64,000 bases of DNA from Maribacter stanieri. Lineage in GTDB: Bacteria > Bacteroidota > Bacteroidia > Flavobacteriales > Flavobacteriaceae. The notes below the pieces were generated by a model. The model saw only the letters and a list, made by a program, of their open reading frames with translations. It was not told the DNA's origin and searched no databases. Both the position numbers and the translations under genes were made by a program. This document shows, piece by piece, positions 1 through 64,000 of this stretch; within the stretch, counting starts at the first letter, position 1; each line of letters starts with the position of its first letter. Where the stretch lies: positions 2,281,856 to 2,345,855 of the forward strand of contig NZ_FOYX01000001.1 in the NCBI RefSeq assembly GCF_900112245.1. Direction: 5' to 3'.

Positions 1-1242
1 GGTACTCCAGATTATGCTGACCTGCAATTAAGTAATTACATTTCAGTAATTGAAATTGCCAACCCAATGCATAGTTTATGGAGCGATGGTCGTTGGAATA
101 AACTCACCATGGCGCATGGTTGTTATTGGGGTAAATGTACTTTCTGCGATATCTCTTTAGATTATATAAAGATATATGAACCTGTTGCGGCAAGTCTTTT
201 GGTAGATCGTGTAGAAACTTTAATAGAACAAACAGGTGAATCTGGTTTTCATTTTGTAGATGAAGCAGCACCGCCTTCATTGATGAAAGCTTTTGCGTTA
301 GAAATTCTGAAAAGAAACCTGACCATTACATGGTGGACAAATATTCGTTTTGAAAAAAACTTCACCCAAGATTTATGTTTTTTGCTAAAAGCATCTGGTT
401 GTATTGCTGTTTCTGGAGGATTGGAAGTAGCATCAGACCGTTTACTGAAATTAATTGATAAAGGTGTTACAGTTGAACAAGTTGCCCAAGTGACACGCAA
501 TTTGACCGAATCTAATATTATGGTGCATTCGTATTTAATGTACGGCTACCCAACACAAACGGTACAAGAAACGGTAGATAGTTTAGAGATGGTGCGACAG
601 CTGTTTGAATTGGGAATTATACAATCGGGTTTTTGGCATCAGTTTGCATTAACAGCGCATAGTCCGGTGGGTTTAAATCCTGAAGATTATGGAGTAATTC
701 CAGATTTAAAACAGATCAGCTTTGCTAATAATGATATTGACTTCAAAGATAAAATTGGTGTAGATCATGGTAAATTTAGTTATGGTCTAAAAAAATCACT
801 TTTCAACTTTATGCACGGTATCGGGTTTGATATGAGTTTGCAAGAATGGTTCGATTTTAAAATACCTACGTCAACAATAGCTCCAGATTATATTTATAAT
901 TGCTTAGAACAAGAATTGGTACTGAATACAAAACCTACTGCTAAAGTAGCTTGGATCGGTCAAATGCCTATGACTAGTGAGCGAGTGAAGAAGAAAAAAG
1001 GAATGACTTGGCAACAACTAGAATTAAGCTTTCATACTAAGGTAAATAAGTATGAAATAACAGTGGATAAGGACAAAGGAGAATGGTTACTTTCTAGTTT
1101 GGAAAAATTGAAACCTGCCAATAAACTAATAAGTTACGGTCAGTTAAAAAAGGATTACGAATCTCAATTAGAAGATTTTGAACTTTTTTGGTACTCAAAG
1201 CAAATAAGTGGTTTGCGTGAGCACGGACTGTTGATTTTATAA
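1..1242 (+). CDS. Radical SAM protein, B12-binding type, 5' end cut by window
   Basis: The reading frame is open from base 1, so the gene begins outside the window and the ATG at 67 is probably internal. An iron-sulfur cysteine cluster appears early as C-YWGK-C-TF-C, spacing CX4CX2C rather than the usual CX3CX2C of radical SAM enzymes. Later segments (SGGLEVASDRLLKLIDKG, MVHSYLMYGYPTQT) match the elongated radical SAM barrel of B12-binding-domain family members, in which the cobalamin domain lies N-terminal and would be off the window. The substrate is unknown. It is followed after 15 bases by an acetyltransferase and probably forms one operon with the next four genes. The family assignment is firm and the reaction is not predictable. 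Confidence 0.85.
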   Translation, partial: GTPDYADLQLSNYISVIEIANPMHSLWSDGRWNKLTMAHGCYWGKCTFCDISLDYIKIYEPVAASLLVDRVETLIEQTGESGFHFVDEAAPPSLMKAFALEILKRNLTITWWTNIRFEKNFTQDLCFLLKASGCIAVSGGLEVASDRLLKLIDKGVTVEQVAQVTRNLTESNIMVHSYLMYGYPTQTVQETVDSLEMVRQLFELGIIQSGFWHQFALTAHSPVGLNPEDYGVIPDLKQISFANNDIDFKDKIGVDHGKFSYGLKKSLFNFMHGIGFDMSLQEWFDFKIPTSTIAPDYIYNCLEQELVLNTKPTAKVAWIGQMPMTSERVKKKKGMTWQQLELSFHTKVNKYEITVDKDKGEWLLSSLEKLKPANKLISYGQLKKDYESQLEDFELFWYSKQISGLREHGLLIL

Positions 1243-1257
1243 TTTAAGTATGTAAAA

Positions 1258-1797
1258 ATGAAAGTTGAAAATATTAGATTAGAGGAAATAGATGAAGTTT
1301 TCAACTTATATAACATTGCCTCAGCATATCAGAAAAGTAAGAAATCTGTAGTAGTCTGGCCTGAATTTGATAGGGATATGGTTTCTGCTGAAATAACCGA
1401 ACAAAGACAGTTTAAATTGGTCATTGATAATGAGATTGCTTGTATCTGGGCCATTACTTTTTCTGATGCTCAAATATGGGTAGAAAGAAATGAAGACCCA
1501 GCCATTTATATTCATCGTATAGCCACAAATCCAGATTTTCGTGGTCATAATTTTGTAGCTTCGATTGTAGATTGGGCAAAAGATTATGCAAAAATGTATG
1601 CTAAACAATTCATACGTTTAGATACTATTGGGGAAAATACCCGCTTAATTAAGCATTACTGCACTTGTGGTTTTAATTTTTTAGGCATGTTTAATCTGCC
1701 AAATGTAGATGAACTTCCACCTCATTACAAAGAAGGGCCTGTTTGTTTATTTGAAATTGATTTAAAAAAAGAGCGTAATGAAGCCAAGAATCGTTGA
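1258..1797 (+). CDS. GNAT-family N-acetyltransferase
   Basis: A 179-residue protein with the GNAT fold: acetyl-CoA-binding motif A region near residues 88-110 (HRIATNPDFRGHNFVASIVDWA) and the C-terminal motif B around IKHYCTCGFNFLG. The pyrophosphate loop reads RGHNFV instead of the usual R/QxxGxG/A, so it is a divergent member. GNAT enzymes move an acetyl group from acetyl-CoA to an amine; the acceptor cannot be told from sequence. It starts 15 bases after the radical SAM gene and overlaps the next gene by 20 bases, so it is translated from the same operon. Confidence 0.8.
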   Translation: MKVENIRLEEIDEVFNLYNIASAYQKSKKSVVVWPEFDRDMVSAEITEQRQFKLVIDNEIACIWAITFSDAQIWVERNEDPAIYIHRIATNPDFRGHNFVASIVDWAKDYAKMYAKQFIRLDTIGENTRLIKHYCTCGFNFLGMFNLPNVDELPPHYKEGPVCLFEIDLKKERNEAKNR

Positions 1798-2257
1798 ATT
1801 AAAATCAAAACAACTAGTAGGGTTAAATCAAGAAATGAGCCTAGTGGATAATAAGACTTTTGAACTTTGGAAAAATTTCAGGCAACGTAGTAAGAATATT
1901 TTAAATAAGTCGTCTCAAGACTTTATCTCGTTACAAATATATCCTAAAGGTTATTTTGAAACCTTTTCTCCGGCTAAAAGATTTGTAAAATGGGCTTGTG
2001 TAGAAGTAGATGATAATAAAAGTATTTCCACAGATTTTCAAAGTTTAAATCTAGAAGGCGGACTTTATGCTGTCTTCGATTATAAAGGTACTGCAGAAAG
2101 TGCCCCAGCTTTTTTTCAATATATTTATGGAGAATGGATTCCTAAATCAGATTATATTTTAGATGACCGCCCACATTTTGAAGTGTTAAGTGACAAGTAC
2201 AAAAACAATGATCCTGCCTCGGAAGAGGAGATTTGGATTCCGATTAAAGCAAAATGA
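1778..2257 (+). CDS. GyrI-like / AraC effector-binding domain protein
   Basis: A stand-alone 159-residue protein resembling the GyrI-like small-molecule-binding fold (SOUL/AraC effector-binding family). The pattern includes an N-terminal strand (RIVELKSKQLVGLNQEMSL), an ALFELWKNF-type helix (here KTFELWKNFRQR), a middle YPKGYF segment, and the LEGGLYAVFDYKGT then FFQYIYGEWIPKSDY signature typical of the family. There is no DNA-binding domain. Such proteins bind hydrophobic or cationic small molecules, or act as antitoxin-like gyrase inhibitors. It overlaps the acetyltransferase gene upstream and shares an ATGA overlap with the transporter downstream, suggesting a linked role in handling a small compound, which is inference. 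Confidence 0.7.
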   Translation: MKPRIVELKSKQLVGLNQEMSLVDNKTFELWKNFRQRSKNILNKSSQDFISLQIYPKGYFETFSPAKRFVKWACVEVDDNKSISTDFQSLNLEGGLYAVFDYKGTAESAPAFFQYIYGEWIPKSDYILDDRPHFEVLSDKYKNNDPASEEEIWIPIKAK

Positions 2258-3537
2258 AACAACCCGAAAAAGCGCCCTGGTATTACTTGATACTATTAAT
2301 TTTAGCTGGAGAGAGCGTCTTTATTTTACCCTTTGTTTTACAGCGAGTATTTAGGCCTACGGTATTAAAGGTATTTGAGCTAGACAATGTGTCATTGGGA
2401 CTTTGTTTTTCTGTTTATGGCTTTGTGGCATTGATATCTTATTTGTTGGGCGGACCTTTGGCAGATAAATATCAACCTAGAAAATTAATAGCTATTGCGT
2501 TGTGGATGACCGCCTTAGGTGGATTAGTTTTTGCAACCTTCCCTGATTATTTAATGCTTCAAATATTATATGGGTTCTGGGGTTTTACCACTATTTTTCT
2601 TTTTTGGTCTCCTATGATAAAAGCCACAAGGGTTTGGGGCGGACAAAATTCTCAAGGTAAGGCATTTGGATTTTTAGATGGAGGTAGGGGATTGGTAGGT
2701 GCTCTTTTTGGAACTTTGGGAGTACTCGTTTTTGCTCATTTTATGTCGGCAGATTTAGAGGTGGCGTCCTTGCAAGAAAGTAGATTTGCCTTTCGTTATG
2801 TTATTTTAACTTCTTCAGGTATTGTAGCGGTTGTGGGTGTCTTGGTTTGGCTGTTTATGAAGCTGCCCGAGCATCAAGAGAAAGAAATTGTTGTAGATAG
2901 AATTACAACTTCACAAATTAAAGAAGTCCTTCGACTGCCATCCGTTTTATTATTAATGATTATTATTCTATGTGCTTATGTAGGATATAAAATCACTGAT
3001 ATATTTTCGCTCTACGCCCAAGATGTTATGTTGTTAGATGAGGTTGGTTCTGCGGAAGTAGGTACGTTCTTGTTATTTGCAAGACCGGTTGTAGGTGTAT
3101 TTATAGGGATTGTGGCCGACCGTTCTAGACCAAGCTTATTTTTATTTATAGGCTTTGTAATTGCACTTATAGGTTCATTACTCTTTGCTTCTGGTATGGT
3201 TGCGAATGTTTCCTATTTTATATTTTTATTTTCTATAATGATTGTTGCATTAGGTGTTTACGCCATACGATCTTTATATTTTGCAGTAATGCAGAGTGGT
3301 AAAATTCCTTTAGTATTAACTGGTACTGCGGTTGGGCTTATTTCTTTAGTAGGATATACACCAGATATTTTTGCTGGTCCTGCAATGGGTTATTTACTAG
3401 ATGCTTCACCAGGTTTAGAAGGACACCGACATGTGTTTTGGATGTTAGCCTTATTTTCATTTATTGGTGGTATAGCGGCATTTAGATATCTTCAACTTTA
3501 TGGTAAACAATTCAATGACAATTCCAAAAAATCTTAA
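2254..3537 (+). CDS. MFS transporter, YihN-like
   Basis: A 427-residue major facilitator with about twelve hydrophobic segments. The MFS motif A between TM2 and TM3 is clear (GGPLADKYQPRKL), and a segment WGGQNSQGKAFGFLDGGRG near residue 130 resembles the YihN group of Escherichia coli. The second half repeats the pattern (FIGIVADRSRPS). It acts in the inner membrane; the substrate is unknown, YihN itself being uncharacterised. It begins inside the stop of the GyrI-like gene (ATGA overlap) and its end overlaps the next small membrane gene, so translation is coupled along this operon. Confidence 0.8.
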   Translation: MKQPEKAPWYYLILLILAGESVFILPFVLQRVFRPTVLKVFELDNVSLGLCFSVYGFVALISYLLGGPLADKYQPRKLIAIALWMTALGGLVFATFPDYLMLQILYGFWGFTTIFLFWSPMIKATRVWGGQNSQGKAFGFLDGGRGLVGALFGTLGVLVFAHFMSADLEVASLQESRFAFRYVILTSSGIVAVVGVLVWLFMKLPEHQEKEIVVDRITTSQIKEVLRLPSVLLLMIIILCAYVGYKITDIFSLYAQDVMLLDEVGSAEVGTFLLFARPVVGVFIGIVADRSRPSLFLFIGFVIALIGSLLFASGMVANVSYFIFLFSIMIVALGVYAIRSLYFAVMQSGKIPLVLTGTAVGLISLVGYTPDIFAGPAMGYLLDASPGLEGHRHVFWMLALFSFIGGIAAFRYLQLYGKQFNDNSKKS

Positions 3538-3901
3538 TCTGGTATTATCCGGAATTATTGTAATTATTGCCGGATTCGTATATGGTGGTCATCCAACGGT
3601 TATAATGCCAGAACTTTTAGGGTTTGAGGTGGTAGACTTGGAATTGAAGAATATGTTACGTGCTGTAATGGGTATTTATTTGGGTGTAGGGCTATATTGG
3701 ATAATAGCTGCTTTTAAACCCAAAATTTGGTATGGAGCAACAATGTGTAATGTGCTTTTTATGGGAGGAATTTCTTTTGGAAGAACAGTAAGTACAGTAG
3801 TTGATGGTATATCGCCACTATTTACACCTGCATTAATTCTAGAGCTATTGTTTTTTGGATGGGGATTATACAACCTAAAGAAGTACAAAGAAGTAATTTA
3901 A
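3515..3901 (+). CDS. DUF4345-type small membrane protein
   Basis: About 128 residues with four hydrophobic segments: LNLVLSGIIVIIAGFVYG, then the loop with a conserved MLRAVMGIYLGVGLYWIIAAF, then the third and fourth helices. This layout matches the DUF4345 family of unknown function. An in-frame ATG also exists at 3500, but the start at 3515 gives the usual family N-terminus (a short polar stretch, then the first helix). It overlaps the end of the transporter gene by 23 bases and ends 12 bases before the convergent lptB stop. Confidence 0.65.
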   Translation: MTIPKNLNLVLSGIIVIIAGFVYGGHPTVIMPELLGFEVVDLELKNMLRAVMGIYLGVGLYWIIAAFKPKIWYGATMCNVLFMGGISFGRTVSTVVDGISPLFTPALILELLFFGWGLYNLKKYKEVI

Positions 3902-3913
3902 GTATATACTTTT

Positions 3914-4654
3914 TTAGAAATCTAACTTCTTTTTACGTAGTTCAAAGTTTTGCCCCAAGTAAACTTTACGTACCATTTCATCTGCAGCTAATTCTTCTGG
4001 CTCACCAGATTTTAATATACCGCCTTCGAACATTAAATAAGAACGTTCTGTAATAGCAAGCGTTTCCTGCACGTTGTGGTCCGTGATAAGTATACCAATG
4101 TTTTTATCCTTTAATTGCGCTACAATACGCTGTATGTCTTCTACGGCAACAGGATCTACACCGGCGAAAGGTTCATCCAATAAAATAAATTTAGGATCGG
4201 TAGCCAAGGCACGCGCAATTTCTGTTCTTCTTCGTTCACCACCAGATAATAAATCACCACGGCTCTTACGAATATGACCAAGACCAAATTCCTCAATAAG
4301 AGACTCCATTTTCATGTGTTGCTCTTTTTTGCTCAACTTGGTCAATTGAAGTACACTTAAAATGTTCTTTTCAATACTTAGCTTTCTAAAGACGGAAGCC
4401 TCTTGTGCTAAATATCCAATACCATTCTGGGCTCTTTTGTACATGGGAAATTTTGTGATCTCCATGTCATCTAAATAGATGCTGCCGCCATTAGGTTTGA
4501 TTAGCCCAACAATCATATAAAAGGAAGTTGTTTTACCAGCACCATTTGGTCCTAATAATCCAACGATTTCTCCTTGATTTACTTCCAAGGAAATTCCTTT
4601 AACCACCCTACGACCTCTGTAGGACTTCATTATATTGTCGGCACGTAACTTCAT
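3914..4654 (-). CDS. lptB: LPS export ABC transporter ATP-binding protein LptB
   Basis: A 246-residue ABC ATPase. Walker A is GPNGAGKTT near residue 34, the Q-loop region contains [13 protein letters not shown], the signature is LSGGERRR near residue 138 and Walker B is [13 protein letters not shown] followed by a switch His in LITDHN. The ERRR form of the signature and the DPVAVEDIQ stretch are diagnostic of LptB, which powers lipopolysaccharide extraction from the inner membrane by LptFG. It is the last gene of the leftward run kpsF-tatC-CMD-lptB; kpsF makes a precursor of Kdo for the same lipopolysaccharide, a sensible pairing. Confidence in function is high. Confidence 0.95.
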
Positions 4655-4705
4655 GTTTTCAAATCTATTGGTTATTGGTCTGTTAGAAAAGTAATTAGGG
4701 ATTTT

Positions 4706-5056
4706 TTAACCTTGTTGGTTTTCTAATTCTTCCCAATACTCATATGCTCTTCTTAAATGTGGAATAACAATAGTACCGCCTACCAATGTAGCAATACTTA
4801 AAGTTTCCATGACCTCTTCTTTAGAAACACCCTCATTATAAGAACTTTCTAAATGATATTTTACGCAATCGTCGCAACGAAGAACTGCAGATGCTACAAG
4901 ACCTAATAACTCTTTTGTCTTTACATCTAAAGCGCCCGCAGCAAAAGCGTTGGTGTCTAGGTTAAATATGCGTTTTACAATCTTATTATTATCGGCCAAC
5001 AACTTATCGTTCATCTTAGAACGGTAAGCATTAAATTCTTCAATTTGGTTTGACAT
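4706..5056 (-). CDS. Carboxymuconolactone decarboxylase (AhpD-like) family protein
   Basis: A 116-residue all-helical protein of the CMD family. The redox motif is C61-D-D-C64 with His68 (RCDDCVKYHLESS), the arrangement seen in AhpD-like peroxidase partners, followed by the conserved GVSKEEVMETLSIATLVGG. The presence of both cysteines favours a thiol-disulfide or peroxide-related role over lactone decarboxylation. The start overlaps the end of tatC by 17 bases, and lptB follows after 51 bases. The partner protein is not evident in the window. Confidence 0.85.
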   Translation of the reverse strand: MSNQIEEFNAYRSKMNDKLLADNNKIVKRIFNLDTNAFAAGALDVKTKELLGLVASAVLRCDDCVKYHLESSYNEGVSKEEVMETLSIATLVGGTIVIPHLRRAYEYWEELENQQG

Positions 5057-5921
5057 TTCTATTTTTCTTTTTTTCTTTTTCAGCTTTTTTTCTTTCCTTT
5101 CTTAGTACCATCGCAGAAATAAAAATACTTACCTGGTATAAAATTATAACTGGTATAGCAACTATAATTTGACTTGTAACATCTGGAGGAGTAATTACCG
5201 CAGAGAGTATTAAAACAACTACCAAAGCAATTTTTCGGTACTTTTTCATTAATTCTGGAGTAACCAAACCTACTTTGGTTAAAAAGAAAATAATAATAGG
5301 TAGCTCAAATAAAATACCACAAGCAAGAACCGATATTTTTAGTGTACCTATATAAGAATCAAGGTCGAATTCGTTTAAAACCGAATCACTGACAACATAA
5401 GATCCTAAGAAGTTAATAGAAAGTGGTGCTACAATATAGTATCCAAATAAAACACCAATAAAAAATAAGATAGAAGCAATAAGTATAAACCCTCGGGAAT
5501 TCTTACGTTCGTTAGCGTGAAGTCCAGGACTTATAAACTTCCACATTTCATATAGAATATAGGGAAACCCTATAATTACACCTGCCCAAATTGAGGTCCA
5601 GATATGGGCCGAGAATTGTCCACCCATTTCACGACTCTGAATTGTAAAAGGAAATTCATCGGCACAAAAGGAAGAATCTATTACGGTAAATGACTGGATT
5701 TTATTTAACCATGTAGCTACATCACAGAAAAAGCGATATGTTGGAAAATCCATGTTTTTAGGTCCGAAAATAATCGTATCAAAAATGAAACCCTTCATTA
5801 AAAAGGCAACACTTCCAATGATGACAACAGCCAAAACGGATCTAATTAAATGCCATCTTAATTCTTCTAAATGGTCGAGAAATGACATCTCGTTGTGAGG
5901 CGTGGAAGCTTTGGAACTCAT
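5040..5921 (-). CDS. tatC: Sec-independent protein translocase TatC
   Basis: A 293-residue integral membrane protein with six predicted spans. The N-terminal signature MSFLDHLEELRWHLIRS is the classic TatC cytoplasmic segment with the functional Glu, and FPYILYEMWKFISPGLHANERK is the conserved first cytoplasmic loop region (F-P, E, P). The C-terminus is a lysine-rich tail (KKAEKEKKKNRNVKPN), somewhat longer than in Escherichia coli TatC. It translocates folded proteins with TatA, which is not in the window. It is co-transcribed with kpsF (the start abuts the kpsF stop) and with the CMD gene. Confidence 0.95.
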   Translation of the reverse strand: MSSKASTPHNEMSFLDHLEELRWHLIRSVLAVVIIGSVAFLMKGFIFDTIIFGPKNMDFPTYRFFCDVATWLNKIQSFTVIDSSFCADEFPFTIQSREMGGQFSAHIWTSIWAGVIIGFPYILYEMWKFISPGLHANERKNSRGFILIASILFFIGVLFGYYIVAPLSINFLGSYVVSDSVLNEFDLDSYIGTLKISVLACGILFELPIIIFFLTKVGLVTPELMKKYRKIALVVVLILSAVITPPDVTSQIIVAIPVIILYQVSIFISAMVLRKERKKAEKEKKKNRNVKPN

Positions 5922-6886
5922 TATAAAATACCTTCGTTTATTAAATTATGTAAATGGATAACACCCACATAAGTGTCATTATCCATAGCAAGTAGTTGAG
6001 ATATGCCCTTTTTTTGCATGTGTTCTAAAGCTTTGATTGCTAGTGTATCAGCAGGTATGGTTTTAGGATTGCTGGTCATAATATCTTCTGCCGTCAAGCC
6101 TTTTATGTTGTCGTGCTTGTTTAGCATACGCCTAATATCGCCATCAGTAACGATACCTACAACTTTTTCGCCATCTAGTACTGCTGTAACCCCTAACATT
6201 TTTTTAGAGATTTCTACAATTACTTTTTTGACTTCCTCGTCTTTTTGAACTTTAGGTACTTGATTTTTACTTACTAAATCAGCAACTCTTAAATACAGTC
6301 TTTTTCCCAAAGAACCGCCAGGGTGATATTTTGCAAAATCAGAACTACTAAATCCTTTTATTTCTAAGAGAACAATTGCTAGTGCATCTCCCATTACCAA
6401 CTGTGCAGTGGTACTGGTAGTAGGTGCTAAACCATTGGGGCAAGCTTCTTTTTCAACATGAGTGTTCAAAATATAATCTGCTTGCTTTGCCAAAAAAGAA
6501 TCGGTATTACCCGTCATGGCAATTAATTTATTCGTGCCTCTTTTTATAAGTGGCACCAACATTTTAATTTCCGGTGTATTACCACTATTAGAAATACATA
6601 TCACCACATCGTTATCTTGAACTGTACCCAAATCTCCATGAATGGCATCACCAGCGTGCATGAAAATTGCAGGGGTTCCGGTTGAATTAAGGGTAGCAAC
6701 AATTTTTGTTGCGATAATGGCACTTTTTCCAATACCGGAAATTATAACGCGTCCTTTTGCATCAATAATGCAGTTTACGATACTAGCAAAATCATCAGTT
6801 AAAAGAGAGGAAAGTTGTGCTATAGCATCACGCTCAGTTTCAATGGTTTTTTTCGCTAAGTCAATAATGGTGTCCGTTGCAATCAA
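5921..6886 (-). CDS. kdsD: Arabinose-5-phosphate isomerase, KpsF/GutQ/KdsD family
   Basis: SIS domain (GKSAIIATKIVATLNSTGTPAIFMHAGDAIHGDLG, then VICISNSGNTPEIK) followed by two CBS domains, the standard KdsD layout. It converts ribulose-5-phosphate to arabinose-5-phosphate for Kdo and lipopolysaccharide synthesis. The open frame runs back to a TTG at 6955, but that TTG lies inside a -7 promoter box (6953-6960), so I choose the TTG at 6886, which gives 321 residues, the normal family length. It heads the leftward operon with tatC, the CMD gene and lptB, and is divergent from recQ. Confidence 0.88.
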   Translation of the reverse strand: MIATDTIIDLAKKTIETERDAIAQLSSLLTDDFASIVNCIIDAKGRVIISGIGKSAIIATKIVATLNSTGTPAIFMHAGDAIHGDLGTVQDNDVVICISNSGNTPEIKMLVPLIKRGTNKLIAMTGNTDSFLAKQADYILNTHVEKEACPNGLAPTTSTTAQLVMGDALAIVLLEIKGFSSSDFAKYHPGGSLGKRLYLRVADLVSKNQVPKVQKDEEVKKVIVEISKKMLGVTAVLDGEKVVGIVTDGDIRRMLNKHDNIKGLTAEDIMTSNPKTIPADTLAIKALEHMQKKGISQLLAMDNDTYVGVIHLHNLINEGIL

Positions 6887-6942
6887 TCTATTATTCAAAT
6901 TATGGATTGTATTCCTAAAAGAATGTATTATCTTTAAGATGA

Positions 6943-6960
6943 CAAAATTAAACAAACTTA
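6943..6960 (-). promoter_or_regulatory. Two overlapping -7 boxes for the kdsD-tatC-lptB operon
   Basis: Read leftward, this stretch contains TAAGTTTG (6960-6953) and TAATTTTG (6950-6943), both exact matches to the Bacteroidota -7 consensus TAnnTTTG. A convincing -33 TTG at the right distance was not found for either. The position implies a transcript start near 6935-6946, downstream of the TTG at 6955, which is the reason to start kdsD at 6886. Confidence 0.4.
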
Positions 6961-7015
6961 ATTTTAAATGCCGATTATAGCATAATAATTTAGTAATGCC
7001 AAGCTAGGCAAATTG

Positions 7016-7023
7016 TAATTTTG
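7016..7023 (+). promoter_or_regulatory. -7 box for recQ
   Basis: TAATTTTG matches TAnnTTTG; a weak TTTA at 6989-6992 could serve as the upstream element. The transcript would have a leader of about 40 bases before the GTG start of recQ. Confidence 0.35.
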
Positions 7024-7070
7024 TTCGCTTATGAATTTTAAAGTAAGTAGTGTCCCCTTAAATGTAAAAT

Positions 7071-9281
7071 GTGACAGACAGTAAAGAATTTGACAATATC
7101 GATTTACATTCCTCTTTAAAAAAATATTTTGGATTTTCTCAGTTTAAAGGACTTCAAGAGGAAGTAATCAAAAATGTTTTACGACAGAATAATACGTTTG
7201 TAATAATGCCCACTGGTGGTGGTAAATCTCTTTGCTACCAATTACCGGCTCTTATGCAAGAGGGTACGGCAATAATTGTTTCTCCATTAATTGCCTTAAT
7301 GAAGAATCAGGTAGATGCCATTCGTGGTATTTCATCTGAAAACGGAATAGCACATGTACTTAATTCCTCCTTGAACAAAGGGGAGATTAAGCAAGTGAAA
7401 CAAGATATAACTGATGGTGTAACCAAGTTGTTATATGTGGCACCAGAGTCGCTAACCAAAGAAGAGAATGTAGAATTTTTGCGATCAGTAACTGTTTCTT
7501 TTGTAGCGGTAGATGAGGCGCATTGTATTTCTGAATGGGGTCATGATTTTAGACCTGAGTATAGAAATTTGAAATCTATAGTGGAGCGTTTGGGTGATAA
7601 TATTCCAATTATTGGACTTACCGCCACCGCTACACCTAAGGTTCAAGAAGACATTATAAAAAATTTAGGTATTGGTGGTGCAAAGTTGTTTAAAGCTTCT
7701 TTTAATAGACCAAACCTATTTTATGAAGTACGAACTAAAACAGAAAATATAGAGGCTGATCTTATTCGTTTTGTAAAACAAAACTCGGGTAAATCAGGAA
7801 TAATATATTGCCTAAGTCGTAAAAAAGTAGAGGAGTTAGCACAAGTTTTACAAGTAAACGGTGTTAGTGCTGTGCCATATCATGCTGGTTTTGATGCTAA
7901 AACAAGGTCTAAATATCAAGATATGTTCTTGATGGAGGATGTTGATGTTGTTGTAGCTACAATTGCTTTTGGTATGGGAATCGATAAGCCAGATGTTCGT
8001 TTTGTAATCCATCATGATATTCCTAAGAGTATAGAAAGTTATTACCAAGAAACTGGTAGAGCTGGGCGTGATGGGGGAGAAGGGCACTGCTTGGCATACT
8101 ATTCTTATAAGGATATTGAGAAATTAGAGAAGTTCATGTCTGGTAAGCCAGTGGCTGAACAAGAAATAGGAAACGCGCTGTTGCAAGAGGTTGTAGCATA
8201 CGCAGAGACATCAATGTCTAGGCGTAAGTTTATGTTGCATTATTTTGGAGAGGAATTTGACGATGTTAACGGTGATGGTGCCGAAATGGATGATAATACT
8301 AGAAACCCAAAAGAGAAAGAAGAAGCAAAAGAAGATGTCATTAAATTACTAAAAGTAGTTAAAGGCACTAGCGAAAAGTTTAAATCTAAAGAAGTTGTAA
8401 ATGCAATTCGTGGGAAAACGAATGCCATTATTTCATCTCATAAAACCAACGAAAAAGAATTTTTTGGAATAGGGTCGGATAAAGATAAGAGTCATTGGAT
8501 GGCATTAATACGTCAAACTTTGGTAGCAGGGCTTCTACGAAAAGAGATTGAGCAATACGGTGTTCTTCATTTAACTGAAAAAGGTAATGAATTTTTAGAT
8601 GCTCCAGTGTCATTTATGATGACTAAGGATCATGTTTATAATGCTGAAAATGATAATGCAATTGTTGGTGCTGCCAAGTCTGGTGGTATTGCTGATGAGA
8701 AATTATTAAAGCAATTAAAGGATTTGAGAAAAGCGCAGGCAAAGAAATTAGATGTGCCTCCTTTTGTTGTATTCCAAGATCCTTCTTTAGAAGATATGGC
8801 ATTGAAATATCCCATAACACACGAAGAATTATTAAATGTACATGGAGTAGGAGAAGGTAAGGCTAAGAAGTATGGTAAGCCCTTCTTGGCATTCATTAAT
8901 ACATATGTTGCAGATAATGAAATAATTAGACCAGATGATTTAGTAGTTAAAAGTACTGGAGCTAATTCTGCACTGAAGCTTTATGTAATACAGAACGTAG
9001 ATAGAAAATTACCTTTGTCTGATATAGCATCCTCAAAAGGATTGGAAATACCTGATCTTATAAAGGAAATGGAACAAATTGTATACAGTGGTACCAAATT
9101 GAATTTGAACTATTGGATTGATGAAATTTTGGATGAAGATCAACAAGAAGAGATTCATGATTATTTCTTAGAAGCAGATAGTGATGATTTAGAAGAAGCT
9201 ATGGCTGAATTTGATGGTGATTATGAAGAGGAAGAATTACGACTGTATCGACTTAAATTTATTAGCGAGGTAGCTAATTAG
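7071..9281 (+). CDS. recQ: ATP-dependent DNA helicase RecQ, zinc site absent
   Basis: A 736-residue superfamily 2 helicase that unwinds DNA in recombination and repair. Motif I is MPTGGGKSLCYQLPA, motif II AVDEAHCISEWGHDFRPEY, motif III GLTATATPKVQ and motif VI YYQETGRAGRDG. The RQC winged helix and an HRDC domain (LLKQLKDLRKAQAKKLDVPPFVVF) follow, with an acidic C-terminal tail (DEDQQEEIHDYFLEADSDD). The four cysteines that hold zinc in Escherichia coli RecQ are missing: the corresponding stretch reads SMSRRKFMLHYFGEEF then VNGDGAEMDDN. Start codon is GTG at 7071. It is divergent from the kdsD operon. Confidence 0.95.
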   Translation: MTDSKEFDNIDLHSSLKKYFGFSQFKGLQEEVIKNVLRQNNTFVIMPTGGGKSLCYQLPALMQEGTAIIVSPLIALMKNQVDAIRGISSENGIAHVLNSSLNKGEIKQVKQDITDGVTKLLYVAPESLTKEENVEFLRSVTVSFVAVDEAHCISEWGHDFRPEYRNLKSIVERLGDNIPIIGLTATATPKVQEDIIKNLGIGGAKLFKASFNRPNLFYEVRTKTENIEADLIRFVKQNSGKSGIIYCLSRKKVEELAQVLQVNGVSAVPYHAGFDAKTRSKYQDMFLMEDVDVVVATIAFGMGIDKPDVRFVIHHDIPKSIESYYQETGRAGRDGGEGHCLAYYSYKDIEKLEKFMSGKPVAEQEIGNALLQEVVAYAETSMSRRKFMLHYFGEEFDDVNGDGAEMDDNTRNPKEKEEAKEDVIKLLKVVKGTSEKFKSKEVVNAIRGKTNAIISSHKTNEKEFFGIGSDKDKSHWMALIRQTLVAGLLRKEIEQYGVLHLTEKGNEFLDAPVSFMMTKDHVYNAENDNAIVGAAKSGGIADEKLLKQLKDLRKAQAKKLDVPPFVVFQDPSLEDMALKYPITHEELLNVHGVGEGKAKKYGKPFLAFINTYVADNEIIRPDDLVVKSTGANSALKLYVIQNVDRKLPLSDIASSKGLEIPDLIKEMEQIVYSGTKLNLNYWIDEILDEDQQEEIHDYFLEADSDDLEEAMAEFDGDYEEEELRLYRLKFISEVAN

Positions 9282-9325
9282 GTTCGTAAAATTAAATTCT
9301 TCTTATTTACAAGGAAGAAAGTATC

Positions 9326-9373
9326 ATCTAGTATATATAGAAGACAGAATCTTATATATACTAGATTTTTTTT
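9326..9373 (+). terminator. Rho-independent terminator after recQ
   Basis: A perfect 14-base inverted repeat, ATCTAGTATATATA (9326-9339) with its complement at 9353-9366, a 13-base loop and a run of eight T (9366-9373). It lies 45 bases after the recQ stop. Confidence 0.8.
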
Positions 9374-9564
9374 GTCTTATATATGAATGTGTTTATATGA
9401 ATTGTACATTTTTAAATACAAATATTAACGTTTTTTAGTTTGTAAAACGTTTGTTATCAGTTATTTATACTTTGTTTAACTTATTTAAAAAAGATTTAAA
9501 CAAAATTTAAGATATTTAATTGTAACTCATCATTACATTTACAGAAATCTAAAAAAAAAGAACT

Positions 9565-10077
9565 ATGAAAATTTTAAAAATTACACTTTTAAGTGCTACT
9601 GCTTTATTTGTCTCTAGCATATTTGCTCAATCAAAAACAATTGTAGAGGTGGCTGTGGCAAATGAAAATTTCACAACCTTAGTAACAGCGGTTACTGTAG
9701 CCGATTTGGTTGATACTTTAAGTAGTGAGGGACCTTTTACTGTTTTTGCTCCGGTAAATAGTGCATTTGAAGCTTTGCCCGCTGGTACTGTAGAAACCTT
9801 GTTAGCGCCTGAAAGTAAAAATGCTTTGAGTGGTTTGTTGACCTATCATGTTGTTGCAGGTAAATACATGGCTGCTGATGTTATTAAAGCGATAAAAGAA
9901 AATAAGGGTTCATTTCCAGTTAAAACTGTACAAGGTGGTATGATTACTTTATCATTAAATGGTGATAACGTTATGTTGAAAGATGAAAAAGGAAACATGG
10001 CTACAGTTGTCATCGCAGATGTTGCCGCGAGTAATGGTGTTATCCATGCTATAGATACAGTAGTAATGCCTAAATAA
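9565..10077 (+). CDS. Secreted fasciclin (FAS1) domain protein
   Basis: A 170-residue protein with a signal peptide (MKILKITLLSATALFVSSIFAQ, cleavage near residue 22) and one FAS1 domain. Family landmarks are GPFTVFAPVNSAFEALP and LLTYHVVAGKY, ending with NGVIHAIDTVVMPK. FAS1 domains mediate adhesion and matrix contacts; in bacteria the ligand is usually unknown. No lipobox is present, so it is predicted as periplasmic or secreted. It is monocistronic, with strong terminators on both sides. The 283-base upstream gap is very AT-rich and gives no clear TAnnTTTG box. Confidence 0.9.
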   Translation: MKILKITLLSATALFVSSIFAQSKTIVEVAVANENFTTLVTAVTVADLVDTLSSEGPFTVFAPVNSAFEALPAGTVETLLAPESKNALSGLLTYHVVAGKYMAADVIKAIKENKGSFPVKTVQGGMITLSLNGDNVMLKDEKGNMATVVIADVAASNGVIHAIDTVVMPK

Positions 10078-10098
10078 ATTTGATTTCCCCCTAAAATT

Positions 10099-10131
10099 AA
10101 ACCCTATCTATATTATTTAGATGGGGTTTTT
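10099..10131 (+). terminator. Terminator after the fasciclin gene
   Basis: Stem AACCCTATCTA (10100-10110) pairs with TAGATGGGGTT (10118-10128) with one G-T wobble, a 7-base loop and a T run. It lies just before the convergent gene end at 10144. Confidence 0.8.
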
Positions 10132-10143
10132 GATTCATTATTT

Positions 10144-11457
10144 TTAAGGCTTTGTTGTGCCGCCCGTGCCAGATTTATCTCTTTTCAATTGCCTTTGAAT
10201 TTTTTTAATTGCAGATTCAATTGATTTTTCTGGCTCTATAATATTGTATTCTCCCCAGAAATCTGGATCAGCAAAACCAATAGCTTCGTCACTTAAAATG
10301 ATTGACGCTTTCATTCTGTCTTTAGACCTTGGTATGGTATTTTCTATATTTTTTTCCCAATCTGTAATCGCCATTTCACAACTCATACTATAGACGGAAT
10401 TAAATAAACGTTTGTCCCAGTTAATTTTAAACTCTAATAATACGTTGCTGTACCCATAGTACCACTTTCCATCTTTTTCTCTATAATCTACTCGATAAGA
10501 TACTTCTGTAGGCCATACCTCTGCATTCTTTGGTTTTCTACGTACAAACATTTGAGAAGCTAATTTTCTATCTGTGATATTAAGTGAGTAAATAGCACTA
10601 GTTAGAATTTTGTTTTCTGCATCTATATATAATTTGCCATTGTATAAAGGGTCAATAATTTCTGGTTTTTGTTTAAAGTCTATTACATATATCAATTGGT
10701 CATTTACACGGGTAGAGGTGTCAAACGAAAAATCATAATACCCCAATGTTTCTGGTGTAAAAATATAATTTGGATATTTTACCATATCAACGAATAAAGT
10801 GTTGAACGGACCTCCTTGAAGTTTTAGGGCTACAGTGTCTAACTTTGAATAATCTGTGCTCTTACGTGCCTTGTATAGTTCTAATGCATCTGTCTTATTA
10901 GAGGAATAAGGGGTTTTATAAATATTTACAACAGCTTCAGAAAGACTAACATTGGTTCTTCTCTTTTTAATGGTCTCCCTATAAAACGCGGTCATTACCG
11001 TATTTTCATTTAAATAATTACTGCCTTTTTTATCTAAGGTTTCTCTGACGAGAACCTCCGCATCATTTGGAGCATCTATACTAGCTTCTGATAACGCCAT
11101 AACAAATTCTTCCATGAAGATCTTATTCTTTTCGTTCTCCAATTCAGAAATAGAAATTTGCTTTGTTTTATAACCCAGAAAGCTGATAGTTAAATTATTG
11201 TTGATGTATTCTGTAGGCACTTTCAATGAAAATTGACCTTCTGAATTAGTAATTGTGGTAACATTGGTATTGTCCACGGTTAGTGTTGCAAAGACTAAGG
11301 CTTTTTTGCTATTAGAGTCTAATACCTCACCAGTATACTCAGAATAATTAATGGTTTGCGCCATTAATGAAGTGGTTCCTGTGATTATAGAAATAAGAAG
11401 AATAAAACCATACTTCAAAGTATGGTTTTTTATGTGGTTTTTTTTCTCTTTTGACAT
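10144..11457 (-). CDS. CarboxypepD-regulatory-like domain protein, secreted
   Basis: 437 residues. A signal peptide at about residues 13-34 (LKYGFILLISIITGTTSLMAQ) is followed by a carboxypeptidase-regulatory-like Ig-type domain (YTGEVLDSNSKKALVFATLTVDNTNVTTITNSEGQFSLKVP, then LGYKTKQI), a module typical of Bacteroidota envelope proteins. The remainder, with VRETLDKKGSNYLNENTVMTAFYRETI and LYNGKLYIDAENKILTSAIYSLN, resembles the DUF5686-type extension seen in many flavobacterial outer-membrane-associated proteins, but no catalytic motif is visible. The first codons lie within a perfect 12-base inverted repeat (11404-11429). Function unknown, probably periplasmic or at the outer membrane. Confidence 0.8.
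   Translation of the reverse strand: MSKEKKNHIKNHTLKYGFILLISIITGTTSLMAQTINYSEYTGEVLDSNSKKALVFATLTVDNTNVTTITNSEGQFSLKVPTEYINNNLTISFLGYKTKQISISELENEKNKIFMEEFVMALSEASIDAPNDAEVLVRETLDKKGSNYLNENTVMTAFYRETIKKRRTNVSLSEAVVNIYKTPYSSNKTDALELYKARKSTDYSKLDTVALKLQGGPFNTLFVDMVKYPNYIFTPETLGYYDFSFDTSTRVNDQLIYVIDFKQKPEIIDPLYNGKLYIDAENKILTSAIYSLNITDRKLASQMFVRRKPKNAEVWPTEVSYRVDYREKDGKWYYGYSNVLLEFKINWDKRLFNSVYSMSCEMAITDWEKNIENTIPRSKDRMKASIILSDEAIGFADPDFWGEYNIIEPEKSIESAIKKIQRQLKRDKSGTGGTTKP
11404..11429. repeat. Perfect inverted repeat in the 5' coding region
   Basis: AAAACCATACTT (11404-11415), a 2-base centre, then the exact complement (11418-11429). It is followed by T runs on both strands and lies in codons 10-18 of the leftward gene ending at 10144. 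It resembles a bidirectional terminator or an mRNA hairpin that could slow early translation. Confidence 0.6.
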
Positions 11458-11565
11458 AACGTAGCTTTTTATTTTAAAATAGTGATTTTTAATGAACTAA
11501 GCTACATTGTTGAGCTTTAATTATTTGTGTTGCCCATTTAAAAAAAATGAAAGATTATTTGTCTA

Positions 11566-12309
11566 CTATTTTTCACCGTCAAATGTTTTTGATGAGGAAC
11601 TTACCAGTCTGTTAATTTCAGCTAATTCTTCTTCTGTTAAATCACGGTATTCTCCTACGGGTATATCTAATTGAACATTCATAATTCTAATTCGCTTTAA
11701 TCTCTTTACCCTATATTCCAAATACTCGCACATACGGCGAATTTGCCTGTTGAGACCCTGAGTTAAAATAATTCTGAATTGGTAAGTACTTACTTCAAAA
11801 ACCTGACATTCTCTGGTTACGGTATCAAGAATTGGAATGCCTTTGCGCATTCTATTTAAAAAATCAATTGTAATAGGTTTATCAACGGTTACTAAATATT
11901 CTTTTTCATGATTGTTACGAGCACGTAAAATTTTATTTACAATGTCACCATCATCAGTAAGAAAAATAAGTCCTTCACTAGGTTTATCTAATCTGCCAAT
12001 AGGGAAAATACGTTTATGGTAATTTATGAAATCGATAATATTATCTTTTTCAACACCTGTATCTGTTGTACAAACTATGCCTACAGGTTTATTGAAAGCT
12101 AAGTAGGTAGACTTTCCTTTTGGTTCTTTTATTAGTTCACCATCAACTTTTACAATATCACCTGCCGTAATCTTAGTGCCCATTTCTGGAACTTCTCCGT
12201 TAATAGTAACTCTTCCTTGGTCAATAAGCTTATCTGCAGCCCTACGAGAGCAATAGCCAGCTTCACTTAGGTATTTGTTAATTCTTGTTTTATTGGTGTT
12301 GTCTTGCAT
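11566..12309 (-). CDS. rluF: 23S rRNA pseudouridine synthase, RluF-like
   Basis: 247 residues. The N-terminal S4 RNA-binding domain ([32 protein letters not shown]) is followed by the RsuA/RluB-family catalytic domain with the active-site Asp in [12 protein letters not shown] and the conserved [16 protein letters not shown]. The stretch [14 protein letters not shown] and NIIDFINYH are closest to RluF, which modifies position 2604 in Escherichia coli 23S rRNA; RluB or RluE-like specificity cannot be excluded. It follows the beta-lactamase-like lipoprotein gene by 22 bases in the same direction. Confidence 0.85.
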
Positions 12310-12331
12310 AGTCAGCTTGCTGTTTCTATTT

Positions 12332-13459
12332 TTATTTACGGTTTAATTCCTGATGATAGATTTCTCTACCCAATTGTGCCAAAAACGGAATTCCAATTTC
12401 TTCATATTCATAGGCATCATCATTAAAGATACCATCTTTGTTTACCAAAATAGTTGTGGTTAAAAGAAACTCTACGTTATTCTCTGTATCCTTTACGTAC
12501 GCAGAATCAGTAAGGGTGCCGTAGGCAAATCCTACTTTATTGTAAATTTCTAAATGCTCTGGTATATTTTCTTTAGTGTCGCCGTAAAGAAAAAACTTGC
12601 AGTAGCTATCATAATATGTTATTGCATCATACCCAGCCTTCTGGGGTACGGTATGCATTGCTTCTAATAGAAAATTCCTTTGTTCAACGCTTATGTGAAA
12701 ACGTTCTGTTTCCTCAAAATTATTAGGAAATAAAATTCTTTTTAATACATTATGTTGCGATGAAATTGGGTAATAGTTTTTTTGACTAAAATTAAAAGGA
12801 ACTTCTACTAATTCCTCATTTTCATAATAACCTACTCCCTTTTTTATTTCTAGAAGCTCTAGTTCATCTGGGGTTTTGTTCAATATAAAGGAAGTAATGC
12901 CAGTAGTAGAATCATTAATATAAATAATTAAAGGTTTTGTCCTTAAGTCATCTGAACGCTGTCCTAATCTATGTGTAATTCTAACAGGCGATATCCCTTT
13001 TTCTCTTAAATTTTGATTGATAGCTTCAAACCCTAAAAATTCGACCAATCTATTGTTGGCTAGATTGTCGCTTACAGCAAATATTTCTGATATATCTTTT
13101 GCGAATGTACTTTCAATAGTGTCACCTTCCACATAATACTTCGTTTGTATAGAAAGGCTGTCTATCTTATTTAGTTTTTCTAAAGCCAATACCGCTGTTG
13201 GGAATTTTACAGTGCTCGCGGGATAGAAATACATACTATCGTTAACCTGAAAGTCATAGTCGGTAAAAATTACACTATCATTTTTTCTGTCTATTTGAGT
13301 GTATTTAATTTGAACTTGATAGTTGTCTATACTATCAACAACCCGTTTAATTTTTGCATTATCTGATGATAAAGCAACTTCAAGAAAATTAAGGTTTTGT
13401 TTTTGCTGAGAACATGAAGCTATAGCTATACAACATATGAAAAGTAAAAAAGGCTTCAT
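12332..13459 (-). CDS. Class A beta-lactamase-like serine hydrolase, lipoprotein
   Basis: 375 residues. A signal peptide ends in a lipobox with Cys16 (AIASC), so it is membrane anchored. The penicilloyl-serine transferase landmarks are present: S82-T-V-K85 (SxxK), S130-D-N132, and a KVG triad in NKVGFAYG near the C-terminus where KTG normally sits. The family is beta-lactamase2 (PF13354), which includes class A enzymes and hydrolases of unknown substrate. An obvious Glu166-type omega loop is not recognisable, and the protein is about 80 residues longer than typical class A enzymes, so resistance activity should not be assumed. Upstream a small gene ends 15 bases away. Confidence 0.75.
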
Positions 13460-13474
13460 GTCTATGTATTTTAA

Positions 13475-13714
13475 TTAAGCCACGTAAACTTCACCACGGT
13501 GTGGCTTTAATAAATCTCTAACAGATATCATTTCTTTTTCTGCCACGACCATAAACGCAATGCTATACATGTCATTTATTTCTTTAAAACCGGTAATTTT
13601 AAGTTCGGTTTTTTCCATGGCTATAAATTCATTGAGGTGTTTAACATGGTGTTCTGCAGTTTTTAATGCTGCAGGACCTCTAAAATCCCAAATTAGTTTT
13701 ATTTGTCTGTTCAA
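13475..13714 (-). CDS. Small conserved protein of unknown function
   Basis: 79 residues, no signal peptide or membrane segment. The sequence (IKLIWDFRGPAALKTAEHHVKHLNEFI, then YSIAFMVVAEKEMISVRDLLKPHRGEVYVA) looks like a compact alpha/beta protein, possibly a ferredoxin-like fold; I recognise it only as a conserved flavobacterial hypothetical. An exact -7 box (TAAATTTG, 13757-13750 on this strand) lies 36 bases upstream and likely starts an operon with the lipoprotein and rluF genes. Confidence 0.65.
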   Translation of the reverse strand: MNRQIKLIWDFRGPAALKTAEHHVKHLNEFIAMEKTELKITGFKEINDMYSIAFMVVAEKEMISVRDLLKPHRGEVYVA

Positions 13715-13749
13715 GAATAAGTGGTGTTTAATTATAAAAAATCAATACA

Positions 13750-13757
13750 CAAATTTA
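13750..13757 (-). promoter_or_regulatory. -7 box for the 13714 leftward operon
   Basis: Read leftward, TAAATTTG matches TAnnTTTG and gives a leader of about 30 bases. No clear -33 TTG at 19 bases. Confidence 0.4.
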
Positions 13758-13888
13758 CCTAAAAAACCTCAGTTCATACCCTATTTGGAATGAGATTACA
13801 ATTTTGCAAAAGATCTAGTTTTAGTTCTTTATAAGGTATTTGTTATATCTTGTGTTCCTAAAATTCGTGTTAAGTAAATCAATAAGCA

Positions 13889-13919
13889 TTTGCACACGAA
13901 TAGGTTATTGCTATTTTTG
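13889..13919 (+). promoter_or_regulatory. Consensus promoter for the PPIase/SurA/MoxR set
   Basis: TTTG (13889-13892), 19 bases, then TATTTTTG (13912-13919): a full match to the Bacteroidota -33/-7 consensus. The transcript would start at about 13923-13927, right at the ATG at 13924, so the first mRNA could be leaderless. Confidence 0.65.
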
Positions 13920-13923
13920 CTCG

Positions 13924-14823
13924 ATGTTTTTTAAGAAATCTAAATTTATAAACCGCAAGTTTTACCCTTTAGCTAGTCTAGGGTTGTTGACTATTTTGTT
14001 TATTTCATGCGATGGTCTTTTTAAAAAAGATGAAGAAAAGAAAGTTATAGCTAGAGTAGGTGAGTCCTTTTTGTATCAAGAAGATTTGGCACCCTTACTT
14101 ACAGAGAATATGACAAAAGGCGATAGTGCTTCTTTCGCTACCAATTACATTAATAATTGGGCTTCCAAACAATTATTGCTTTCTAAAGCCAAAATCAATT
14201 TATCTGAAGAAAAATTAGCGGAGTATAATGCATTGGTAGATGATTATAGAACGGAGTTGTATACCCGTGTTTATAAAGAAGCCTTGGTGACACAAGCTAC
14301 GGATACTGTAATTACAGATCAGCAGTTGAATGAATTTTACGAGCATGCAAAAGAGAATTTTAAGCTGAAAGAAAGAATCGCTAGAATTAGGTTTGTGGCA
14401 TTGCCAAAAGGTTTTTTAGATCAAGATGAGGTTGGTAAGCGCTTAAAGAGATTTAAGAAAGATGATGTACGTTACTTAGATTCTATTGGTGTTCAGTTCA
14501 ATAAATTGAATTTTAATGACTCTATATGGGTGCGTTACAGTAGAATATTCGAAGAAATACCCCCAATTACGGCTGACAATGCCAATAAGTACTTAAAAAA
14601 CTCACAATTTTTTGAATTAGAGGATTCAATCGGGGTATATTTGGGGAAAATAGAGGAAACAAAGGATGTAAATGATATTGCACCTTTGACTTTTATTAAG
14701 CCTACAATAGAACAAGTTTTATTAAGTCGTAGAAAAATGGACTACCTACGCAAATTAGAAACTGAATTATTAGATGAAGCAATCAAGGATAATGAATTTG
14801 AAGTTTTCGAAAACAAAAAATAG
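13924..14823 (+). CDS. PPIase/SurA-N-like lipoprotein
   Basis: 299 residues from the ATG at 13924; an in-frame start further up at 13840 is rejected because it precedes the promoter and places a poor N-terminus before the signal. The signal peptide ends in a lipobox (LFISC-DG). The body (VIARVGESFLYQEDLAPLLTENMTKGDSASFATNYINNWASKQLLLSKAKINLSEE) matches the N-terminal chaperone region of PpiC/SurA-type proteins, but I do not see a complete parvulin domain. It probably helps outer-membrane protein folding together with the next gene, whose start lies within its 3' end. Confidence 0.75.
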   Translation: MFFKKSKFINRKFYPLASLGLLTILFISCDGLFKKDEEKKVIARVGESFLYQEDLAPLLTENMTKGDSASFATNYINNWASKQLLLSKAKINLSEEKLAEYNALVDDYRTELYTRVYKEALVTQATDTVITDQQLNEFYEHAKENFKLKERIARIRFVALPKGFLDQDEVGKRLKRFKKDDVRYLDSIGVQFNKLNFNDSIWVRYSRIFEEIPPITADNANKYLKNSQFFELEDSIGVYLGKIEETKDVNDIAPLTFIKPTIEQVLLSRRKMDYLRKLETELLDEAIKDNEFEVFENKK

Positions 14824-16255
14824 TATTTATATCGGGGCAGTATTACTGTTCTCAAGTGTAGTAACAGCACAAGATTCTATACCAACTGTAACGGATAATC
14901 AAGTAGAACCAATGGAAGCCGTTGCGGAAGCTGCTCCAGTAAAGAAAGACTCTTCAATTAATTTCAAGAGAATAAAATTAGATGGTATCGCTGCAGTAGT
15001 TGGGGATTACGTAATCTTAGATTCTGATATTGAAAAAACACTTATTGACCTTAAAAGTCAAGGAGCTTCGACGGAAGATATTACCCATTGTGGACTTTTA
15101 GGTAAGTTGATGGAAGATCGTTTGTATGCAAACCAAGCGGTTCAAGATAGTATTTTGGTATCTGACGATGAGGTAAATGCTACTGGTGATCGTCAATTAC
15201 AGTCTTTAGTTCAGCAAATTGGTTCTATGGACAAAGTCTTGAAATACTATAAAAAGGAAGACGAAGCGAGCTTTAGGGAAGAGTTATATAAGATTAACAA
15301 ACTGCGTATGCTTTCTGAGCGTATGCAACAAGATATTATTAAAGAGATTGAAATTACACCTGAAGAGGTTCGTCAATTTTTTAATAAAATACCACAAGAT
15401 GAACGCCCAGTATTTGGTGCAGAATTAGAGATAGCTCAAATTACAAAAGAGCCAGAACCTTCTGAAGAGGAAAAACAAAAAGTTGTAGATAAGCTTAATC
15501 AGATAAAAGCTGATGTTGAAGATAATGACGCTAGTTTTAGTGTAAAGGCTATTTTATATTCTCAAGATCCAGGTTCAAAATCTAAAGGAGGGTTTTATAG
15601 TATAACTAAAGAGACTGGTTTTGATAAGAAATTTAAAGATGTTGCTTTTAGTTTAAAAGAAGGTGAAGTTTCTGAGCCTTTTGAAACTACTTTTGGGTAT
15701 CACATTATTTTCATAGAAAAAATTAGAGGTCAAGAATTAGATTTAAGACATATATTAATTCAACCAGAAATATCTCAAAGTGTTTTGGATGCTGCTAAGG
15801 CAGAATTGGATACTATTCGTAAGAAAATTATTAATGAGGAATTTACGTTCGCAGAGGCAGCTTTAAATTTTTCTGATGAAAAGGAAACAAAATTCGATGG
15901 TGGGCTTTTACGTAATCCTGTGAATTTCGATTCTAAATTCGAATTAACAAAGATGGATCCTACTTTGTACAATCAAGTTCAGAATTTGAAGGATAATGAA
16001 ATTACATATCCGGTACTTGAACAAGACCAAAGAGGTGGTGCGCCAAAATATAAGATACTTAAGATTACCAATAGGTATGATGAGCATGTAGCTGATTTTT
16101 CAAAGGATTATACTAAAATTCAAGAATTGGCCCTTACTGAAAAGAAATACAACGCCATCAAGAAATGGATGGACAAGCATATTAAAGATACCTATATTAG
16201 TGTTAATGATGAGAACAAAGATTGTGAGTTCGCTAATAACTGGGTAAAAGAATAA
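14792..16255 (+). CDS. Periplasmic peptidyl-prolyl isomerase, SurA-like
   Basis: About 487 residues from the ATG at 14792 (an ATG six codons earlier is possible); the chosen start gives a clean signal peptide ending VVTAQ. A SurA-type N-terminal domain (IAAVVGDYVILDSDIEKTLIDLKSQG) precedes two parvulin-like PPIase domains; the first shows DPGSKSKGGFYSITKETGFDKKFKDVAFSLKEGEVSEPFETTFGYHIIFIEK and the second DLRHILIQPEIS, then DGGLLRNP. This is the standard periplasmic chaperone and isomerase for outer-membrane proteins. Its start overlaps the preceding lipoprotein gene by 32 bases, and moxR follows by 5 bases. Confidence 0.9.
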   Translation: MNLKFSKTKNSIYIGAVLLFSSVVTAQDSIPTVTDNQVEPMEAVAEAAPVKKDSSINFKRIKLDGIAAVVGDYVILDSDIEKTLIDLKSQGASTEDITHCGLLGKLMEDRLYANQAVQDSILVSDDEVNATGDRQLQSLVQQIGSMDKVLKYYKKEDEASFREELYKINKLRMLSERMQQDIIKEIEITPEEVRQFFNKIPQDERPVFGAELEIAQITKEPEPSEEEKQKVVDKLNQIKADVEDNDASFSVKAILYSQDPGSKSKGGFYSITKETGFDKKFKDVAFSLKEGEVSEPFETTFGYHIIFIEKIRGQELDLRHILIQPEISQSVLDAAKAELDTIRKKIINEEFTFAEAALNFSDEKETKFDGGLLRNPVNFDSKFELTKMDPTLYNQVQNLKDNEITYPVLEQDQRGGAPKYKILKITNRYDEHVADFSKDYTKIQELALTEKKYNAIKKWMDKHIKDTYISVNDENKDCEFANNWVKE

Positions 16256-16260
16256 AAAAT

Positions 16261-17214
16261 ATGTCAGACGTTGCAGCAATAGAACGCCTAGTAGTAAAAC
16301 ATGCTGAGCTTAAAAAGGAAATAGCCAAAATCATTGTAGGTCAAGATGAGGTTATTGAACAGATTCTGCTTTCTATTTACACAGGGGGACATTCATTGCT
16401 GATTGGCGTACCAGGCTTGGCAAAAACCTTAATGGTAAATACTATTGCCCAAGCGTTAGGTCTAGATTTTAAAAGAATACAATTTACTCCAGATTTAATG
16501 CCAAGTGATATACTTGGTAGTGAAATTTTAGATCAGAACAGAAATTTTAAATTTCTAAAGGGACCTATATTTTCCAATATTATTTTGGCAGATGAAATTA
16601 ATAGGACTCCGCCAAAAACGCAGGCCGCATTATTAGAAGCCATGCAAGAGAGAGCTGTTACTATTGCTGGTCACCAACATAAATTAGAATTACCGTATTT
16701 TGTTTTAGCAACACAAAACCCAATTGAGCAAGAAGGAACATATCCTTTGCCAGAAGCTCAGTTAGACCGTTTTATGTTTGCAATTGAATTGAAATACCCT
16801 ACAATTGCAGAAGAAATTCAAGTAGTTAAGAATACTACGGCAAATATCAAGCAGGTTATTAATCCGCTTTTCAATGCCCAAGATATTATTGCTGTTCAAG
16901 AATTGGTAAGACGAATTCCTGTTGCCGATAATGTTGTGGAATATGCCGTAAAATTGGTAAATAGTACAAGACCTAATTTAGACTCCGCTTCAGACTACGT
17001 AAAACAGTATTTAGATTGGGGAGCGGGACCAAGAGCATCTCAAAACTTAATTTTAAGTGCTAAGGCCAATGCTGCTATACATGGTAAATTTTCTCCGGAT
17101 ATAGAAGATGTACATGCCGTTGTAAAAGGTATTCTTCGTCATCGTATAATTAAAAATTACAAGGCAGAAGCAGAAGGTATCACTGAAGAGGATATCATAG
17201 ATAAACTGCTTTAA
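16261..17214 (+). CDS. MoxR-family AAA+ ATPase
   Basis: 317 residues. Walker A is GVPGLAKT, Walker B IILADEINRTPPKTQAALLEAMQE, sensor 1 ATQNPIEQEGTYPLPEAQLDRF and the C-terminal lid domain GPRASQNLILSAKANAA. MoxR ATPases act as chaperones in maturation of metalloenzymes or von Willebrand-domain complexes; the usual partners (DUF58 and VWA genes) do not follow here. It sits 5 bases after the surA-like gene, an arrangement I associate with flavobacteria. Confidence 0.92.
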   Translation: MSDVAAIERLVVKHAELKKEIAKIIVGQDEVIEQILLSIYTGGHSLLIGVPGLAKTLMVNTIAQALGLDFKRIQFTPDLMPSDILGSEILDQNRNFKFLKGPIFSNIILADEINRTPPKTQAALLEAMQERAVTIAGHQHKLELPYFVLATQNPIEQEGTYPLPEAQLDRFMFAIELKYPTIAEEIQVVKNTTANIKQVINPLFNAQDIIAVQELVRRIPVADNVVEYAVKLVNSTRPNLDSASDYVKQYLDWGAGPRASQNLILSAKANAAIHGKFSPDIEDVHAVVKGILRHRIIKNYKAEAEGITEEDIIDKLL

Positions 17215-17400
17215 TTTTCACTTCTTTTTTTTAGTTTTTTGAGGGCAAATTGTGATAATAGTCACTTTCTGCCAAGTGCTGTTGTATATACTAGCAAGGC
17301 ATATTTAATAAAAAGCGATTAATCATACTTATTTAATTTTAATTGCGTTATAGATTTTCTTAAATTTACAGAATTGCGCTAACTTAAAATTAGATAAAGA

Positions 17401-19674
17401 ATGGCATTTGATATTGATATGATTAAAGGAGTTTACGCCAATATGGCTAAACGTGTTGACGAGGCTAGGAATATTGTAGGGAAACCACTTACCCTTTCTG
17501 AGAAAATTTTGTATTCACACCTTTGGGATGGAACACCATCTAAAGCATTTACAAGAGGAAAAGATTACGTTGATTTTGCTCCGGATCGTATAGCTTGTCA
17601 AGATGCAACTGCACAAATGGCCTTATTACAGTTTATGCAAGCTGGTAAGCCAAAAGTAGCAGTGCCAACTACAGTACATTGTGATCACTTGATACAAGCT
17701 AAAAGTGGTGCTACTGCCGATTTAAAATCTGCAAACACTACAAGTGCCGAAGTTTTTGATTTCTTAGAATCTGTTTCCAATAAATACGGAATCGGTTTTT
17801 GGAAACCAGGAGCAGGTATTATTCACCAAGTTGTATTGGAGAACTATGCTTTTCCTGGAGGAATGATGATCGGTACTGATTCTCACACTGTAAACGCAGG
17901 TGGGTTAGGTATGGTTGCTATTGGTGTTGGTGGTGCTGATGCCGTTGATGTTATGGCAGGTATGGCTTGGGAGCTTAAATTTCCAAAATTAATAGGTGTT
18001 AAGTTAACTGGAACTATTTCTGGATGGACTGCACCAAAAGATGTTATATTAAAAGTTGCCGAAATTCTTACTGTAAAAGGTGGAACAGGAGCAATCGTTG
18101 AATACTTTGGTTCAGGAGCTAAATCTTTATCATGTACTGGTAAAGGAACAATCTGTAACATGGGTGCTGAAATAGGAGCTACAACTTCTACATTTGGTTA
18201 TGACGAATCTATGGAGCGTTATTTAAGAGCTACCGATAGAGCTGACATTGCTGATGCTGCAAATCAAGTTAAAGAACATTTAACTGCAGATCCTGAAGTA
18301 TATGCTAACCCAGAACAATATTTCGATGAGGTTATAGAAATTAACTTATCTGAATTAACTCCATTATTAAACGGTCCTTTTACTCCAGATTTATCTACTA
18401 AAGTTGGTAGTGATATGACAGAGAAAGCTACTTCTCATGAATGGCCTTTAGCTGTTGAGTGGGGATTGATCGGTTCTTGTACAAACTCTTCTTACGAAGA
18501 TTTATCTAGAGCTTCATCTATTGCACAACAGGCTATTGATAAAGGAATTAAAATGAAAGCGGAATTAGGAATTAATCCTGGTTCTGAACAAGTACGTTAT
18601 ACTGCAGCTCGTGATGGTATTCTTGGAATATTCGAGAAATTGGATGCTAAGATATTTACTAACGCGTGTGGACCATGTATTGGACAATGGGCTCGTTACA
18701 GTGATCCGAAAAATGCACCAAAGAACAGTATAGTTCACTCTTTCAACAGAAACTTTGCTAAGCGTGCAGATGGTAACCCAAATACACATGCTTTTGTTGC
18801 ATCACCTGAAATTACAGCTGCAATTGCTATATCGGGTAGATTAGATTTTAATCCGATGACGGATAAATTAATCAATGAAAAAGGTGAAGAGGTAATGTTC
18901 GATGAGCCAACTGGATGGGAATTACCTCCTAAAGGTTTTGAAGTAGAAGATGCAGGTTATCTTGCTCCTGATGCAGATGGTTCAGGTGTATCGGTAAAAG
19001 TTGCTACAGATTCAGAAAGATTACAATTGTTAGAGCCATTTACTCCTATAAAAGATGAGAGTTTAACGGGTGCTAAATTGTTGATTAAAGCATTTGGAAA
19101 ATGTACAACAGATCATATTTCTATGGCAGGACCATGGTTACGTTTCCGTGGACATTTAGATAATATTTCAAATAACTGTTTAATTGGTGCTGTAAACGCA
19201 TTTGGTCATAAGACCAATATGGTTAAAAACCAATTAACAGGTGAATTTGGTGGTGTTCCAGATACTGCACGTGCTTATAAAGCTGCAGGTGTAAGAAGCA
19301 TCGTTGTTGGTGATCATAACTATGGTGAAGGATCTTCAAGAGAACATGCTGCAATGGAGCCTCGTCATTTGGGTGTTGCCGCTGTAATTGTTAAGTCGTT
19401 TGCACGTATTCACGAAACTAACCTTAAAAAGCAAGGTATGTTAGGTTTAACTTTCGCAAATGAAAGTGATTATGACCTTATACAAGAAGATGATACATTT
19501 AACTTTATTGATATTGCAGAATTTGCACCAGACAAGCAGTTAACCGTTGAGGTTGTTCATGCCGATGGTAGTAAAGATGTAATTAAAGTAAACCATACTT
19601 ATAATGCCGCTCAAATTGGATGGTATAGAGAAGGTTCTGCTTTAAATGTTATTAAGAGAGAAAATGCTTCTTAA
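17401..19674 (+). CDS. acnA: Aconitate hydratase, mitochondrial type
   Basis: 757 residues, converting citrate to isocitrate in the TCA cycle. The 4Fe-4S ligands are in [11 protein letters not shown] and [10 protein letters not shown], and the swivel domain carries [22 protein letters not shown]. The N-terminus ([36 protein letters not shown]) and the total length match the mitochondrial-type aconitase common in Bacteroidota rather than the 890-residue bacterial AcnA. It is monocistronic: 186 bases separate it from moxR and a strong terminator follows. The upstream gap shows no exact TAnnTTTG box. Confidence 0.95.
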
Positions 19675-19698
19675 TTTCAATAAGTAAAAATTAGTGAG

Positions 19699-19729
19699 AA
19701 AAACTCCTGATATTATTCAGGAGTTTTTT
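19699..19729 (+). terminator. Terminator after aconitase
   Basis: Stem AAAAACTCCTGA (19699-19710) with an exact complement at 19717-19728, a 6-base loop and six T. It overlaps a possible GTG start of the next frame (19694), which is why that start is rejected. Confidence 0.9.
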
Positions 19730-19753
19730 AGTTTTAACCCCTATCTGACTTTT

Positions 19754-20308
19754 ATGAAGAGACAAACAGTTTTTACCTTATTGATTATTGCTTTTGTACT
19801 TTCTTTTTTTGTTACCCCTTTGGGTGATTACAGCAAAATTATACTCAACAGGGTCTTCGCAACATCTCCTACTATTATTACGCCAGAAAAAAGAGGAAAG
19901 ATTGCGGACTATGATTGGAAGTTGAAAAATGAAAATTGGAAATTTATCAATTTTGAGGAAGCAAAAGGTAAAGTAGTCTTCATCACTTTTTGGACTTCAT
20001 GGCATATGCCTTCTCAGGCACAGTTAAAAGACGTTCAGTACCTTTTTGATACGTATGGGGATAATATGAAGTTCTATGTAATTACGAATGAAGAAAGAGC
20101 TCCTGTAGAGCTTTTCATGAATGAGCAAGGCTATACGTTCCCGGTTACCTATCAGATTATTGGAGAACCAAGCCCAATCTCATTGCTAAAACCGCCAGGA
20201 TCTTATTTAATAGATAAAGACGGTTCAATAATAATACACCAAAATGCTATAGCAGACTGGGACAATGAGAAAATTAATAATCTATTAAACGAATTAATTT
20301 CGGAGTAA
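19754..20308 (+). CDS. TlpA-like thioredoxin-fold protein lacking active-site cysteines
   Basis: 184 residues from the ATG at 19754, just after the aconitase terminator. An N-terminal membrane anchor (VFTLLIIAFVLSFFVTP) precedes a thioredoxin-like domain of the TlpA/AlkhP type facing the periplasm: KVVFITFWTSWHMPSQAQLKDVQ, then FPVTYQIIG, then PPGSYLIDKDGSIIIHQ (cis-Pro loop). The usual WCxxC active site reads W-H-M-P, so neither cysteine is present and disulfide exchange is not possible by the normal mechanism. It may be a structural or binding member. It converges on crtZ 27 bases away. Confidence 0.8.
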   Translation: MKRQTVFTLLIIAFVLSFFVTPLGDYSKIILNRVFATSPTIITPEKRGKIADYDWKLKNENWKFINFEEAKGKVVFITFWTSWHMPSQAQLKDVQYLFDTYGDNMKFYVITNEERAPVELFMNEQGYTFPVTYQIIGEPSPISLLKPPGSYLIDKDGSIIIHQNAIADWDNEKINNLLNELISE

Positions 20309-20335
20309 GCGACTTAATCAAAACCGAATAGGTTG

Positions 20336-20782
20336 TTATTTTTTAAAGTATTTAAACGGTACGAATAACATTCCAAAACATTCTCCATCTCCTTTACCCA
20401 AGTGCTTGTGATGCATTTTATGTGCTCTTCTAACACCTCTACTATACCAGTTATTTGCATTTCTGAACAATTTAAAACGTTGGTGAATAAAGATATCATG
20501 TACTAAGAAATAAGCGATTCCGTAGGCTAAAATTCCGAATCCTAAAGGGTAACCATACCAAAAACCTGTAGTACCCGCATAAAATAAAGACATGCTTACA
20601 ATCGCATAAAAGATGAAGAACAAATCGTTTCTTTCAAACCAAGAATCATGGTCCTTCTTGTGGTGGTCTTTATGAAGACTCCATAAAAAACCATGCATTA
20701 CATATTTATGCGTAAACCACGCCATGAATTCCATGAACAAAAAAGTTCCTAGAAAAATCAATATTCCAATAACTATATCCAT
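20336..20782 (-). CDS. crtZ: Beta-carotene hydroxylase CrtZ
   Basis: 148 residues with four membrane segments and the di-iron histidine motifs of the fatty acid hydroxylase superfamily: HKYVMH, HKDHHKKDH, the central HDIFIHQRF and the C-terminal RAHKMHHKHLG. It adds 3-hydroxyl groups to beta-carotene to give zeaxanthin, the usual yellow pigment of marine flavobacteria. It is the last gene of the carotenoid operon and its ATG overlaps the crtB stop by one base. A lycopene cyclase (crtY) is not present in the window and must be elsewhere. Confidence 0.93.
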   Translation of the reverse strand: MDIVIGILIFLGTFLFMEFMAWFTHKYVMHGFLWSLHKDHHKKDHDSWFERNDLFFIFYAIVSMSLFYAGTTGFWYGYPLGFGILAYGIAYFLVHDIFIHQRFKLFRNANNWYSRGVRRAHKMHHKHLGKGDGECFGMLFVPFKYFKK

Positions 20783-21621
20783 TATACTAAGTTCATTTTA
20801 AATTTAACGTAAGAACGCGCTAGTAACCCAAATTTTTGATAATTAGGTACTCTAATTCGTGCGTTTTTAATTTCTAAAGATGGTGTGCTCTGCAGTTTCT
20901 TTAATAACTTATAATAGTACTTATAAGCTGTATAAACTCCAAACTTGGCTTCGGTTGGTAAGCCGATAATGCCTTCGTACCCTTTTTTAAAATCGGATTT
21001 TATTTCATCAACTATTCGTTTTTTAGAATTTTCGTCAAGCTCTTTTAAATTGGTATTAGGAAAATAAGATCTGTTCAATTCTTCAAAATCAGCTTTTACA
21101 TCTCTTAAGAAATTTACTTTTTGAAATGCAGAACCTAGTGCCATTGCAGATTCCTTCAACTTATCATAAGCTTCAATGTCACCTTTTACAAATACTTGCA
21201 AGCACATTAAACCAACTACATCTGCAGAACCATATATGTATTCTTTGTATTCAGCATCGGTACGGTAAATATTCTTTACCAAATCCATTCGCATGCTTTT
21301 CATAAATGAATCAACCAAATGCTTAGGGATGTTGAATGTATGATAGGTGTGTTGAAATGAGTTTAAAATTGGATTTAAACTAATTTTATCACGAAGAGAT
21401 GCTTCTAGTTCTTGCTCAAATTTATCAAAGAGTACTTCCTTATCATAATCATGAAATGTATCTACGATTTCATCCGCAAAGCGAACAAAACCATAAATAT
21501 TATAAATATGACCGCGTATAGATGAATGTAGCATTTTAGTTGCTAACGCAAAAGATGTACTATATCTTTTAGTTACAATTTTACTGCACTGGTACGAGAC
21601 TTGATCAAAAGTATCTTTCAT
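20782..21621 (-). CDS. crtB: Phytoene synthase CrtB
   Basis: 279 residues of the squalene/phytoene synthase family. The two Asp-rich motifs that bind the Mg-diphosphates are present: ADEIVDTFHD (first) and NFLRDVKADFEELNRSYFP (second). It condenses two geranylgeranyl diphosphates into phytoene. It lies 7 bases after crtI and overlaps crtZ, so the three are co-translated under the MerR-type regulator upstream. Confidence 0.95.
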   Translation of the reverse strand: MKDTFDQVSYQCSKIVTKRYSTSFALATKMLHSSIRGHIYNIYGFVRFADEIVDTFHDYDKEVLFDKFEQELEASLRDKISLNPILNSFQHTYHTFNIPKHLVDSFMKSMRMDLVKNIYRTDAEYKEYIYGSADVVGLMCLQVFVKGDIEAYDKLKESAMALGSAFQKVNFLRDVKADFEELNRSYFPNTNLKELDENSKKRIVDEIKSDFKKGYEGIIGLPTEAKFGVYTAYKYYYKLLKKLQSTPSLEIKNARIRVPNYQKFGLLARSYVKFKMNLV

Positions 21622-21628
21622 AGGTAAA

Positions 21629-23086
21629 CTAATTATCTTTTATAATTAATTCTGACACTAATTTCCCAGATATTAGTGCGGGTGGCACTCCTGGACCAGG
21701 TACAGTCAGTTGTCCTGTAAAATATAAATCAACCACTTTTTTACTTCTTAAATTGGGTCTTAAAAATGCTGTCTGGGTTAGCGTATTAGCCATACCATAT
21801 GCATTTCCTTTATATGAGTTATATCTTTCTACAAAATCATTAACACAAAATGTTTCCTTGAATATAATATTATTTCTAATGTCTTGATCGGTTCTTTTCT
21901 CAAAGCGGTCAATAATTATATCAAAATATTGATTTCGTAATGCCTCTGTATCTTCAAGAGCAGTTGCAATAGGCACTAGAAAAAATGCTGTTTCACAACC
22001 TTTGGGCGCCATGCTTTCATCTGTTATAGATGGAAAATTTGCATAGAATAACGGATTTGTAGGCCATTTAGGGTCATCATAAATTTCTTGTGCATGTAAT
22101 TCAAAATCTGTGTCAAAAAATAAATTGTGATGTTCTACATTTATTAGCTTGGTATCAAATCCAATATAAAACAGAAGGGATGAAGGGGCAAATACCTTTT
22201 TATCCCAATAACCTTTGCTATATTGTTGGTGCTTTTCTTCTAGTAAGCTTTCTGAGTGTTGATAATCGGCTCCACTTAAAACTACATCTGAAGTATGAAT
22301 TTTACCGTTACAAGAAACACCTGTTGCCTTACCATTATCTACTAATATATGTTCTATTGGTGAATTTGTATGTATGGTTACACCTAGCTCTTTAGCCAGA
22401 CTTTCCATTGCTTTAATAACCTCGTACATACCACCTTTAGGATGCCATGTGCCCAAACCAAAATCGGCAAAGTTCATAAAATTATAGAACGACGGAGTTT
22501 TACTAGGTTTTGCGCCAAGAAATAACACCGGAAATTCTAATGTTGATATCAATTTCGGATTTTTAAAGGACTTACGTACTTGCGAGCTAATAGTTTTAAA
22601 AAACTGATCAACTTTTAAAATAGTTTCTTTAGTTACTAATTCTAAGGGAGAAAGCCCTGGTCTTAGAACAACTTTGTTGATGGCAATGTCATAGTTTTCT
22701 TGCGCCTTATCAATGAATTTTTTTAGTGCTTTTGAACTCCCTGGTTCTATTCTTTCAAATTCTTCACAAATTTTGTCCATACTATCACCAATAGTGATAA
22801 CATCATCTGAAAAGAAAATTTTGTAGGCGGGACTCAGCTTATCTAGTTGGTAATAGTCTGATGTTTGTTTATTGAAATCGGCAAAAAACTTATCAAAAAT
22901 ATCTGGCATCCAATACCAGCTTGGACCCATGTCAAAAGTGAATCCATCTTTAATAAATTGAGAGGCACGGCCACCTACAGATTCATTCTTTTCAAAAATA
23001 GAAACATCCCAGCCGTCCTTTGCTAAGTAACATGCTGCTGATAATGACGAGAAACCAGAACCTATTACAATGCAATTCTTCTTCAT
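21629..23086 (-). CDS. crtI: Phytoene desaturase CrtI
   Basis: 485 residues. The N-terminal FAD-binding Rossmann motif is IGSGFSSLSAACYLAKDGWDVSIFEKN, followed by GGRASQFIKDGFTFDMGPSWYWMPDIFDKFF, the hallmark of CrtI-type desaturases. The C-terminal bacterial-type desaturase signature includes TGQLTVPGPGVPPALISGKLV. It desaturates phytoene to lycopene. It begins 14 bases after the regulator gene and precedes crtB by 7 bases. Confidence 0.95.
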   Translation of the reverse strand: MKKNCIVIGSGFSSLSAACYLAKDGWDVSIFEKNESVGGRASQFIKDGFTFDMGPSWYWMPDIFDKFFADFNKQTSDYYQLDKLSPAYKIFFSDDVITIGDSMDKICEEFERIEPGSSKALKKFIDKAQENYDIAINKVVLRPGLSPLELVTKETILKVDQFFKTISSQVRKSFKNPKLISTLEFPVLFLGAKPSKTPSFYNFMNFADFGLGTWHPKGGMYEVIKAMESLAKELGVTIHTNSPIEHILVDNGKATGVSCNGKIHTSDVVLSGADYQHSESLLEEKHQQYSKGYWDKKVFAPSSLLFYIGFDTKLINVEHHNLFFDTDFELHAQEIYDDPKWPTNPLFYANFPSITDESMAPKGCETAFFLVPIATALEDTEALRNQYFDIIIDRFEKRTDQDIRNNIIFKETFCVNDFVERYNSYKGNAYGMANTLTQTAFLRPNLRSKKVVDLYFTGQLTVPGPGVPPALISGKLVSELIIKDN

Positions 23087-23100
23087 GTATTTCTGTGAGA

Positions 23101-24000
23101 TTATAAATTGTTTACCAAATTATCGATAGAAGTAAATGTTCTACAAAATTTTGGTTTTGTAGCTTCATCAATAAAATTTGTTTGTCGGCCTAAAAGCCAA
23201 ATATTAGGGTTGTTGTAGTTGGCTACCACTGCTTTAAAGTCTTCTAAGTATTTGTTAACCCTATCTTTTTCTGGAAAAACCGTAAAATATGATACGAAAT
23301 AGATGTCATCAAAATATTTTAGAACATCTTCAAGATTTTCCATAGGTATTGTTGGACCTAGGTAAATACATTTATATCCCTTAAGGATGATTTCATAATT
23401 GATATATAATAAACCAATATCGTGAATTTCATTTTCAGGTAAAAACGCTACAAATACCTTATCCTTTTTAGTGGGCTCTAAATGTTGAAGCTTTTCTGTA
23501 TTTATTAGAATTTTCTGTTTTATAAGGCTACTCATAAAATGCTCGTGAGCAGGACTAATAGTATCTGTTTGCCATAAAAGACCAAGCTCGTTCAATAATG
23601 GAACAAATGTCTCTTTGAAAATTTCCCTAAAAGAACTTTCACTTAATAAAGCATTGTACGTATTAAAAAACATTGTCTGATCAAAATTGACCATTGCTAG
23701 TTTAAAAGCATTTATAGCTTGACTCTTATGACTGTGTTTTGCTACAATTTCACGAACTACATACGGAATATCTTTATCAGATATCTTAGCGATTTTTGAA
23801 ATTTTGTGCCCATTGTTATATAATAAGGTAACATTAAGTAACTTTTGCAAACTAGCGAGGCTATAAGTTCTAATGTTAGTGTCCGTACGCTCAGGCGATA
23901 AAAGATTATATCTTTTTTCCCAAATTCTAATGGTGTGTGCCTTAATACCAGAGAGGTTTTCTAAATCTCTAATACTAAACTGCTTTTTTACATTGTTCAT
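23101..24000 (-). CDS. MerR-family, CarH-like cobalamin-binding photoreceptor regulator
   Basis: 299 residues from the ATG at 24000; the in-frame TTG at 24024 is rejected because it is part of a -7 box. The N-terminal MerR winged helix is FSIRDLENLSGIKAHTIRIWEKRYNLLSPERTDTNIRTYS. The cobalamin-binding part carries both landmarks known from CarH: W followed by nine residues and E-H (W-QTDTISPAH-EH), which packs on the upper face of adenosylcobalamin, and the ExHxxG motif with the lower-ligand His (E-I-H-D-I-G). CarH proteins are tetramers that repress carotenoid genes in the dark and fall apart in light. It heads the crtI-crtB-crtZ operon, fitting light-controlled pigment synthesis. Confidence 0.85.
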   Translation of the reverse strand: MNNVKKQFSIRDLENLSGIKAHTIRIWEKRYNLLSPERTDTNIRTYSLASLQKLLNVTLLYNNGHKISKIAKISDKDIPYVVREIVAKHSHKSQAINAFKLAMVNFDQTMFFNTYNALLSESSFREIFKETFVPLLNELGLLWQTDTISPAHEHFMSSLIKQKILINTEKLQHLEPTKKDKVFVAFLPENEIHDIGLLYINYEIILKGYKCIYLGPTIPMENLEDVLKYFDDIYFVSYFTVFPEKDRVNKYLEDFKAVVANYNNPNIWLLGRQTNFIDEATKPKFCRTFTSIDNLVNNL

Positions 24001-24021
24001 GTTTTCTGAAAAAGGATTAAA

Positions 24022-24029
24022 CAAATCTA
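24022..24029 (-). promoter_or_regulatory. -7 box for the carH-like/crt operon
   Basis: Read leftward, TAGATTTG matches TAnnTTTG and implies a start near 24017 and a leader of about 18 bases before the ATG at 24000. No good -33 element at 19 bases is present, as would suit a regulated promoter. Confidence 0.45.
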
Positions 24030-24077
24030 CAATTTATTGAAATGCTTATCACTACCAGAAAGTTAAAATTATCAAAA

Positions 24078-24109
24078 TAAAAAAAGGCTAGATGTAAATC
24101 TAACCTTTT
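24078..24109 (-). terminator. Terminator after tRNA-Leu
   Basis: On the leftward strand AAAGGTTAGAT pairs with ATCTAGCCTTT (one G-T wobble; plus-strand arms 24083-24093 and 24098-24109) followed by a T run. It ends the tRNA transcript before the crt promoter. Confidence 0.75.
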
Positions 24110-24110
24110 G

Positions 24111-24194
24111 TGCCCACGACTAGATTCGAACTAGCACGTCCTTACGAACACTACCCCCTCAAGGTAGCATGTCTACCAATTTCACCACGTGGGC
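24111..24194 (-). tRNA. tRNA-Leu(GAG)
   Basis: An 84-base cloverleaf on the minus strand. The acceptor stem GCCCACG pairs with CGTGGGC, discriminator A. The D-loop has the expected GGTAGACATGC-type sequence, the anticodon stem CTACC/GGTAG closes a 7-base loop TTGAGGG with anticodon GAG, a class II variable arm follows, and the T-arm contains GTTCGAATC. The CCA end is not encoded. Confidence 0.97.
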
Positions 24195-24276
24195 TAATAC
24201 GAAGTATATTGGACTGCAAATATAGAAACCTATTATGCAATTTAAAATTAATAGTCGAAATATATGGTTCAACTTT

Positions 24277-25128
24277 TCACTGAAGAAGCGACTGCTGATA
24301 TTGGGTTGGCGTAATTCCTTTTAGCTTTTTAAATTTTTTATTAAAATTTGATATCGAATTGAAGCCAGACATGTCAGAAACTAAATTTATATTCAACTCC
24401 TTTTTAGAAGAGAGCAATTGACAAGCATGTTCAATTCTAAGCTCAATTAAAAATTGAAAGAAGGTCTTGTTAGTTCGTTGCTTAAAGAATTTACAAAATG
24501 CGTTAGGCGTCATAAATGCCATTTTAGATATCTCGTCCAATGAAATGGATTGTTGAAAATTCTTTAAAACAAAATCAAATATTTCCTGTAATCGTTCGCC
24601 TTCATTTACACTAAGTGTTTTAGAATAAATAAAGCTACTCAAGGGTTCTGTGCTTATTTGCGACAAGTTTTCTAGCAATTCTAAAAATGATATAAAACGT
24701 TTCAACCTATTTTGAGATTGTAGTTCTATTAATTGTTGTGCTATAATTTCTTTATTAGTAATTACTTTAAAACCAGTTGTAGCATTAAAGAAGAATTGTT
24801 TTAGGTCTTTAAAATACGGAAGCATGAAAAAATCAGAACCAAAAGATTTATCAGTAAAGAAAACGGTTACCATATGCGCATCTTTTTCTTGAGGTATACT
24901 TTTGAAAATATGTGGCAGGTTACTGCCTATTACATAGGTGTCTCCTGCTGAAAATTGATGCACACTATCACCAACTAGTAGTTTTCCATTTCCATTTATA
25001 ATATGGCTTATTTGTATTTCTTCATGCTGATGTAGACGATTATAAAAAATAGGCTCCTTATCTATTTGAACTATTAAATGCTCATCTACAGGTTTCGGTA
25101 TTTTAAAAGGATACACTTTCATATGCAT
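24277..25128 (-). CDS. AraC-family transcriptional regulator, cupin sensor
   Basis: 283 residues. The N-terminal cupin domain (RLHQHEEIQISHIINGNGKLLVGDSVHQFSAGDTYVIGSNLPHIFKS) carries conserved His and Glu and probably binds a small ligand. The C-terminal double helix-turn-helix is typical of AraC (SLDEISKMAFMTPNAFCKFFKQRTNKTFFQFLIELRIEHA, then SDMSGFNSISNFNKKFKKLKGITPTQYQ). It is transcribed divergently from the four hydroxyproline catabolism genes with a 128-base shared promoter region, so it most likely activates them in response to hydroxyproline or a pathway intermediate. That role is inferred from position. Confidence 0.85.
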   Translation of the reverse strand: MHMKVYPFKIPKPVDEHLIVQIDKEPIFYNRLHQHEEIQISHIINGNGKLLVGDSVHQFSAGDTYVIGSNLPHIFKSIPQEKDAHMVTVFFTDKSFGSDFFMLPYFKDLKQFFFNATTGFKVITNKEIIAQQLIELQSQNRLKRFISFLELLENLSQISTEPLSSFIYSKTLSVNEGERLQEIFDFVLKNFQQSISLDEISKMAFMTPNAFCKFFKQRTNKTFFQFLIELRIEHACQLLSSKKELNINLVSDMSGFNSISNFNKKFKKLKGITPTQYQQSLLQ

Positions 25129-25224
25129 CTAATTTATCATATTAATTTATAAATAAACAAGTAAGATGATAATATAGTACCATGTATGGATAATATAAAA
25201 ACACGTAATAGATAATACGACTAG

Positions 25225-25232
25225 TAATTTTG
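25225..25232 (+). promoter_or_regulatory. -7 box for the hydroxyproline operon
   Basis: TAATTTTG matches TAnnTTTG, 24 bases before the ATG at 25257. There is no TTG at 19 bases upstream, as would suit AraC-dependent activation. Confidence 0.4.
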
Positions 25233-25256
25233 AGTATCACCAAAACATAAGATAGA

Positions 25257-26174
25257 ATGAGTATATCATGGACAGGCGTTATGCCAGCAGTTACCACAAA
25301 ATTTACCGCTAAAGATGAATTAGACCTAGATATGTTCGCGGTTAATATTAATGCACAATTAGAAGCAGGTGTAAGCGGAATTATTCTCGGTGGCACATTA
25401 GGAGAAGCAAGTACTCTTACCTCTAATGAGAAAAAGGTTTTAATGAAAGAGACCGTTAAGTTGGTAAAAGGCAAAGTGCCTGTTATTATCAATATTGCAG
25501 AACAGACTACTAAGGGTGCCATACATGCCGCACATGTTGCAGAAGAATGTGGCGCAACAGGGTTGATGATGCTACCACCCATGCGTTACAAAGCTAATGA
25601 TTATGAAACGGTAACTTATTTTAAAGAAACGGCAAAAAGTACCAAGCTGCCAATTATGATTTATAATAACCCTATAGATTATGGTATAATGGTGACTCTA
25701 GATATGCTAGAAGAATTGACTGAATGTGATAATATACAGGCTGTAAAAGAATCAACTAGAGATATATCTAACATTACTCGAATTAAGACAAGGTTTGGCA
25801 ATCGCTTAAATGTTTTAACAGGTGTTGATACTTTAGGTCTGGAAAGTACATTAATGGGTGCCGATGGATGGGTAGCCGGATTAGTTTGTGCTTTTCCTGC
25901 AGAAACCTGTGCAGTTTTTGAGTTGGCAAAAGCTGGAAGAATTAAAGAAGCCTTAGAAATCTACAGATGGTTTTTGCCATTGTTAGAATTAGATATTAGC
26001 CCACAATTGGTACAGAATATTAAAATGGCAGAAGTAGCTACTGGGATAGGTACTGAATATGTTAGAGCTCCAAGAGTACCATTAATAGGTGCTGAGAGAA
26101 AACGAGTTGCTGCAGTTATTAAACAAGGTATGGCTACACGACCTACATTGCCAGATTATAAAGGAATTAATTAA
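25257..26174 (+). CDS. Delta1-pyrroline-4-hydroxy-2-carboxylate deaminase, DapA family
   Basis: 305 residues of the dihydrodipicolinate synthase/N-acetylneuraminate lyase (TIM barrel) family. The Schiff-base lysine is in AVKESTRD, and the family Tyr in MIYNNPIDYG. Family members include dihydrodipicolinate synthase itself, but the next three genes (semialdehyde dehydrogenase, proline racemase-type epimerase, D-amino acid oxidase) complete the D-hydroxyproline route, in which this enzyme turns pyrroline-4-hydroxy-2-carboxylate into alpha-ketoglutarate semialdehyde with release of ammonia. The specific function therefore rests on context and not on a diagnostic residue. Confidence 0.85.
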   Translation: MSISWTGVMPAVTTKFTAKDELDLDMFAVNINAQLEAGVSGIILGGTLGEASTLTSNEKKVLMKETVKLVKGKVPVIINIAEQTTKGAIHAAHVAEECGATGLMMLPPMRYKANDYETVTYFKETAKSTKLPIMIYNNPIDYGIMVTLDMLEELTECDNIQAVKESTRDISNITRIKTRFGNRLNVLTGVDTLGLESTLMGADGWVAGLVCAFPAETCAVFELAKAGRIKEALEIYRWFLPLLELDISPQLVQNIKMAEVATGIGTEYVRAPRVPLIGAERKRVAAVIKQGMATRPTLPDYKGIN

Positions 26175-26228
26175 TTAAATATAGTTTACACTTTTATAGA
26201 GTGTTTTTTCAACTTTTGGCAATTGTCT

Positions 26229-26270
26229 AGAAAGAAGCCAAATTTATTACAGGTTCTTTCTTTACTTTTG
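26229..26270 (+). promoter_or_regulatory. Inverted repeat and -7 box before the dehydrogenase gene
   Basis: AGAAAGAA (26229-26236) and its complement TTCTTTCT (26254-26261) are separated by 17 bases and followed directly by TACTTTTG (26263-26270), a TAnnTTTG match, 23 bases before the ATG at 26293. It could be a second, regulated promoter inside the hydroxyproline operon. Confidence 0.35.
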
Positions 26271-26292
26271 AGTAACAGGATAAATATAGAGA

Positions 26293-27870
26293 ATGATAAG
26301 TGGTACAAATTCAATAGGGTATACATCTTCTAAAAAGGGTAAAGTAACCTTTAAGACCTTTAACCCTAAAGAAAATAAAAATACGGAGTGGACTTTTTAT
26401 GAGGCAACTTCTAATGAAATTGATGATGCTGTTGAATTGGCAACGAACGCTTTCAAAGTATATAAGCATATTTCTGGATTACGAAAAGCAGAATTTCTAG
26501 AAGAAATAGCAACAGAAATAGAAGCGTTGGGCGACGAATTGATTAATACGTATTGTAAGGAGTCTGGTTTGCCAGAAGGTAGAGCAAGAGGAGAACGCGG
26601 TCGTACCATGGGGCAATTACGTGCCTTTGCCAATGTTTTAAAAGAAGGTTCTTGGGTAGAGGCTGTTATTGAAAAAGCACAACCCAATAGAGAACCAATG
26701 CCGAAATCAGATATACGTAAAATGTTGTTTCCATTAGGTCCTGTGGTGGTATTTGGAGCCAGTAATTTTCCATTGGCGTTTTCAACTGCTGGTGGAGATA
26801 CTGCTAGTGCACTAGCGGCAGGTTGTCCGGTTATTGTAAAAAGTCATCCAATGCATGCAGGTACTGGTGAATTGGTATCATCGGCAATAATAAAGGCGGC
26901 AGAAAAAACCGGTATGCCAAATGGTGTGTTCTCTAATTTAAATAGTAGTGGAATAGAAGTAGGGCAGCAATTGGTTAAACATCCTAAAGTAAAAGCTGTA
27001 GGTTTTACCGGTAGTATTAATGGTGGTACGGCACTGTACAAATTAGCCAATGAACGTGATGAACCTATACCTGTATTTGCAGAAATGGGTAGTATTAACC
27101 CGGTTGTTATCCTGCCCTCGGCGTTAGAAAATGATAGTGATGCATGGGCTACCAAATACGCTTCGTCAATTACTATGGGTGCGGGTCAGTTTTGTACCAA
27201 CCCAGGTTTGGTTCTAGGAATAAAAGGAGAAAAGTTAAACGGATTCATAAATAAATTATCCGAGGAAATATTAAAATTAGAGCCTACATGTATGCTCCAC
27301 CCAAATATACATGCCAAATATCAAGAAGGTAAAAAAGAATTGTCTGGTCAAAATGGAGTAACTGTTACTGCAAATTATGAAAAGGATACAAATGAAAATA
27401 CGGCACAACCATCTATTTTAAAAGTTAGCGGTGCAGATTTTTTAGCAAACACCAAATTACATAAAGAAGTCTTTGGACCGTTTTCAGTAGTTGTTACTTG
27501 TGAGAATGTTACTGAACTCGAAAATATCCTTAATCATCTGGAAGGTCAATTAACTGGTACTATTTTAGGGTCAGAAGATGATTTGGAAAAGCATACAAAT
27601 GTTGTAGATGCGCTACAAAGTAGGGTAGGGCGTTTATTGTTTAATGGCGTGCCTACAGGTGTAGAGGTTTGTTCTTCTATGGTTCATGGAGGTCCATTTC
27701 CTGCTTCTACTGATGCTCGTTTTACTTCTGTGGGTACATCGGCAATCAAAAGGTGGGTACGTCCGGTTTCTTTTCAAGACTGGCCTAATAAATTATTGCC
27801 ACAGGCATTACAAGATGAAAATCCACTTAAAATAACACGTCTAATAGAAGGCGTTTATAGCAAGAACTAA
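26293..27870 (+). CDS. Alpha-ketoglutarate semialdehyde (2,5-dioxovalerate) dehydrogenase
   Basis: 525 residues of the aldehyde dehydrogenase family. Visible catalytic features: the NAD(P)-binding region VGFTGSINGGTALYKLA, the general-base Glu in FAEMGSINPV and the nucleophilic Cys in GAGQFCTNPG. The FGASNFPLAFSTAGGDTASALAAGCPVIVKSHP stretch is characteristic of 2,5-dioxovalerate dehydrogenases. It oxidises alpha-ketoglutarate semialdehyde to 2-oxoglutarate, the last step of hydroxyproline breakdown and entry to the TCA cycle. It follows the deaminase by 118 bases. Confidence 0.9.
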   Translation: MISGTNSIGYTSSKKGKVTFKTFNPKENKNTEWTFYEATSNEIDDAVELATNAFKVYKHISGLRKAEFLEEIATEIEALGDELINTYCKESGLPEGRARGERGRTMGQLRAFANVLKEGSWVEAVIEKAQPNREPMPKSDIRKMLFPLGPVVVFGASNFPLAFSTAGGDTASALAAGCPVIVKSHPMHAGTGELVSSAIIKAAEKTGMPNGVFSNLNSSGIEVGQQLVKHPKVKAVGFTGSINGGTALYKLANERDEPIPVFAEMGSINPVVILPSALENDSDAWATKYASSITMGAGQFCTNPGLVLGIKGEKLNGFINKLSEEILKLEPTCMLHPNIHAKYQEGKKELSGQNGVTVTANYEKDTNENTAQPSILKVSGADFLANTKLHKEVFGPFSVVVTCENVTELENILNHLEGQLTGTILGSEDDLEKHTNVVDALQSRVGRLLFNGVPTGVEVCSSMVHGGPFPASTDARFTSVGTSAIKRWVRPVSFQDWPNKLLPQALQDENPLKITRLIEGVYSKN

Positions 27871-27907
27871 AAAAAATAAGTTGAACAACGGTAATTAATG
27901 TTTCTAA

Positions 27908-28915
27908 ATGGCAAGTAGCACTTTTGTTTGTATTGATGCGCACACCTGCGGAAATCCAGTAAGGGTAATTAAGCACGGTGGTCCTAATTTATTTGGGAAT
28001 ACAATGAGTGAAAAACGCCAGCATTTTCTAAAGGAATATGATTGGATCCGTAAAGGATTAATGTTTGAGCCTCGTGGACATGATATGATGAGCGGTAGTA
28101 TATTCTATGCGCCAAGTGATCCTGATAATGATTTTGGAATACTATTTATTGAAACGAGTGGTTGTTTACCAATGTGTGGGCACGGAACAATAGGAGCAAT
28201 AACAATTGGTATAGAAGAAGGATTGATTGTGCCAAAAGTACCAGGACAGGTTCGTATGGAAACCCCTGCAGGTTTAGTACTTGTTACTTATCGGCAAACA
28301 GGAAAGAAAGTAGATTGGGTTAAATTGATCAATGTAAAGTCTTACCTGGCAGCAACAGATTTGACCATTGAATCTTCCCATTTGGGTGAACTGATTTTTG
28401 ATGTATCCTACGGTGGTAATTTTTATGCCATTATAGATCCACAAAAAAACTTTAGTGGAATACATGACTATTCCGCCAACGAATTAATACAGTTTAGTCA
28501 AGAATTAAGGGCAGAAATTAATATCAAGTATCCTAATTTATTTATTCATCCGGAGGATACTACCATAAGAAATGTGAGTCATATGTTATGGACAGGAAAT
28601 ACCATGTCTGAAACTGCTACCGCAAGAAATGCTGTTTTTTATGGCGATAAAGCAATTGATCGTTCACCTTGTGGTACAGGTACTTCTGCTAGAATGGCGC
28701 AGTGGCATGCAAAAGGCAAATTGACTGTCGCCGAAGATTTTATTCATGAAAGTTATATAGGGTCTCAATTTATAGGATGTGTAGAGGAAGAAACAGAATT
28801 GGCAGGGAAACCAGCCATTATACCCAGTATTAAAGGTTGGGCGAAAATATACGGCCACAATACTATTACTATAGATGATGATGATCCGTATGCACATGGA
28901 TTCCAAGTAATATAA
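27908..28915 (+). CDS. 4-hydroxyproline 2-epimerase (proline racemase family)
   Basis: 335 residues. Both catalytic cysteines of the proline racemase family are present: MCGHGTIGA near residue 88 and DRSPCGTGTSARMA near residue 257, so it is a two-base racemase or epimerase and not the Thr-containing dehydratase type. Conserved SGGxF/GGNFYAIID (here DVSYGGNFYAIIDPQ) is also clear. In this operon it most likely converts trans-4-hydroxy-L-proline to cis-4-hydroxy-D-proline, the first catabolic step; proline racemase activity cannot be excluded by sequence alone. It lies 37 bases after the dehydrogenase gene. Confidence 0.88.
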   Translation: MASSTFVCIDAHTCGNPVRVIKHGGPNLFGNTMSEKRQHFLKEYDWIRKGLMFEPRGHDMMSGSIFYAPSDPDNDFGILFIETSGCLPMCGHGTIGAITIGIEEGLIVPKVPGQVRMETPAGLVLVTYRQTGKKVDWVKLINVKSYLAATDLTIESSHLGELIFDVSYGGNFYAIIDPQKNFSGIHDYSANELIQFSQELRAEINIKYPNLFIHPEDTTIRNVSHMLWTGNTMSETATARNAVFYGDKAIDRSPCGTGTSARMAQWHAKGKLTVAEDFIHESYIGSQFIGCVEEETELAGKPAIIPSIKGWAKIYGHNTITIDDDDPYAHGFQVI

Positions 28916-28933
28916 ATTTAGCAATGATTTAAA

Positions 28934-30181
28934 ATGAAGAATGTAGTTGTTATTGGTGCTGGTATTGTAGGTTTAAGCACTGCGTATTATTTATTGAAAG
29001 AAGGATTTCAAGTTACTATAATTGATAAAGGAGACATCACCTCTGGCGCATCATTTGTAAATGCAGGCTATATAACACCAAGTCATATAATTCCTTTAGC
29101 ATCGCCAGGTATGATTGCCAAAGGAATTAAAATGATGTTTAATTCTGCGAGTCCGTTTTATATGAAACCCAGGCTTGATACAGATTTTCTTAAATGGTCA
29201 TGGTATTTTCATAAATCTTCAACCCTAGCCAAAGTGGAAAAAGCTATTCCACTGATAAAGGATATAAATCTTATAAGTAGACAATTATTTACTGATATCA
29301 AAAACTCAGGCGATTTAGGAGATTTTCAATTAGAACGCAAGGGCTTATTAATGCTGTATAAGACAGAAGCAAGTTATTTACATGAAAAGAAAGTTGCAGA
29401 AAGGGTAAATTTTGAAGGTCTTGAGGTCTCTGATTTAAATAAGTCTGAACTACATAAATTAGAACCTAATGTAAATATAGAAGCAGAAGGAGCTATACAT
29501 TATGAATGTGATGGACATACTACACCAACAGAAATAATGCCAAAGCTGTTAATTTACTTAAAACAGCAAGGTGTTGTTATTAAGACAAATGAAGAAGTAC
29601 TTGATATTAAAACTTCAGGAACAATAATTAAGGAGATAATTACAGATAAAGACAGCTATAGACCAGATGAGGTAGTTTTAGCAGCTGGGTCTTGGAGTGG
29701 TAATCTTGCTAAAAAACTGAATTTAAAACTATCATTGCAAGGGGGTAAAGGCTATAGTATAAATGTAGCACGCGAAACGGGTATTTCAATACCGGCAATA
29801 TTGATGGAATCTAAAATGGCGGTAACGCCTATGAATGGATTTACAAGATTTGCAGGTACTATGGAGTTTTCAGGTAACAATGATGTGGTAAGAAAAGAAA
29901 GGGTACATGCTATAGCCAATGGTGCACATTCTTTTTATCCTGATATAGAAATAAACGATACAGAGATAAATGCTGTTAAGACAGGTTTACGACCAGTATC
30001 GCCAGACGGTTTGCCGTATATAGGTAAATCTTCAAAGTTTACAAACCTTACCATAGCCACAGGACACGCTATGATGGGGTGGAGTTTAGGACCTGCTACA
30101 GGGAAGCTAGTTGCAGAGTTATTATCTGATACTAAGCCATCTATGAACCTTACTGCTTTTAGTCCAGAAAGGACATTCTAA
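28934..30181 (+). CDS. FAD-dependent D-amino acid dehydrogenase, probable D-hydroxyproline oxidase
   Basis: 415 residues of the DAO/DadA family. The FAD-binding Rossmann motif is VIGAGIVGLSTAYYLLKEGFQVTIIDKGD, followed by ASFVNAGYITPSH. The C-terminal region has GLRPVSPDGLPYIGKSSKFTNLTIATGHAMMGWSLGPATGKLV, the family FAD/substrate signature. It would oxidise cis-4-hydroxy-D-proline to pyrroline-4-hydroxy-2-carboxylate, the substrate of the deaminase at 25257. It ends the operon; 124 bases then separate it from the sensory operon, with no clear terminator in that gap. Confidence 0.88.
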   Translation: MKNVVVIGAGIVGLSTAYYLLKEGFQVTIIDKGDITSGASFVNAGYITPSHIIPLASPGMIAKGIKMMFNSASPFYMKPRLDTDFLKWSWYFHKSSTLAKVEKAIPLIKDINLISRQLFTDIKNSGDLGDFQLERKGLLMLYKTEASYLHEKKVAERVNFEGLEVSDLNKSELHKLEPNVNIEAEGAIHYECDGHTTPTEIMPKLLIYLKQQGVVIKTNEEVLDIKTSGTIIKEIITDKDSYRPDEVVLAAGSWSGNLAKKLNLKLSLQGGKGYSINVARETGISIPAILMESKMAVTPMNGFTRFAGTMEFSGNNDVVRKERVHAIANGAHSFYPDIEINDTEINAVKTGLRPVSPDGLPYIGKSSKFTNLTIATGHAMMGWSLGPATGKLVAELLSDTKPSMNLTAFSPERTF

Positions 30182-30194
30182 AGAATTTTAAAAA

Positions 30195-30285
30195 ATACTC
30201 ATCGGCATAGAATCACCATTCACCGACACTAAATTGCCATTCACCTACAGTTACCATTTTAACAATCATTAATCGTTGACATTTG
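30195..30285 (+). promoter_or_regulatory. Promoter P1: three direct repeats at 21-bp spacing plus weak -7 box
   Basis: Repeats of 13 bases start at 30195 (ATACTCATCGGCA), 30216 (CCATTCACCGACA) and 30237 (CCATTCACCTACA), exactly 21 bp apart. The box GACATTTG starts at 30278, 41 bases after the start of the nearest repeat. The same layout occurs at P2, P3 and P4. A 21-bp period of direct repeats is the known binding geometry of LytTR-type regulators; one is encoded in this operon (36210). There is no -33 TTG, which fits activator dependence. Confidence 0.75.
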
Positions 30286-30305
30286 TAGTATCAAATAAAT
30301 GACCA

Positions 30306-30707
30306 ATGGATATATTATTAATAGAAGACGATTTAATCGAAGTAATGAAGTTGAAACGTACAGTTTCTAAACTTAATTTAAAGCATTCGATTATAGAAGC
30401 AAAAAATGGTGAAGAAGCATTAACCTATTTAAGGTCAGGTGAAAAATTACCAGATATTATTCTATTAGATTTAAATATGCCAAGAATGAATGGTATAGAA
30501 TTTCTTGCTATTTTAAAGGAAGATGAAATACTTCAGTATTTACCAACAGTCATTTTAACCACATCTGAAAATAGAGCAGATCTATTAAAATGTTACCAAG
30601 CTGGTATAGCAGGTTATGTAATTAAGCCTTTAAAATATGAGGATTATGAGTATAAGTTAAATGCTGTTTTAGAGTACTGGAATGTTAATCAATTGGTTAA
30701 AGGCTAA
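30306..30707 (+). CDS. Single-domain response regulator (Rcp1-like)
   Basis: 133 residues, receiver domain only. Acidic pair in IEDD, phosphoacceptor Asp in ILLDLNMPRMNG, Thr/Ser in VILTTSEN and Lys in YVIKPL. The layout with LLKCYQAGIAGYVIKPLKYEDYEYKLNAVLEYW is typical of Rcp1-type receivers, which work in phosphorelays with Hpt proteins or kinases and not by binding DNA. It is the first gene behind promoter P1. Eighty bases and an internal -7 box separate it from the H-NOX gene. Confidence 0.9.
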   Translation: MDILLIEDDLIEVMKLKRTVSKLNLKHSIIEAKNGEEALTYLRSGEKLPDIILLDLNMPRMNGIEFLAILKEDEILQYLPTVILTTSENRADLLKCYQAGIAGYVIKPLKYEDYEYKLNAVLEYWNVNQLVKG

Positions 30708-30757
30708 CAAAAAAGCTCATTTCACAACATTTTCAAGTATATCTGTATTAATTTTCC

Positions 30758-30765
30758 TACGTTTG
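30758..30765 (+). promoter_or_regulatory. Internal -7 box before the H-NOX gene
   Basis: TACGTTTG matches TAnnTTTG, 22 bases before the ATG at 30788. It suggests that the sensor genes also have a promoter independent of P1. Confidence 0.4.
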
Positions 30766-30787
30766 AAAATAAATCAAATATTTTCGA

Positions 30788-31330
30788 ATGAAAGGCATAG
30801 TGTTTACAGAGTTTTTAGAAATGGTCGAATCGGAGTTCGGTTTAGAGACTGTTGATAATATTATTGAAAAATCCAATCTACCATCTGAGGGTATTTATAC
30901 TTCTGTTGCCACCTATGAATTCAATGAAATGGTGGCGTTGATTACCCAATTAAGTAAAGAGGTAGATTTACCCGCCGGAGATTTAATTTATGCCTTCGGT
31001 CTTTACTTGTTTTCAAGTTTAAAGAACGCCCATCCAGAGGTTATTCAAAATTATAAATCACCAATAGGTTTACTATATTCTATAGAAGACCATATACATG
31101 TACACGTAAAAAAGCTATATCCAGAAGCTGAGTTACCTACATTTAAAATTCTTGAAAAAACAGATACTTCAATTTCAATGATATATTCTTCATCTAGAGG
31201 TTTGTATAGATTGGCCCATGGGTTAATTGAGAAAGCATTTGAACATTTTAATGGTAAGGCAGATATAAGCTATGAACTTCTTAAGGAAGATGGTACGGAA
31301 GTGAAATTTGATGTAGTACAAAATGGATAA
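30788..31330 (+). CDS. H-NOX (HNOB) haem domain sensor protein
   Basis: A 180-residue stand-alone H-NOX. The start MKGIVFTEFLEMVESEFG and the strand/helix order match the family. The proximal haem ligand is His104 (H-V-H-V-K-K-L-Y-P, aligned with the H-x-x-L-x-x-I-Y-P of soluble guanylate cyclase), and the haem-propionate motif YxSxR is Y134-S-S136-S-R138. Bacterial H-NOX proteins bind nitric oxide and inhibit or control a histidine kinase encoded next to them. Here the gene overlaps the next kinase gene by 8 bases, so the two are almost certainly partners. No distal-pocket Tyr is assigned, so O2 binding cannot be judged. Confidence 0.92.
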   Translation: MKGIVFTEFLEMVESEFGLETVDNIIEKSNLPSEGIYTSVATYEFNEMVALITQLSKEVDLPAGDLIYAFGLYLFSSLKNAHPEVIQNYKSPIGLLYSIEDHIHVHVKKLYPEAELPTFKILEKTDTSISMIYSSSRGLYRLAHGLIEKAFEHFNGKADISYELLKEDGTEVKFDVVQNG

Positions 31331-33686
31331 TAAAGAAGTTGTTCTCTTAAAAAAAGCCCTTGAAAGGCAAAAAAAGGCACGTAAACAGGCTGAGAGGATT
31401 TTAGAGGATAAATCTAAAGAACTTTATGATGTTACTCACCATTTAAGAGAATCAAATCAAAAGCTTGAGAATTTACTGAGTGAAAAAACCTCAGAGCTTG
31501 ATGGTATTTTTATAAATATTATAGATCCTTATGTTGTTATGGATCTTCAGTTCAATGTAATAAACATGAACAGGTCGGCCAAAGAGTTTTTGGGCTTTGA
31601 CCATTTAGAAAAAGTAGTAAACCTTTCTCAATTTATACATCCAGATTTTTTAGCGTATACCCAGGAGTCTATGAGCTCTATGATGGAGGTTGGCAGTTTA
31701 AAGAATTATCGAGCAAAGATTATTCTTGACGGTGGTGTTGAAAAATGGATTCAAATAAATGCTAGTCTTGTTTATGATAAAAACCAAAGACCTATTGCCG
31801 CACAGGGTATAATTAGAGATATTTCACAAGAAACAGAAGTAAAAAGACTTGTTGCAGAGCAAAAGGCTCAATTAGATATCATTGTAGAAAACTCTCCTCT
31901 TGGTATTGTTCTTTCTGTTGATGGCGAAATTCTAAAGACTAATAATACGTTTCTAGAAATGTTGGGATATAATGAGAAGGAACTTAAAAATGTTTCTTTC
32001 AAGTCCATATCTCAACCTGAAAAAGTTAAGGGAGGTATATATTCTATTGATGAAATGTGTGCTGGCAAACTTGATAAGTTTACAGAAGTATGGAGATTCA
32101 ATAAAAAAGATGGTACTACTATTATGGGCAAGACTATGATGTCCGCTATACATGATGACCATAGAAAAACCGATTATCAAGTAGCAATTATAGAAGATAT
32201 TTCTCATCAATTAGAAGCTGATAGAAAACTTAAGGCATCTGAAAATAGATTATCAGCATTAATTTCTAATTTACAAACTGGGGTGCTCTTAGAAGATGAG
32301 AATGGTAAAGTGGCATTGACCAACCAAATGTTCTGTAATATTTTCAATATTAAAAATACTCCTAAAAATCTTATTGGAGTTGACTGTGAAGAATCTGAAA
32401 AGGAGAATAAAAAGCTCTTTAAAAATCCCGATAACTTTGTAACTAGAATTGAAGAAATTCTAGCAAAGAAAGAACCTGTATTGGCAGATGAGTTAGAAAT
32501 GTTAGATGGTAGGGTCTTGGCAAGAGATTTTATTCCTATTGATAATGATGGCGACTATAAAGGTCACTTATGGGCTTACCATGATATTACAATAAGCAAG
32601 AATTACAGAAAAAATTTAGAAGCCCAACGAGAAAAATATGGTAGTATAATAGCTAACATGAATTTAGGTTTGGTTGAGGTTGATAATGACGATATTATAC
32701 AGATGGTCAACCAAAGTTTTTGTAATATGAGCGGCTATGAAAGCAAATATCTTATAGGTAAAGTAGCTTCTAAAGTTGTTAGATTCAAAGATGGTGGCAT
32801 AATTGAAAAGAAGAATAAAAATAGACTCGGCGGTATATCAGAATCTTATGAAGTAGAAGTCGTAGATAAAAATGATAATGTAAAACATTGGCTAATTAGT
32901 GGCGCACCTAGATATGATGATACAGGTTCGGTAATTGGTTCTATAGGCATACATTTAGATATAACTGATCAAAAGGAGTTAGAGCTTCAAAAAGAAAGAT
33001 TACTTAAAGATTTAGAAAATAGTAATCAAGGTCTACAAGAGTATGCGCATATAGTTTCTCATGACCTTAAATCACCATTAAGAAGTATTAGTGCATTGGC
33101 TACTTGGTTAAGCGATGATTACAAAGATGTATTAGATGAAAGTGGGCGACAAAATCTTGATCTCATGCAAGAGAAAGTTGCATCTATGGATAAATTAATT
33201 CACGGTATTCTAGAATATTCAACTGCCAATAGCTCAGCTCTAGATGATTCTAAAGTAAATTTAAATGAAGTCATTACAGATATAGGTGAAACTATATATA
33301 TACCTGAACACGTAAAATTGGTGATACCTAAACCACTACCAACTATTATGGCAGATAGAATTAAGGTTCATCAAGTTTTTCAAAATATTATTGGTAATGC
33401 CGTGGTACATATAGAAAGGGAAGAAGGACTTGTAGAAGTTCTCTGTAAAGATGATGGAGAATTCTGGCAGTTTACTATTAGCGATAATGGAGTAGGTATA
33501 CCAGAAGAATATCATAAAAAGATTTTTGATATATTTCAATCTATCGGAAATAATGAAAGATCTACAGGTATAGGACTTTCTATAGTGAAGAAAATTGTTG
33601 ATCGCTACCAAGGTAACGTGTGGGTAGATAGTGCAGTAGGGGAAGGTACCCAATTTCATTTTACTATAAAGAAGCACCATAATTAA
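31323..33686 (+). CDS. Multi-PAS soluble histidine kinase, H-NOX partner
   Basis: 787 residues, no membrane segment. An N-terminal coiled coil (LLKKALERQKKARKQAERILEDKSKEL, then LRESNQKLENLLSEKTSELDGIF) matches the start of kinases paired with H-NOX. Four PAS domains follow at about residues 55-180, 180-305, 305-430 and 430-555. The HisKA box is HIVSHDLKSPLRSISAL, with an HATPase domain at the C-terminus (N-box QNIIGNAVVHI, G1 ISDNGVGIP, G2 GIGLSIVKKIV). There is no C-terminal receiver. It probably feeds the Hpt protein at 35889 and the receivers in the region. Confidence 0.92.
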   Translation: MDNKEVVLLKKALERQKKARKQAERILEDKSKELYDVTHHLRESNQKLENLLSEKTSELDGIFINIIDPYVVMDLQFNVINMNRSAKEFLGFDHLEKVVNLSQFIHPDFLAYTQESMSSMMEVGSLKNYRAKIILDGGVEKWIQINASLVYDKNQRPIAAQGIIRDISQETEVKRLVAEQKAQLDIIVENSPLGIVLSVDGEILKTNNTFLEMLGYNEKELKNVSFKSISQPEKVKGGIYSIDEMCAGKLDKFTEVWRFNKKDGTTIMGKTMMSAIHDDHRKTDYQVAIIEDISHQLEADRKLKASENRLSALISNLQTGVLLEDENGKVALTNQMFCNIFNIKNTPKNLIGVDCEESEKENKKLFKNPDNFVTRIEEILAKKEPVLADELEMLDGRVLARDFIPIDNDGDYKGHLWAYHDITISKNYRKNLEAQREKYGSIIANMNLGLVEVDNDDIIQMVNQSFCNMSGYESKYLIGKVASKVVRFKDGGIIEKKNKNRLGGISESYEVEVVDKNDNVKHWLISGAPRYDDTGSVIGSIGIHLDITDQKELELQKERLLKDLENSNQGLQEYAHIVSHDLKSPLRSISALATWLSDDYKDVLDESGRQNLDLMQEKVASMDKLIHGILEYSTANSSALDDSKVNLNEVITDIGETIYIPEHVKLVIPKPLPTIMADRIKVHQVFQNIIGNAVVHIEREEGLVEVLCKDDGEFWQFTISDNGVGIPEEYHKKIFDIFQSIGNNERSTGIGLSIVKKIVDRYQGNVWVDSAVGEGTQFHFTIKKHHN

Positions 33687-33697
33687 TATATCTATAA

Positions 33698-34828
33698 ATG
33701 AAAATAGTTCAGGCGATAAAAGAACCTAACAAACCTTTTAAACTCAATAATTCTGTTGCGTTAAAAGAGCCGTTGGTATTAGTTTTTGGTAATAGATATT
33801 TATTGGAAAGTGATCAAATTTATGCAGAGGTTAGAGAAATGTTTCCCAACGGACATATTGTATTTGGTACTACATCAGGTGAGATTATAGATAATACCGT
33901 TCTTGATAACTGTGTTGTATTAACTGCAATTGAATTTGAAAAAAGTTCAATTTTAGTGAAAAGAAGTAATGTTGACGATTTTAATAACGATGATGAAAAA
34001 TTAGGGAAGAGCCTTATGGCCGAATTCCCAAGAGAAAATTTAAGGCACCTATTCGTTATATCTGAAGGTAGTACTGTAAATGGTAGTGCACTTATTGCAG
34101 GAATTGAACATTTAGGAAACACCAGTTTTGGACTTTCTGGCGGACTTTGTGGTGATGATGATCGTTTTGAGCGAACATTGGCTTCCTATAACGAGAACCC
34201 TAAAGAAGGTGAAATTATAGCTATTGGTTTTTATGGCGAAACCTTAGAAATTACTAGTTCTAATTATGGTGGGTGGACAACTTTTGGACCCGAACGTATA
34301 ATAACCAAATCTAATGGTAATGTACTTTATGAGTTAGATGGTAAACCGGCATTAGATTTATATAAAACCTATTTAGGTGAAAAAGCAAAAGAGTTGCCTA
34401 AGTCAGCTTTACTATATCCTTTGAGCGTAAAAGCAACACAAGATTCAGAAGCATTGGTGCGTACTATTCTTAATATAGATGAGGTAGAGAATACTATGAC
34501 ACTTGCAGGCGATGTTCCAGAAGGGGCTAGAGTGCAATTAATGATGTCATCTGTAGATGATATTGTAAATGGCGCTTTTCATGCCGCAGAATTAGCAATA
34601 AAGGATAGAAAGAACCCTCCAGAGCTAGCATTATTAATAAGTTGTATTGGTAGAAAACTGGTAATGGATCAAAGAACGGAAGAAGAAATAGAAGAGGTAA
34701 AAGCCGTAATAGGTGATGATACCGTAATTGGCGGGTTTTATTCCTATGGAGAAATGGCTCCGTTTAGTGGTCAAGATAGTTGTAAACTACATAACCAGAC
34801 CATGACCTTAACTTTATTTAGCGAATAA
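33698..34828 (+). CDS. FIST-domain sensor protein, NosP-like
   Basis: 376 residues with FIST_N (GHIVFGTTSGEI, then FVISEGSTVNGSALIAGIEHLGN, then SFGLSGGLCGDDDRF) and FIST_C (LLISCIGRKLVMDQRTEEEIEEVKAVIGDD, ending GFYSYGEMAPF and CKLHNQTMTLTL). FIST proteins sense small molecules; a subgroup, NosP, binds haem and nitric oxide and controls a neighbouring histidine kinase. The gene directly precedes a kinase (stop and start overlap by one base) and lies in one operon with an H-NOX, which makes a NosP role attractive. Haem binding by this protein is inference. Confidence 0.9.
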   Translation: MKIVQAIKEPNKPFKLNNSVALKEPLVLVFGNRYLLESDQIYAEVREMFPNGHIVFGTTSGEIIDNTVLDNCVVLTAIEFEKSSILVKRSNVDDFNNDDEKLGKSLMAEFPRENLRHLFVISEGSTVNGSALIAGIEHLGNTSFGLSGGLCGDDDRFERTLASYNENPKEGEIIAIGFYGETLEITSSNYGGWTTFGPERIITKSNGNVLYELDGKPALDLYKTYLGEKAKELPKSALLYPLSVKATQDSEALVRTILNIDEVENTMTLAGDVPEGARVQLMMSSVDDIVNGAFHAAELAIKDRKNPPELALLISCIGRKLVMDQRTEEEIEEVKAVIGDDTVIGGFYSYGEMAPFSGQDSCKLHNQTMTLTLFSE

Positions 34829-35892
34829 TGCATTCACTATTAAAAAGACAGATTCGAAAGTACTTACCTAATGATCTAGAATCAAATCCGGAAATGGATA
34901 AGTTTTTAGAGGCAATAGAAAAATCGTATGAAAATTACGATGATAAATTTTCTATGCTCCATAGGGCTTCGACAATTAGCTCTGATGAACTTTTTGATGC
35001 AAATAAGAAATTGCAGAAAGAAGCAGAGCAGCAAAAGAATATTTTAAATTCATTAGAAAACGCCATTCGTAGTTTAACAGACAATTTAAACGAGGAGCAA
35101 TTATTTGGTCAGAATATACAAGATGAGTTTAATGCAGAACATTTGGCGGGTTACATAAGTAATTTAGCTTCTCAGTTTTCTCAGATGACAGTTGAAAAAG
35201 ATAAACTCCTAATCAGCTTAGAAAACCAAAATGAGTCTTTAAATAATTATGCGCAAATGGTATCGCATGATTTAAAATCACCTATTAGAAACATTAATGC
35301 TCTAATGAGTTGGATCATACAAGATGAGAAAGACAAATTCTCTGACACCAGTAAAGAGAACTGCTCGTTAATATCTCAAAACCTGTCAAAGATGGATAAG
35401 CTTATTTCGGGTATACTAAGCCATGCTACATTAGGTGAAACAGAAGAGTTTAAGGTTTCGTTTAATTTAAAAGATAGTTTAAAAGATATAGAACGCACAA
35501 TTTATGTTCCAGATAATATAATATTTGAGTATCCTAAAGAGTTGCCACAGATGGTTTTTGAAAAATCACGTTTAGAGCAATTGTTCATGAACTTGTTTAC
35601 AAATGCTATTACGGCGACAGAAAATGTAAAAAAAGGAATAATTAAAATTGGCTACGAACCAGATGAAGTGTATTGGAAATTTAGTGTTTCTGATAATGGT
35701 AAAGGAATTGCGGTTAAACATCAAAAAGGAATTTTTGAAATGTTTAAAAAATTAGAAACAACAAATAATGCAACCGGAATAGGACTTGCAATTGTTAAGA
35801 AAATTGCAGTTCTTTATGAAGGTGATGTATGGTTGGAGTCAGAAGAAAATGTAGGTACTACATTTTTTATAACTTTAAAAAAGAATTCATGA
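34828..35892 (+). CDS. Soluble histidine kinase, FIST partner
   Basis: 354 residues. The N-terminal part is a coiled coil (LFDANKKLQKEAEQQKNILNSLENAIRSL, similar to the NahK-type start) without a recognisable PAS or GAF domain, so the signal must arrive through a partner, probably the FIST protein. The HisKA box is QMVSHDLKSPIRNINALMSWI and the HATPase domain has NLFTNAITA, VSDNGKGI and GIGLAIVKKIA. Its catalytic half resembles that of the H-NOX partner kinase (both read SHDLKSP), so the two could share the downstream Hpt protein. Confidence 0.9.
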   Translation: MHSLLKRQIRKYLPNDLESNPEMDKFLEAIEKSYENYDDKFSMLHRASTISSDELFDANKKLQKEAEQQKNILNSLENAIRSLTDNLNEEQLFGQNIQDEFNAEHLAGYISNLASQFSQMTVEKDKLLISLENQNESLNNYAQMVSHDLKSPIRNINALMSWIIQDEKDKFSDTSKENCSLISQNLSKMDKLISGILSHATLGETEEFKVSFNLKDSLKDIERTIYVPDNIIFEYPKELPQMVFEKSRLEQLFMNLFTNAITATENVKKGIIKIGYEPDEVYWKFSVSDNGKGIAVKHQKGIFEMFKKLETTNNATGIGLAIVKKIAVLYEGDVWLESEENVGTTFFITLKKNS

Positions 35893-36209
35893 TAGATCAA
35901 CCTAACCTTAATTATGTAAATGAACTTGCCGGTGACGATGTTGAATTTAGAGGTCAATTCATCGATATAATTAAGAACGAGTTCCCCCTAGAAAAAGAAG
36001 AGTATTTTGGTCATGTGTCTAATGCTAGAGTAAAAGAAACAGCCGAAATAGTACATAAATTAAAACACAAATTCAATATTCTGGGCATGGAAAATTCCTA
36101 TAAGTTGGCTGTTGTCTACGAAATGGAATTATTAGAAGGTAAGCACGATAGCCAATCTAAATTCAATGAGATTTTAGAGACTATTGAAGAATATATTAAA
36201 ACCATATAA
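35889..36209 (+). CDS. Hpt (histidine phosphotransfer) protein
   Basis: 106 residues from the ATG at 35889, which overlaps the kinase stop in an ATGA; a longer frame from 35829 would lie wholly inside the kinase gene. The all-helical body carries the Hpt phosphohistidine motif as VHKLKHKFNILGM, where the family norm is HxLKG: the Gly after Lys is replaced by His. It is expected to collect phosphate from one or both kinases and pass it to receivers, including the LytTR regulator next to it and possibly the receiver-glycosyltransferases. Confidence 0.85.
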   Translation: MIDQPNLNYVNELAGDDVEFRGQFIDIIKNEFPLEKEEYFGHVSNARVKETAEIVHKLKHKFNILGMENSYKLAVVYEMELLEGKHDSQSKFNEILETIEEYIKTI

Positions 36210-36920
36210 ATGAACTGTATTATTATTGATGATGAAGCTATGGCAAGGGCAATTGTTAGACAATTGTGTTCTAAAATACCAGAGCTTGATGTCATTGAAG
36301 AATTTGATAATGCCATATCTGCAATTAAATTTTTAAATCAACAGGATATAGATGTCATATTTTTAGATATTCATATGCCTGGTTTTAGTGGCGTTGATTT
36401 TGTACAGACACTTAAGGATCCGCCAAAAATTGTTTTAACTACTTCGGATACAAATTTTGCTATTGCAGCCTATGAATACGAATGTATTGTTGATTATTTG
36501 GTAAAACCTATTACCCAAGAAAGGTTTGAAAAGAGCATTGCCAAAATTTCAAGTATTTCTAGCCAAAAGCCACAAGCTAAAATAGATTCTAAACAAGATG
36601 CTGTAGAGGGTGAAGATTTGTATATTAATATTGATAGAAGATTAATAAAGCTTAAGCTCCAAGATATTTTAGTGATAGAAGCTAAGGGTGATTATATTGA
36701 TGTTAAAACAGAAAAAGAGGAGTATAGAGTGCATACGACCTTAAAGAAAATTAAGGAAAAGCTACCTGAGAAACTATTTCTACAGATACACCGGTCATAT
36801 TTAATAAATTTTACTAAAATTATAGATATTGAGGATAACAGCGTTTTGATTGCGAAGAATGTAGTTCCTATAAGCCGATCTAATCGTCCAGAATTAATGA
36901 GACGATTAAACCTACTATAG
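36210..36920 (+). CDS. LytTR-family response regulator
   Basis: 236 residues. The receiver has IIDDEAMA, phosphoacceptor Asp in VIFLDIHMPGFSGVDFV, Thr in KIVLTTSDT and Lys in DYLVKPI. The C-terminal LytTR DNA-binding domain is clear: LYINIDRRLIKLKLQDILVIEAKGDYIDVKTEKEEYRVHTTLKKIKEKL, then FLQIHRSYLINFTKI. LytTR proteins bind tandem direct repeats spaced about two helical turns, and repeats of this kind sit at promoters P1-P4. It is therefore the best candidate for the regulator of the polysaccharide genes, and probably of its own operon. It is adjacent to the Hpt gene with no gap. Confidence 0.93.
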   Translation: MNCIIIDDEAMARAIVRQLCSKIPELDVIEEFDNAISAIKFLNQQDIDVIFLDIHMPGFSGVDFVQTLKDPPKIVLTTSDTNFAIAAYEYECIVDYLVKPITQERFEKSIAKISSISSQKPQAKIDSKQDAVEGEDLYINIDRRLIKLKLQDILVIEAKGDYIDVKTEKEEYRVHTTLKKIKEKLPEKLFLQIHRSYLINFTKIIDIEDNSVLIAKNVVPISRSNRPELMRRLNLL

Positions 36921-36933
36921 CAATCAAATTATT

Positions 36934-37347
36934 CTACCAATTTTCGTGGTAAATTTTTTTAAAGATTTCTGCTAATTGAACCTTGTTTACAGGCTTAATA
37001 ACATAACCTGTTAAATCTTCAAAGTCAGAGGCTCTTTTAATATCGCTATCACGCATAGAAGAGCTTACCATATAGATATTTACGTCATTATGAATTTTGT
37101 CCTTAAGTTTTTTAAACTCGTTTAAAAATCCCCATCCATCTAAGAATGGCATGTTGATGTCTAAGAAAATGACTTCAGGAAGCTCAACTTTTTCATCGGT
37201 ACATTTAGAAATGTACTCAACAGCTTGTTCTCCATCTGTAAATGTGCTTACCACCAAATCTTTTGATAATTGATGAATGGTTTTTTCCATTATATATAAA
37301 TACAGTTCGTCATCATCTACGAGTAAAATATTTGGTTTTATAATCAT
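36934..37347 (-). CDS. Single-domain response regulator
   Basis: 137 residues, receiver only. Acidic pair LLVDDDELY, phosphoacceptor Asp in VIFLDINMPFLDGWGF, Ser in YMVSSSM and Lys in YVIKPVNKVQ. The extended segment KLKDKIHNDVNIYMVSSSMRDSDIKRASDFEDLTGYVIKP is typical of a flavobacterial receiver group. It starts 1 base after the kinase at 37349 in the same direction, so the two form a kinase-receiver pair that converges on the LytTR operon. No output domain. Confidence 0.9.
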   Translation of the reverse strand: MIIKPNILLVDDDELYLYIMEKTIHQLSKDLVVSTFTDGEQAVEYISKCTDEKVELPEVIFLDINMPFLDGWGFLNEFKKLKDKIHNDVNIYMVSSSMRDSDIKRASDFEDLTGYVIKPVNKVQLAEIFKKIYHENW

Positions 37348-37348
37348 T

Positions 37349-39136
37349 TTAAAATATTAGTTTAAACGTGGTTCCTACTCCTTCTTTGCTATTAATTGTT
37401 ATGGTTGCGTTGAGCGCGTCTAGTTGAGATTTTACCAGAAATAGTCCCATACCTTTGCCAGAAATATTTCTATGAAATCTTTTGTAGAGCTTAAATACGT
37501 TGTCACCATGGCGTTCCATATTCAACCCAATACCATTATCCCTTACATATAAGACTTTGTGCTTGTTTTCTATTGCAGATTTAAATTCTATGTATGACGC
37601 AACATTGTCTCTTTTGTATTTTATAGAATTTGAAATAAAGTTGTGAACGATGCTTTGCATATAAAATTTTGAATATGAAATATGATCCCAGGCATCCAAA
37701 TTTATCAATACTTCAAATCCGGTATCATCTAACAGAGTTTCGGTAAATTCATTTTTAACTTCAAGTATTAGTTTCTTAAGGTCTATATCTTCAATTTTAA
37801 CTTCTTGGTTATCCAAAATAGACACATAGTCATTAATATCTTCAGTAAGGTGAGTAATACTTTTTGCTATTTGATCAAGTTTAGGGAGAAGCTGATTGAG
37901 TATCTCTGGATTCTTTTCTTTTTGTATCATATCGACGATTACCGACATGCTAGTTACAGGTGAACGCAAGTTGTGAGAAATTAAATAATTGAAATCACTT
38001 AACTGTTTGTTTCTTATTTCCAAACTGTTATTCATTTCATTGACCATTACATTGTTCTCTTCTAATAAATCACTGTTTCTAGTCAGCATTATATTCTTAC
38101 TTTCAAGTTCTTTATAGAACAATTCTTTTTGGGTTTTCTTTTTTTGAAAAACATAGCATAAAGCTAGTAAGCCTACAATAGCTATTACGTTGAACGTAAT
38201 TAAACTATCATACAATGGTTCTAAGTATTTTTTTAAAAGTCTTGGTGGTATCTCAATAATCATATACCAATTAGATGGCGTAATGATTTCTGAAGGTGGT
38301 TTTGATATTGACCCAAACGAATTTTTCGTTCCATTTAGAATTACAGGTTGCATTCGCCATATATGGTCATCATCTATAATTGTACTGTCTTTTGTAATTC
38401 CTTTTATGCTGGTAATTAATTTATTGGGAAATATGTTATCAACTCTGCCGGTTTCATAAGGTAAATCTTCTTCATGTAAGCTAGAGCTAATTAATCTATG
38501 ATTCTCGTCTAATAAATAAAGTTCTGTATCGGCAACTTTAGATTTTAGCTGGTCTAGTACTCTTTTCATTTTAAAATTAATAACCACTAAACCTATTCTG
38601 GTTTCCGTAGTATCATAAATTGGCGCAACGGCTCTAATTACGGGTTTATTGGGTTTTTCAATAATTCCATGCTCCCTATTAAGGCTTATTTGTGATAGGT
38701 ATAATTGATCTTTATTCAATGCTAGCCCTTCTTTTACATACTGTTGGTTTTCTTTATTCTGTAAATTGCCAATGGTAATGGAATCTGCGTTATTACGAAC
38801 GGCTCTATATAGCTCTTGTCCTTTAAGGTCTATAAAACGAAACTGATCATAATCTGTTATTTCTTTGATCAATTCAATATATCGATCCATAAAAGCAGTA
38901 TGCTTTCCCATAGGATCAAAATTTACCGGATATTCTAAGTTTGCCCAATAATGGGTATCTGCAAGTAAGGCATTACATTGCTCTAAAAAGTAAGTTTTTT
39001 TGATTTCAACATCGCGTTTTTGAAACTCAGATAACGTAGTTATTTGCTTTGTCTTTTGAGAGGCAAAGACATATAAAGAAAGGGCTACCAACGGAAGGTA
39101 AAGCCCTATAAACATTTTCAAAATTCTTTTCCACAT
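37349..39136 (-). CDS. Membrane histidine kinase with Cache-type sensor
   Basis: 595 residues. TM1 at about residues 8-26 (FIGLYLPLVALSLYVFA), a periplasmic sensor of about 285 residues that looks like a double Cache domain (YDQFRFIDLKGQELYRAV, then GLVVINFKMKRVLDQL, then DTELYLLDENHRLISSS), TM2 near residues 312-330 (TFNVIAIVGLLALCYVF). A coiled coil leads to HisKA (NYLISHNLRSPVTSMSVIVDMI) and HATPase (HNFISNSIKYKRD, VRDNGIGLNMERHG, GMGLFLVKSQL). It senses an unknown extracellular ligand and most likely phosphorylates the receiver encoded immediately after it, and perhaps other receivers of the locus. Confidence 0.9.
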   Translation of the reverse strand: MWKRILKMFIGLYLPLVALSLYVFASQKTKQITTLSEFQKRDVEIKKTYFLEQCNALLADTHYWANLEYPVNFDPMGKHTAFMDRYIELIKEITDYDQFRFIDLKGQELYRAVRNNADSITIGNLQNKENQQYVKEGLALNKDQLYLSQISLNREHGIIEKPNKPVIRAVAPIYDTTETRIGLVVINFKMKRVLDQLKSKVADTELYLLDENHRLISSSLHEEDLPYETGRVDNIFPNKLITSIKGITKDSTIIDDDHIWRMQPVILNGTKNSFGSISKPPSEIITPSNWYMIIEIPPRLLKKYLEPLYDSLITFNVIAIVGLLALCYVFQKKKTQKELFYKELESKNIMLTRNSDLLEENNVMVNEMNNSLEIRNKQLSDFNYLISHNLRSPVTSMSVIVDMIQKEKNPEILNQLLPKLDQIAKSITHLTEDINDYVSILDNQEVKIEDIDLKKLILEVKNEFTETLLDDTGFEVLINLDAWDHISYSKFYMQSIVHNFISNSIKYKRDNVASYIEFKSAIENKHKVLYVRDNGIGLNMERHGDNVFKLYKRFHRNISGKGMGLFLVKSQLDALNATITINSKEGVGTTFKLIF

Positions 39137-39404
39137 ATAAACTCAATTAGAGTCTCATTTTCAATGATAATTCTACAATGGGGGAATTTTGTATTCTTAC
39201 GCTAAAATAGGTAAAATTCTTACAAATTATTATCTTTTATTTATAATTAGGCTGATAAAACCAGTGATTAGCATTAAATAACATAAATTTTTGTAAGATT
39301 TTTATATTAGATATTACCATATAGTACTTAGGGTGATTTTTGGGTATGGTTATACCTAGAATTGAAAAATTAAATTGCAGTAATAGGGACTATTTTTCTG
39401 CTGT

Positions 39405-41465
39405 TTAATCTAGGTTTAAACTTTTATAAAAAAGTGGTTTCTTTAGAAATAACCATTTCGCTTTTACACCTATTTCGGTAAACTCGAATCCGGCTGCTGT
39501 TGCAGAGGCAATATTACTGTACTTACCATAAATATTTAAGCTAAAACGTTTAGAAAATTGACGTTGCACAGAAGCTTCAGCCCTAAAAATGGCAGTTTTA
39601 TCATCATCCTCTACTTGCTGTATACCAGTTGCAGCACTAGCCATGTAAGTTGTTTTTTCTGAGATGTTACCACGTATGTCTGCAAATATTTCAACTGCTT
39701 TATACACTTCTGGACTAAAATATATGGTAGGTAGTTGATCTTTAAAAGTAATATACTGGAAGTTTACACCCATTTTCAACGCAGGTTTACGCAGCACATT
39801 ATAATATAAAGAGGTAAATAATAAATTTCTAACGTTATCATCACTCTGTTGGGTGTGCATAAGTTGTGTATACCAACCAAAATTCACATTTGTACCAAGG
39901 TTATAATTAAGTCCGTAATGGTTTTGTACAATTTCTCGTTCTATTAATTCAGCATTAAAACTTTGTACCTCTCGTTGGTACCCAAGGGTTAAGTTTTGCA
40001 ATTTAAAGGGTTGCATATCTAACTTAATATCTAAAACTGGTTGTGTATATGCTTCGTCTAAAAACCTAGAGTTGTTTAAACCGATAACCGTTTTTAAAAC
40101 AGTTTTAGGAAATAATTTGTATTGTAATCCGGCCAATAATACATGAGAGGTTGCTTTATTATCGGTTACACTATTTTCTGTATTTCGAAAAAAGTAAGAA
40201 ACCGTAGTTCTAAATTTTGTACTAAAAGGTACATCAACGGTAGTGTTGGTGAAAAATGCCACATTATTACCGTTGTCAAAAGTATAGGCTGCATGTTCCT
40301 CAATTGTAGGGGTATGCATTAAATTCAGTTTTTCTATAAAACCTTTGGCATCCTTCTGATTTTTATAAAATTTTAAAGTTGAGTTTGCCATATTATAGGC
40401 AGGAATAATTCTGTCAGAAGCGAATAATGCATTTGCCTTACCTAAATTTCCATCAAAAGAAGCACTGTCGTTTACTAATATTCTATCATAACTTTCAACG
40501 CTAGACTTGGCATCTCCTGTGTATAAACCTAATGTAGCTTTTAAAGCTAAAATCCAATTTTTATTTGGGTTATGTGTCTCTAGGCTATCAATCTTATTCT
40601 TTGCAGAAATAAATTTTCTATTCCATATTAATGCCTGTACATAACGATCGTAAGTACTAGCTGTCAATGCCTCATCATCAATTTTTGCAACTTTTCTAAT
40701 AGCGCTTTTAGATATTTCTAAAGCTTCTTTATCATTTTCATCTATATGTTCTGCTAGCGCAATACCATTTAATGCGGTAATAGAATCTTTGGGTGTAGTT
40801 GCATATCTAATATAGATGTCCTTTGCCTTATCGGCTTCTTTAACAATAAGGTATAAATTAGCCAAGTTGATCAAAACATCTTTATCTTCTGGGAAATCCT
40901 CAAATATTTTCTTTAATGTCTGTTCACCTTTACCATATTGTTGGTTGTTTACAAATTCGTTGGCATAACCTAATCTCATAAACTTTCTAGAGATTTTTGC
41001 ACTCGTGTTTTCTGGTTGTAATTGAATAGCTTTTTCAACCCAGCTTAACGCTAATTTGTATTCTTTTAGATTACTTAAGGTGTTGGCGTACCCTAAAACT
41101 GCACCAAATTTTGTTGGATATTTTTCTACTAGATCTGCATATAATGGTTTGGCTTGCTCATATTCTTTAGCCCATAGGTATGACTCGTTATAATTTATTA
41201 ATATCTCAAAATCACCTGGATACTCTTTTAAAAGCTCAGAAAATAAGTTAGTAGCTTTTTGCGGTTCTCCACTTAAGCCAACTGCACGTCCAAAACAAAG
41301 TTTTGCTGTTTTATTATCAGGGTCGGTTTTAAGGTATTCTAGAAAAAAAAGTTCAGCTTCTTGAAACTCTCCTTTTTCTAATAAACCAAAGCCTTTGGTC
41401 ATATCAGATTGTGCCTTTAATAATGAAGTGGTGAATAAAAAAAGGAATATTACTTTGCGAATCAT
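39405..41465 (-). CDS. TPR plus beta-barrel outer-membrane protein, polysaccharide export type
   Basis: 686 residues. Signal peptide (MIRKVIFLFLFTTSLLKAQ), then TPR repeats over about residues 20-380 (for example GFGLLEKGEFQEAELFFLEYLKTDPDNKTAKLCFGRA, LGYANTLSNLKEYKLALSWVEKAIQLQPEN), then a C-terminal region of about 280 residues made of alternating aromatic strands (FRTTVSYFFRNTENS, QYKLFPKTVLKTVIGLNNS, LNYNLGTNVNFGWYTQLM) that looks like a 14-16 strand porin. This is the plan of PelB, BcsC and PgaA, which carry nascent exopolysaccharide across the outer membrane. It is divergent from the flippase and shares the 225-base gap containing P2. Confidence 0.82.
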   Translation of the reverse strand: MIRKVIFLFLFTTSLLKAQSDMTKGFGLLEKGEFQEAELFFLEYLKTDPDNKTAKLCFGRAVGLSGEPQKATNLFSELLKEYPGDFEILINYNESYLWAKEYEQAKPLYADLVEKYPTKFGAVLGYANTLSNLKEYKLALSWVEKAIQLQPENTSAKISRKFMRLGYANEFVNNQQYGKGEQTLKKIFEDFPEDKDVLINLANLYLIVKEADKAKDIYIRYATTPKDSITALNGIALAEHIDENDKEALEISKSAIRKVAKIDDEALTASTYDRYVQALIWNRKFISAKNKIDSLETHNPNKNWILALKATLGLYTGDAKSSVESYDRILVNDSASFDGNLGKANALFASDRIIPAYNMANSTLKFYKNQKDAKGFIEKLNLMHTPTIEEHAAYTFDNGNNVAFFTNTTVDVPFSTKFRTTVSYFFRNTENSVTDNKATSHVLLAGLQYKLFPKTVLKTVIGLNNSRFLDEAYTQPVLDIKLDMQPFKLQNLTLGYQREVQSFNAELIEREIVQNHYGLNYNLGTNVNFGWYTQLMHTQQSDDNVRNLLFTSLYYNVLRKPALKMGVNFQYITFKDQLPTIYFSPEVYKAVEIFADIRGNISEKTTYMASAATGIQQVEDDDKTAIFRAEASVQRQFSKRFSLNIYGKYSNIASATAAGFEFTEIGVKAKWLFLKKPLFYKSLNLD

Positions 41466-41578
41466 TTAAAAGTCAGATTAATACTACAAATACCTAACGG
41501 TAATTATTGCAATTTATTTGTCATAATTAATATTGTAAAAATAAAATTGCCTTCTCCGTAACGGAAGTAAGATAATTG

Positions 41579-41648
41579 CCATTCATCTATAGTAAATGGT
41601 CACCTACCTAAATGCCTATTAAATTAACGCTAGCCTTCATGATATTTG
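41579..41648 (+). promoter_or_regulatory. Promoter P2: direct repeats at 21-bp spacing plus weak -7 box
   Basis: Repeats CCATTCATCTATA (41579) and TCACCTACCTAAA (41600) are 21 bp apart, and GATATTTG starts at 41641, again 41 bases after the start of the nearest repeat. A third upstream unit is not evident here. It drives the first flippase gene and lies in the gap shared with the divergent outer-membrane protein gene. Confidence 0.72.
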
Positions 41649-41690
41649 AGGTATAACCAAGTCAATGTTTAGACTCTAAAAAACATAATC

Positions 41691-42938
41691 ATGACGGCAA
41701 TTAAATTAGTATTCAATAAAGTTTCTCCCGAAAAATTATTTATGGGGAGTGTATTGGTCGTTAATGGTGGTAATTATCTCTATAACCTTATATTAGGTAG
41801 ATTGCTTGGTCCGGCAGCATATAGTGACGCTGCTTTACTTACTACGTTATTACTAGTACTATCTTTTTTAGGAATGACATTTCAACTTGCCACGGCAAAA
41901 TTCGCAATCTTATTTACTGGTGATAACTGGGTCGCTTTTAAGCAACTTTTATATACCAATGCCTTAGGTTTTGGAACCCTAATAGGTGTTTTACTTTTTG
42001 CCTTTGCGGGGCATCTACAAACTTTATTTCATACAGAATCTGACTTGCCGTTTAAAACTTTTGCCGTATCGGTACCATTATATTTTTTTATGTCTGTAAA
42101 CAGAGGAAGGTACCAAGGAAATCAAGACTACCAAAAATTATCAATTACTTACCAAACTGAAATGTGGAGTAGGTTAATATTGACTTTAGCACTTTTATTG
42201 GTAGTACCTACTACACCAGCTTTCTTAGTTTCATTAGGTATTGTTCTTTCTTTTGTATTTGGACTGATACCTACTAATTTTAGTATAAAAAATTTAAAAA
42301 AGAAAGTCTCTTTATCTAAGGAGAATAAACGAAAAGTCATCAGTTTTATAGCATTAACAGCTTGCTACGAGCTTACCCAAATAATTATTAATAATAGCGA
42401 TGTACTTTTAGTGAAGCATTATTTTGACACTGTAAATGCAGGACTTTATGCTTCATTGGCCATGATTGGTCGTGTGGTATATTTTGTGGCTTGGATGTTT
42501 GTAATGCTATTGTTACCAGCTGTGGTTCAAAAACAGAAAGATGGTGAAGCAACCGCACCAATATTAATAAAGTATGTAAGCTATGTGGCCGTATTGGCAA
42601 TTTCAATAATTTTCTGCTGTGCCGTTTTTCCAAAATTAATTATTCAATTAATGTTTGGCGACGCCTATATTTCTATGGCGCCATTATTATGGCAGTATGC
42701 ACTTGCTACCTCTTTGTTTGCCATCTCTAATTTATTTGCATATTACTTTTTATCATTAGATCAGTACGTTCCTGTTATTCTTTCTGGTGTTCTTGGAATT
42801 TCACAAATAATCATGATTATTTTCTTTCATAGTTCATTATATATGGTAGTTCAAGTTCAAATCATAGCAATGGTAGCCTTGTTGGTTGCTCAACTACTAT
42901 ATTTCACCACTAATAATATTCTGAACAAGACCATATAA
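41691..42938 (+). CDS. MATE-like polysaccharide flippase, copy 1
   Basis: 415 residues with about twelve hydrophobic segments, of the oligosaccharide flippase/PST superfamily. The N-terminus (GGNYLYNLILGRLLGPAAYSDAALLTTLLLVLSFLGMTFQLATAKF) resembles PelG and Wzx-type proteins. It moves a lipid-linked or nascent polysaccharide across the inner membrane. Copy 2 at 45854 has the same segments in the same order, so the two arose by duplication. It stands behind promoter P2, and the glycosyltransferase copy 1 follows after its own promoter P3. Confidence 0.85.
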   Translation: MTAIKLVFNKVSPEKLFMGSVLVVNGGNYLYNLILGRLLGPAAYSDAALLTTLLLVLSFLGMTFQLATAKFAILFTGDNWVAFKQLLYTNALGFGTLIGVLLFAFAGHLQTLFHTESDLPFKTFAVSVPLYFFMSVNRGRYQGNQDYQKLSITYQTEMWSRLILTLALLLVVPTTPAFLVSLGIVLSFVFGLIPTNFSIKNLKKKVSLSKENKRKVISFIALTACYELTQIIINNSDVLLVKHYFDTVNAGLYASLAMIGRVVYFVAWMFVMLLLPAVVQKQKDGEATAPILIKYVSYVAVLAISIIFCCAVFPKLIIQLMFGDAYISMAPLLWQYALATSLFAISNLFAYYFLSLDQYVPVILSGVLGISQIIMIIFFHSSLYMVVQVQIIAMVALLVAQLLYFTTNNILNKTI

Positions 42939-43058
42939 CCCTTTTGTACTTAAAAAATATAGTCCAAAAGAAATCTCGCACTTTAAGATTCAAATCTAAA
43001 TAGATGAATAGTGTATTGAAATTAATGTTGGATATAATGGTGTGTATAGTTGAATTTA

Positions 43059-43149
43059 TAGCTTACCGAATGTTTAATTCCATTCATCTACAGTAAATCT
43101 TCATCCACCTAAAATAGCCTAAAAAATCTTCTTCTTAGTTGGATATTTG
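43059..43149 (+). promoter_or_regulatory. Promoter P3: three direct repeats at 21-bp spacing plus weak -7 box
   Basis: Repeats TAGCTTACCGAAT (43059), CCATTCATCTACA (43080) and TCATCCACCTAAA (43101) are 21 bp apart, and GATATTTG starts at 43142, 41 bases after the start of the nearest repeat. It stands before glycosyltransferase copy 1. Confidence 0.75.
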
Positions 43150-43187
43150 TATCATAAATAACCCAAATAGTATTTAAACCTTAACCT

Positions 43188-44417
43188 ATGAAGCTTGCTA
43201 TTGTAACTGCTTATCCCCCAAGTAAAGTGACCTTAACCGAATACGGATACCACTTAGTAAAACATTTTAGACTCCAAAAAGAAGTAACAGAAATAATTTT
43301 AATTACCGACAAGACTGATGGAGAGAAAGATCTTAATTTTAATGAAGATGGATGTAAGATTACGGTAAAAGAATGTTGGAGTTTTAATGACTACACTAAC
43401 CTATTTAAAATTAACCGTGTAATTACAGAAACTAAACCAGATGCAGTGCTTTTTAACTTACAGTTCTTAAAATTTGGAGATAAAAAGATACCAGCGGCAC
43501 TTGGTTTAATGCTACCATTAATGTGCAAATTAAAGGGTATACCAACTATTTCGTTATTGCATAATATTTTGGAACAAGTAGATTTAGAAAATGCCGGTAT
43601 TACTTCTAATAAATTGATGCAAAAGGTTTACGGCACAATTGGTAATATGTTGACCAGGTTTGTATTGGCTTCAGATGTTGTAGCGGTAACTATAAGTAAA
43701 TATCAGACTATACTAGAAGACAAATATGTGTCTAGAAATGTAGCACTTATTCCACATGGTTCTTTTGAAACTCCGCCAGAACCTGTCTATAGATTGCCCA
43801 TAGGACCAAAGAAAGTTATGGCTTTTGGAAAGTTTGGTACCTATAAAAAGGTAGAGATTATGATCGAGGCTATTGAATTGATTAGAAAACGTAGCAATGA
43901 GGATATTGAAATAGTAATTGCGGGTACAGATAGTCCCAATACCCCTGGTTATTTAGCTGGTATTAAAAAGAAATATGCGTATGTAGAACAATTACATTTT
44001 ACAGGTTATGTTGCAGAAGAAGATGTACCGGTAATTTTTGGTGAAAGTGCCGTGGTTGTTTTTCCATATACATCTACAACGGGTAGTTCCGGTGTTCTTC
44101 ACCAAGCTGGTAGTTACGGTAAAGCGGTTGCATTACCAGATTTGGGAGACTTAAGTATTTTGGTAAAGGAAGAAGGTTATAAAGGTGAATTTTTTGAACC
44201 TGAGAGTGCAGAATCTTTGGCAGATGCTATTGAAAATATTCTGGCACATGATTCATACAGAATCTATTTAGCTAAAGCAAATTACAGAGCAGCTTGTTCA
44301 TTGCCTATGTCAGATATTACAAAAATGTATGTTGAGTATTTTAAAGTATTACAAATAGCAAAATTCAAAGGTTTCATTTTAGATGTACCTACGATAGAAA
44401 AAGAATTAACGGTATAA
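43188..44417 (+). CDS. Family 4-type glycosyltransferase, copy 1
   Basis: 409 residues of the GT-B/GT4 type. The C-terminal nucleotide-sugar region contains VMAFGKFGTYKKVEIMIEAIELI, VIAGTDSPNTPGY, LHFTGYVAEEDVPVIF and SAVVVFPYTSTTGSSGVLHQAGSYGKAVALPDLG, with the E/D-rich acceptor loop of the family. The N-terminal acceptor domain begins KLAIVTAYPPSKVTLTEYGY. It is the GT partner of the adjacent flippase, comparable with PelF, but the donor sugar cannot be told. The first 21 residues are identical to those of copy 2 (47141). Confidence 0.88.
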   Translation: MKLAIVTAYPPSKVTLTEYGYHLVKHFRLQKEVTEIILITDKTDGEKDLNFNEDGCKITVKECWSFNDYTNLFKINRVITETKPDAVLFNLQFLKFGDKKIPAALGLMLPLMCKLKGIPTISLLHNILEQVDLENAGITSNKLMQKVYGTIGNMLTRFVLASDVVAVTISKYQTILEDKYVSRNVALIPHGSFETPPEPVYRLPIGPKKVMAFGKFGTYKKVEIMIEAIELIRKRSNEDIEIVIAGTDSPNTPGYLAGIKKKYAYVEQLHFTGYVAEEDVPVIFGESAVVVFPYTSTTGSSGVLHQAGSYGKAVALPDLGDLSILVKEEGYKGEFFEPESAESLADAIENILAHDSYRIYLAKANYRAACSLPMSDITKMYVEYFKVLQIAKFKGFILDVPTIEKELTV

Positions 44418-44442
44418 ACTTTTTGGTTAGGTTTAGTGAAAG

Positions 44443-44473
44443 AGGGGGTAGTGTGGTTAGCTACTCCCTTTTT
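44443..44473 (+). terminator. Terminator after glycosyltransferase copy 1
   Basis: AGGGGGTAG (44443-44451) pairs with CTACTCCCT (44461-44469) with one G-T wobble and a 9-base loop, followed by five T. Confidence 0.75.
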
Positions 44474-44674
44474 ATTTATTTAAGATTAATTTCAAAACCA
44501 AATTCCATCTAAATTCTTACAATTATTTTTTTCATTTGCTACAACTATGGTAGTATGTAAATCAGTCAGTTATATTTTAATTAAATAAAATTATTTTGAT
44601 TTTATTTTCATGATACTTACAATTTTAATAAAATAATACGTTATATGTAAGTTAAATCTTACTAGCGTAAAATC

Positions 44675-45814
44675 ATGAAAATACTAACTATTGATGATCA
44701 ACAACTGATTTTATTATCGGTTGAAAAGCGACTTACTGAATTAGGTTATGATGTAATGACAGCCAATTCGGGTAAAAAAGGTATAGAAATATATGATGCT
44801 TTTGAGCCAGATTTGGTTCTTGTAGATATAAATATGCCAGATATGTCTGGTCTTGATGTGGTTAAACACATTAAAGAGATTAATGATAAAAATACCCCTG
44901 TTTTAATAATGTCAGGTAATACTGATGAGACAATAATTATGGATGGCTTTACTTTGGGCATCGATGATTATATGAAAAAACCTGTGAGCTTATCTGAAAT
45001 GGCAGCTCGTATTAAAAGGTTAATTGGCGCTCCTGTCGTTCAAGGAAGTGAAACAGTTTCTGGTAATGCTAGAATGCTCCAAAAAAACTGTGTTGGTGTT
45101 GTTATACCTTGTTATAACGAAGAAGAACGCCTTTTAGGTAAAGAGTTTAGAGATTTTGCACATAATAATCTAGGGTATCATCTATGTTTTGTAAACGATG
45201 GTAGTACAGATAAAACTTTAGAAGTTCTTGAAGAACTGAAAAAAGGAAACGAAAGCAATATTAGTATCTATAATTGCGAGAAAAATGGTGGTAAGGCCGA
45301 AGCTGTTCGCCAAGGTATGCTACACATGGCAAAAGATAGTCAACTAGACTATATAGGCTTTTTAGATGCCGATTTATCTACTGATTTTAGAGATTTTGAT
45401 GATTTAGTGGAAACATTGGATCAATCTGATTTTAAAATAGTTAGTGGTTCTAGAATGAGTAGAATGGGAGCGGATATCACTAAAGAGTCTGCCCGAAAGA
45501 TTATTAGTATGACTATTAATCTTATTATTAGAACCATTTTAAGAATGCCTTTTAATGATACACAATGTGGTGCAAAAGTTATGGACCGCTCAGTAGTTCC
45601 GTTACTTTTTGAAAAAAAATTCATAACGAAGTGGCTTTTTGATGTGGAGATGTTCATAAGGATGAGAAAGCATTATGGTAAAGTCGAAGCCAAAAAACTT
45701 ATTTGTGAGCAACCGTTGAAACGTTGGATTCATGCAGATGGATCAAAACTATCAATGAAAGACTCTGTAAAGATTGTTGGTCAATTGGCAAAAATCGCCT
45801 ATGTATACAGATAA
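44675..45814 (+). CDS. Receiver domain fused to family-2 glycosyltransferase, copy 1
   Basis: 379 residues in two domains. Residues 1-120 are a receiver: Asp7-Asp8, phosphoacceptor Asp51 (LVDINMPDMSG), Ser80 (IMSGNTDE) and Lys102 (YMKKPVS). From about residue 138 to the end is a GT-A enzyme of the dolichyl-phosphate glucosyl/mannosyltransferase type: VIPCYNEEERL, FVNDGSTDKTLEVL, KNGGKAEAVRQG, the metal site D231-A-D233 (FLDADLST) and NDTQCGAKVM. There is no DNA-binding domain. The plain reading is a glycosyltransferase whose activity is set by phosphorylation, perhaps loading undecaprenyl phosphate. It starts an own unit after a terminator and is followed by flippase copy 2 and GT4 copy 2. 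Confidence 0.9.
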   Translation: MKILTIDDQQLILLSVEKRLTELGYDVMTANSGKKGIEIYDAFEPDLVLVDINMPDMSGLDVVKHIKEINDKNTPVLIMSGNTDETIIMDGFTLGIDDYMKKPVSLSEMAARIKRLIGAPVVQGSETVSGNARMLQKNCVGVVIPCYNEEERLLGKEFRDFAHNNLGYHLCFVNDGSTDKTLEVLEELKKGNESNISIYNCEKNGGKAEAVRQGMLHMAKDSQLDYIGFLDADLSTDFRDFDDLVETLDQSDFKIVSGSRMSRMGADITKESARKIISMTINLIIRTILRMPFNDTQCGAKVMDRSVVPLLFEKKFITKWLFDVEMFIRMRKHYGKVEAKKLICEQPLKRWIHADGSKLSMKDSVKIVGQLAKIAYVYR

Positions 45815-45853
45815 ATTAATTTCCCCCAAACCCCCGAAAACCCTATCAAAATC

Positions 45854-47128
45854 ATGTCGGCAATAAGATTAGCAATTAAGCGAATTTCCCCTAAACAATT
45901 GTTTATGGGTAGTGCGTTGCTGGTAAATGGTGGTAATTATTTATATAATTTACTTTTAGGTAGACTTTTAGGTCCCGAAGCTTTTGCAGATGCGGCATTA
46001 TTGGTAACCTTATTATTGGTGCTATCTTTTGTAGGCATGACATTTCAATTAGCGACTACAAAATTTGCGGTGCTATTTTCGGATGAAACTTGGGTGGCAT
46101 TTAAGAATACCATGTATAGATATGCATTGGTATTTGGTGTCTTTACTGGTATTCTCGTACTCCTTTTTTCAAAAAATTTACAAGCGCTATTTAATACGCA
46201 GAATCATTATATGTTTATGATTTTTGCTGTCGCTATTCCCCTATACTTTGTTATGAGCGTTAATAGAGGAAGATTTCAGGGAAAGCATGATTTTAGAAAA
46301 TTAGCGGGCACATACCAAACGGAAATGTGGAGTAGGTTACTGCTTACTTTTGCGTTATTATTATTGGTGCCCTTTGAACCGGGTGTTTTAATTGCTGTAG
46401 GTATCGCTGTGTCGTTTATTTTCGGTCTTTTTCCTTCAGATTTTAAGGGAGTTCAACTATTTTCTAAAAGTAAGTTGGCTTCTGTAGATTTAAGACAAGT
46501 CTGGATTTTTATTGGCCTAACTGCTGGTTATGAACTTACACAGATTATCATTAACAATAGTGATATTCTATTGGTAAAGCATTATTTCAATGACAAGGAT
46601 GCGGGTTTATATTCATCTCTAGCATTAATTGGTAGAGTAGTGTATTTTGTAGCTTGGATGTTTGTAATGCTACTTATGCCAACTGTAATACAAAAACAAA
46701 AAGATGGCGAGCCAACGGCTCCGGTACTTTTTAAGTATGTGTTCTTTATTGGTGGCTTATCGACCTTTATAGTTTTTGTATGCTTTCTGTTTCCGAATTT
46801 GATCATTACGTTAATGTTCGGTGATGCCTATTTGTCTATTGCACATTTACTTTGGAAATATGCTTTGGCAACATCACTATTTGCAGTCTCTAATATTTTC
46901 GCATATTACTTTTTGTCATTGAATCAATATTCGCCTGTAATATTATCCGGTTTATTAGGGTTTTCTCAGGTGGCACTCATCATGCTTTATCACGATAATC
47001 TTGAAACCGTAGTTCACATGCAAATTATTGCCATGGTCATACTATTGGTGGCACAGTTACTATTTTTCATCATCAAGAATAAGAAAGATTCATCAGCCTT
47101 AAAAAAACAAAATAACCCTGTATACTAA
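45854..47128 (+). CDS. MATE-like polysaccharide flippase, copy 2
   Basis: 424 residues with about twelve membrane segments, clearly paralogous to copy 1 (41691): both share the GGNYLYNL, GRLLGP, FQLAT and NRGR segments and FVMLLxPxVxQKQKDGE. It is co-transcribed with the receiver-glycosyltransferase (40-base gap containing a C-rich tract, 45823-45843) and GT4 copy 2 (12-base gap). It probably exports the same or a related lipid-linked sugar chain. The C-terminus ends in a Lys/Asn tail absent in copy 1. Confidence 0.85.
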   Translation: MSAIRLAIKRISPKQLFMGSALLVNGGNYLYNLLLGRLLGPEAFADAALLVTLLLVLSFVGMTFQLATTKFAVLFSDETWVAFKNTMYRYALVFGVFTGILVLLFSKNLQALFNTQNHYMFMIFAVAIPLYFVMSVNRGRFQGKHDFRKLAGTYQTEMWSRLLLTFALLLLVPFEPGVLIAVGIAVSFIFGLFPSDFKGVQLFSKSKLASVDLRQVWIFIGLTAGYELTQIIINNSDILLVKHYFNDKDAGLYSSLALIGRVVYFVAWMFVMLLMPTVIQKQKDGEPTAPVLFKYVFFIGGLSTFIVFVCFLFPNLIITLMFGDAYLSIAHLLWKYALATSLFAVSNIFAYYFLSLNQYSPVILSGLLGFSQVALIMLYHDNLETVVHMQIIAMVILLVAQLLFFIIKNKKDSSALKKQNNPVY

Positions 47129-47140
47129 AATTTAGTTCAA

Positions 47141-48370
47141 ATGAAATTAGCAATCGTAACCGCCTATCCACCTAGTAAAGTAACTTTAACAGAGTACGGT
47201 TATTACTTGGTAAAACACTTTAGACTTCAAGAAGAAGTGACCGAATTAATTTTGATTACCGATCGAACCGATGAACCTAAAGATTTAAACTTTGAAGAAA
47301 ACGGTTGTAAGATTACGGTAAAGGAATGTTGGAGCTTTAACAGCAACAGTAATATCTTTAGTATTAGCAAGACAATTTCGCAAACAAAGCCAGATGCCGT
47401 ATTATTCAATCTTCAGTTTTTAAAATTCGGAGATAAGAAAATACCGGCGGCACTAGGGCTAATGCTTCCATTTATTTGCAAGTCTAAGGGTATACCAACT
47501 ATATCACTTTTACATAATATTCTAGAACAGGTTGATTTAGAAAATGCAGGTTTTACTAAAAACAAGCTATTACAGAGTATCTATAATTTAATTGGTACAA
47601 CGTTGACCAAATTTGTATTGGCGTCAAATATTCTTGCCGTTACTATAAGTAAATATGTGACAACGCTAGAAGATAAATATAAGGTTAAGAATGTAGCATT
47701 AATTCCGCATGGCGCTTTTGAAACTCCACCAGAGCCAGACTTTAAACTTCCGGCTGGTCCAAAAAAGGTGATGGCTTTCGGAAAATTTGGTACGTATAAA
47801 AAAGTAGAAATACTTATTGAAGCGGTTGAAGAAATTAGAGCAAGAACCAATGAAGATATAGAAATTGTAATTGCAGGTACAGATAGTCCAAATACGCCAG
47901 GTTACTTAGAAGAAATGAAACAAAAATATAGCCATGTACCTCAAATTAGATACACAGGTTATGTAGCAGAAGAAGATGTGCCTAAAATATTTGGAGAAAG
48001 CGCAGTTACTGTTTTTCCTTATACTTCTACTACGGGCAGTTCTGGTGTTTTGCACCAAGCTGGTAGCTATGGTAACGCTGTTGCCTTACCAGATTTAGGA
48101 GATCTTAGTGTTTTAGTAAAAGAGGAAGGCTATACCGGAGAGTTCTTTGATGCTCACAGTACTTCGTCTTTGGCAGATGCTATTGAAAAAATTATTACAG
48201 ACGATGCCTATAGAATACAATTGGCAAAACAAAATTACAAAGCAGCTTGCTCTTTACCAATGTCTACAATTACGCAAATGTATATAGATTACTTTAAGGC
48301 AATCCAGAAATCAAAAGAAACTGGTTTCAATATTGATATATCAACTATGGAGAAGAAATTGGTTCATTAA
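47141..48370 (+). CDS. Family 4-type glycosyltransferase, copy 2
   Basis: 409 residues, the same length as copy 1 (43188), with near-identical domains: KLAIVTAYPPSKVTLTEYGY at the start, MAFGKFGTYKKVEILIEAVEEI and YTSTTGSSGVLHQAGSYGNAVALPDLG. GT-B fold, nucleotide-sugar dependent. It closes the REC-GT2/flippase/GT4 unit and is followed by a strong terminator. The two GT4 copies differ mainly in the middle (residues 120-170) and at the C-terminus, so they could use different acceptors or donors. Confidence 0.88.
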   Translation: MKLAIVTAYPPSKVTLTEYGYYLVKHFRLQEEVTELILITDRTDEPKDLNFEENGCKITVKECWSFNSNSNIFSISKTISQTKPDAVLFNLQFLKFGDKKIPAALGLMLPFICKSKGIPTISLLHNILEQVDLENAGFTKNKLLQSIYNLIGTTLTKFVLASNILAVTISKYVTTLEDKYKVKNVALIPHGAFETPPEPDFKLPAGPKKVMAFGKFGTYKKVEILIEAVEEIRARTNEDIEIVIAGTDSPNTPGYLEEMKQKYSHVPQIRYTGYVAEEDVPKIFGESAVTVFPYTSTTGSSGVLHQAGSYGNAVALPDLGDLSVLVKEEGYTGEFFDAHSTSSLADAIEKIITDDAYRIQLAKQNYKAACSLPMSTITQMYIDYFKAIQKSKETGFNIDISTMEKKLVH

Positions 48371-48390
48371 GAATTGATATGGTTAGTATG

Positions 48391-48419
48391 AAAGGGCTGG
48401 TTTTTAACCAGCCTTTTTT
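48391..48419 (+). terminator. Terminator after GT4 copy 2
   Basis: GGCTGGTT (48395-48402) and its complement AACCAGCC (48406-48413) with a 3-base loop, flanked by A and T runs (six T, 48414-48419). Confidence 0.88.
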
Positions 48420-48485
48420 ATTTAAAATACTGATGTCCTTTACTTGAATTTGAGGTAAGTTTAAATAGAACTTGTTTCAATTATT

Positions 48486-50027
48486 CTATTTTTTTATCAA
48501 TAATTCTGAGTATGCAGGTTTCTTATTGCCTAAGGTATCTAAGCAACCAAAGTAATGTTGTTTTTTAGTTTTCCAGGGTAGGCTACCTGCTACAGAGGTA
48601 GGTACTTTTTTAAAGTCATATAAAGTCCAAAACATATAGGGAATATTGTTATCCTTCAATATTGGTTGAATCTCTTTATAATAATCTCGTTGCCCCTCTT
48701 CATTTGCACCCTTATATAAGTTCCATGCGCCTTTGTAGGAAGACATACCATATTCTTGAAGCACTATAGGTTTGTCGCTTATTGCAGCTTTAAGCGTATC
48801 ATGTGCTTTTTTAAAATCTTCGATATCCCTGTAATAGTGATAGGATACAAAATCAACTTTATCTCCAAGTTCTATAGCCGCTTCTGGTGAAGACCAACCT
48901 ATGGAAACTGGGTGATTTTTATCCCATTTTTTTATATTCTCGATCATTTGTTCTAACCAAGACAAAACGCGTTGTTTTCCTCTAGAGTCGAAGTCTAAAT
49001 CTGGTTCGTTTTTTATATCCCATCCTAATAGAGCGGGATGATCTTTTACAGCATTTACTATGCTTTCGGCATGTCTATGGGTAAGTGTCCAATTAGAAAC
49101 GTCATAATCGCCATAGAAATCGAATAACGTAATTACTACGTCTAATTCATTTTTTGCTGCGGTATCTAATAAGGTTTTAAGAAGGTTGAGCTTTTTATAA
49201 TCTACACGGTTTTTTCCGAAATCTTCATACTGTACAAATACACGAATCGTATTTAGACCCATATTCTGAATGATCTTAAAATCTAAATCAATTATACTAT
49301 CGTTAAATCTTTTCCCGAAGGTATCCCATGGAGAATCTTTTGGATAGTAATTAATCCCTTTTATGTTTTCAATTTTTTTAAGTTTATCCTTTATATTTCT
49401 TGGTGCTATTGTAGCTGTATCTGCTGGTGCAGGTATTTCTTTTAAGTGTCTAATACGCCAAAAACCATCCTCTAAAAGCATCATTACTTGGTAGCTGGTA
49501 GTATCTTTTTCTTTGGTGAGTAGGGTTTCACCTTCATAAATTTCTTGGTATTCTTCAACATTATAATCTTTGAATACCACCATGGTGCCATCTGCGGTAT
49601 AAAAATCTAAAGAAGAGTTATGGTTTAATGTAGTGCGCTTGTACCAGTGATTGTTCTTTTTATTTAAATCTATATTATCGTACAATCGTACCCTTGCGCT
49701 ATCAGTATAAAAATCTTCTATACCGTAAGGATCATTTTTTTTATATGAGATATTACGAACATGCCAAGCATTCATATAATCGTTCGTGATTTCTCCTAAG
49801 GCTTGTTGCTCCATTTGGCGACCTGGATTATCCAAACTAGACCATTTTAAACTTGGCATATACACATCTTCCATTGGGACTTCTAAATGCAACATAGAAG
49901 TCTTGTCCGCACCTGTATTCATAAATGCCCACGCAGCCCCAATTCCATATAAGACAAGTGCGTTTATAGCTAAGAAAGTAACTATCAGCACAGTTCTGTA
50001 TAATACCTTATTTAACTGTATCGCCAT
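48486..50027 (-). CDS. GH5-like glycoside hydrolase with membrane anchor and NTF2-like region
   Basis: 513 residues. One membrane anchor (about residues 11-36, VLIVTFLAINALVLYGIGAAWAF), then a region of about 140 residues (NDYMNAWHVRNISY, then HWYKRTTLNHNSSLDFYTADGTMVVFKDYNVEEY) that resembles an NTF2-type fold, then a TIM-barrel glycosidase at about residues 222-510. The acid/base Glu is E341 in DIKNEPD and the nucleophile E425 in VLQEYGMSS, with a family Tyr/His segment DFVSYHYYRD. Clan GH-A (GH5-like). It would face the periplasm and trim or control the chain length of the polysaccharide, as PelA or BcsZ do in their systems. Last gene of a three-gene operon. Confidence 0.82.
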   Translation of the reverse strand: MAIQLNKVLYRTVLIVTFLAINALVLYGIGAAWAFMNTGADKTSMLHLEVPMEDVYMPSLKWSSLDNPGRQMEQQALGEITNDYMNAWHVRNISYKKNDPYGIEDFYTDSARVRLYDNIDLNKKNNHWYKRTTLNHNSSLDFYTADGTMVVFKDYNVEEYQEIYEGETLLTKEKDTTSYQVMMLLEDGFWRIRHLKEIPAPADTATIAPRNIKDKLKKIENIKGINYYPKDSPWDTFGKRFNDSIIDLDFKIIQNMGLNTIRVFVQYEDFGKNRVDYKKLNLLKTLLDTAAKNELDVVITLFDFYGDYDVSNWTLTHRHAESIVNAVKDHPALLGWDIKNEPDLDFDSRGKQRVLSWLEQMIENIKKWDKNHPVSIGWSSPEAAIELGDKVDFVSYHYYRDIEDFKKAHDTLKAAISDKPIVLQEYGMSSYKGAWNLYKGANEEGQRDYYKEIQPILKDNNIPYMFWTLYDFKKVPTSVAGSLPWKTKKQHYFGCLDTLGNKKPAYSELLIKK

Positions 50028-51255
50028 GTAAATTCTTTGTAAATTCTTTAGTAATACCTGCAGCCTTTATTTTTAATATATAATCGCCTTCTTTAAGAAA
50101 ATGTTCGCCTAAGAAAATATTACAAACTCCGTTTTTGGTCGTTGTTTTCTTAGATGTTATAAAAACACCTTTCGTGTCATAAATATCTAATTTTAGTAAA
50201 AGACCATCAGGTATAAGCTGTTTCATAAAACTTTCAAACGGACCAATAGCTATATTTCTATTTCCTTTAGAAAAATGCACAGGATAATCTTTTATTGCCG
50301 CTTTAAAAGTGTATTCTGTTATATTACTCTCTGCTGCCCCTGTAACAAAAGCCTGTATTTCCCATTTCGATGCTTTATCTGGGTGTAAGGTCTTAGCTTC
50401 GGCAATACCATTAATAGTTGTGCCTATAGTGTATAAGTGAGCATTATTCTCATTTTTGATAACAAAGGTGACAAGTGTACCATTGGTAACCATATTTCCG
50501 AATTCATCTTTTATGATATCAGATGTAAATGTGATGATTTGATTGCCATCTGCAAAGTCATGTGCACTAGAGCTACTTATGGTAAAATCTGTAGCATTAG
50601 AAGGGTAGACGATGGTAGCAAGCTCCTTAGAGGTAACCCCGTTACATTCTGATGACACCAAAATTCTGCCTGATTCTAATGTTGACCTAACATTGTAAAA
50701 GGCATAAAAACTTTCGGTAATTATTTTTTGCTCTTCTATATTTTCTTGAAATTGATATTTAACGGTTACTTCCGTTCCGTCATCTAATGGGTTGTCATAA
50801 GCGTCTGTAGGTGATATGGTCAACATAGAAAAATCATTGTTACCTGCAGTTACACTTCGTGGTCCAAAGTAAGATTCTATATACGTGGCTTTTGGTGTAT
50901 TCGTGGCAATATCAAACTTTCCCTCTCGTAAAGTATGACCATTTAGTAAAACCTTCCATCTACATGGACCCGCAATTCTTGTAAAGTTTTTTGGAATTTT
51001 AAAGATTACGAGTTGGTCTTCTGTATTTTCTGGTGATAAAATCGCGTTTCCGTAGGCATTCTTTATTTGTAATTTTAGATTTTCTTTGAGCGCATCCGTC
51101 TTGAAAGATAAGGAAACGGCATCGCCAGCCACACTAGAACTAATCTCGGAAACTGGCTCAATTTTAGGATAGTCAAATTCTTTTGGCTGTTCTTCTATTT
51201 TGTTAGAACAGCCAAATAATATAAGACTTAAAATGATTAAAATTTTAATGCGCAT
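50008..51255 (-). CDS. Ig-like-domain lipoprotein
   Basis: 415 residues. Lipobox at Cys16 (LILFGC-SN). The body is all-beta: segments such as VSLSFKTDALKENLKLQIKNAYGNA, FGPRSVTAGNNDFSMLTISPTDAYDNPLDDGTEVTVKYQF and DFTISSSSAHDFADGNQIITFTSDIIKDEFGNMVTNGTLVTFVIKNENN look like two or three invasin/Big-type Ig domains. I cannot name a function; in this operon it could hold the polysaccharide or the glycosidase at the envelope. It overlaps the glycosidase gene by 20 bases and starts 1 base after the giant membrane gene. Confidence 0.75.
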   Translation of the reverse strand: MRIKILIILSLILFGCSNKIEEQPKEFDYPKIEPVSEISSSVAGDAVSLSFKTDALKENLKLQIKNAYGNAILSPENTEDQLVIFKIPKNFTRIAGPCRWKVLLNGHTLREGKFDIATNTPKATYIESYFGPRSVTAGNNDFSMLTISPTDAYDNPLDDGTEVTVKYQFQENIEEQKIITESFYAFYNVRSTLESGRILVSSECNGVTSKELATIVYPSNATDFTISSSSAHDFADGNQIITFTSDIIKDEFGNMVTNGTLVTFVIKNENNAHLYTIGTTINGIAEAKTLHPDKASKWEIQAFVTGAAESNITEYTFKAAIKDYPVHFSKGNRNIAIGPFESFMKQLIPDGLLLKLDIYDTKGVFITSKKTTTKNGVCNIFLGEHFLKEGDYILKIKAAGITKEFTKNLHGDTVK

Positions 51256-51256
51256 A

Positions 51257-54200
51257 TTATTTAGGATTACCTATATAACTGTTTATTTCAAATTTTATAA
51301 ACTCATAACCTTTTCCTTTAAAAGGTTGTGTTTGTTTCTTCTCATGTATAACCTTTCTATTGGGGAATATTTTATCAGCTATCGCTTTGTTTGGTGAGCC
51401 ATTAACGAAACAATTTTCTAGACTACTGCTAATGATTTCTAGACTATCTAAGTCTAAAGGTTTATAATTAAAAAATTGCTTTCGCTGTATACGAACACCT
51501 TCGGTTACAAATTTATGATCTACCCAAAGTAGTTGGCTATTGGCATCGTAATAAGAAATTATTAATTGAGGTATGGTAACCTCTTGTACCCCAGAGTTAA
51601 ATAAAACACCATTAAAACCCTGTTCGTTATATTCCAAATCTTGTAAAGCTACATGTTTGTATAAATCTGTATTAGCAGTGTTGCCAGCAGATTGCAAGTT
51701 GAACTTTGTTGGTTGCTCCTCAAAACTTACCGGTGTAAATTGATCTGGATCAAATGTTGGTGGCAAGGTATCTTTCGTAGAGGACCAAGCTATACCTTCA
51801 AAGTTTATTTTAAATGTGGTGGTTTCCTTAGGCATTAATTTATGCTTAATTTGATGCTTGGCATTGTAATTGGCCAGCTCTTTGTTATTGTCATTATACA
51901 ACGTTGCTTTTATAACAATATCTGCCGGTGTATTATCCACATTTTGAAGCTCACCAATAATACTGTACTGCCCTTTGTATTTCACCAATTTAGCCGATAG
52001 AATTTCTAAAACGGGTTGCTTTAAAACATCTTCGTGATAGGTCTCTTGGGTAGTAATTTTTCTTCTGCCGTGGTTATAATAGGTTGTGCTATTAGCCGTA
52101 AAAAGCTGATCTGGCGGAATATCGTTATCAACTTTTGAAGATTTTAGATACCACTTATTTTTCCTTTTTATAAGCTCGTGATAGTCATTATTAAATACGT
52201 TTTCTAGCGGAGTAATCCATCGAGTGGCTACTTTTGCTTTTGCGCTATTTTCAGTTTCATCATAAATTTCAATTCCTAATGAATCTAGTTTTGCATACGA
52301 ACTTAAAATACCATCAGTAACCGAAACCTCTAGCATATACTGTGCTATATCTATATTTTCTTCTGGGTCTAGATATGAATGAGCTCTAGAGAATTCCTTA
52401 AAATCCAATGCATCATAATAAGATTCCACCACATTGTTTGGAGATAGTTGCGTTACATTTTTTACATAAAAAATAAACATACCGTATCCCATGCATATAA
52501 GGATACCTAATGCCCACCAATGAGAGAAGGTTAAAAGCTTAGAAGGGAACTTTTTGTACGGTAATTCTAATTTCATGAACGAATGTTCAGGAACTTTTTT
52601 AGACTTTAATAACCGTATCCAAATCATTTGAATATTTACAAAAATGGCTATTAATACCGTAAGCAATGGTATTACGCCCCACATAATTTTCATGATGGTG
52701 GGTACATCTTGCTTAGGCATAATTTGGGGTATGGGAGCCACATTTAATTTCTCCCAAACCATAATGCCATTTTCTAATTGTTGTAATCTTTGCCAACCAC
52801 AATAATAAAGTATGGGGTCATAGAATTTATCATTGGAGAAAATGTACTTTAAATTATATTTTTCTGGTACGGTTAAAAACTGCTGCAATGAACCAATACC
52901 TTCTACACCTCTAAATTTGGAGTTTTCTATGCGTTCTATGGCTCTTGTGGTAAGTTCGGGTAATCTACGTGCAGAGTGATAATTTCCATCAACTGTCATT
53001 GCCCCAGTTTGCGCAGAAAGCCAAGCCATTTGATCACCAAAACCCAAGGGAAGATAACGCCAAGAATCATGAGAATCTGCTCCTAAAAAGTTAACTATGG
53101 GTAGCATTTTTATTTTTGCAGGTTGAGAGGGTCTAAAATATCCTAAGGTCATGGTAAAGAGAACCATAAACAGCATTCCTCCGGCAATTAATCCGCCTAA
53201 TACCCTATGATATACTCCTCCGAATTTTGTTTGTATTAAGGTTTTTAAATCACCTTCTACCATTCTGTAGGCAAATTCAGCAAATATGGGAAGTGCCATA
53301 ATGGTAGCCCATAATGTAAATCTATCTAAGGTTAGGATATTAAAAGCCATTTCACCTAACATTAAACGCGGAATAGGGGTAGTGCCACCAGTTCCTAATA
53401 TGGTTAATAGTGCAAAAGATAAACCGAAGAACACATATCTTTTACTAAAATATCTGTAAAAGAAATAGGGTATGATAAACAGAAATACTCCCCACGGAAT
53501 TATAAAAAATACGAGCCCAGATGAAGTTATTTCCAAGAAATTATCCCGAGATCCATGAGGTATGGCAACTTGGGTAATAGGGTTTCTTTTTGAGTTGTAC
53601 CAATAAGGAAAAATACAGAATATTAATAAAAATATTGCCGTACCACCAAATTTGGCAATTCGCCAAAAGTGCTGAAGGGTAGTAGCCCAAAATACTTTAA
53701 ATGTAAGCGCTTTATATGATGCTACTTTTTCTCTAGCTGCATCCATAACTGCCATACCCATTAATGGAGCTATAAAAAATACCATTCCAAATAGGGGAGT
53801 AACATGATGAGATGTAACCGTTACCGCTAACATAGTTGCCGATGTAATGAAATATCTAGTTTTACCTGTTTTGATATACAGGTATATTTCTGTCATGGCA
53901 TGAAGTAATATAGATAATGCCGAAATACTGGGTAACTGCCCAAAAATATGTAGTGTTTCTACAAACGTGGATGAAAAAACGGCCATTACAGCACCGTAAC
54001 CTGCTATTCTACGACTACCAGTCATTAATAGGGTAAACCTATAAGCGCCTGTTATAAACAATACAATGGCAATTAATGCAACTGTATACATTCCAAATTT
54101 TAGACCACCTATGTAAGAAAGTATGCCAATGAGTTGATGCACTAATGGCGGATAAGATTGTACCGTAAAACCTGTGTACCATCTATATTCCCATGGATCA

Positions 54201-54346
54201 AACCAACTATTGGCATAATGGTCGGCGAAAAATAAATGGATTAATGCGTCATAGGTTGATTCTAACGTAAAGAATATAGCAGAACCATGGAAAGCTAGCC
54301 CTACAATTAAAGCTAATATTAAGAGGGTGTTGGTTTTTTTTTCCAA
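51257..54346 (-). CDS. Large GT-C-like integral membrane protein with soluble C-terminal domains
   Basis: 1029 residues. About ten to thirteen membrane segments lie in the first 580 residues. The first periplasmic loop has the Asp-rich pattern of GT-C glycosyltransferases (STYDALIHLFFADHYANSWFDPWEYRWYTGFTVQSYPPL), similar to membrane proteins annotated as 6-pyruvoyl-tetrahydropterin synthase-related. After a further span near residue 615 comes a soluble tail: an NTF2-like region (NVVESYYDALDFKEFSRAHSYLDP) and a FxLYD-like beta domain (GQYSIIGELQNVDNTPADIVIKATLYNDNN). It could polymerise or modify the polysaccharide from a lipid-linked donor. It heads the operon with the lipoprotein and glycosidase. 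Confidence 0.72.
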   Translation of the reverse strand: MEKKTNTLLILALIVGLAFHGSAIFFTLESTYDALIHLFFADHYANSWFDPWEYRWYTGFTVQSYPPLVHQLIGILSYIGGLKFGMYTVALIAIVLFITGAYRFTLLMTGSRRIAGYGAVMAVFSSTFVETLHIFGQLPSISALSILLHAMTEIYLYIKTGKTRYFITSATMLAVTVTSHHVTPLFGMVFFIAPLMGMAVMDAAREKVASYKALTFKVFWATTLQHFWRIAKFGGTAIFLLIFCIFPYWYNSKRNPITQVAIPHGSRDNFLEITSSGLVFFIIPWGVFLFIIPYFFYRYFSKRYVFFGLSFALLTILGTGGTTPIPRLMLGEMAFNILTLDRFTLWATIMALPIFAEFAYRMVEGDLKTLIQTKFGGVYHRVLGGLIAGGMLFMVLFTMTLGYFRPSQPAKIKMLPIVNFLGADSHDSWRYLPLGFGDQMAWLSAQTGAMTVDGNYHSARRLPELTTRAIERIENSKFRGVEGIGSLQQFLTVPEKYNLKYIFSNDKFYDPILYYCGWQRLQQLENGIMVWEKLNVAPIPQIMPKQDVPTIMKIMWGVIPLLTVLIAIFVNIQMIWIRLLKSKKVPEHSFMKLELPYKKFPSKLLTFSHWWALGILICMGYGMFIFYVKNVTQLSPNNVVESYYDALDFKEFSRAHSYLDPEENIDIAQYMLEVSVTDGILSSYAKLDSLGIEIYDETENSAKAKVATRWITPLENVFNNDYHELIKRKNKWYLKSSKVDNDIPPDQLFTANSTTYYNHGRRKITTQETYHEDVLKQPVLEILSAKLVKYKGQYSIIGELQNVDNTPADIVIKATLYNDNNKELANYNAKHQIKHKLMPKETTTFKINFEGIAWSSTKDTLPPTFDPDQFTPVSFEEQPTKFNLQSAGNTANTDLYKHVALQDLEYNEQGFNGVLFNSGVQEVTIPQLIISYYDANSQLLWVDHKFVTEGVRIQRKQFFNYKPLDLDSLEIISSSLENCFVNGSPNKAIADKIFPNRKVIHEKKQTQPFKGKGYEFIKFEINSYIGNPK

Positions 54347-54803
54347 AGTTTATATTAGAATCAAATTCTACCTAAAGGTATTAAATATATGAGATGGAGA
54401 TTACAATTAAAAGCGAACGTTTAATATTTTAATAATAGAATACCTACAATACCGCGAGCTGTAATTTTGAAATCTTCAAATAGTTTATGTCAAATCTTTT
54501 AAAAAGTAAAAGTTTTCAAAATATATACTGTCTTAATAATCAAATTATAAAGGTCAATAGAAATGAAAAGAGGTTGGTATAAGCAAGTCTCCATTTTTAT
54601 ATGAATTTATTTTTGTAAGAAAATATATCGATACAAAGATATGCTTATTGTTTATTTTCTAGGCAATGAGCCACCGAACTAATAAAACCATTCGTCTACA
54701 GAAAAACGTTAGTCATCTTTTCGGGTCCAAAATCAACGTATCTGAAAAGTACTTTTACGGCATAACTATATAAAGTAACCAAAAACTAACTAAAATCTTA
54801 CCT
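54347..54803. other. 457-base divergent intergenic region
   Basis: A very AT-rich region between the giant membrane gene (leftward) and receiver-glycosyltransferase copy 2 (rightward). It contains P4 (54667-54757) for the rightward gene, a stray TAATTTTG at 54462-54469, and an AGAATTTG-like box (54369-54362, leftward) just before the membrane gene. No gene of plausible length is present. Confidence 0.6.
54667..54757 (+). promoter_or_regulatory. Promoter P4: three direct repeats at 21-bp spacing plus -7 box
   Basis: Repeats TGAGCCACCGAAC (54667), CCATTCGTCTACA (54688) and TTAGTCATCTTTT (54709) are 21 bp apart, and TACTTTTA starts at 54750, again 41 bases after the start of the nearest repeat. 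It is the most degenerate of the four repeat sets but has the best TA in its -7 box. It stands before receiver-glycosyltransferase copy 2. Confidence 0.65.
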
Positions 54804-55970
54804 ATGAAAATCTTAGCCATAGATGACCAAAAATTAATTTTACTATCTGTTGAAAAACGATTATCAGAATTAGGTTATGAAGTAAAGACAGCGAATTCAA
54901 TTGAAACAGGTATTAGATTGTTCGATTCATTTAAACCAGACTTGGTTTTATTAGATATGAATATGCCAGAAATGTGTGGAACAGAATTGGTTTCATGTAC
55001 GGGTACAGAAGTGGTTAAATACATTCGTGTATTTATGAGAAATGATACACCTATTTTAGTAATGTCCGGTAATACCGATGAGGCTCTTATCATGAAAAAT
55101 TTTGATTTAGGGGTTAATGATTACATGAAAAAACCGGTAAGTCTAGATGAAATGGCTGCTAGAATAAAGAGAATTATTGGAGCTCCAGAAAATAAGGCGG
55201 GAACTACCACAACAATATCTGACACACGCATGTTGCAGAAAAATTGTGTGGGAGTTGTAATTCCATGTTATAATGAAGAGACAAGACTATCAAGTGAAGA
55301 GTTTAAAAACTTCGCCCATAAAAATTTAGGCTACCATCTATGTTTTGTAAATGATGGAAGTACAGATAATACCATGGCTGTACTACAGAAACTACAAAAA
55401 GAAAATCCTTCTAATATAAGTATCTACAATTGCGAACAAAATGGAGGTAAGGCAGAAGCGGTACGTCAAGGAATACTTAATCTCGTTAAAGATGAGCAAT
55501 TTGATTATATAGGATTTTTAGATGCAGATTTATCTACCGATTTTAGAGATTTCGATGATTTGGTAAAAACAATTGAGCAATCGGACTTTAAAATAGTAAG
55601 CGGTTCTCGTATCTCAAGAATGGGAGCAAATATTACAAAAGAGTCAGCCCGTAAGGTAATTAGTATGACTATTAATTTTATTATCCAAACCATTTTAGGG
55701 ATGCCATTTAAAGACACACAATGTGGTGCCAAGGTAATGGACCGTGAAGTTGCTTCTAAAATGTTCAATAAAAAATTTGTTACCAAATGGCTATTTGATG
55801 TGGAACTTTTTATGAGAATGAAAAAGTATTTTGGTAAAACAGAGGTAAAGAGCATGATTTGTGAGCAACCGTTAAAAAGATGGATACATGCAGATGGTTC
55901 TAAACTATCTATGAAAGACTCCGTTAAAATTGTTGGTCAACTAGCTCAAATAGCAGTTCATTATAGGTAA
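54804..55970 (+). CDS. Receiver domain fused to family-2 glycosyltransferase, copy 2
   Basis: 388 residues, paralogous to copy 1 (44675) along its full length. Receiver: Asp7-Asp8, phosphoacceptor Asp51 (LLDMNMPEMCG), Ser in VMSGNTDE and Lys in DYMKKPVS. GT2 domain: VIPCYNEETRL, FVNDGSTDNTMAVL, FLDADLSTDFRDF and DTQCGAKVM. It carries an 8-residue insertion (residues 59-66, GTELVSCT) right after the phosphorylation loop, encoded by a near-exact 24-base tandem duplication (54978-54992 and 55002-55016). It stands alone behind P4, 460 bases from the divergent membrane-protein operon. Confidence 0.9.
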   Translation: MKILAIDDQKLILLSVEKRLSELGYEVKTANSIETGIRLFDSFKPDLVLLDMNMPEMCGTELVSCTGTEVVKYIRVFMRNDTPILVMSGNTDEALIMKNFDLGVNDYMKKPVSLDEMAARIKRIIGAPENKAGTTTTISDTRMLQKNCVGVVIPCYNEETRLSSEEFKNFAHKNLGYHLCFVNDGSTDNTMAVLQKLQKENPSNISIYNCEQNGGKAEAVRQGILNLVKDEQFDYIGFLDADLSTDFRDFDDLVKTIEQSDFKIVSGSRISRMGANITKESARKVISMTINFIIQTILGMPFKDTQCGAKVMDREVASKMFNKKFVTKWLFDVELFMRMKKYFGKTEVKSMICEQPLKRWIHADGSKLSMKDSVKIVGQLAQIAVHYR

Positions 55971-56060
55971 TGTTACTTAAAATTTAGGTTCACATAATTT
56001 CAAGTATAGAATAGGTGTTGAGGTTTAATTGCTCAACACTTTTTGTTTTTTTAGGGTTAA

Positions 56061-56088
56061 TTGCTTCTTTTACCAAAGTGTATCTTTG
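56061..56088 (+). promoter_or_regulatory. Promoter for the FUSC-family gene
   Basis: TTG at 56061 and TATCTTTG at 56081-56088 (TAnnTTTG match) with a 17-base spacer. The start of transcription would be near 56095, just before a TTG codon at 56107, which guided the start chosen for the gene. Confidence 0.5.
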
Positions 56089-56106
56089 TGCTTGATTTTA
56101 TTGGTA

Positions 56107-58335
56107 TTGGAAAAAATTCAACATTACATTTCTGTTTATTTTAAAGAACTGGTTCAATTTCTGGTCAGCACTAATTTTACTAAATCTGTGCTTACCGTAA
56201 TTGCGGTTATTATACCTATCGCCATTGGGGTTTTAACAGGGTATACAGAAATTGGAGTCGCTATTTGCTTTGGTGCTTTTTGGTGTTCTCCTAGTGATGT
56301 TCATGGTAGTCAACGGCACAAAGTTCTAGGCATACTCTTTTCAGGTGCGTTGGTAATGGTTGTAAGTTTTATAGGTGGCTATTTACATTATTCTCCTTGG
56401 CTTTCTCTTGTCATTTTAGGATTGATGAGTTTTGCCATTTCCTTTATTTCTGCCTACGGGTTTAGAGCCTCGCTTATTAGTTTCTCTGGTCTTTTAGCAT
56501 TGATTTTAAGTTTTGCCCATACTCCCGATAAATTGGAGATTTATGAATATTCGCTATTGGTTGGTCTTGGTAGTCTCTGGTATTTAGGGTTGTCCTTATT
56601 ATGGTTTAAAATAAACCCGAAAGGGCAAACAGAAGAGGTTTTGTATGAAACCATAGGTAATACAGCTAAACTTTTAAAGAAACGTGGAACGCTAATTGAC
56701 CAACAATCCAATAGAAAAAAGTTACAAGAAAGCTTGTTCTTATTACAGAGTCAACTTACAGAACAGCACGATATCTTACGTGAAATTTTAATTCTATCTC
56801 GAAAAAACTCTGGTATATCGGTATACAATGGTAAGCGTGTTTTGGTATTGGCGCAACTTATAGAAATGTTAGAAACTTCAGGTGCCAACCCTGTCAACTA
56901 TATAAAGATGGATGATCAATTTAAATTGCATCCTGAGTTTATCACCCATTTTCAAAATCTGATTTTTGAGATGGCAAATCAATTGCAATTAATTTCAGAA
57001 ATAGGTAATAAGCCAAATCAAATACCAAAGCATGATGGTTTAACAGCCCTTTTTGAAGACATTCGAATTAAGATTTTAGAGCTGGACAAAATTAAAGAAG
57101 TAAAGGCTTATGAGGCATTTATCATGTTTCAAAATTTATTGGAATATCAAGAAAAGCAATTTGATAAGCTAAAAAGAATAAAATGGCTATTAAGCGATCA
57201 TGATGTTGCTTCAGAAGAATTTATTGACAAAGAAATTCTGAAACGTTTTTTGATTTCTCAAGATTATAGTCCGAGTATATTATTACGAAATCTAAGTTTT
57301 AGGTCTACCATATTTAGACATTCGTTACGTTTGGCAGTAACCTTAATGATTGGTTTTATTCTAGGCAATTTGTTTTCGTTTCAGAATCCGTATTGGATTC
57401 TTTTAACCATTATTTTGATTATGAGACCTAATTACGGTCTTACTAAAACACGTTCTAAAGACAGAACAATTGGTACTATGATTGGTGGTGTTATCGCTAC
57501 GGTTATAGTTTTTCTAATACAAGATGTATATGTGTACGCAGTATTGGCATTGATCTCTTTTGTAATTGCACTTTCAATGCTGCAGAAAAATTATAAAGCA
57601 TCTGCCATATATATCACTTTAAGTATCGTATTTATTTATGGTATTCTACAACCCGATGTTATGACGGTTATTCAATATCGAATACTAGATACGTTGTTAG
57701 GAGCAGGGTTGTCTTACTTAGGATTTTTGTTTTTATGGCCAAGCTGGGGCTTTCAAGAAATACGAAAAGATGTAACTAAAAGTGTAGAAGCGAACAGGGT
57801 ATATTTATCTAAAATTGCGGATTATTATATACAAAAAGGCAGAGTACCCACAAGTTATAGACTGGCACGTAAAAATGCTTTTTTAGAAACTTCTAACCTA
57901 AGTTCGGCATTTCAACGAATGACCCAAGAACCGCATTCAAAGCAGAAGAATTTGAATAAGATTTATGAGTTGGTTGAATTGAACCATAACTTTTTATCAT
58001 CATTGGCATCGTTGAGTATTTACATTCAACACCATACAACTACCGAGGCATCTGAGCGTTTTAATACTATTATAACGAAGATCGATGAAAACCTTTCTAT
58101 GGTACTTCAATCGTTGTCTAAGGAAGCGACAGGAGACCAGAAGCCAAATTTTGATGCCGTGATTTCTTTTGAAAAACAATTGCCAAAATTCGAATCTGAT
58201 CAGGTAAATTTAAGTGCCGATGATAATGGCGCGTTAAAACGGAATCATCAAGAGGAACAATTGATATGGGAACAATTGCGTTGGCTGTTTTCTTTGAGTT
58301 CTAATATGATGAAACTAACCTTGAGCTTAAAGTAG
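56107..58335 (+). CDS. FUSC/YccS-family membrane protein
   Basis: About 742 residues from the TTG at 56107. The frame is open from 56029 (also a TTG), but a promoter lies inside that extension. Two repeats of a membrane module (ITIAVIIPIAIGVLTG-like segment then a second one after residue 400, FRHSLRLAVTLMIGFILGNLFSFQNPYWILLTIILIMRPNYGLTKTRSKDRTIGTMIGG), each followed by a soluble helical part. The second module carries the family signature PNYGxTxxRxxxRxxGTxxG. FUSC/YccS proteins are putative efflux or aromatic acid exporters of the inner membrane; substrates are unknown. Downstream is the convergent CAT-like gene, one base away. Confidence 0.85.
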   Translation: MEKIQHYISVYFKELVQFLVSTNFTKSVLTVIAVIIPIAIGVLTGYTEIGVAICFGAFWCSPSDVHGSQRHKVLGILFSGALVMVVSFIGGYLHYSPWLSLVILGLMSFAISFISAYGFRASLISFSGLLALILSFAHTPDKLEIYEYSLLVGLGSLWYLGLSLLWFKINPKGQTEEVLYETIGNTAKLLKKRGTLIDQQSNRKKLQESLFLLQSQLTEQHDILREILILSRKNSGISVYNGKRVLVLAQLIEMLETSGANPVNYIKMDDQFKLHPEFITHFQNLIFEMANQLQLISEIGNKPNQIPKHDGLTALFEDIRIKILELDKIKEVKAYEAFIMFQNLLEYQEKQFDKLKRIKWLLSDHDVASEEFIDKEILKRFLISQDYSPSILLRNLSFRSTIFRHSLRLAVTLMIGFILGNLFSFQNPYWILLTIILIMRPNYGLTKTRSKDRTIGTMIGGVIATVIVFLIQDVYVYAVLALISFVIALSMLQKNYKASAIYITLSIVFIYGILQPDVMTVIQYRILDTLLGAGLSYLGFLFLWPSWGFQEIRKDVTKSVEANRVYLSKIADYYIQKGRVPTSYRLARKNAFLETSNLSSAFQRMTQEPHSKQKNLNKIYELVELNHNFLSSLASLSIYIQHHTTTEASERFNTIITKIDENLSMVLQSLSKEATGDQKPNFDAVISFEKQLPKFESDQVNLSADDNGALKRNHQEEQLIWEQLRWLFSLSSNMMKLTLSLK

Positions 58336-58965
58336 TTAATTATTCTCATTCATTAGTTCTTGAAGTTTCTCAAAGAATTGCCCAACATGTAAACCGTCCA
58401 TTAATCCATGGTGCACGTGAACGGAAACGGACATCAATTGCTTATCATTTTCCGTTACCATTTTACCGAAACTTATTTTAGGGCAACTGTCAGGAAAATC
58501 ATAATGTCTGGCGTGTGAAAGAGAGGTGAAATCTATCCAGGGTAATGCTGAAAAATGAATTACGTTTTCACCCGATAGTGCGGGCATTAAACTATTAGAA
58601 TTTCTTACCTCTTCAATTCTTGGTGCAGCTAAGTCGCAGAAGGTTTTAAAATCTTCATGATAATCTAAATATGAAAATCCAAAAGAACCATTTTCACGGT
58701 TTATAGTTGGTGATGCATTTATTGCTTCATATTCAAATAGTTTACCATCAATAATTCGATATCTAAACGGTTCTATTTTATTGGCGGTTACTAGCGTTTT
58801 GTGCAGATAATATAAAAAGAAGGAATAGCCATTTTCTTTTGAAATTTTATAGGCTAACTTACAATCAATTTTAGCTGTAACACCAAAAAATGGCTCACTG
58901 AACTTAGAGAAAAATTCAAAATGATCTTTTCTGTACCATTCTTTAATGTTTATTTCTTTTCGCAT
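58336..58965 (-). CDS. Chloramphenicol acetyltransferase-like protein (CatA family)
   Basis: 209 residues, the usual length of the CAT family. The catalytic motif HHxxxDG is intact (HVHHGLMDGLHVGQFF, His as base), and the N-terminus (MRKEINIKEWYRKDHFEFFSKFSEPFFGVTAKID) is the CatA pattern. It acetylates a hydroxyl group using acetyl-CoA in the cytoplasm. Many chromosomal Bacteroidota members have not been shown to give chloramphenicol resistance, so the substrate is left open. It converges with the FUSC gene, which is a potential exporter. Confidence 0.85.
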   Translation of the reverse strand: MRKEINIKEWYRKDHFEFFSKFSEPFFGVTAKIDCKLAYKISKENGYSFFLYYLHKTLVTANKIEPFRYRIIDGKLFEYEAINASPTINRENGSFGFSYLDYHEDFKTFCDLAAPRIEEVRNSNSLMPALSGENVIHFSALPWIDFTSLSHARHYDFPDSCPKISFGKMVTENDKQLMSVSVHVHHGLMDGLHVGQFFEKLQELMNENN

Positions 58966-59067
58966 TGTCGTTGGTCTGTTGATTTTTTAAAAGTTGAAGA
59001 GGAGTAAACTATCTATAGCAATATACAAGGAATATTAAAATTGCATTTAAGCGACAGATTAGTTTTA

Positions 59068-59601
59068 TTATTCATTGATTAAATAATCCTCAAAACGATT
59101 TCCTATAGCTTCAGAATTAAGTCGTTTTCCCCATTGTATTAAATTTTCTTTAGGCTCACTTGTGTCAGAAATGCTAAATAGAACTAAGAGATCTTTACCT
59201 AACTCATTTCTAAAAAAATGCTCTGTCCGTAGTTTTTCTAATACTTGAACACAGGTTTCAAACAAGGTATTTCTAAAAGCTTCAAAATCTAAGTCGTCAT
59301 TATCTACTTCATCAGATACCATTTTACAAATGTCATTAAACTCAGTGTTAGCTCCATCAGATGTAAACCATTCTGCAGGTTCAAACTCGTAAGTATCTTT
59401 ATATGTGGGGTCTTCTAACTGTAGTTCTTTTAAATGACTTTTTGTATTGGTAAAAGGTACTACAGTCATGGCGCCATCATCACTAATCAATGAAAATGAG
59501 CATATGTCAGAACCATATTTCTTACTATTTTCTTTGAAAATTTTTCTAGTTGCACTTTCAATTTTGCTTTTTAATTCTTCAAAATTAAAATTTGTATTCA
59601 T
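59068..59601 (-). CDS. DUF4303-family protein
   Basis: About 177 residues from the ATG at 59601; two earlier in-frame ATGs (59628 and 59619) give a less typical N-terminus. The sequence resembles DUF4303: CSFSLISDDGAMTVVPFTNTKSHL near residue 35, EPAEWFTSDGA near residue 72 and VLFSISDTSEPKENLIQWGKRLNS near the end. The family is of unknown function and related to proteins found in polymorphic-toxin immunity neighbourhoods, but no toxin gene is visible here. A short frameshifted gene lies upstream in the same direction. Confidence 0.7.
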   Translation of the reverse strand: MNTNFNFEELKSKIESATRKIFKENSKKYGSDICSFSLISDDGAMTVVPFTNTKSHLKELQLEDPTYKDTYEFEPAEWFTSDGANTEFNDICKMVSDEVDNDDLDFEAFRNTLFETCVQVLEKLRTEHFFRNELGKDLLVLFSISDTSEPKENLIQWGKRLNSEAIGNRFEDYLINE

Positions 59602-59671
59602 AGTTTTTGAATTATACATAATGGTCACAAATAACCGTCAATTATATTTTTAATATTGCGATTGTTCTTAA

Positions 59672-60012
59672 CTATTGTTTTTTAATTAGCCTTACGGTGT
59701 CGATTTTTTCAATATAATTAAAGTCAAACTCGCTAGAGGCTCTTTCAATTGTCATAATTGTATCTGAAATGTTTAATATTCGCCATTGTTTCTGATAGCC
59801 AATTAAGTCCGTTCTTAAACCTTCTAAAATTAATATATTATCTCTTTTTTGAAGGGTGTATGAAGTAGAATCAATTCCTAGAAAAAAATGTGTGATTTGT
59901 TCTTTGGATATTTCATAATAGGGAGGCCAAGAATGGTTTCATCAGATAGTTTTGCATCATTCTTAATATCAATCCACCACTTATCCGTACTTCTAATAAA
60001 TGATACTCCCAT
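59672..60012 (-). pseudogene. Frameshifted small gene of unknown function
   Basis: Leftward, an ATG at 60012 opens MGVSFIRSTDKWWIDIKNDAKLSDETILGLP, which then hits a stop (at 59880) in its own frame. In another frame, from about 59923, the reading continues cleanly as YYEISKEQITHFFLGIDSTSYTLQKRDNILILEG and on to a stop at 59672. Adding one C in the GGG/CCC run (59921-59923) would join them. A third frame above 60012 (QLFNYTKKNKWEYHLLE) also looks coding, so the gene may carry two breaks and once started further up. It is either a decayed gene or a base-calling error. No family recognised. Confidence 0.6.
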
Positions 60013-60135
60013 TTATTTTTCTTGGTATAATTAAATAACTGCTTAGACACAACTATGTAGAATCATTTTTAGATAAGAAAGATACAATTTCCATCTAAAA
60101 CCAAAAATGGGTTATGGTAAATGGTAATTGTAAAA

Positions 60136-61389
60136 TTACCCTTGTGCAATGACACTTTCCGGAACTGGAATTTCATAAACCTGCAAATGAAAATAGGGTA
60201 GGGCAGCAATTAAATGATCAAAAATATCTGCCATTACATACTCATAATTTTCCCATCGTTTGTCTGAGCTAAATGCATAAATTTCTAAGGGAATTCCCTG
60301 TGGTGTTGGCGGTAATTGGCGCACCATTAATGTCATTCCTTTATTTACTGCAGAATGGTTTTGAAGATAATCGTTTACGTATTTTCTAAAAACTCCAATA
60401 TTCGTCAAATTTCTACCATTAATAGCCAGGTCTTTATTTATATTATTACTGGTGTTGTAAGTATTTATCTGTTCGCTACGTGTTGTTAAGTAGGGCTGAA
60501 TCAGTTGTATTTTTTGAAATTCTTCTACATCTGCATCAGATAGAAAACGAATGCTTTTTTGACTAATGATCAAAGCACGTTTAATACGTCTTCCGCCAGC
60601 TTCTTGCATACCTCGCCAGTTCTTGAACGAATCTGAAATTAAGGCATAGGTAGGTATTGTGGTAATTGTCTTATCAAAATTCTGTACTTTAACTGTTGCC
60701 AATGATATTTCAATAACATCACCATCTGCACCAAATTTGTCAAAACTGATCCAATCTCCAATACGTACCATATCATTGATACTGACTTGAATACTGGCAA
60801 CTAAACCTAGAATAGAATCTTTGAAGATTAAAAGTATTACGGCAGAACCTGCACCAAGAGCGGTGAAAAATTTCCAAACCTGAATTTCTGTTATAATAGC
60901 GAAAATGGTAAAAATACCCAGTACCCAAGCAAAGATCATAAAGACCTGTATGTAACTGCCCATGGGTTTATCTCTAAACCTTGGCTTGGTCTTTAAATAA
61001 TCGTTTATACTTTTAAATACACTTTTAACCACGTAAAGCGTGAGTACCACAAAAAGTACATGTAAGAACTTTAATGCTATAACGGCCGCATATTCAAAGC
61101 CAATAAAGCCAAAGGGCACAAGTTCTACCAATATACTTAATGGTAGAATGTGTGCGAGATATCTAGGCACTCTATTAGCTACTAAAAAATTGTCAAAATT
61201 GGTTTTAGACTTGCGTGCTAATCTAAGGGAGACAGAACGTAAAACCTTCCAAATAATTAAATCTAAGAACCACGCTAATACTAGTGCAATTACTAATAAA
61301 ATGGTAAGATTTAAATACGAAGCAGAAGTTTCGTTAAGTCCTGCTTCAACAAGGTAATTATATAGTATTCTGTGAAAATCATCCTTCAT
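60136..61389 (-). CDS. MscS-family mechanosensitive channel, YbdG-like
   Basis: 417 residues, the same size as Escherichia coli YbdG. Five membrane segments in the first 190 residues, then the pore helix and the beta domain: FTALGAGSAVILLIFKDSILGLVASIQVSINDMVRIGDWISFDKFGADGDVIEISLATVKVQNFDKTITTIPTYALISDSFKNW. The GxGSAxxxLIFKDSILGLVASI pore-lining pattern and long C-terminal alpha/beta domain (PPTPQGIPLEIYAFSSDKRWENYE) place it in the YbdG group. It protects cells from osmotic downshock. It is followed by stress genes in the same direction, but a 76-base gap separates the usp gene. Confidence 0.92.
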   Translation of the reverse strand: MKDDFHRILYNYLVEAGLNETSASYLNLTILLVIALVLAWFLDLIIWKVLRSVSLRLARKSKTNFDNFLVANRVPRYLAHILPLSILVELVPFGFIGFEYAAVIALKFLHVLFVVLTLYVVKSVFKSINDYLKTKPRFRDKPMGSYIQVFMIFAWVLGIFTIFAIITEIQVWKFFTALGAGSAVILLIFKDSILGLVASIQVSINDMVRIGDWISFDKFGADGDVIEISLATVKVQNFDKTITTIPTYALISDSFKNWRGMQEAGGRRIKRALIISQKSIRFLSDADVEEFQKIQLIQPYLTTRSEQINTYNTSNNINKDLAINGRNLTNIGVFRKYVNDYLQNHSAVNKGMTLMVRQLPPTPQGIPLEIYAFSSDKRWENYEYVMADIFDHLIAALPYFHLQVYEIPVPESVIAQG

Positions 61390-61465
61390 TTTGCATATTC
61401 TTTTTTCGTATGCAAAGGTACAATATATGCATTAGCTAGAAGGGGAGTTGGGTCGTGTAAATAGC

Positions 61466-62314
61466 TTATTTACTATGCAACGCCAATACGGGTACATCTG
61501 CATAATAGCCCAATTTATTAAGGTTTAGTTTGCCAAGACCAAGACGCTGCCATAAAGAGGGTTTTTTATCTATATAACTGATCATATTAGAATTTCTAAT
61601 AGATACAAAACAACTTAGCGCAATACCCATTTTAACATTGCGTAAGGTATTAAAATTATGGTCTACCTCTTTTAATTGCTTACGTATAACAACCTTATTT
61701 CTTTTCTGAAAAAAGCTTAATTTGCTAGGTTGTGTTATGCTCAAAACTTGAATGCTGGCATTGCTAAGTTTTGCTATTTCAACCAAGTTTGTTATTTCAG
61801 ATATTTTAATGTCGGCATTAAAATCTGTAGTCAGTACAATCTCTTTTGGGTGGTTAAAATCTACATTGGAAGGAACTACCAAAATTGGACATTTTCTAAT
61901 CGACTTTAATATTTCTAAAGTGTGTTTTCCATAAGATTCTCCTTTCTTGTTATTAATGCCTTTGGCACCCATAACAATCATATCGAAATGTAATTTTTTA
62001 TTCAGATACTTAACGGCATCCAATAACAGGGTAGATTCAGAAACTACATGAAAGCAATGGTTTGTATTATTCTCTAGTTTAGATAGCTTTATTAGAATAT
62101 CGCCTAAACCTTCTTTAGATTTAATTTCAGACATTTTATTAAATGCTTCGTCTGGATCTAATAGGGTTAAACTGTCTAGACCATGGGTTTCTTTAGCATA
62201 CGTATGTAGAATGTAAAATTCACACTGTTTTCCTTCAAAAAGTTTAATGGCATACTTAATAGCATTCCAAGAATTTTTTGAAAAATCTGTAGGCAATAAT
62301 ATTCTCTTTTCCAT
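61466..62314 (-). CDS. Universal stress protein, two UspA domains
   Basis: 282 residues made of two UspA domains in tandem. The first (ILLPTDFSKNSWNAIKYAIKLF, ending FDMIVMGAKGINNKKG-xxxGKHTLEILKSIRKCPILVVPSN) has the ATP-binding GxxGx9-GxS/T-type loop in modified form; the second (IVLTTDFNADIKISEITNLVEIAKLSNASIQVLS) is shorter and its C-terminal loop is degenerate. Usp proteins help survival under starvation and oxidative stress; this tandem form is common in Bacteroidota. Upstream are the Gre-family and unknown genes on the same strand. Confidence 0.85.
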   Translation of the reverse strand: MEKRILLPTDFSKNSWNAIKYAIKLFEGKQCEFYILHTYAKETHGLDSLTLLDPDEAFNKMSEIKSKEGLGDILIKLSKLENNTNHCFHVVSESTLLLDAVKYLNKKLHFDMIVMGAKGINNKKGESYGKHTLEILKSIRKCPILVVPSNVDFNHPKEIVLTTDFNADIKISEITNLVEIAKLSNASIQVLSITQPSKLSFFQKRNKVVIRKQLKEVDHNFNTLRNVKMGIALSCFVSIRNSNMISYIDKKPSLWQRLGLGKLNLNKLGYYADVPVLALHSK

Positions 62315-62382
62315 GATGGTTTAGTTTTAGCCCTTTGTTTATTGGTTGTTTTAAGGCGATTCTTAGTTCAATTTGTTTTCAC

Positions 62383-62775
62383 TTAACTCTTTGCATTTAA
62401 TAGTATTTGCGATAAAATTTTCAGTTTTAGATTTCTGTAATTAGTAATATGAGACAAATAGGTGTCTCTTTTTTTCTCGTGATGGTTTAGGTAGTAGGCA
62501 TCACATTCTACGGTATCGCATTCTATAGCCTTACCAACGCTATTGTCGTATCTGTATAAGGATGCCAACATTAAAGCGTTTTCTCTACGCGTACCATGTA
62601 ACTCTTGGTACAGTTTTGAGTTTCGTATCATGATATCTTCAATATCTAAATAGAAGTCTAGCTCCTTATTTAAAAACTCTAGTTCGTCTGTCCAATTATT
62701 TATTTCTAGCCTGTCTTTCTTCATCATAATTCTTTTGTCAGATTCATGAGGATAAAAATGTTTAGATGCGATCAT
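62383..62775 (-). CDS. Conserved protein of unknown function
   Basis: 130 residues, predicted as mostly helical and soluble: LEINNWTDELEFLNKELDFYLDIEDIMIRNSKLYQELHGTRRENALMLASLYRYDNSVGKAIECDTVECDAYYLNHHEKKRDTYLSHITNYRNLKLKIL. I do not recognise a family. Two Cys (EC-DTVEC) lie in a helix-rich region. It overlaps the Gre-family gene by 4 bases (ATGA-type overlap), so it is translated with it and may be part of the same stress response as the neighbouring usp and channel genes. Confidence 0.65.
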   Translation of the reverse strand: MIASKHFYPHESDKRIMMKKDRLEINNWTDELEFLNKELDFYLDIEDIMIRNSKLYQELHGTRRENALMLASLYRYDNSVGKAIECDTVECDAYYLNHHEKKRDTYLSHITNYRNLKLKILSQILLNAKS

Positions 62776-63191
62776 AATACCATGTTCAAGTTTATAGGTG
62801 CATTCTCTTGTTCTACTTTTTCAATGGTTAGTTTTTGTTCTCCAGAAGGAAACTCCCATACTACCGAATCGCCTTCGCTATAGCCCATTACTGCTGCTCC
62901 CATAGGCGTCAGAATAGATATTTTATCATTTTTAATATCGCTATCAGTAGGCATTACCAATTTAAATTTCTTGTGCCACCCGTTCTCTGATATTATTGTA
63001 ACCGTTGTGTTGAACCTTATAACATCTTCATACATTTCAGATTCATCACGAATAATTGCAGTCTCTAATTCTCCTACTATTTTTTGAACAGATTTACGTA
63101 GCGTATCATCTTTATAGTACCCGGACAGATTCATTAATCTTTTCAGTACTACATATTCTTTTTTCTCTATAACCAGATTCCCGTACTTCAT
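62772..63191 (-). CDS. GreA/GreB-family C-terminal domain protein (Rnk-like)
   Basis: 139 residues. The C-terminal FKBP-like domain of transcription elongation factors is recognisable: VIRFNTTVTIISENGWHKKFKLVMPTDSDIKNDKISILTPMGAAVMGYSEGDSVVWEFPSG, with the conserved P-M/L-G-A-A-x-x-G-x-x-x-G-D pattern. The N-terminal part is too short (about 55 residues) for the full GreA coiled coil, so it belongs to the Rnk-type group that binds RNA polymerase without cleavage-factor activity. It forms an operon with the unknown gene after it. It may have a regulatory role in stress. Confidence 0.82.
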   Translation of the reverse strand: MKYGNLVIEKKEYVVLKRLMNLSGYYKDDTLRKSVQKIVGELETAIIRDESEMYEDVIRFNTTVTIISENGWHKKFKLVMPTDSDIKNDKISILTPMGAAVMGYSEGDSVVWEFPSGEQKLTIEKVEQENAPINLNMVL

Positions 63192-63366
63192 TGTCTAATT
63201 TTTTAATTGTAATAAGGGGTGATTAAAAGGTATATTATACCTCCATATGTATGTAGCCAATAGCGTTAGTTAGTTTGGTTTCAAAATATACTGACTACAC
63301 TTTATGCGGTAGTATGTTGTACATACCTTTTAAGCCCCTTTCTATAAATGAATCATTTATAATATA

Positions 63367-64000
63367 TCATGGAAAAATACCACGTTGTACATATGCCTCT
63401 TCTAAACGCTCAATGGCAATTACAAATGCTGCGGTACGCATATCTACATTTCTCTTTTTTGATGTTTCTAGAACTGTTGTAAAAGACTCTCGCATTTTCT
63501 TTTCTAGCTTTTCCATTACTTCTTCTAGCGACCAAATTTCACCGTTACGATTTTGTAGCCACTCAAAATAACTACCGATAACCCCACCAGAGTTGCATAA
63601 AATATCTGGAATGATATCTATACCTTTTTTCAATAGAATTTCTTCTGCATCTACATCTGTTGGTCCGTTAGCACCTTCAGCTATTAAATATGCCTTAATT
63701 TTACTGGCATTTTTAGCGGTAATTTGATTTCCTAAAGCTGCTGGTATACAGATATCACAGTCTAACGAAAAGAAGTCGGCATTGTCTAGTGTGCGTGCTT
63801 TTGCATAGCCTAATATGCTTCCTTTATTGCCTTTTGTATAGTTAAGTAACTCATCAACATTTATACCTTCTTCATTTACAATACTACCGTAGGCATCTTG
63901 TACCGCCGTTAAAATAGCGCCTTCGTTTACTAAGAAATAAGCGGCCCAATACCCAACATTACCAAAACCTTGAACAATGAATTTTTTGTCCTTCAAGTCT
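63367..64000 (-). CDS. Glutamate/leucine-type dehydrogenase, C-terminal part (cut by window edge)
   Basis: The reading frame is open to the right edge; the apparent start at 63996 is an internal TTG. Visible are the NAD(P)-binding Rossmann domain (IVQGFGNVGYWAAYFLVNEGAILTAVQDAYGS), the DICIPAALGNQITAKNASKIKAYLIAEGANGPTD segment and DILCNSGGVIGSYFEWLQNRNGEIWSLEEV. These are typical of hexameric glutamate dehydrogenases. The catalytic Lys and Asp lie beyond the window. It reversibly converts glutamate to 2-oxoglutarate and ammonia. 175 bases separate its stop from the Gre-family start. Confidence 0.92.
   Translation of the reverse strand, partial: DLKDKKFIVQGFGNVGYWAAYFLVNEGAILTAVQDAYGSIVNEEGINVDELLNYTKGNKGSILGYAKARTLDNADFFSLDCDICIPAALGNQITAKNASKIKAYLIAEGANGPTDVDAEEILLKKGIDIIPDILCNSGGVIGSYFEWLQNRNGEIWSLEEVMEKLEKKMRESFTTVLETSKKRNVDMRTAAFVIAIERLEEAYVQRGIFP

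Follow-up and report, generated by a model that had tools for sequence, protein, structure and literature searches.

Four promoter-like sites (P1–P4) of Maribacter stanieri DNA carry related direct repeats, which raises the question of which regulator would act on them and what they would control. A preliminary description of the 64,000-nt stretch that holds them (the window, within an own genome of 4.46 Mb) had read each site as a ladder of two or three 13-base units ahead of a weak −7-like box, and had proposed that the ladders form a regulon under a LytTR response regulator encoded behind P1. Here we examine the geometry of the ladder, its distribution among relatives and the genes behind it.

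Geometry of the ladder and its sites in the genome

Direct reading of P1–P4 located all four ladders where they had been placed, with two 13-base units whose starts lie 21 bp apart in 4/4 promoters and a −7-like box that starts 41 bp past the start of the nearer unit, again in 4/4, both distances being exactly those proposed (Table 1). Two units per promoter held on this reading; the third units (30195, 43059 and 54667) are weak only, as is the third unit in relatives, where column information in the aligned family profile reaches about 0.5 bit. Bacteroidota sigma-A promoters carry a −7 TAnnTTTG and a −33 TTG. The ladder promoters depart from both: the commonest letters of the box are GATATTTG, and TTG near −33 reaches at most 6% at any of 14 offsets, in agreement with the weak GAnnTTTG boxes without −33 TTG that had been described.

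Table 1 Positions of ladder elements, operon genes and candidate target genes in the window
Feature	Position	Strand	Basis
P1 weak third unit ATACTCATCGGCA	30195..30207	+	direct reading; weak in family profile
P1 unit CCATTCACCGACA	30216..30228	+	direct reading
P1 unit CCATTCACCTACA	30237..30249	+	direct reading
P1 −7-like box GACATTTG	30278..30285	+	direct reading; position conserved in relatives
Single-domain response regulator, first gene behind P1	30306..30707	+	PF00072
H-NOX haem NO-binding family protein	30788..31330	+	PF07700, 7.7e-39
PAS histidine kinase	31323..33686	+	Pfam
FIST-domain protein, NosP-like, far below NosP cut-off	33698..34828	+	Pfam, NCBIfam
Histidine kinase	34828..35892	+	Pfam
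106-aa phosphotransfer-like protein (P0005)	35889..36209	+	HKLKH motif read by eye, gene position; no Pfam match above cut-off
LytTR response regulator, proposed activator	36210..36920	+	PF04397, PF00072
P2 unit CCATTCATCTATA	41579..41591	+	direct reading
P2 unit TCACCTACCTAAA	41600..41612	+	direct reading
P2 −7-like box GATATTTG	41641..41648	+	direct reading
Polysaccharide flippase behind P2	41691..42938	+	PF13440
P3 weak third unit	43059..43071	+	direct reading
P3 unit CCATTCATCTACA	43080..43092	+	direct reading
P3 unit TCATCCACCTAAA	43101..43113	+	direct reading
P3 −7-like box GATATTTG	43142..43149	+	direct reading
Glycosyltransferase (group 1) behind P3	43188..44417	+	Pfam
Receiver-GT2 fusion behind P3	44675..45814	+	Pfam
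P2-flippase paralogue behind P3	45854..47128	+	264/415 residues identical (64%); no own Pfam match
Glycosyltransferase behind P3, paralogue of 43188	47141..48370	+	314/409 identical (77%)
P4 weak third unit	54667..54679	+	direct reading
P4 unit CCATTCGTCTACA	54688..54700	+	direct reading
P4 second unit TTAGTCATCTTTT, weak	54709..54721	+	direct reading
P4 −7-like box TACTTTTA	54750..54757	+	direct reading
Receiver-GT2 fusion behind P4, paralogue of 44675	54804..55970	+	280/379 identical (74%)

The single 13-mer is unremarkable in the window (7 matches at up to 2 mismatches against 3.9 expected, with 5 of 100 shuffles reaching 7); on its own it lies near chance, and it is the ladder that counts. 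A 99-column matrix scored P1–P4 at 66.2, 48.5, 64.3 and 36.8, respectively; the next best score in the window was 3.2, and the maximum over 60 first-order simulated 64-kb sequences was 9.1. Its training set of 139 non-redundant sites came from loci whose titles do not name Maribacter; the matrix that had located these sites was itself seeded with the own units, and some of the MAGs may be close to Maribacter. Genome-wide, a first model of 83 columns, built from seven own sites, returned seven sites at E <= 4.5e-14, which are its training set, and nothing further below 1.5e-3. All 5 exact matches of CCATTCRYCNAYAGT in the 4.46 Mb fall inside one 52-kb stretch, contrary to the random spread that would have spoken against a regulon. 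A pattern containing both units with the second one fixed was too strict and gave zero matches.

Four extra ladder sites (P5–P8) flank the window. Three lie on the minus strand 7.7–9.0 kb before it, at steps of 645 bp, each upstream of a near-identical tandem gene for a 76-aa secreted peptide and each with the box TACTTTAG starting 62 bp from the first unit. The eighth site, located 5.8 kb beyond the window, reaches 30.7 with the 99-column matrix and only E 0.69 with the first model; it precedes an open reading frame (ORF) of at least 2,710 aa that is packed with DxDGDG-type repeats. Model R2, trained on 97 sites from LytTR loci and applied to genomes without confinement to those loci, added two distant sites in the own genome, C9:241837 (E 3.6e-7), upstream of a DoxX-like protein, and C9:1450797 (E 5.5e-8). 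A small RNA was considered behind the latter and dropped, because the conserved stretch downstream holds a 36–42-aa ORF in 14 of 20 aligned genus loci; the other six, the own genome included, hold no such ORF within the aligned stretch. In that stretch a pattern scan gave no terminator-like match, Rfam gave no match, and folding gave a hairpin with a z of −1.86.

Conservation of the ladder and its link to LytTR

With the LytTR protein of the window (P0001) we fetched 80 orthologous loci, the best 80 of 568 relatives, with flanks of up to 10 kb and 65–92% identity to P0001 in the best segment; the matrices used to find ladders in relatives had own sites as their seed. A unit matrix from 7 own units at 14 bits gave 263 sense matches in these loci, as against 5 on the antisense strand and 4 in each of two control readings. 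When sites were anchored on the unit alone, the highest scores of a second unit out of 159 other offsets fell at +21 and −21, and in the profile of 206 first units GATATTTG was spelled by columns 63–70, 62 bp from the first unit start. A 99-column matrix applied to these loci at 14 bits yielded 329 sense matches in 74/80 loci, equal to 260 promoters after merging, with zero antisense and zero control matches; at 6 bits the counts were 387 sense, 5 antisense and 5 control. Upstream of the first gene, the conservation that had been named as a check is borne out: among receiver orthologues with 300 nt upstream, 74/76 carry the ladder. The six loci without it are L047, L067 and L083, on contigs under 5.2 kb; L073, whose contig begins inside the first kinase gene and whose assembly has a ladder site elsewhere (E 6.7e-10); and the full-length loci L085 and L090. 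(One model search of the LytTR loci used 78/80, leaving out L047 and L067.) Scans of own and related genomes, of the kind that had been suggested, find ladder sites clustered in the own genome and conserved in relatives.

We then surveyed 149 Flavobacteriaceae genomes, counting a ladder at model R2 E <= 1e-3 and a LytTR orthologue at >=53% identity, the next best matches reaching at most 47%. The ladder was found in 66/149 genomes and the orthologue in 64/149: both in 63, the ladder only in 3, LytTR only in 1 and neither in 82 (Fisher p 3.6e-37, uncorrected for kinship, so that this value overstates independence among related genomes). LytTR paralogues at E <= 1e-40 are still present in 49 of the 85 orthologue-free genomes (113 minus 64). 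Among the best 150 sites, one lies in a genome without the orthologue and 149 in LytTR-bearing genomes; 134 of these 149 are within 50 kb of LytTR, and the 15 that are more than 50 kb away or on other contigs count against the LytTR model.

H-NOX, encoded in the same operon, has an association with the ladder that almost matches that of LytTR: it occurs (E <= 1e-20) in 61/149 genomes, 59 of them with the ladder, and six of the 63 genomes with both ladder and LytTR have no H-NOX match (G004, G044, G055, G099, G107 and G113). H-NOX sits on a separate contig in the genomes of L049, L053, L062, G010 and G145 (L062 and G145 having identical coordinates), and there the ladders remain on the LytTR contig. 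In the genomes of L049, L053 and L062 the strongest ladders adjoin LytTR, two of these genomes have one weaker site each elsewhere (G347 C11 and G348 C1), and the H-NOX contig has no ladder at E <= 0.01. As what the ladder follows, H-NOX therefore fits less well than LytTR, because the ladders stay beside LytTR when the two are on different contigs.

Four genomes of the survey disagree. In G056 a single ladder, behind LytTR, is clear (32.2) and two are weak (14.7, and 13.2 before the operon). In G091 the ladder precedes the receiver and H-NOX genes, and the contig breaks off about 0.5 kb after H-NOX. Against the LytTR model counts G045, where a ladder precedes a decayed operon (H-NOX interrupted by a stop, the FIST gene shortened) and LytTR is absent; in G127 the best matches have no cluster gene beside them. 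The small genomes of L083, L085 and L090, whose LytTR domains are identical to one another and close to that of the own protein, also count against the LytTR model: no ladder lies near LytTR, and only one of these genomes has a match anywhere, a weak one. Across 197 genomes sampled from the whole class, including a few Flavobacteriaceae, a ladder scan at E <= 1e-4 returned the own genome and two weak matches outside the family (2.8e-5 and 6.0e-5), both in genomes without the LytTR orthologue. The corresponding LytTR scan (E <= 1e-55) returned the own protein, a pair from G115 (58 and 56%) and, from G257, a single match at 44%; the single ladder match of G115, at 1.4e-4 in the family survey, misses the stricter class-wide cut.

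Computation thus establishes the ladder, its fixed geometry, its conservation and its link to LytTR. The ladder could still belong to a different DNA-binding protein whose gene lies elsewhere, with LytTR a mere neighbour that has other targets, a reading to which the three genomes with LytTR and no ladder nearby would lend themselves. We regard it as unlikely, given that the ladder is present in 63/64 genomes with the LytTR orthologue and absent from 82/85 others, that it follows LytTR and not H-NOX across split contigs and that its layout is typical of LytTR operators. On the strength of the co-occurrence and of the ladders staying beside LytTR, the LytTR protein of the locus very probably serves as activator, acting on a LytTR-type operator.

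The sensory operon and the genes behind the ladders

The protein encoded at 36210 proved to be the LytTR response regulator that had been proposed, with PF00072 at 66.9 bits and PF04397 at 71.7 bits, both above cut-off, and among the Pfam matches of the P1 operon its LytTR domain is the sole DNA-binding one. Its FLQIHRS agrees at 6/7 positions with FhRhHRS, given in passages of the source as a motif of LytTR regulators (PMC4227749). Neither the H-NOX kinase relay as sensor nor the targets outside the window had been part of the preliminary description. The hallmarks of H-NOX proteins are a haem histidine and a YxSxR motif; in the H-NOX protein, whose best-matching solved chain is 6bde, residues H102, H104, Y133, S135 and R137 are invariant in 73/73 relatives. 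The FIST protein has FIST and FIST_C domains beside a kinase, as NosP NO sensors do; its sole NCBIfam match is NosP, at 57.3 bits against a cut-off of 450, which rules out that name. P0005 has no Hpt match in Pfam at E 0.05, and with the low NosP score this makes the NosP-like and phosphotransfer names provisional. At a cut of 30% identity in the best tblastn segment, with kinase counts that include paralogue cross-hits, the 80 loci contain the receiver in 78, H-NOX in 73, the PAS kinase in 75, FIST in 37, the second kinase in 77, the 106-aa protein in 77 and LytTR in 80.

Behind P2–P4, three paralogue pairs at 64%, 77% and 74% identity make the polysaccharide gene set look duplicated; identity to the P2 flippase (264/415) rules out the protein at 45854 as an unknown one. 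Flippase-type genes occur in 60, glycosyltransferases in 52 and receiver-GT2 fusions in 15 of the 80 loci, counts that include cross-hits. In relatives the ladder also stands upstream of the gene for a STAS protein directly before the flippase, of 36–39-aa hydrophobic peptides (14 loci, with a narrow pattern) and of secreted proteins of about 830 aa, one of which, when scanned, has DUF4114 and a Por secretion tail. Taken together, the ladder targets read as an extracellular matrix output. The proposed link between the sensory operon and polysaccharide genes gains support from the comparative evidence, namely the ladder–LytTR co-occurrence, proximity, contig splits and layout.

Proposed mechanism and comparison with known systems

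Passages of published work describe LytTR operators as two repeats of 9–11 nt with a spacer of 11–13 nt and no common sequence, and E. coli YpdB as binding a direct repeat (PMC4847170). In Streptococcus mutans the BrsR site is ACCACTTAT-12 bp-ACCGCTTAT, the BrsR and HdrR sites lie directly upstream of operon promoters, and HdrR activates itself in a positive feedback (PMC6193735); Staphylococcus aureus AgrA binds two direct repeats near promoters with suboptimal spacing (PMC4227749). The 21-bp step of the ladder falls within this layout: 9-nt repeats with 12 bp between them, as in the S. mutans operators, make 21 bp from start to start, and the ladder shares with the HdrR/BrsR, AgrA and YpdB operators the arrangement of direct repeats upstream of a poor promoter. 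The claim that LytTR regulators bind direct repeats at about this spacing matches what these passages report (PMC4847170, PMC6193735). Unlike known LytTR operators, the ladder has a Bacteroidota-type −7 box, lacks a −33 element, keeps to a single 41-bp distance in most of the promoters aligned across many genera, and shows the core CCATTCRTCTACAGT and sometimes a weak third unit; unlike in known LytTR systems, the regulator is encoded in an H-NOX kinase operon. The general LytTR operator consensus is [TA][AC][CA]GTTN[AG][TG]. The first units and the second unit of P1 fit it at 6 to 9 of 9 positions, whereas the second units of P2–P4 fit at only 3 to 5 of 9, which counts against the assignment.

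We think it probable, with some confidence, that P1–P8 form one regulon in which the LytTR protein (36210) binds the units and activates, NO sets its state and the matrix is the output. LytTR would bind the tandem units, spaced by 21 bp, as a head-to-tail dimer on two helical turns, immediately ahead of the place left empty by the absent −33 element, and would help RNA polymerase to use the weak GAnnTTTG box; at P1 it would activate its own operon in a positive feedback. From the content of that operon (H-NOX, two kinases, FIST, the phosphotransfer-like protein and LytTR), a haem-bound gas, most likely NO to judge by protein family and analogy, is expected to set LytTR phosphorylation through a phosphorelay and thereby the output, which may comprise the synthesis of polysaccharide and its export, secreted proteins (giant ones among them) and small peptides, in short an extracellular matrix. 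As P1 drives an H-NOX kinase relay, the regulon is plausibly gas-responsive and directed at the matrix.

LytTR might instead bind the ladder as a repressor whose block the signal removes. Some H-NOX kinases are inhibited by NO, and a net NO response could be negative; passages on Shewanella and Vibrio fischeri report that NO-bound H-NOX inhibits its partner kinase and alters biofilm (PMC6769237). Repression is nevertheless rather improbable, since in the P1–P4 ladders 28 bp separate the end of the second unit from the −7 box downstream, the weak box and absent −33 are as expected of an activated promoter and HdrR, which has the same layout, is described as an activator (PMC6193735). That the ladder is a promoter class of its own, such as the element of an alternative sigma factor, or that it arose by chance, as the near-chance frequency of the single 13-mer in the window might suggest, is highly improbable: two copies 21 bp apart with a separate −7 box are unlike a sigma element, and chance is ruled out by sites clustered genome-wide, by conservation in the family with zero antisense matches at the cut used and by P1–P4 scores far above the simulated maximum.

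The preferred reading, activation by LytTR under an H-NOX relay, shares with the Shewanella and Vibrio relays (PMC6769237, in passages) an H-NOX gene that adjoins a histidine kinase and an expected output in surface life; it differs in that the output would pass through a LytTR regulator of transcription and the ladder that belongs to it, in place of c-di-GMP enzymes or LuxO, and in the additional FIST gene of 37/80 loci. LytTR operators and H-NOX kinases are already known kinds. In CC-licensed PMC text, the literature matches listed contain no H-NOX-to-LytTR link, no such motif or Flavobacteriaceae regulon, and no mapped LytTR operator or H-NOX output in Flavobacteriaceae, in agreement with the earlier claim that the regulon is undescribed.

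Flavobacteriaceae are major degraders of algal polysaccharide. We put at about even the chances of a wider picture, a widespread NO-gated regulon of marine Flavobacteriaceae in which H-NOX, sometimes with FIST, would act through LytTR and the rigid 21/41-bp ladder to switch on its own operon, polysaccharide genes, STAS and receiver-GT2 proteins, giant proteins that are secreted, and a handful of tiny proteins so far unrecognised. The ladder motif is specific enough for target prediction genome by genome and points to tiny conserved proteins. It gives the H-NOX relay a concrete DNA output, through which NO control of the flavobacterial matrix becomes directly testable.

Ladders flanking the window

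Ladders, candidate LytTR operators of two 13-base units at a 21-bp step with a -7-like box 41 bp from the nearer unit, also lie outside the window (Table). Upstream, each of three tandem 645-bp copies comprises one ladder promoter and one 76-aa secreted-peptide gene, the genes being near-identical among copies. Downstream, the ORF behind the ladder carries numerous acidic DxDGDG-type repeats and probably encodes a giant surface protein.

Features near ladders (C9, own contig; L, fetched loci)
Feature	Locus or window position	C9 position	Remark
Three tandem ladder and peptide-gene copies	L020:10545-12161	2272545-2274161	minus strand
Ladder, then ORF of at least 2,710 aa	L021:6682-14999	2351682 onward
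Ladder and conserved hairpin	L112:1500-1725	1450797	Maribacter counterparts L155-L174
TPR protein	window 39405-41465		gene diverges from P2 region
Two receiver-GT2 proteins	window 44675-45814, 54804-55970		paralogous to each other

A distant ladder–hairpin element

The element at C9:1450797 is present in 20 of 36 Maribacter genomes, and its ladder scores at least 12 in 19 of these 20 loci. Between ladder and hairpin, 14 of the 20 have a 36–42-aa ORF, which our genome lacks.

Genes near LytTR and the flippase

Directly behind LytTR in relatives, ladder promoters precede hydrophobic peptides of 36–39 aa (14 loci by a narrow search pattern, for example L041:10733). Among the best 80 of 568 related loci, 69 match the TPR protein. 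By eye, a GGAAGT element, perhaps the TPR gene's own promoter, directly precedes flippase-side ladders in many relatives.

The receiver-GT2 proteins are fusions of a family-2 glycosyltransferase with a response-regulator receiver and were matched in 15 of the 80 loci, a count that includes cross-hits between paralogues. Because the flippase, glycosyltransferase and receiver-GT2 genes (window 41691-48370 and 54804-55970) come as paralogous pairs, the polysaccharide set looks as if it had been duplicated within the regulon.
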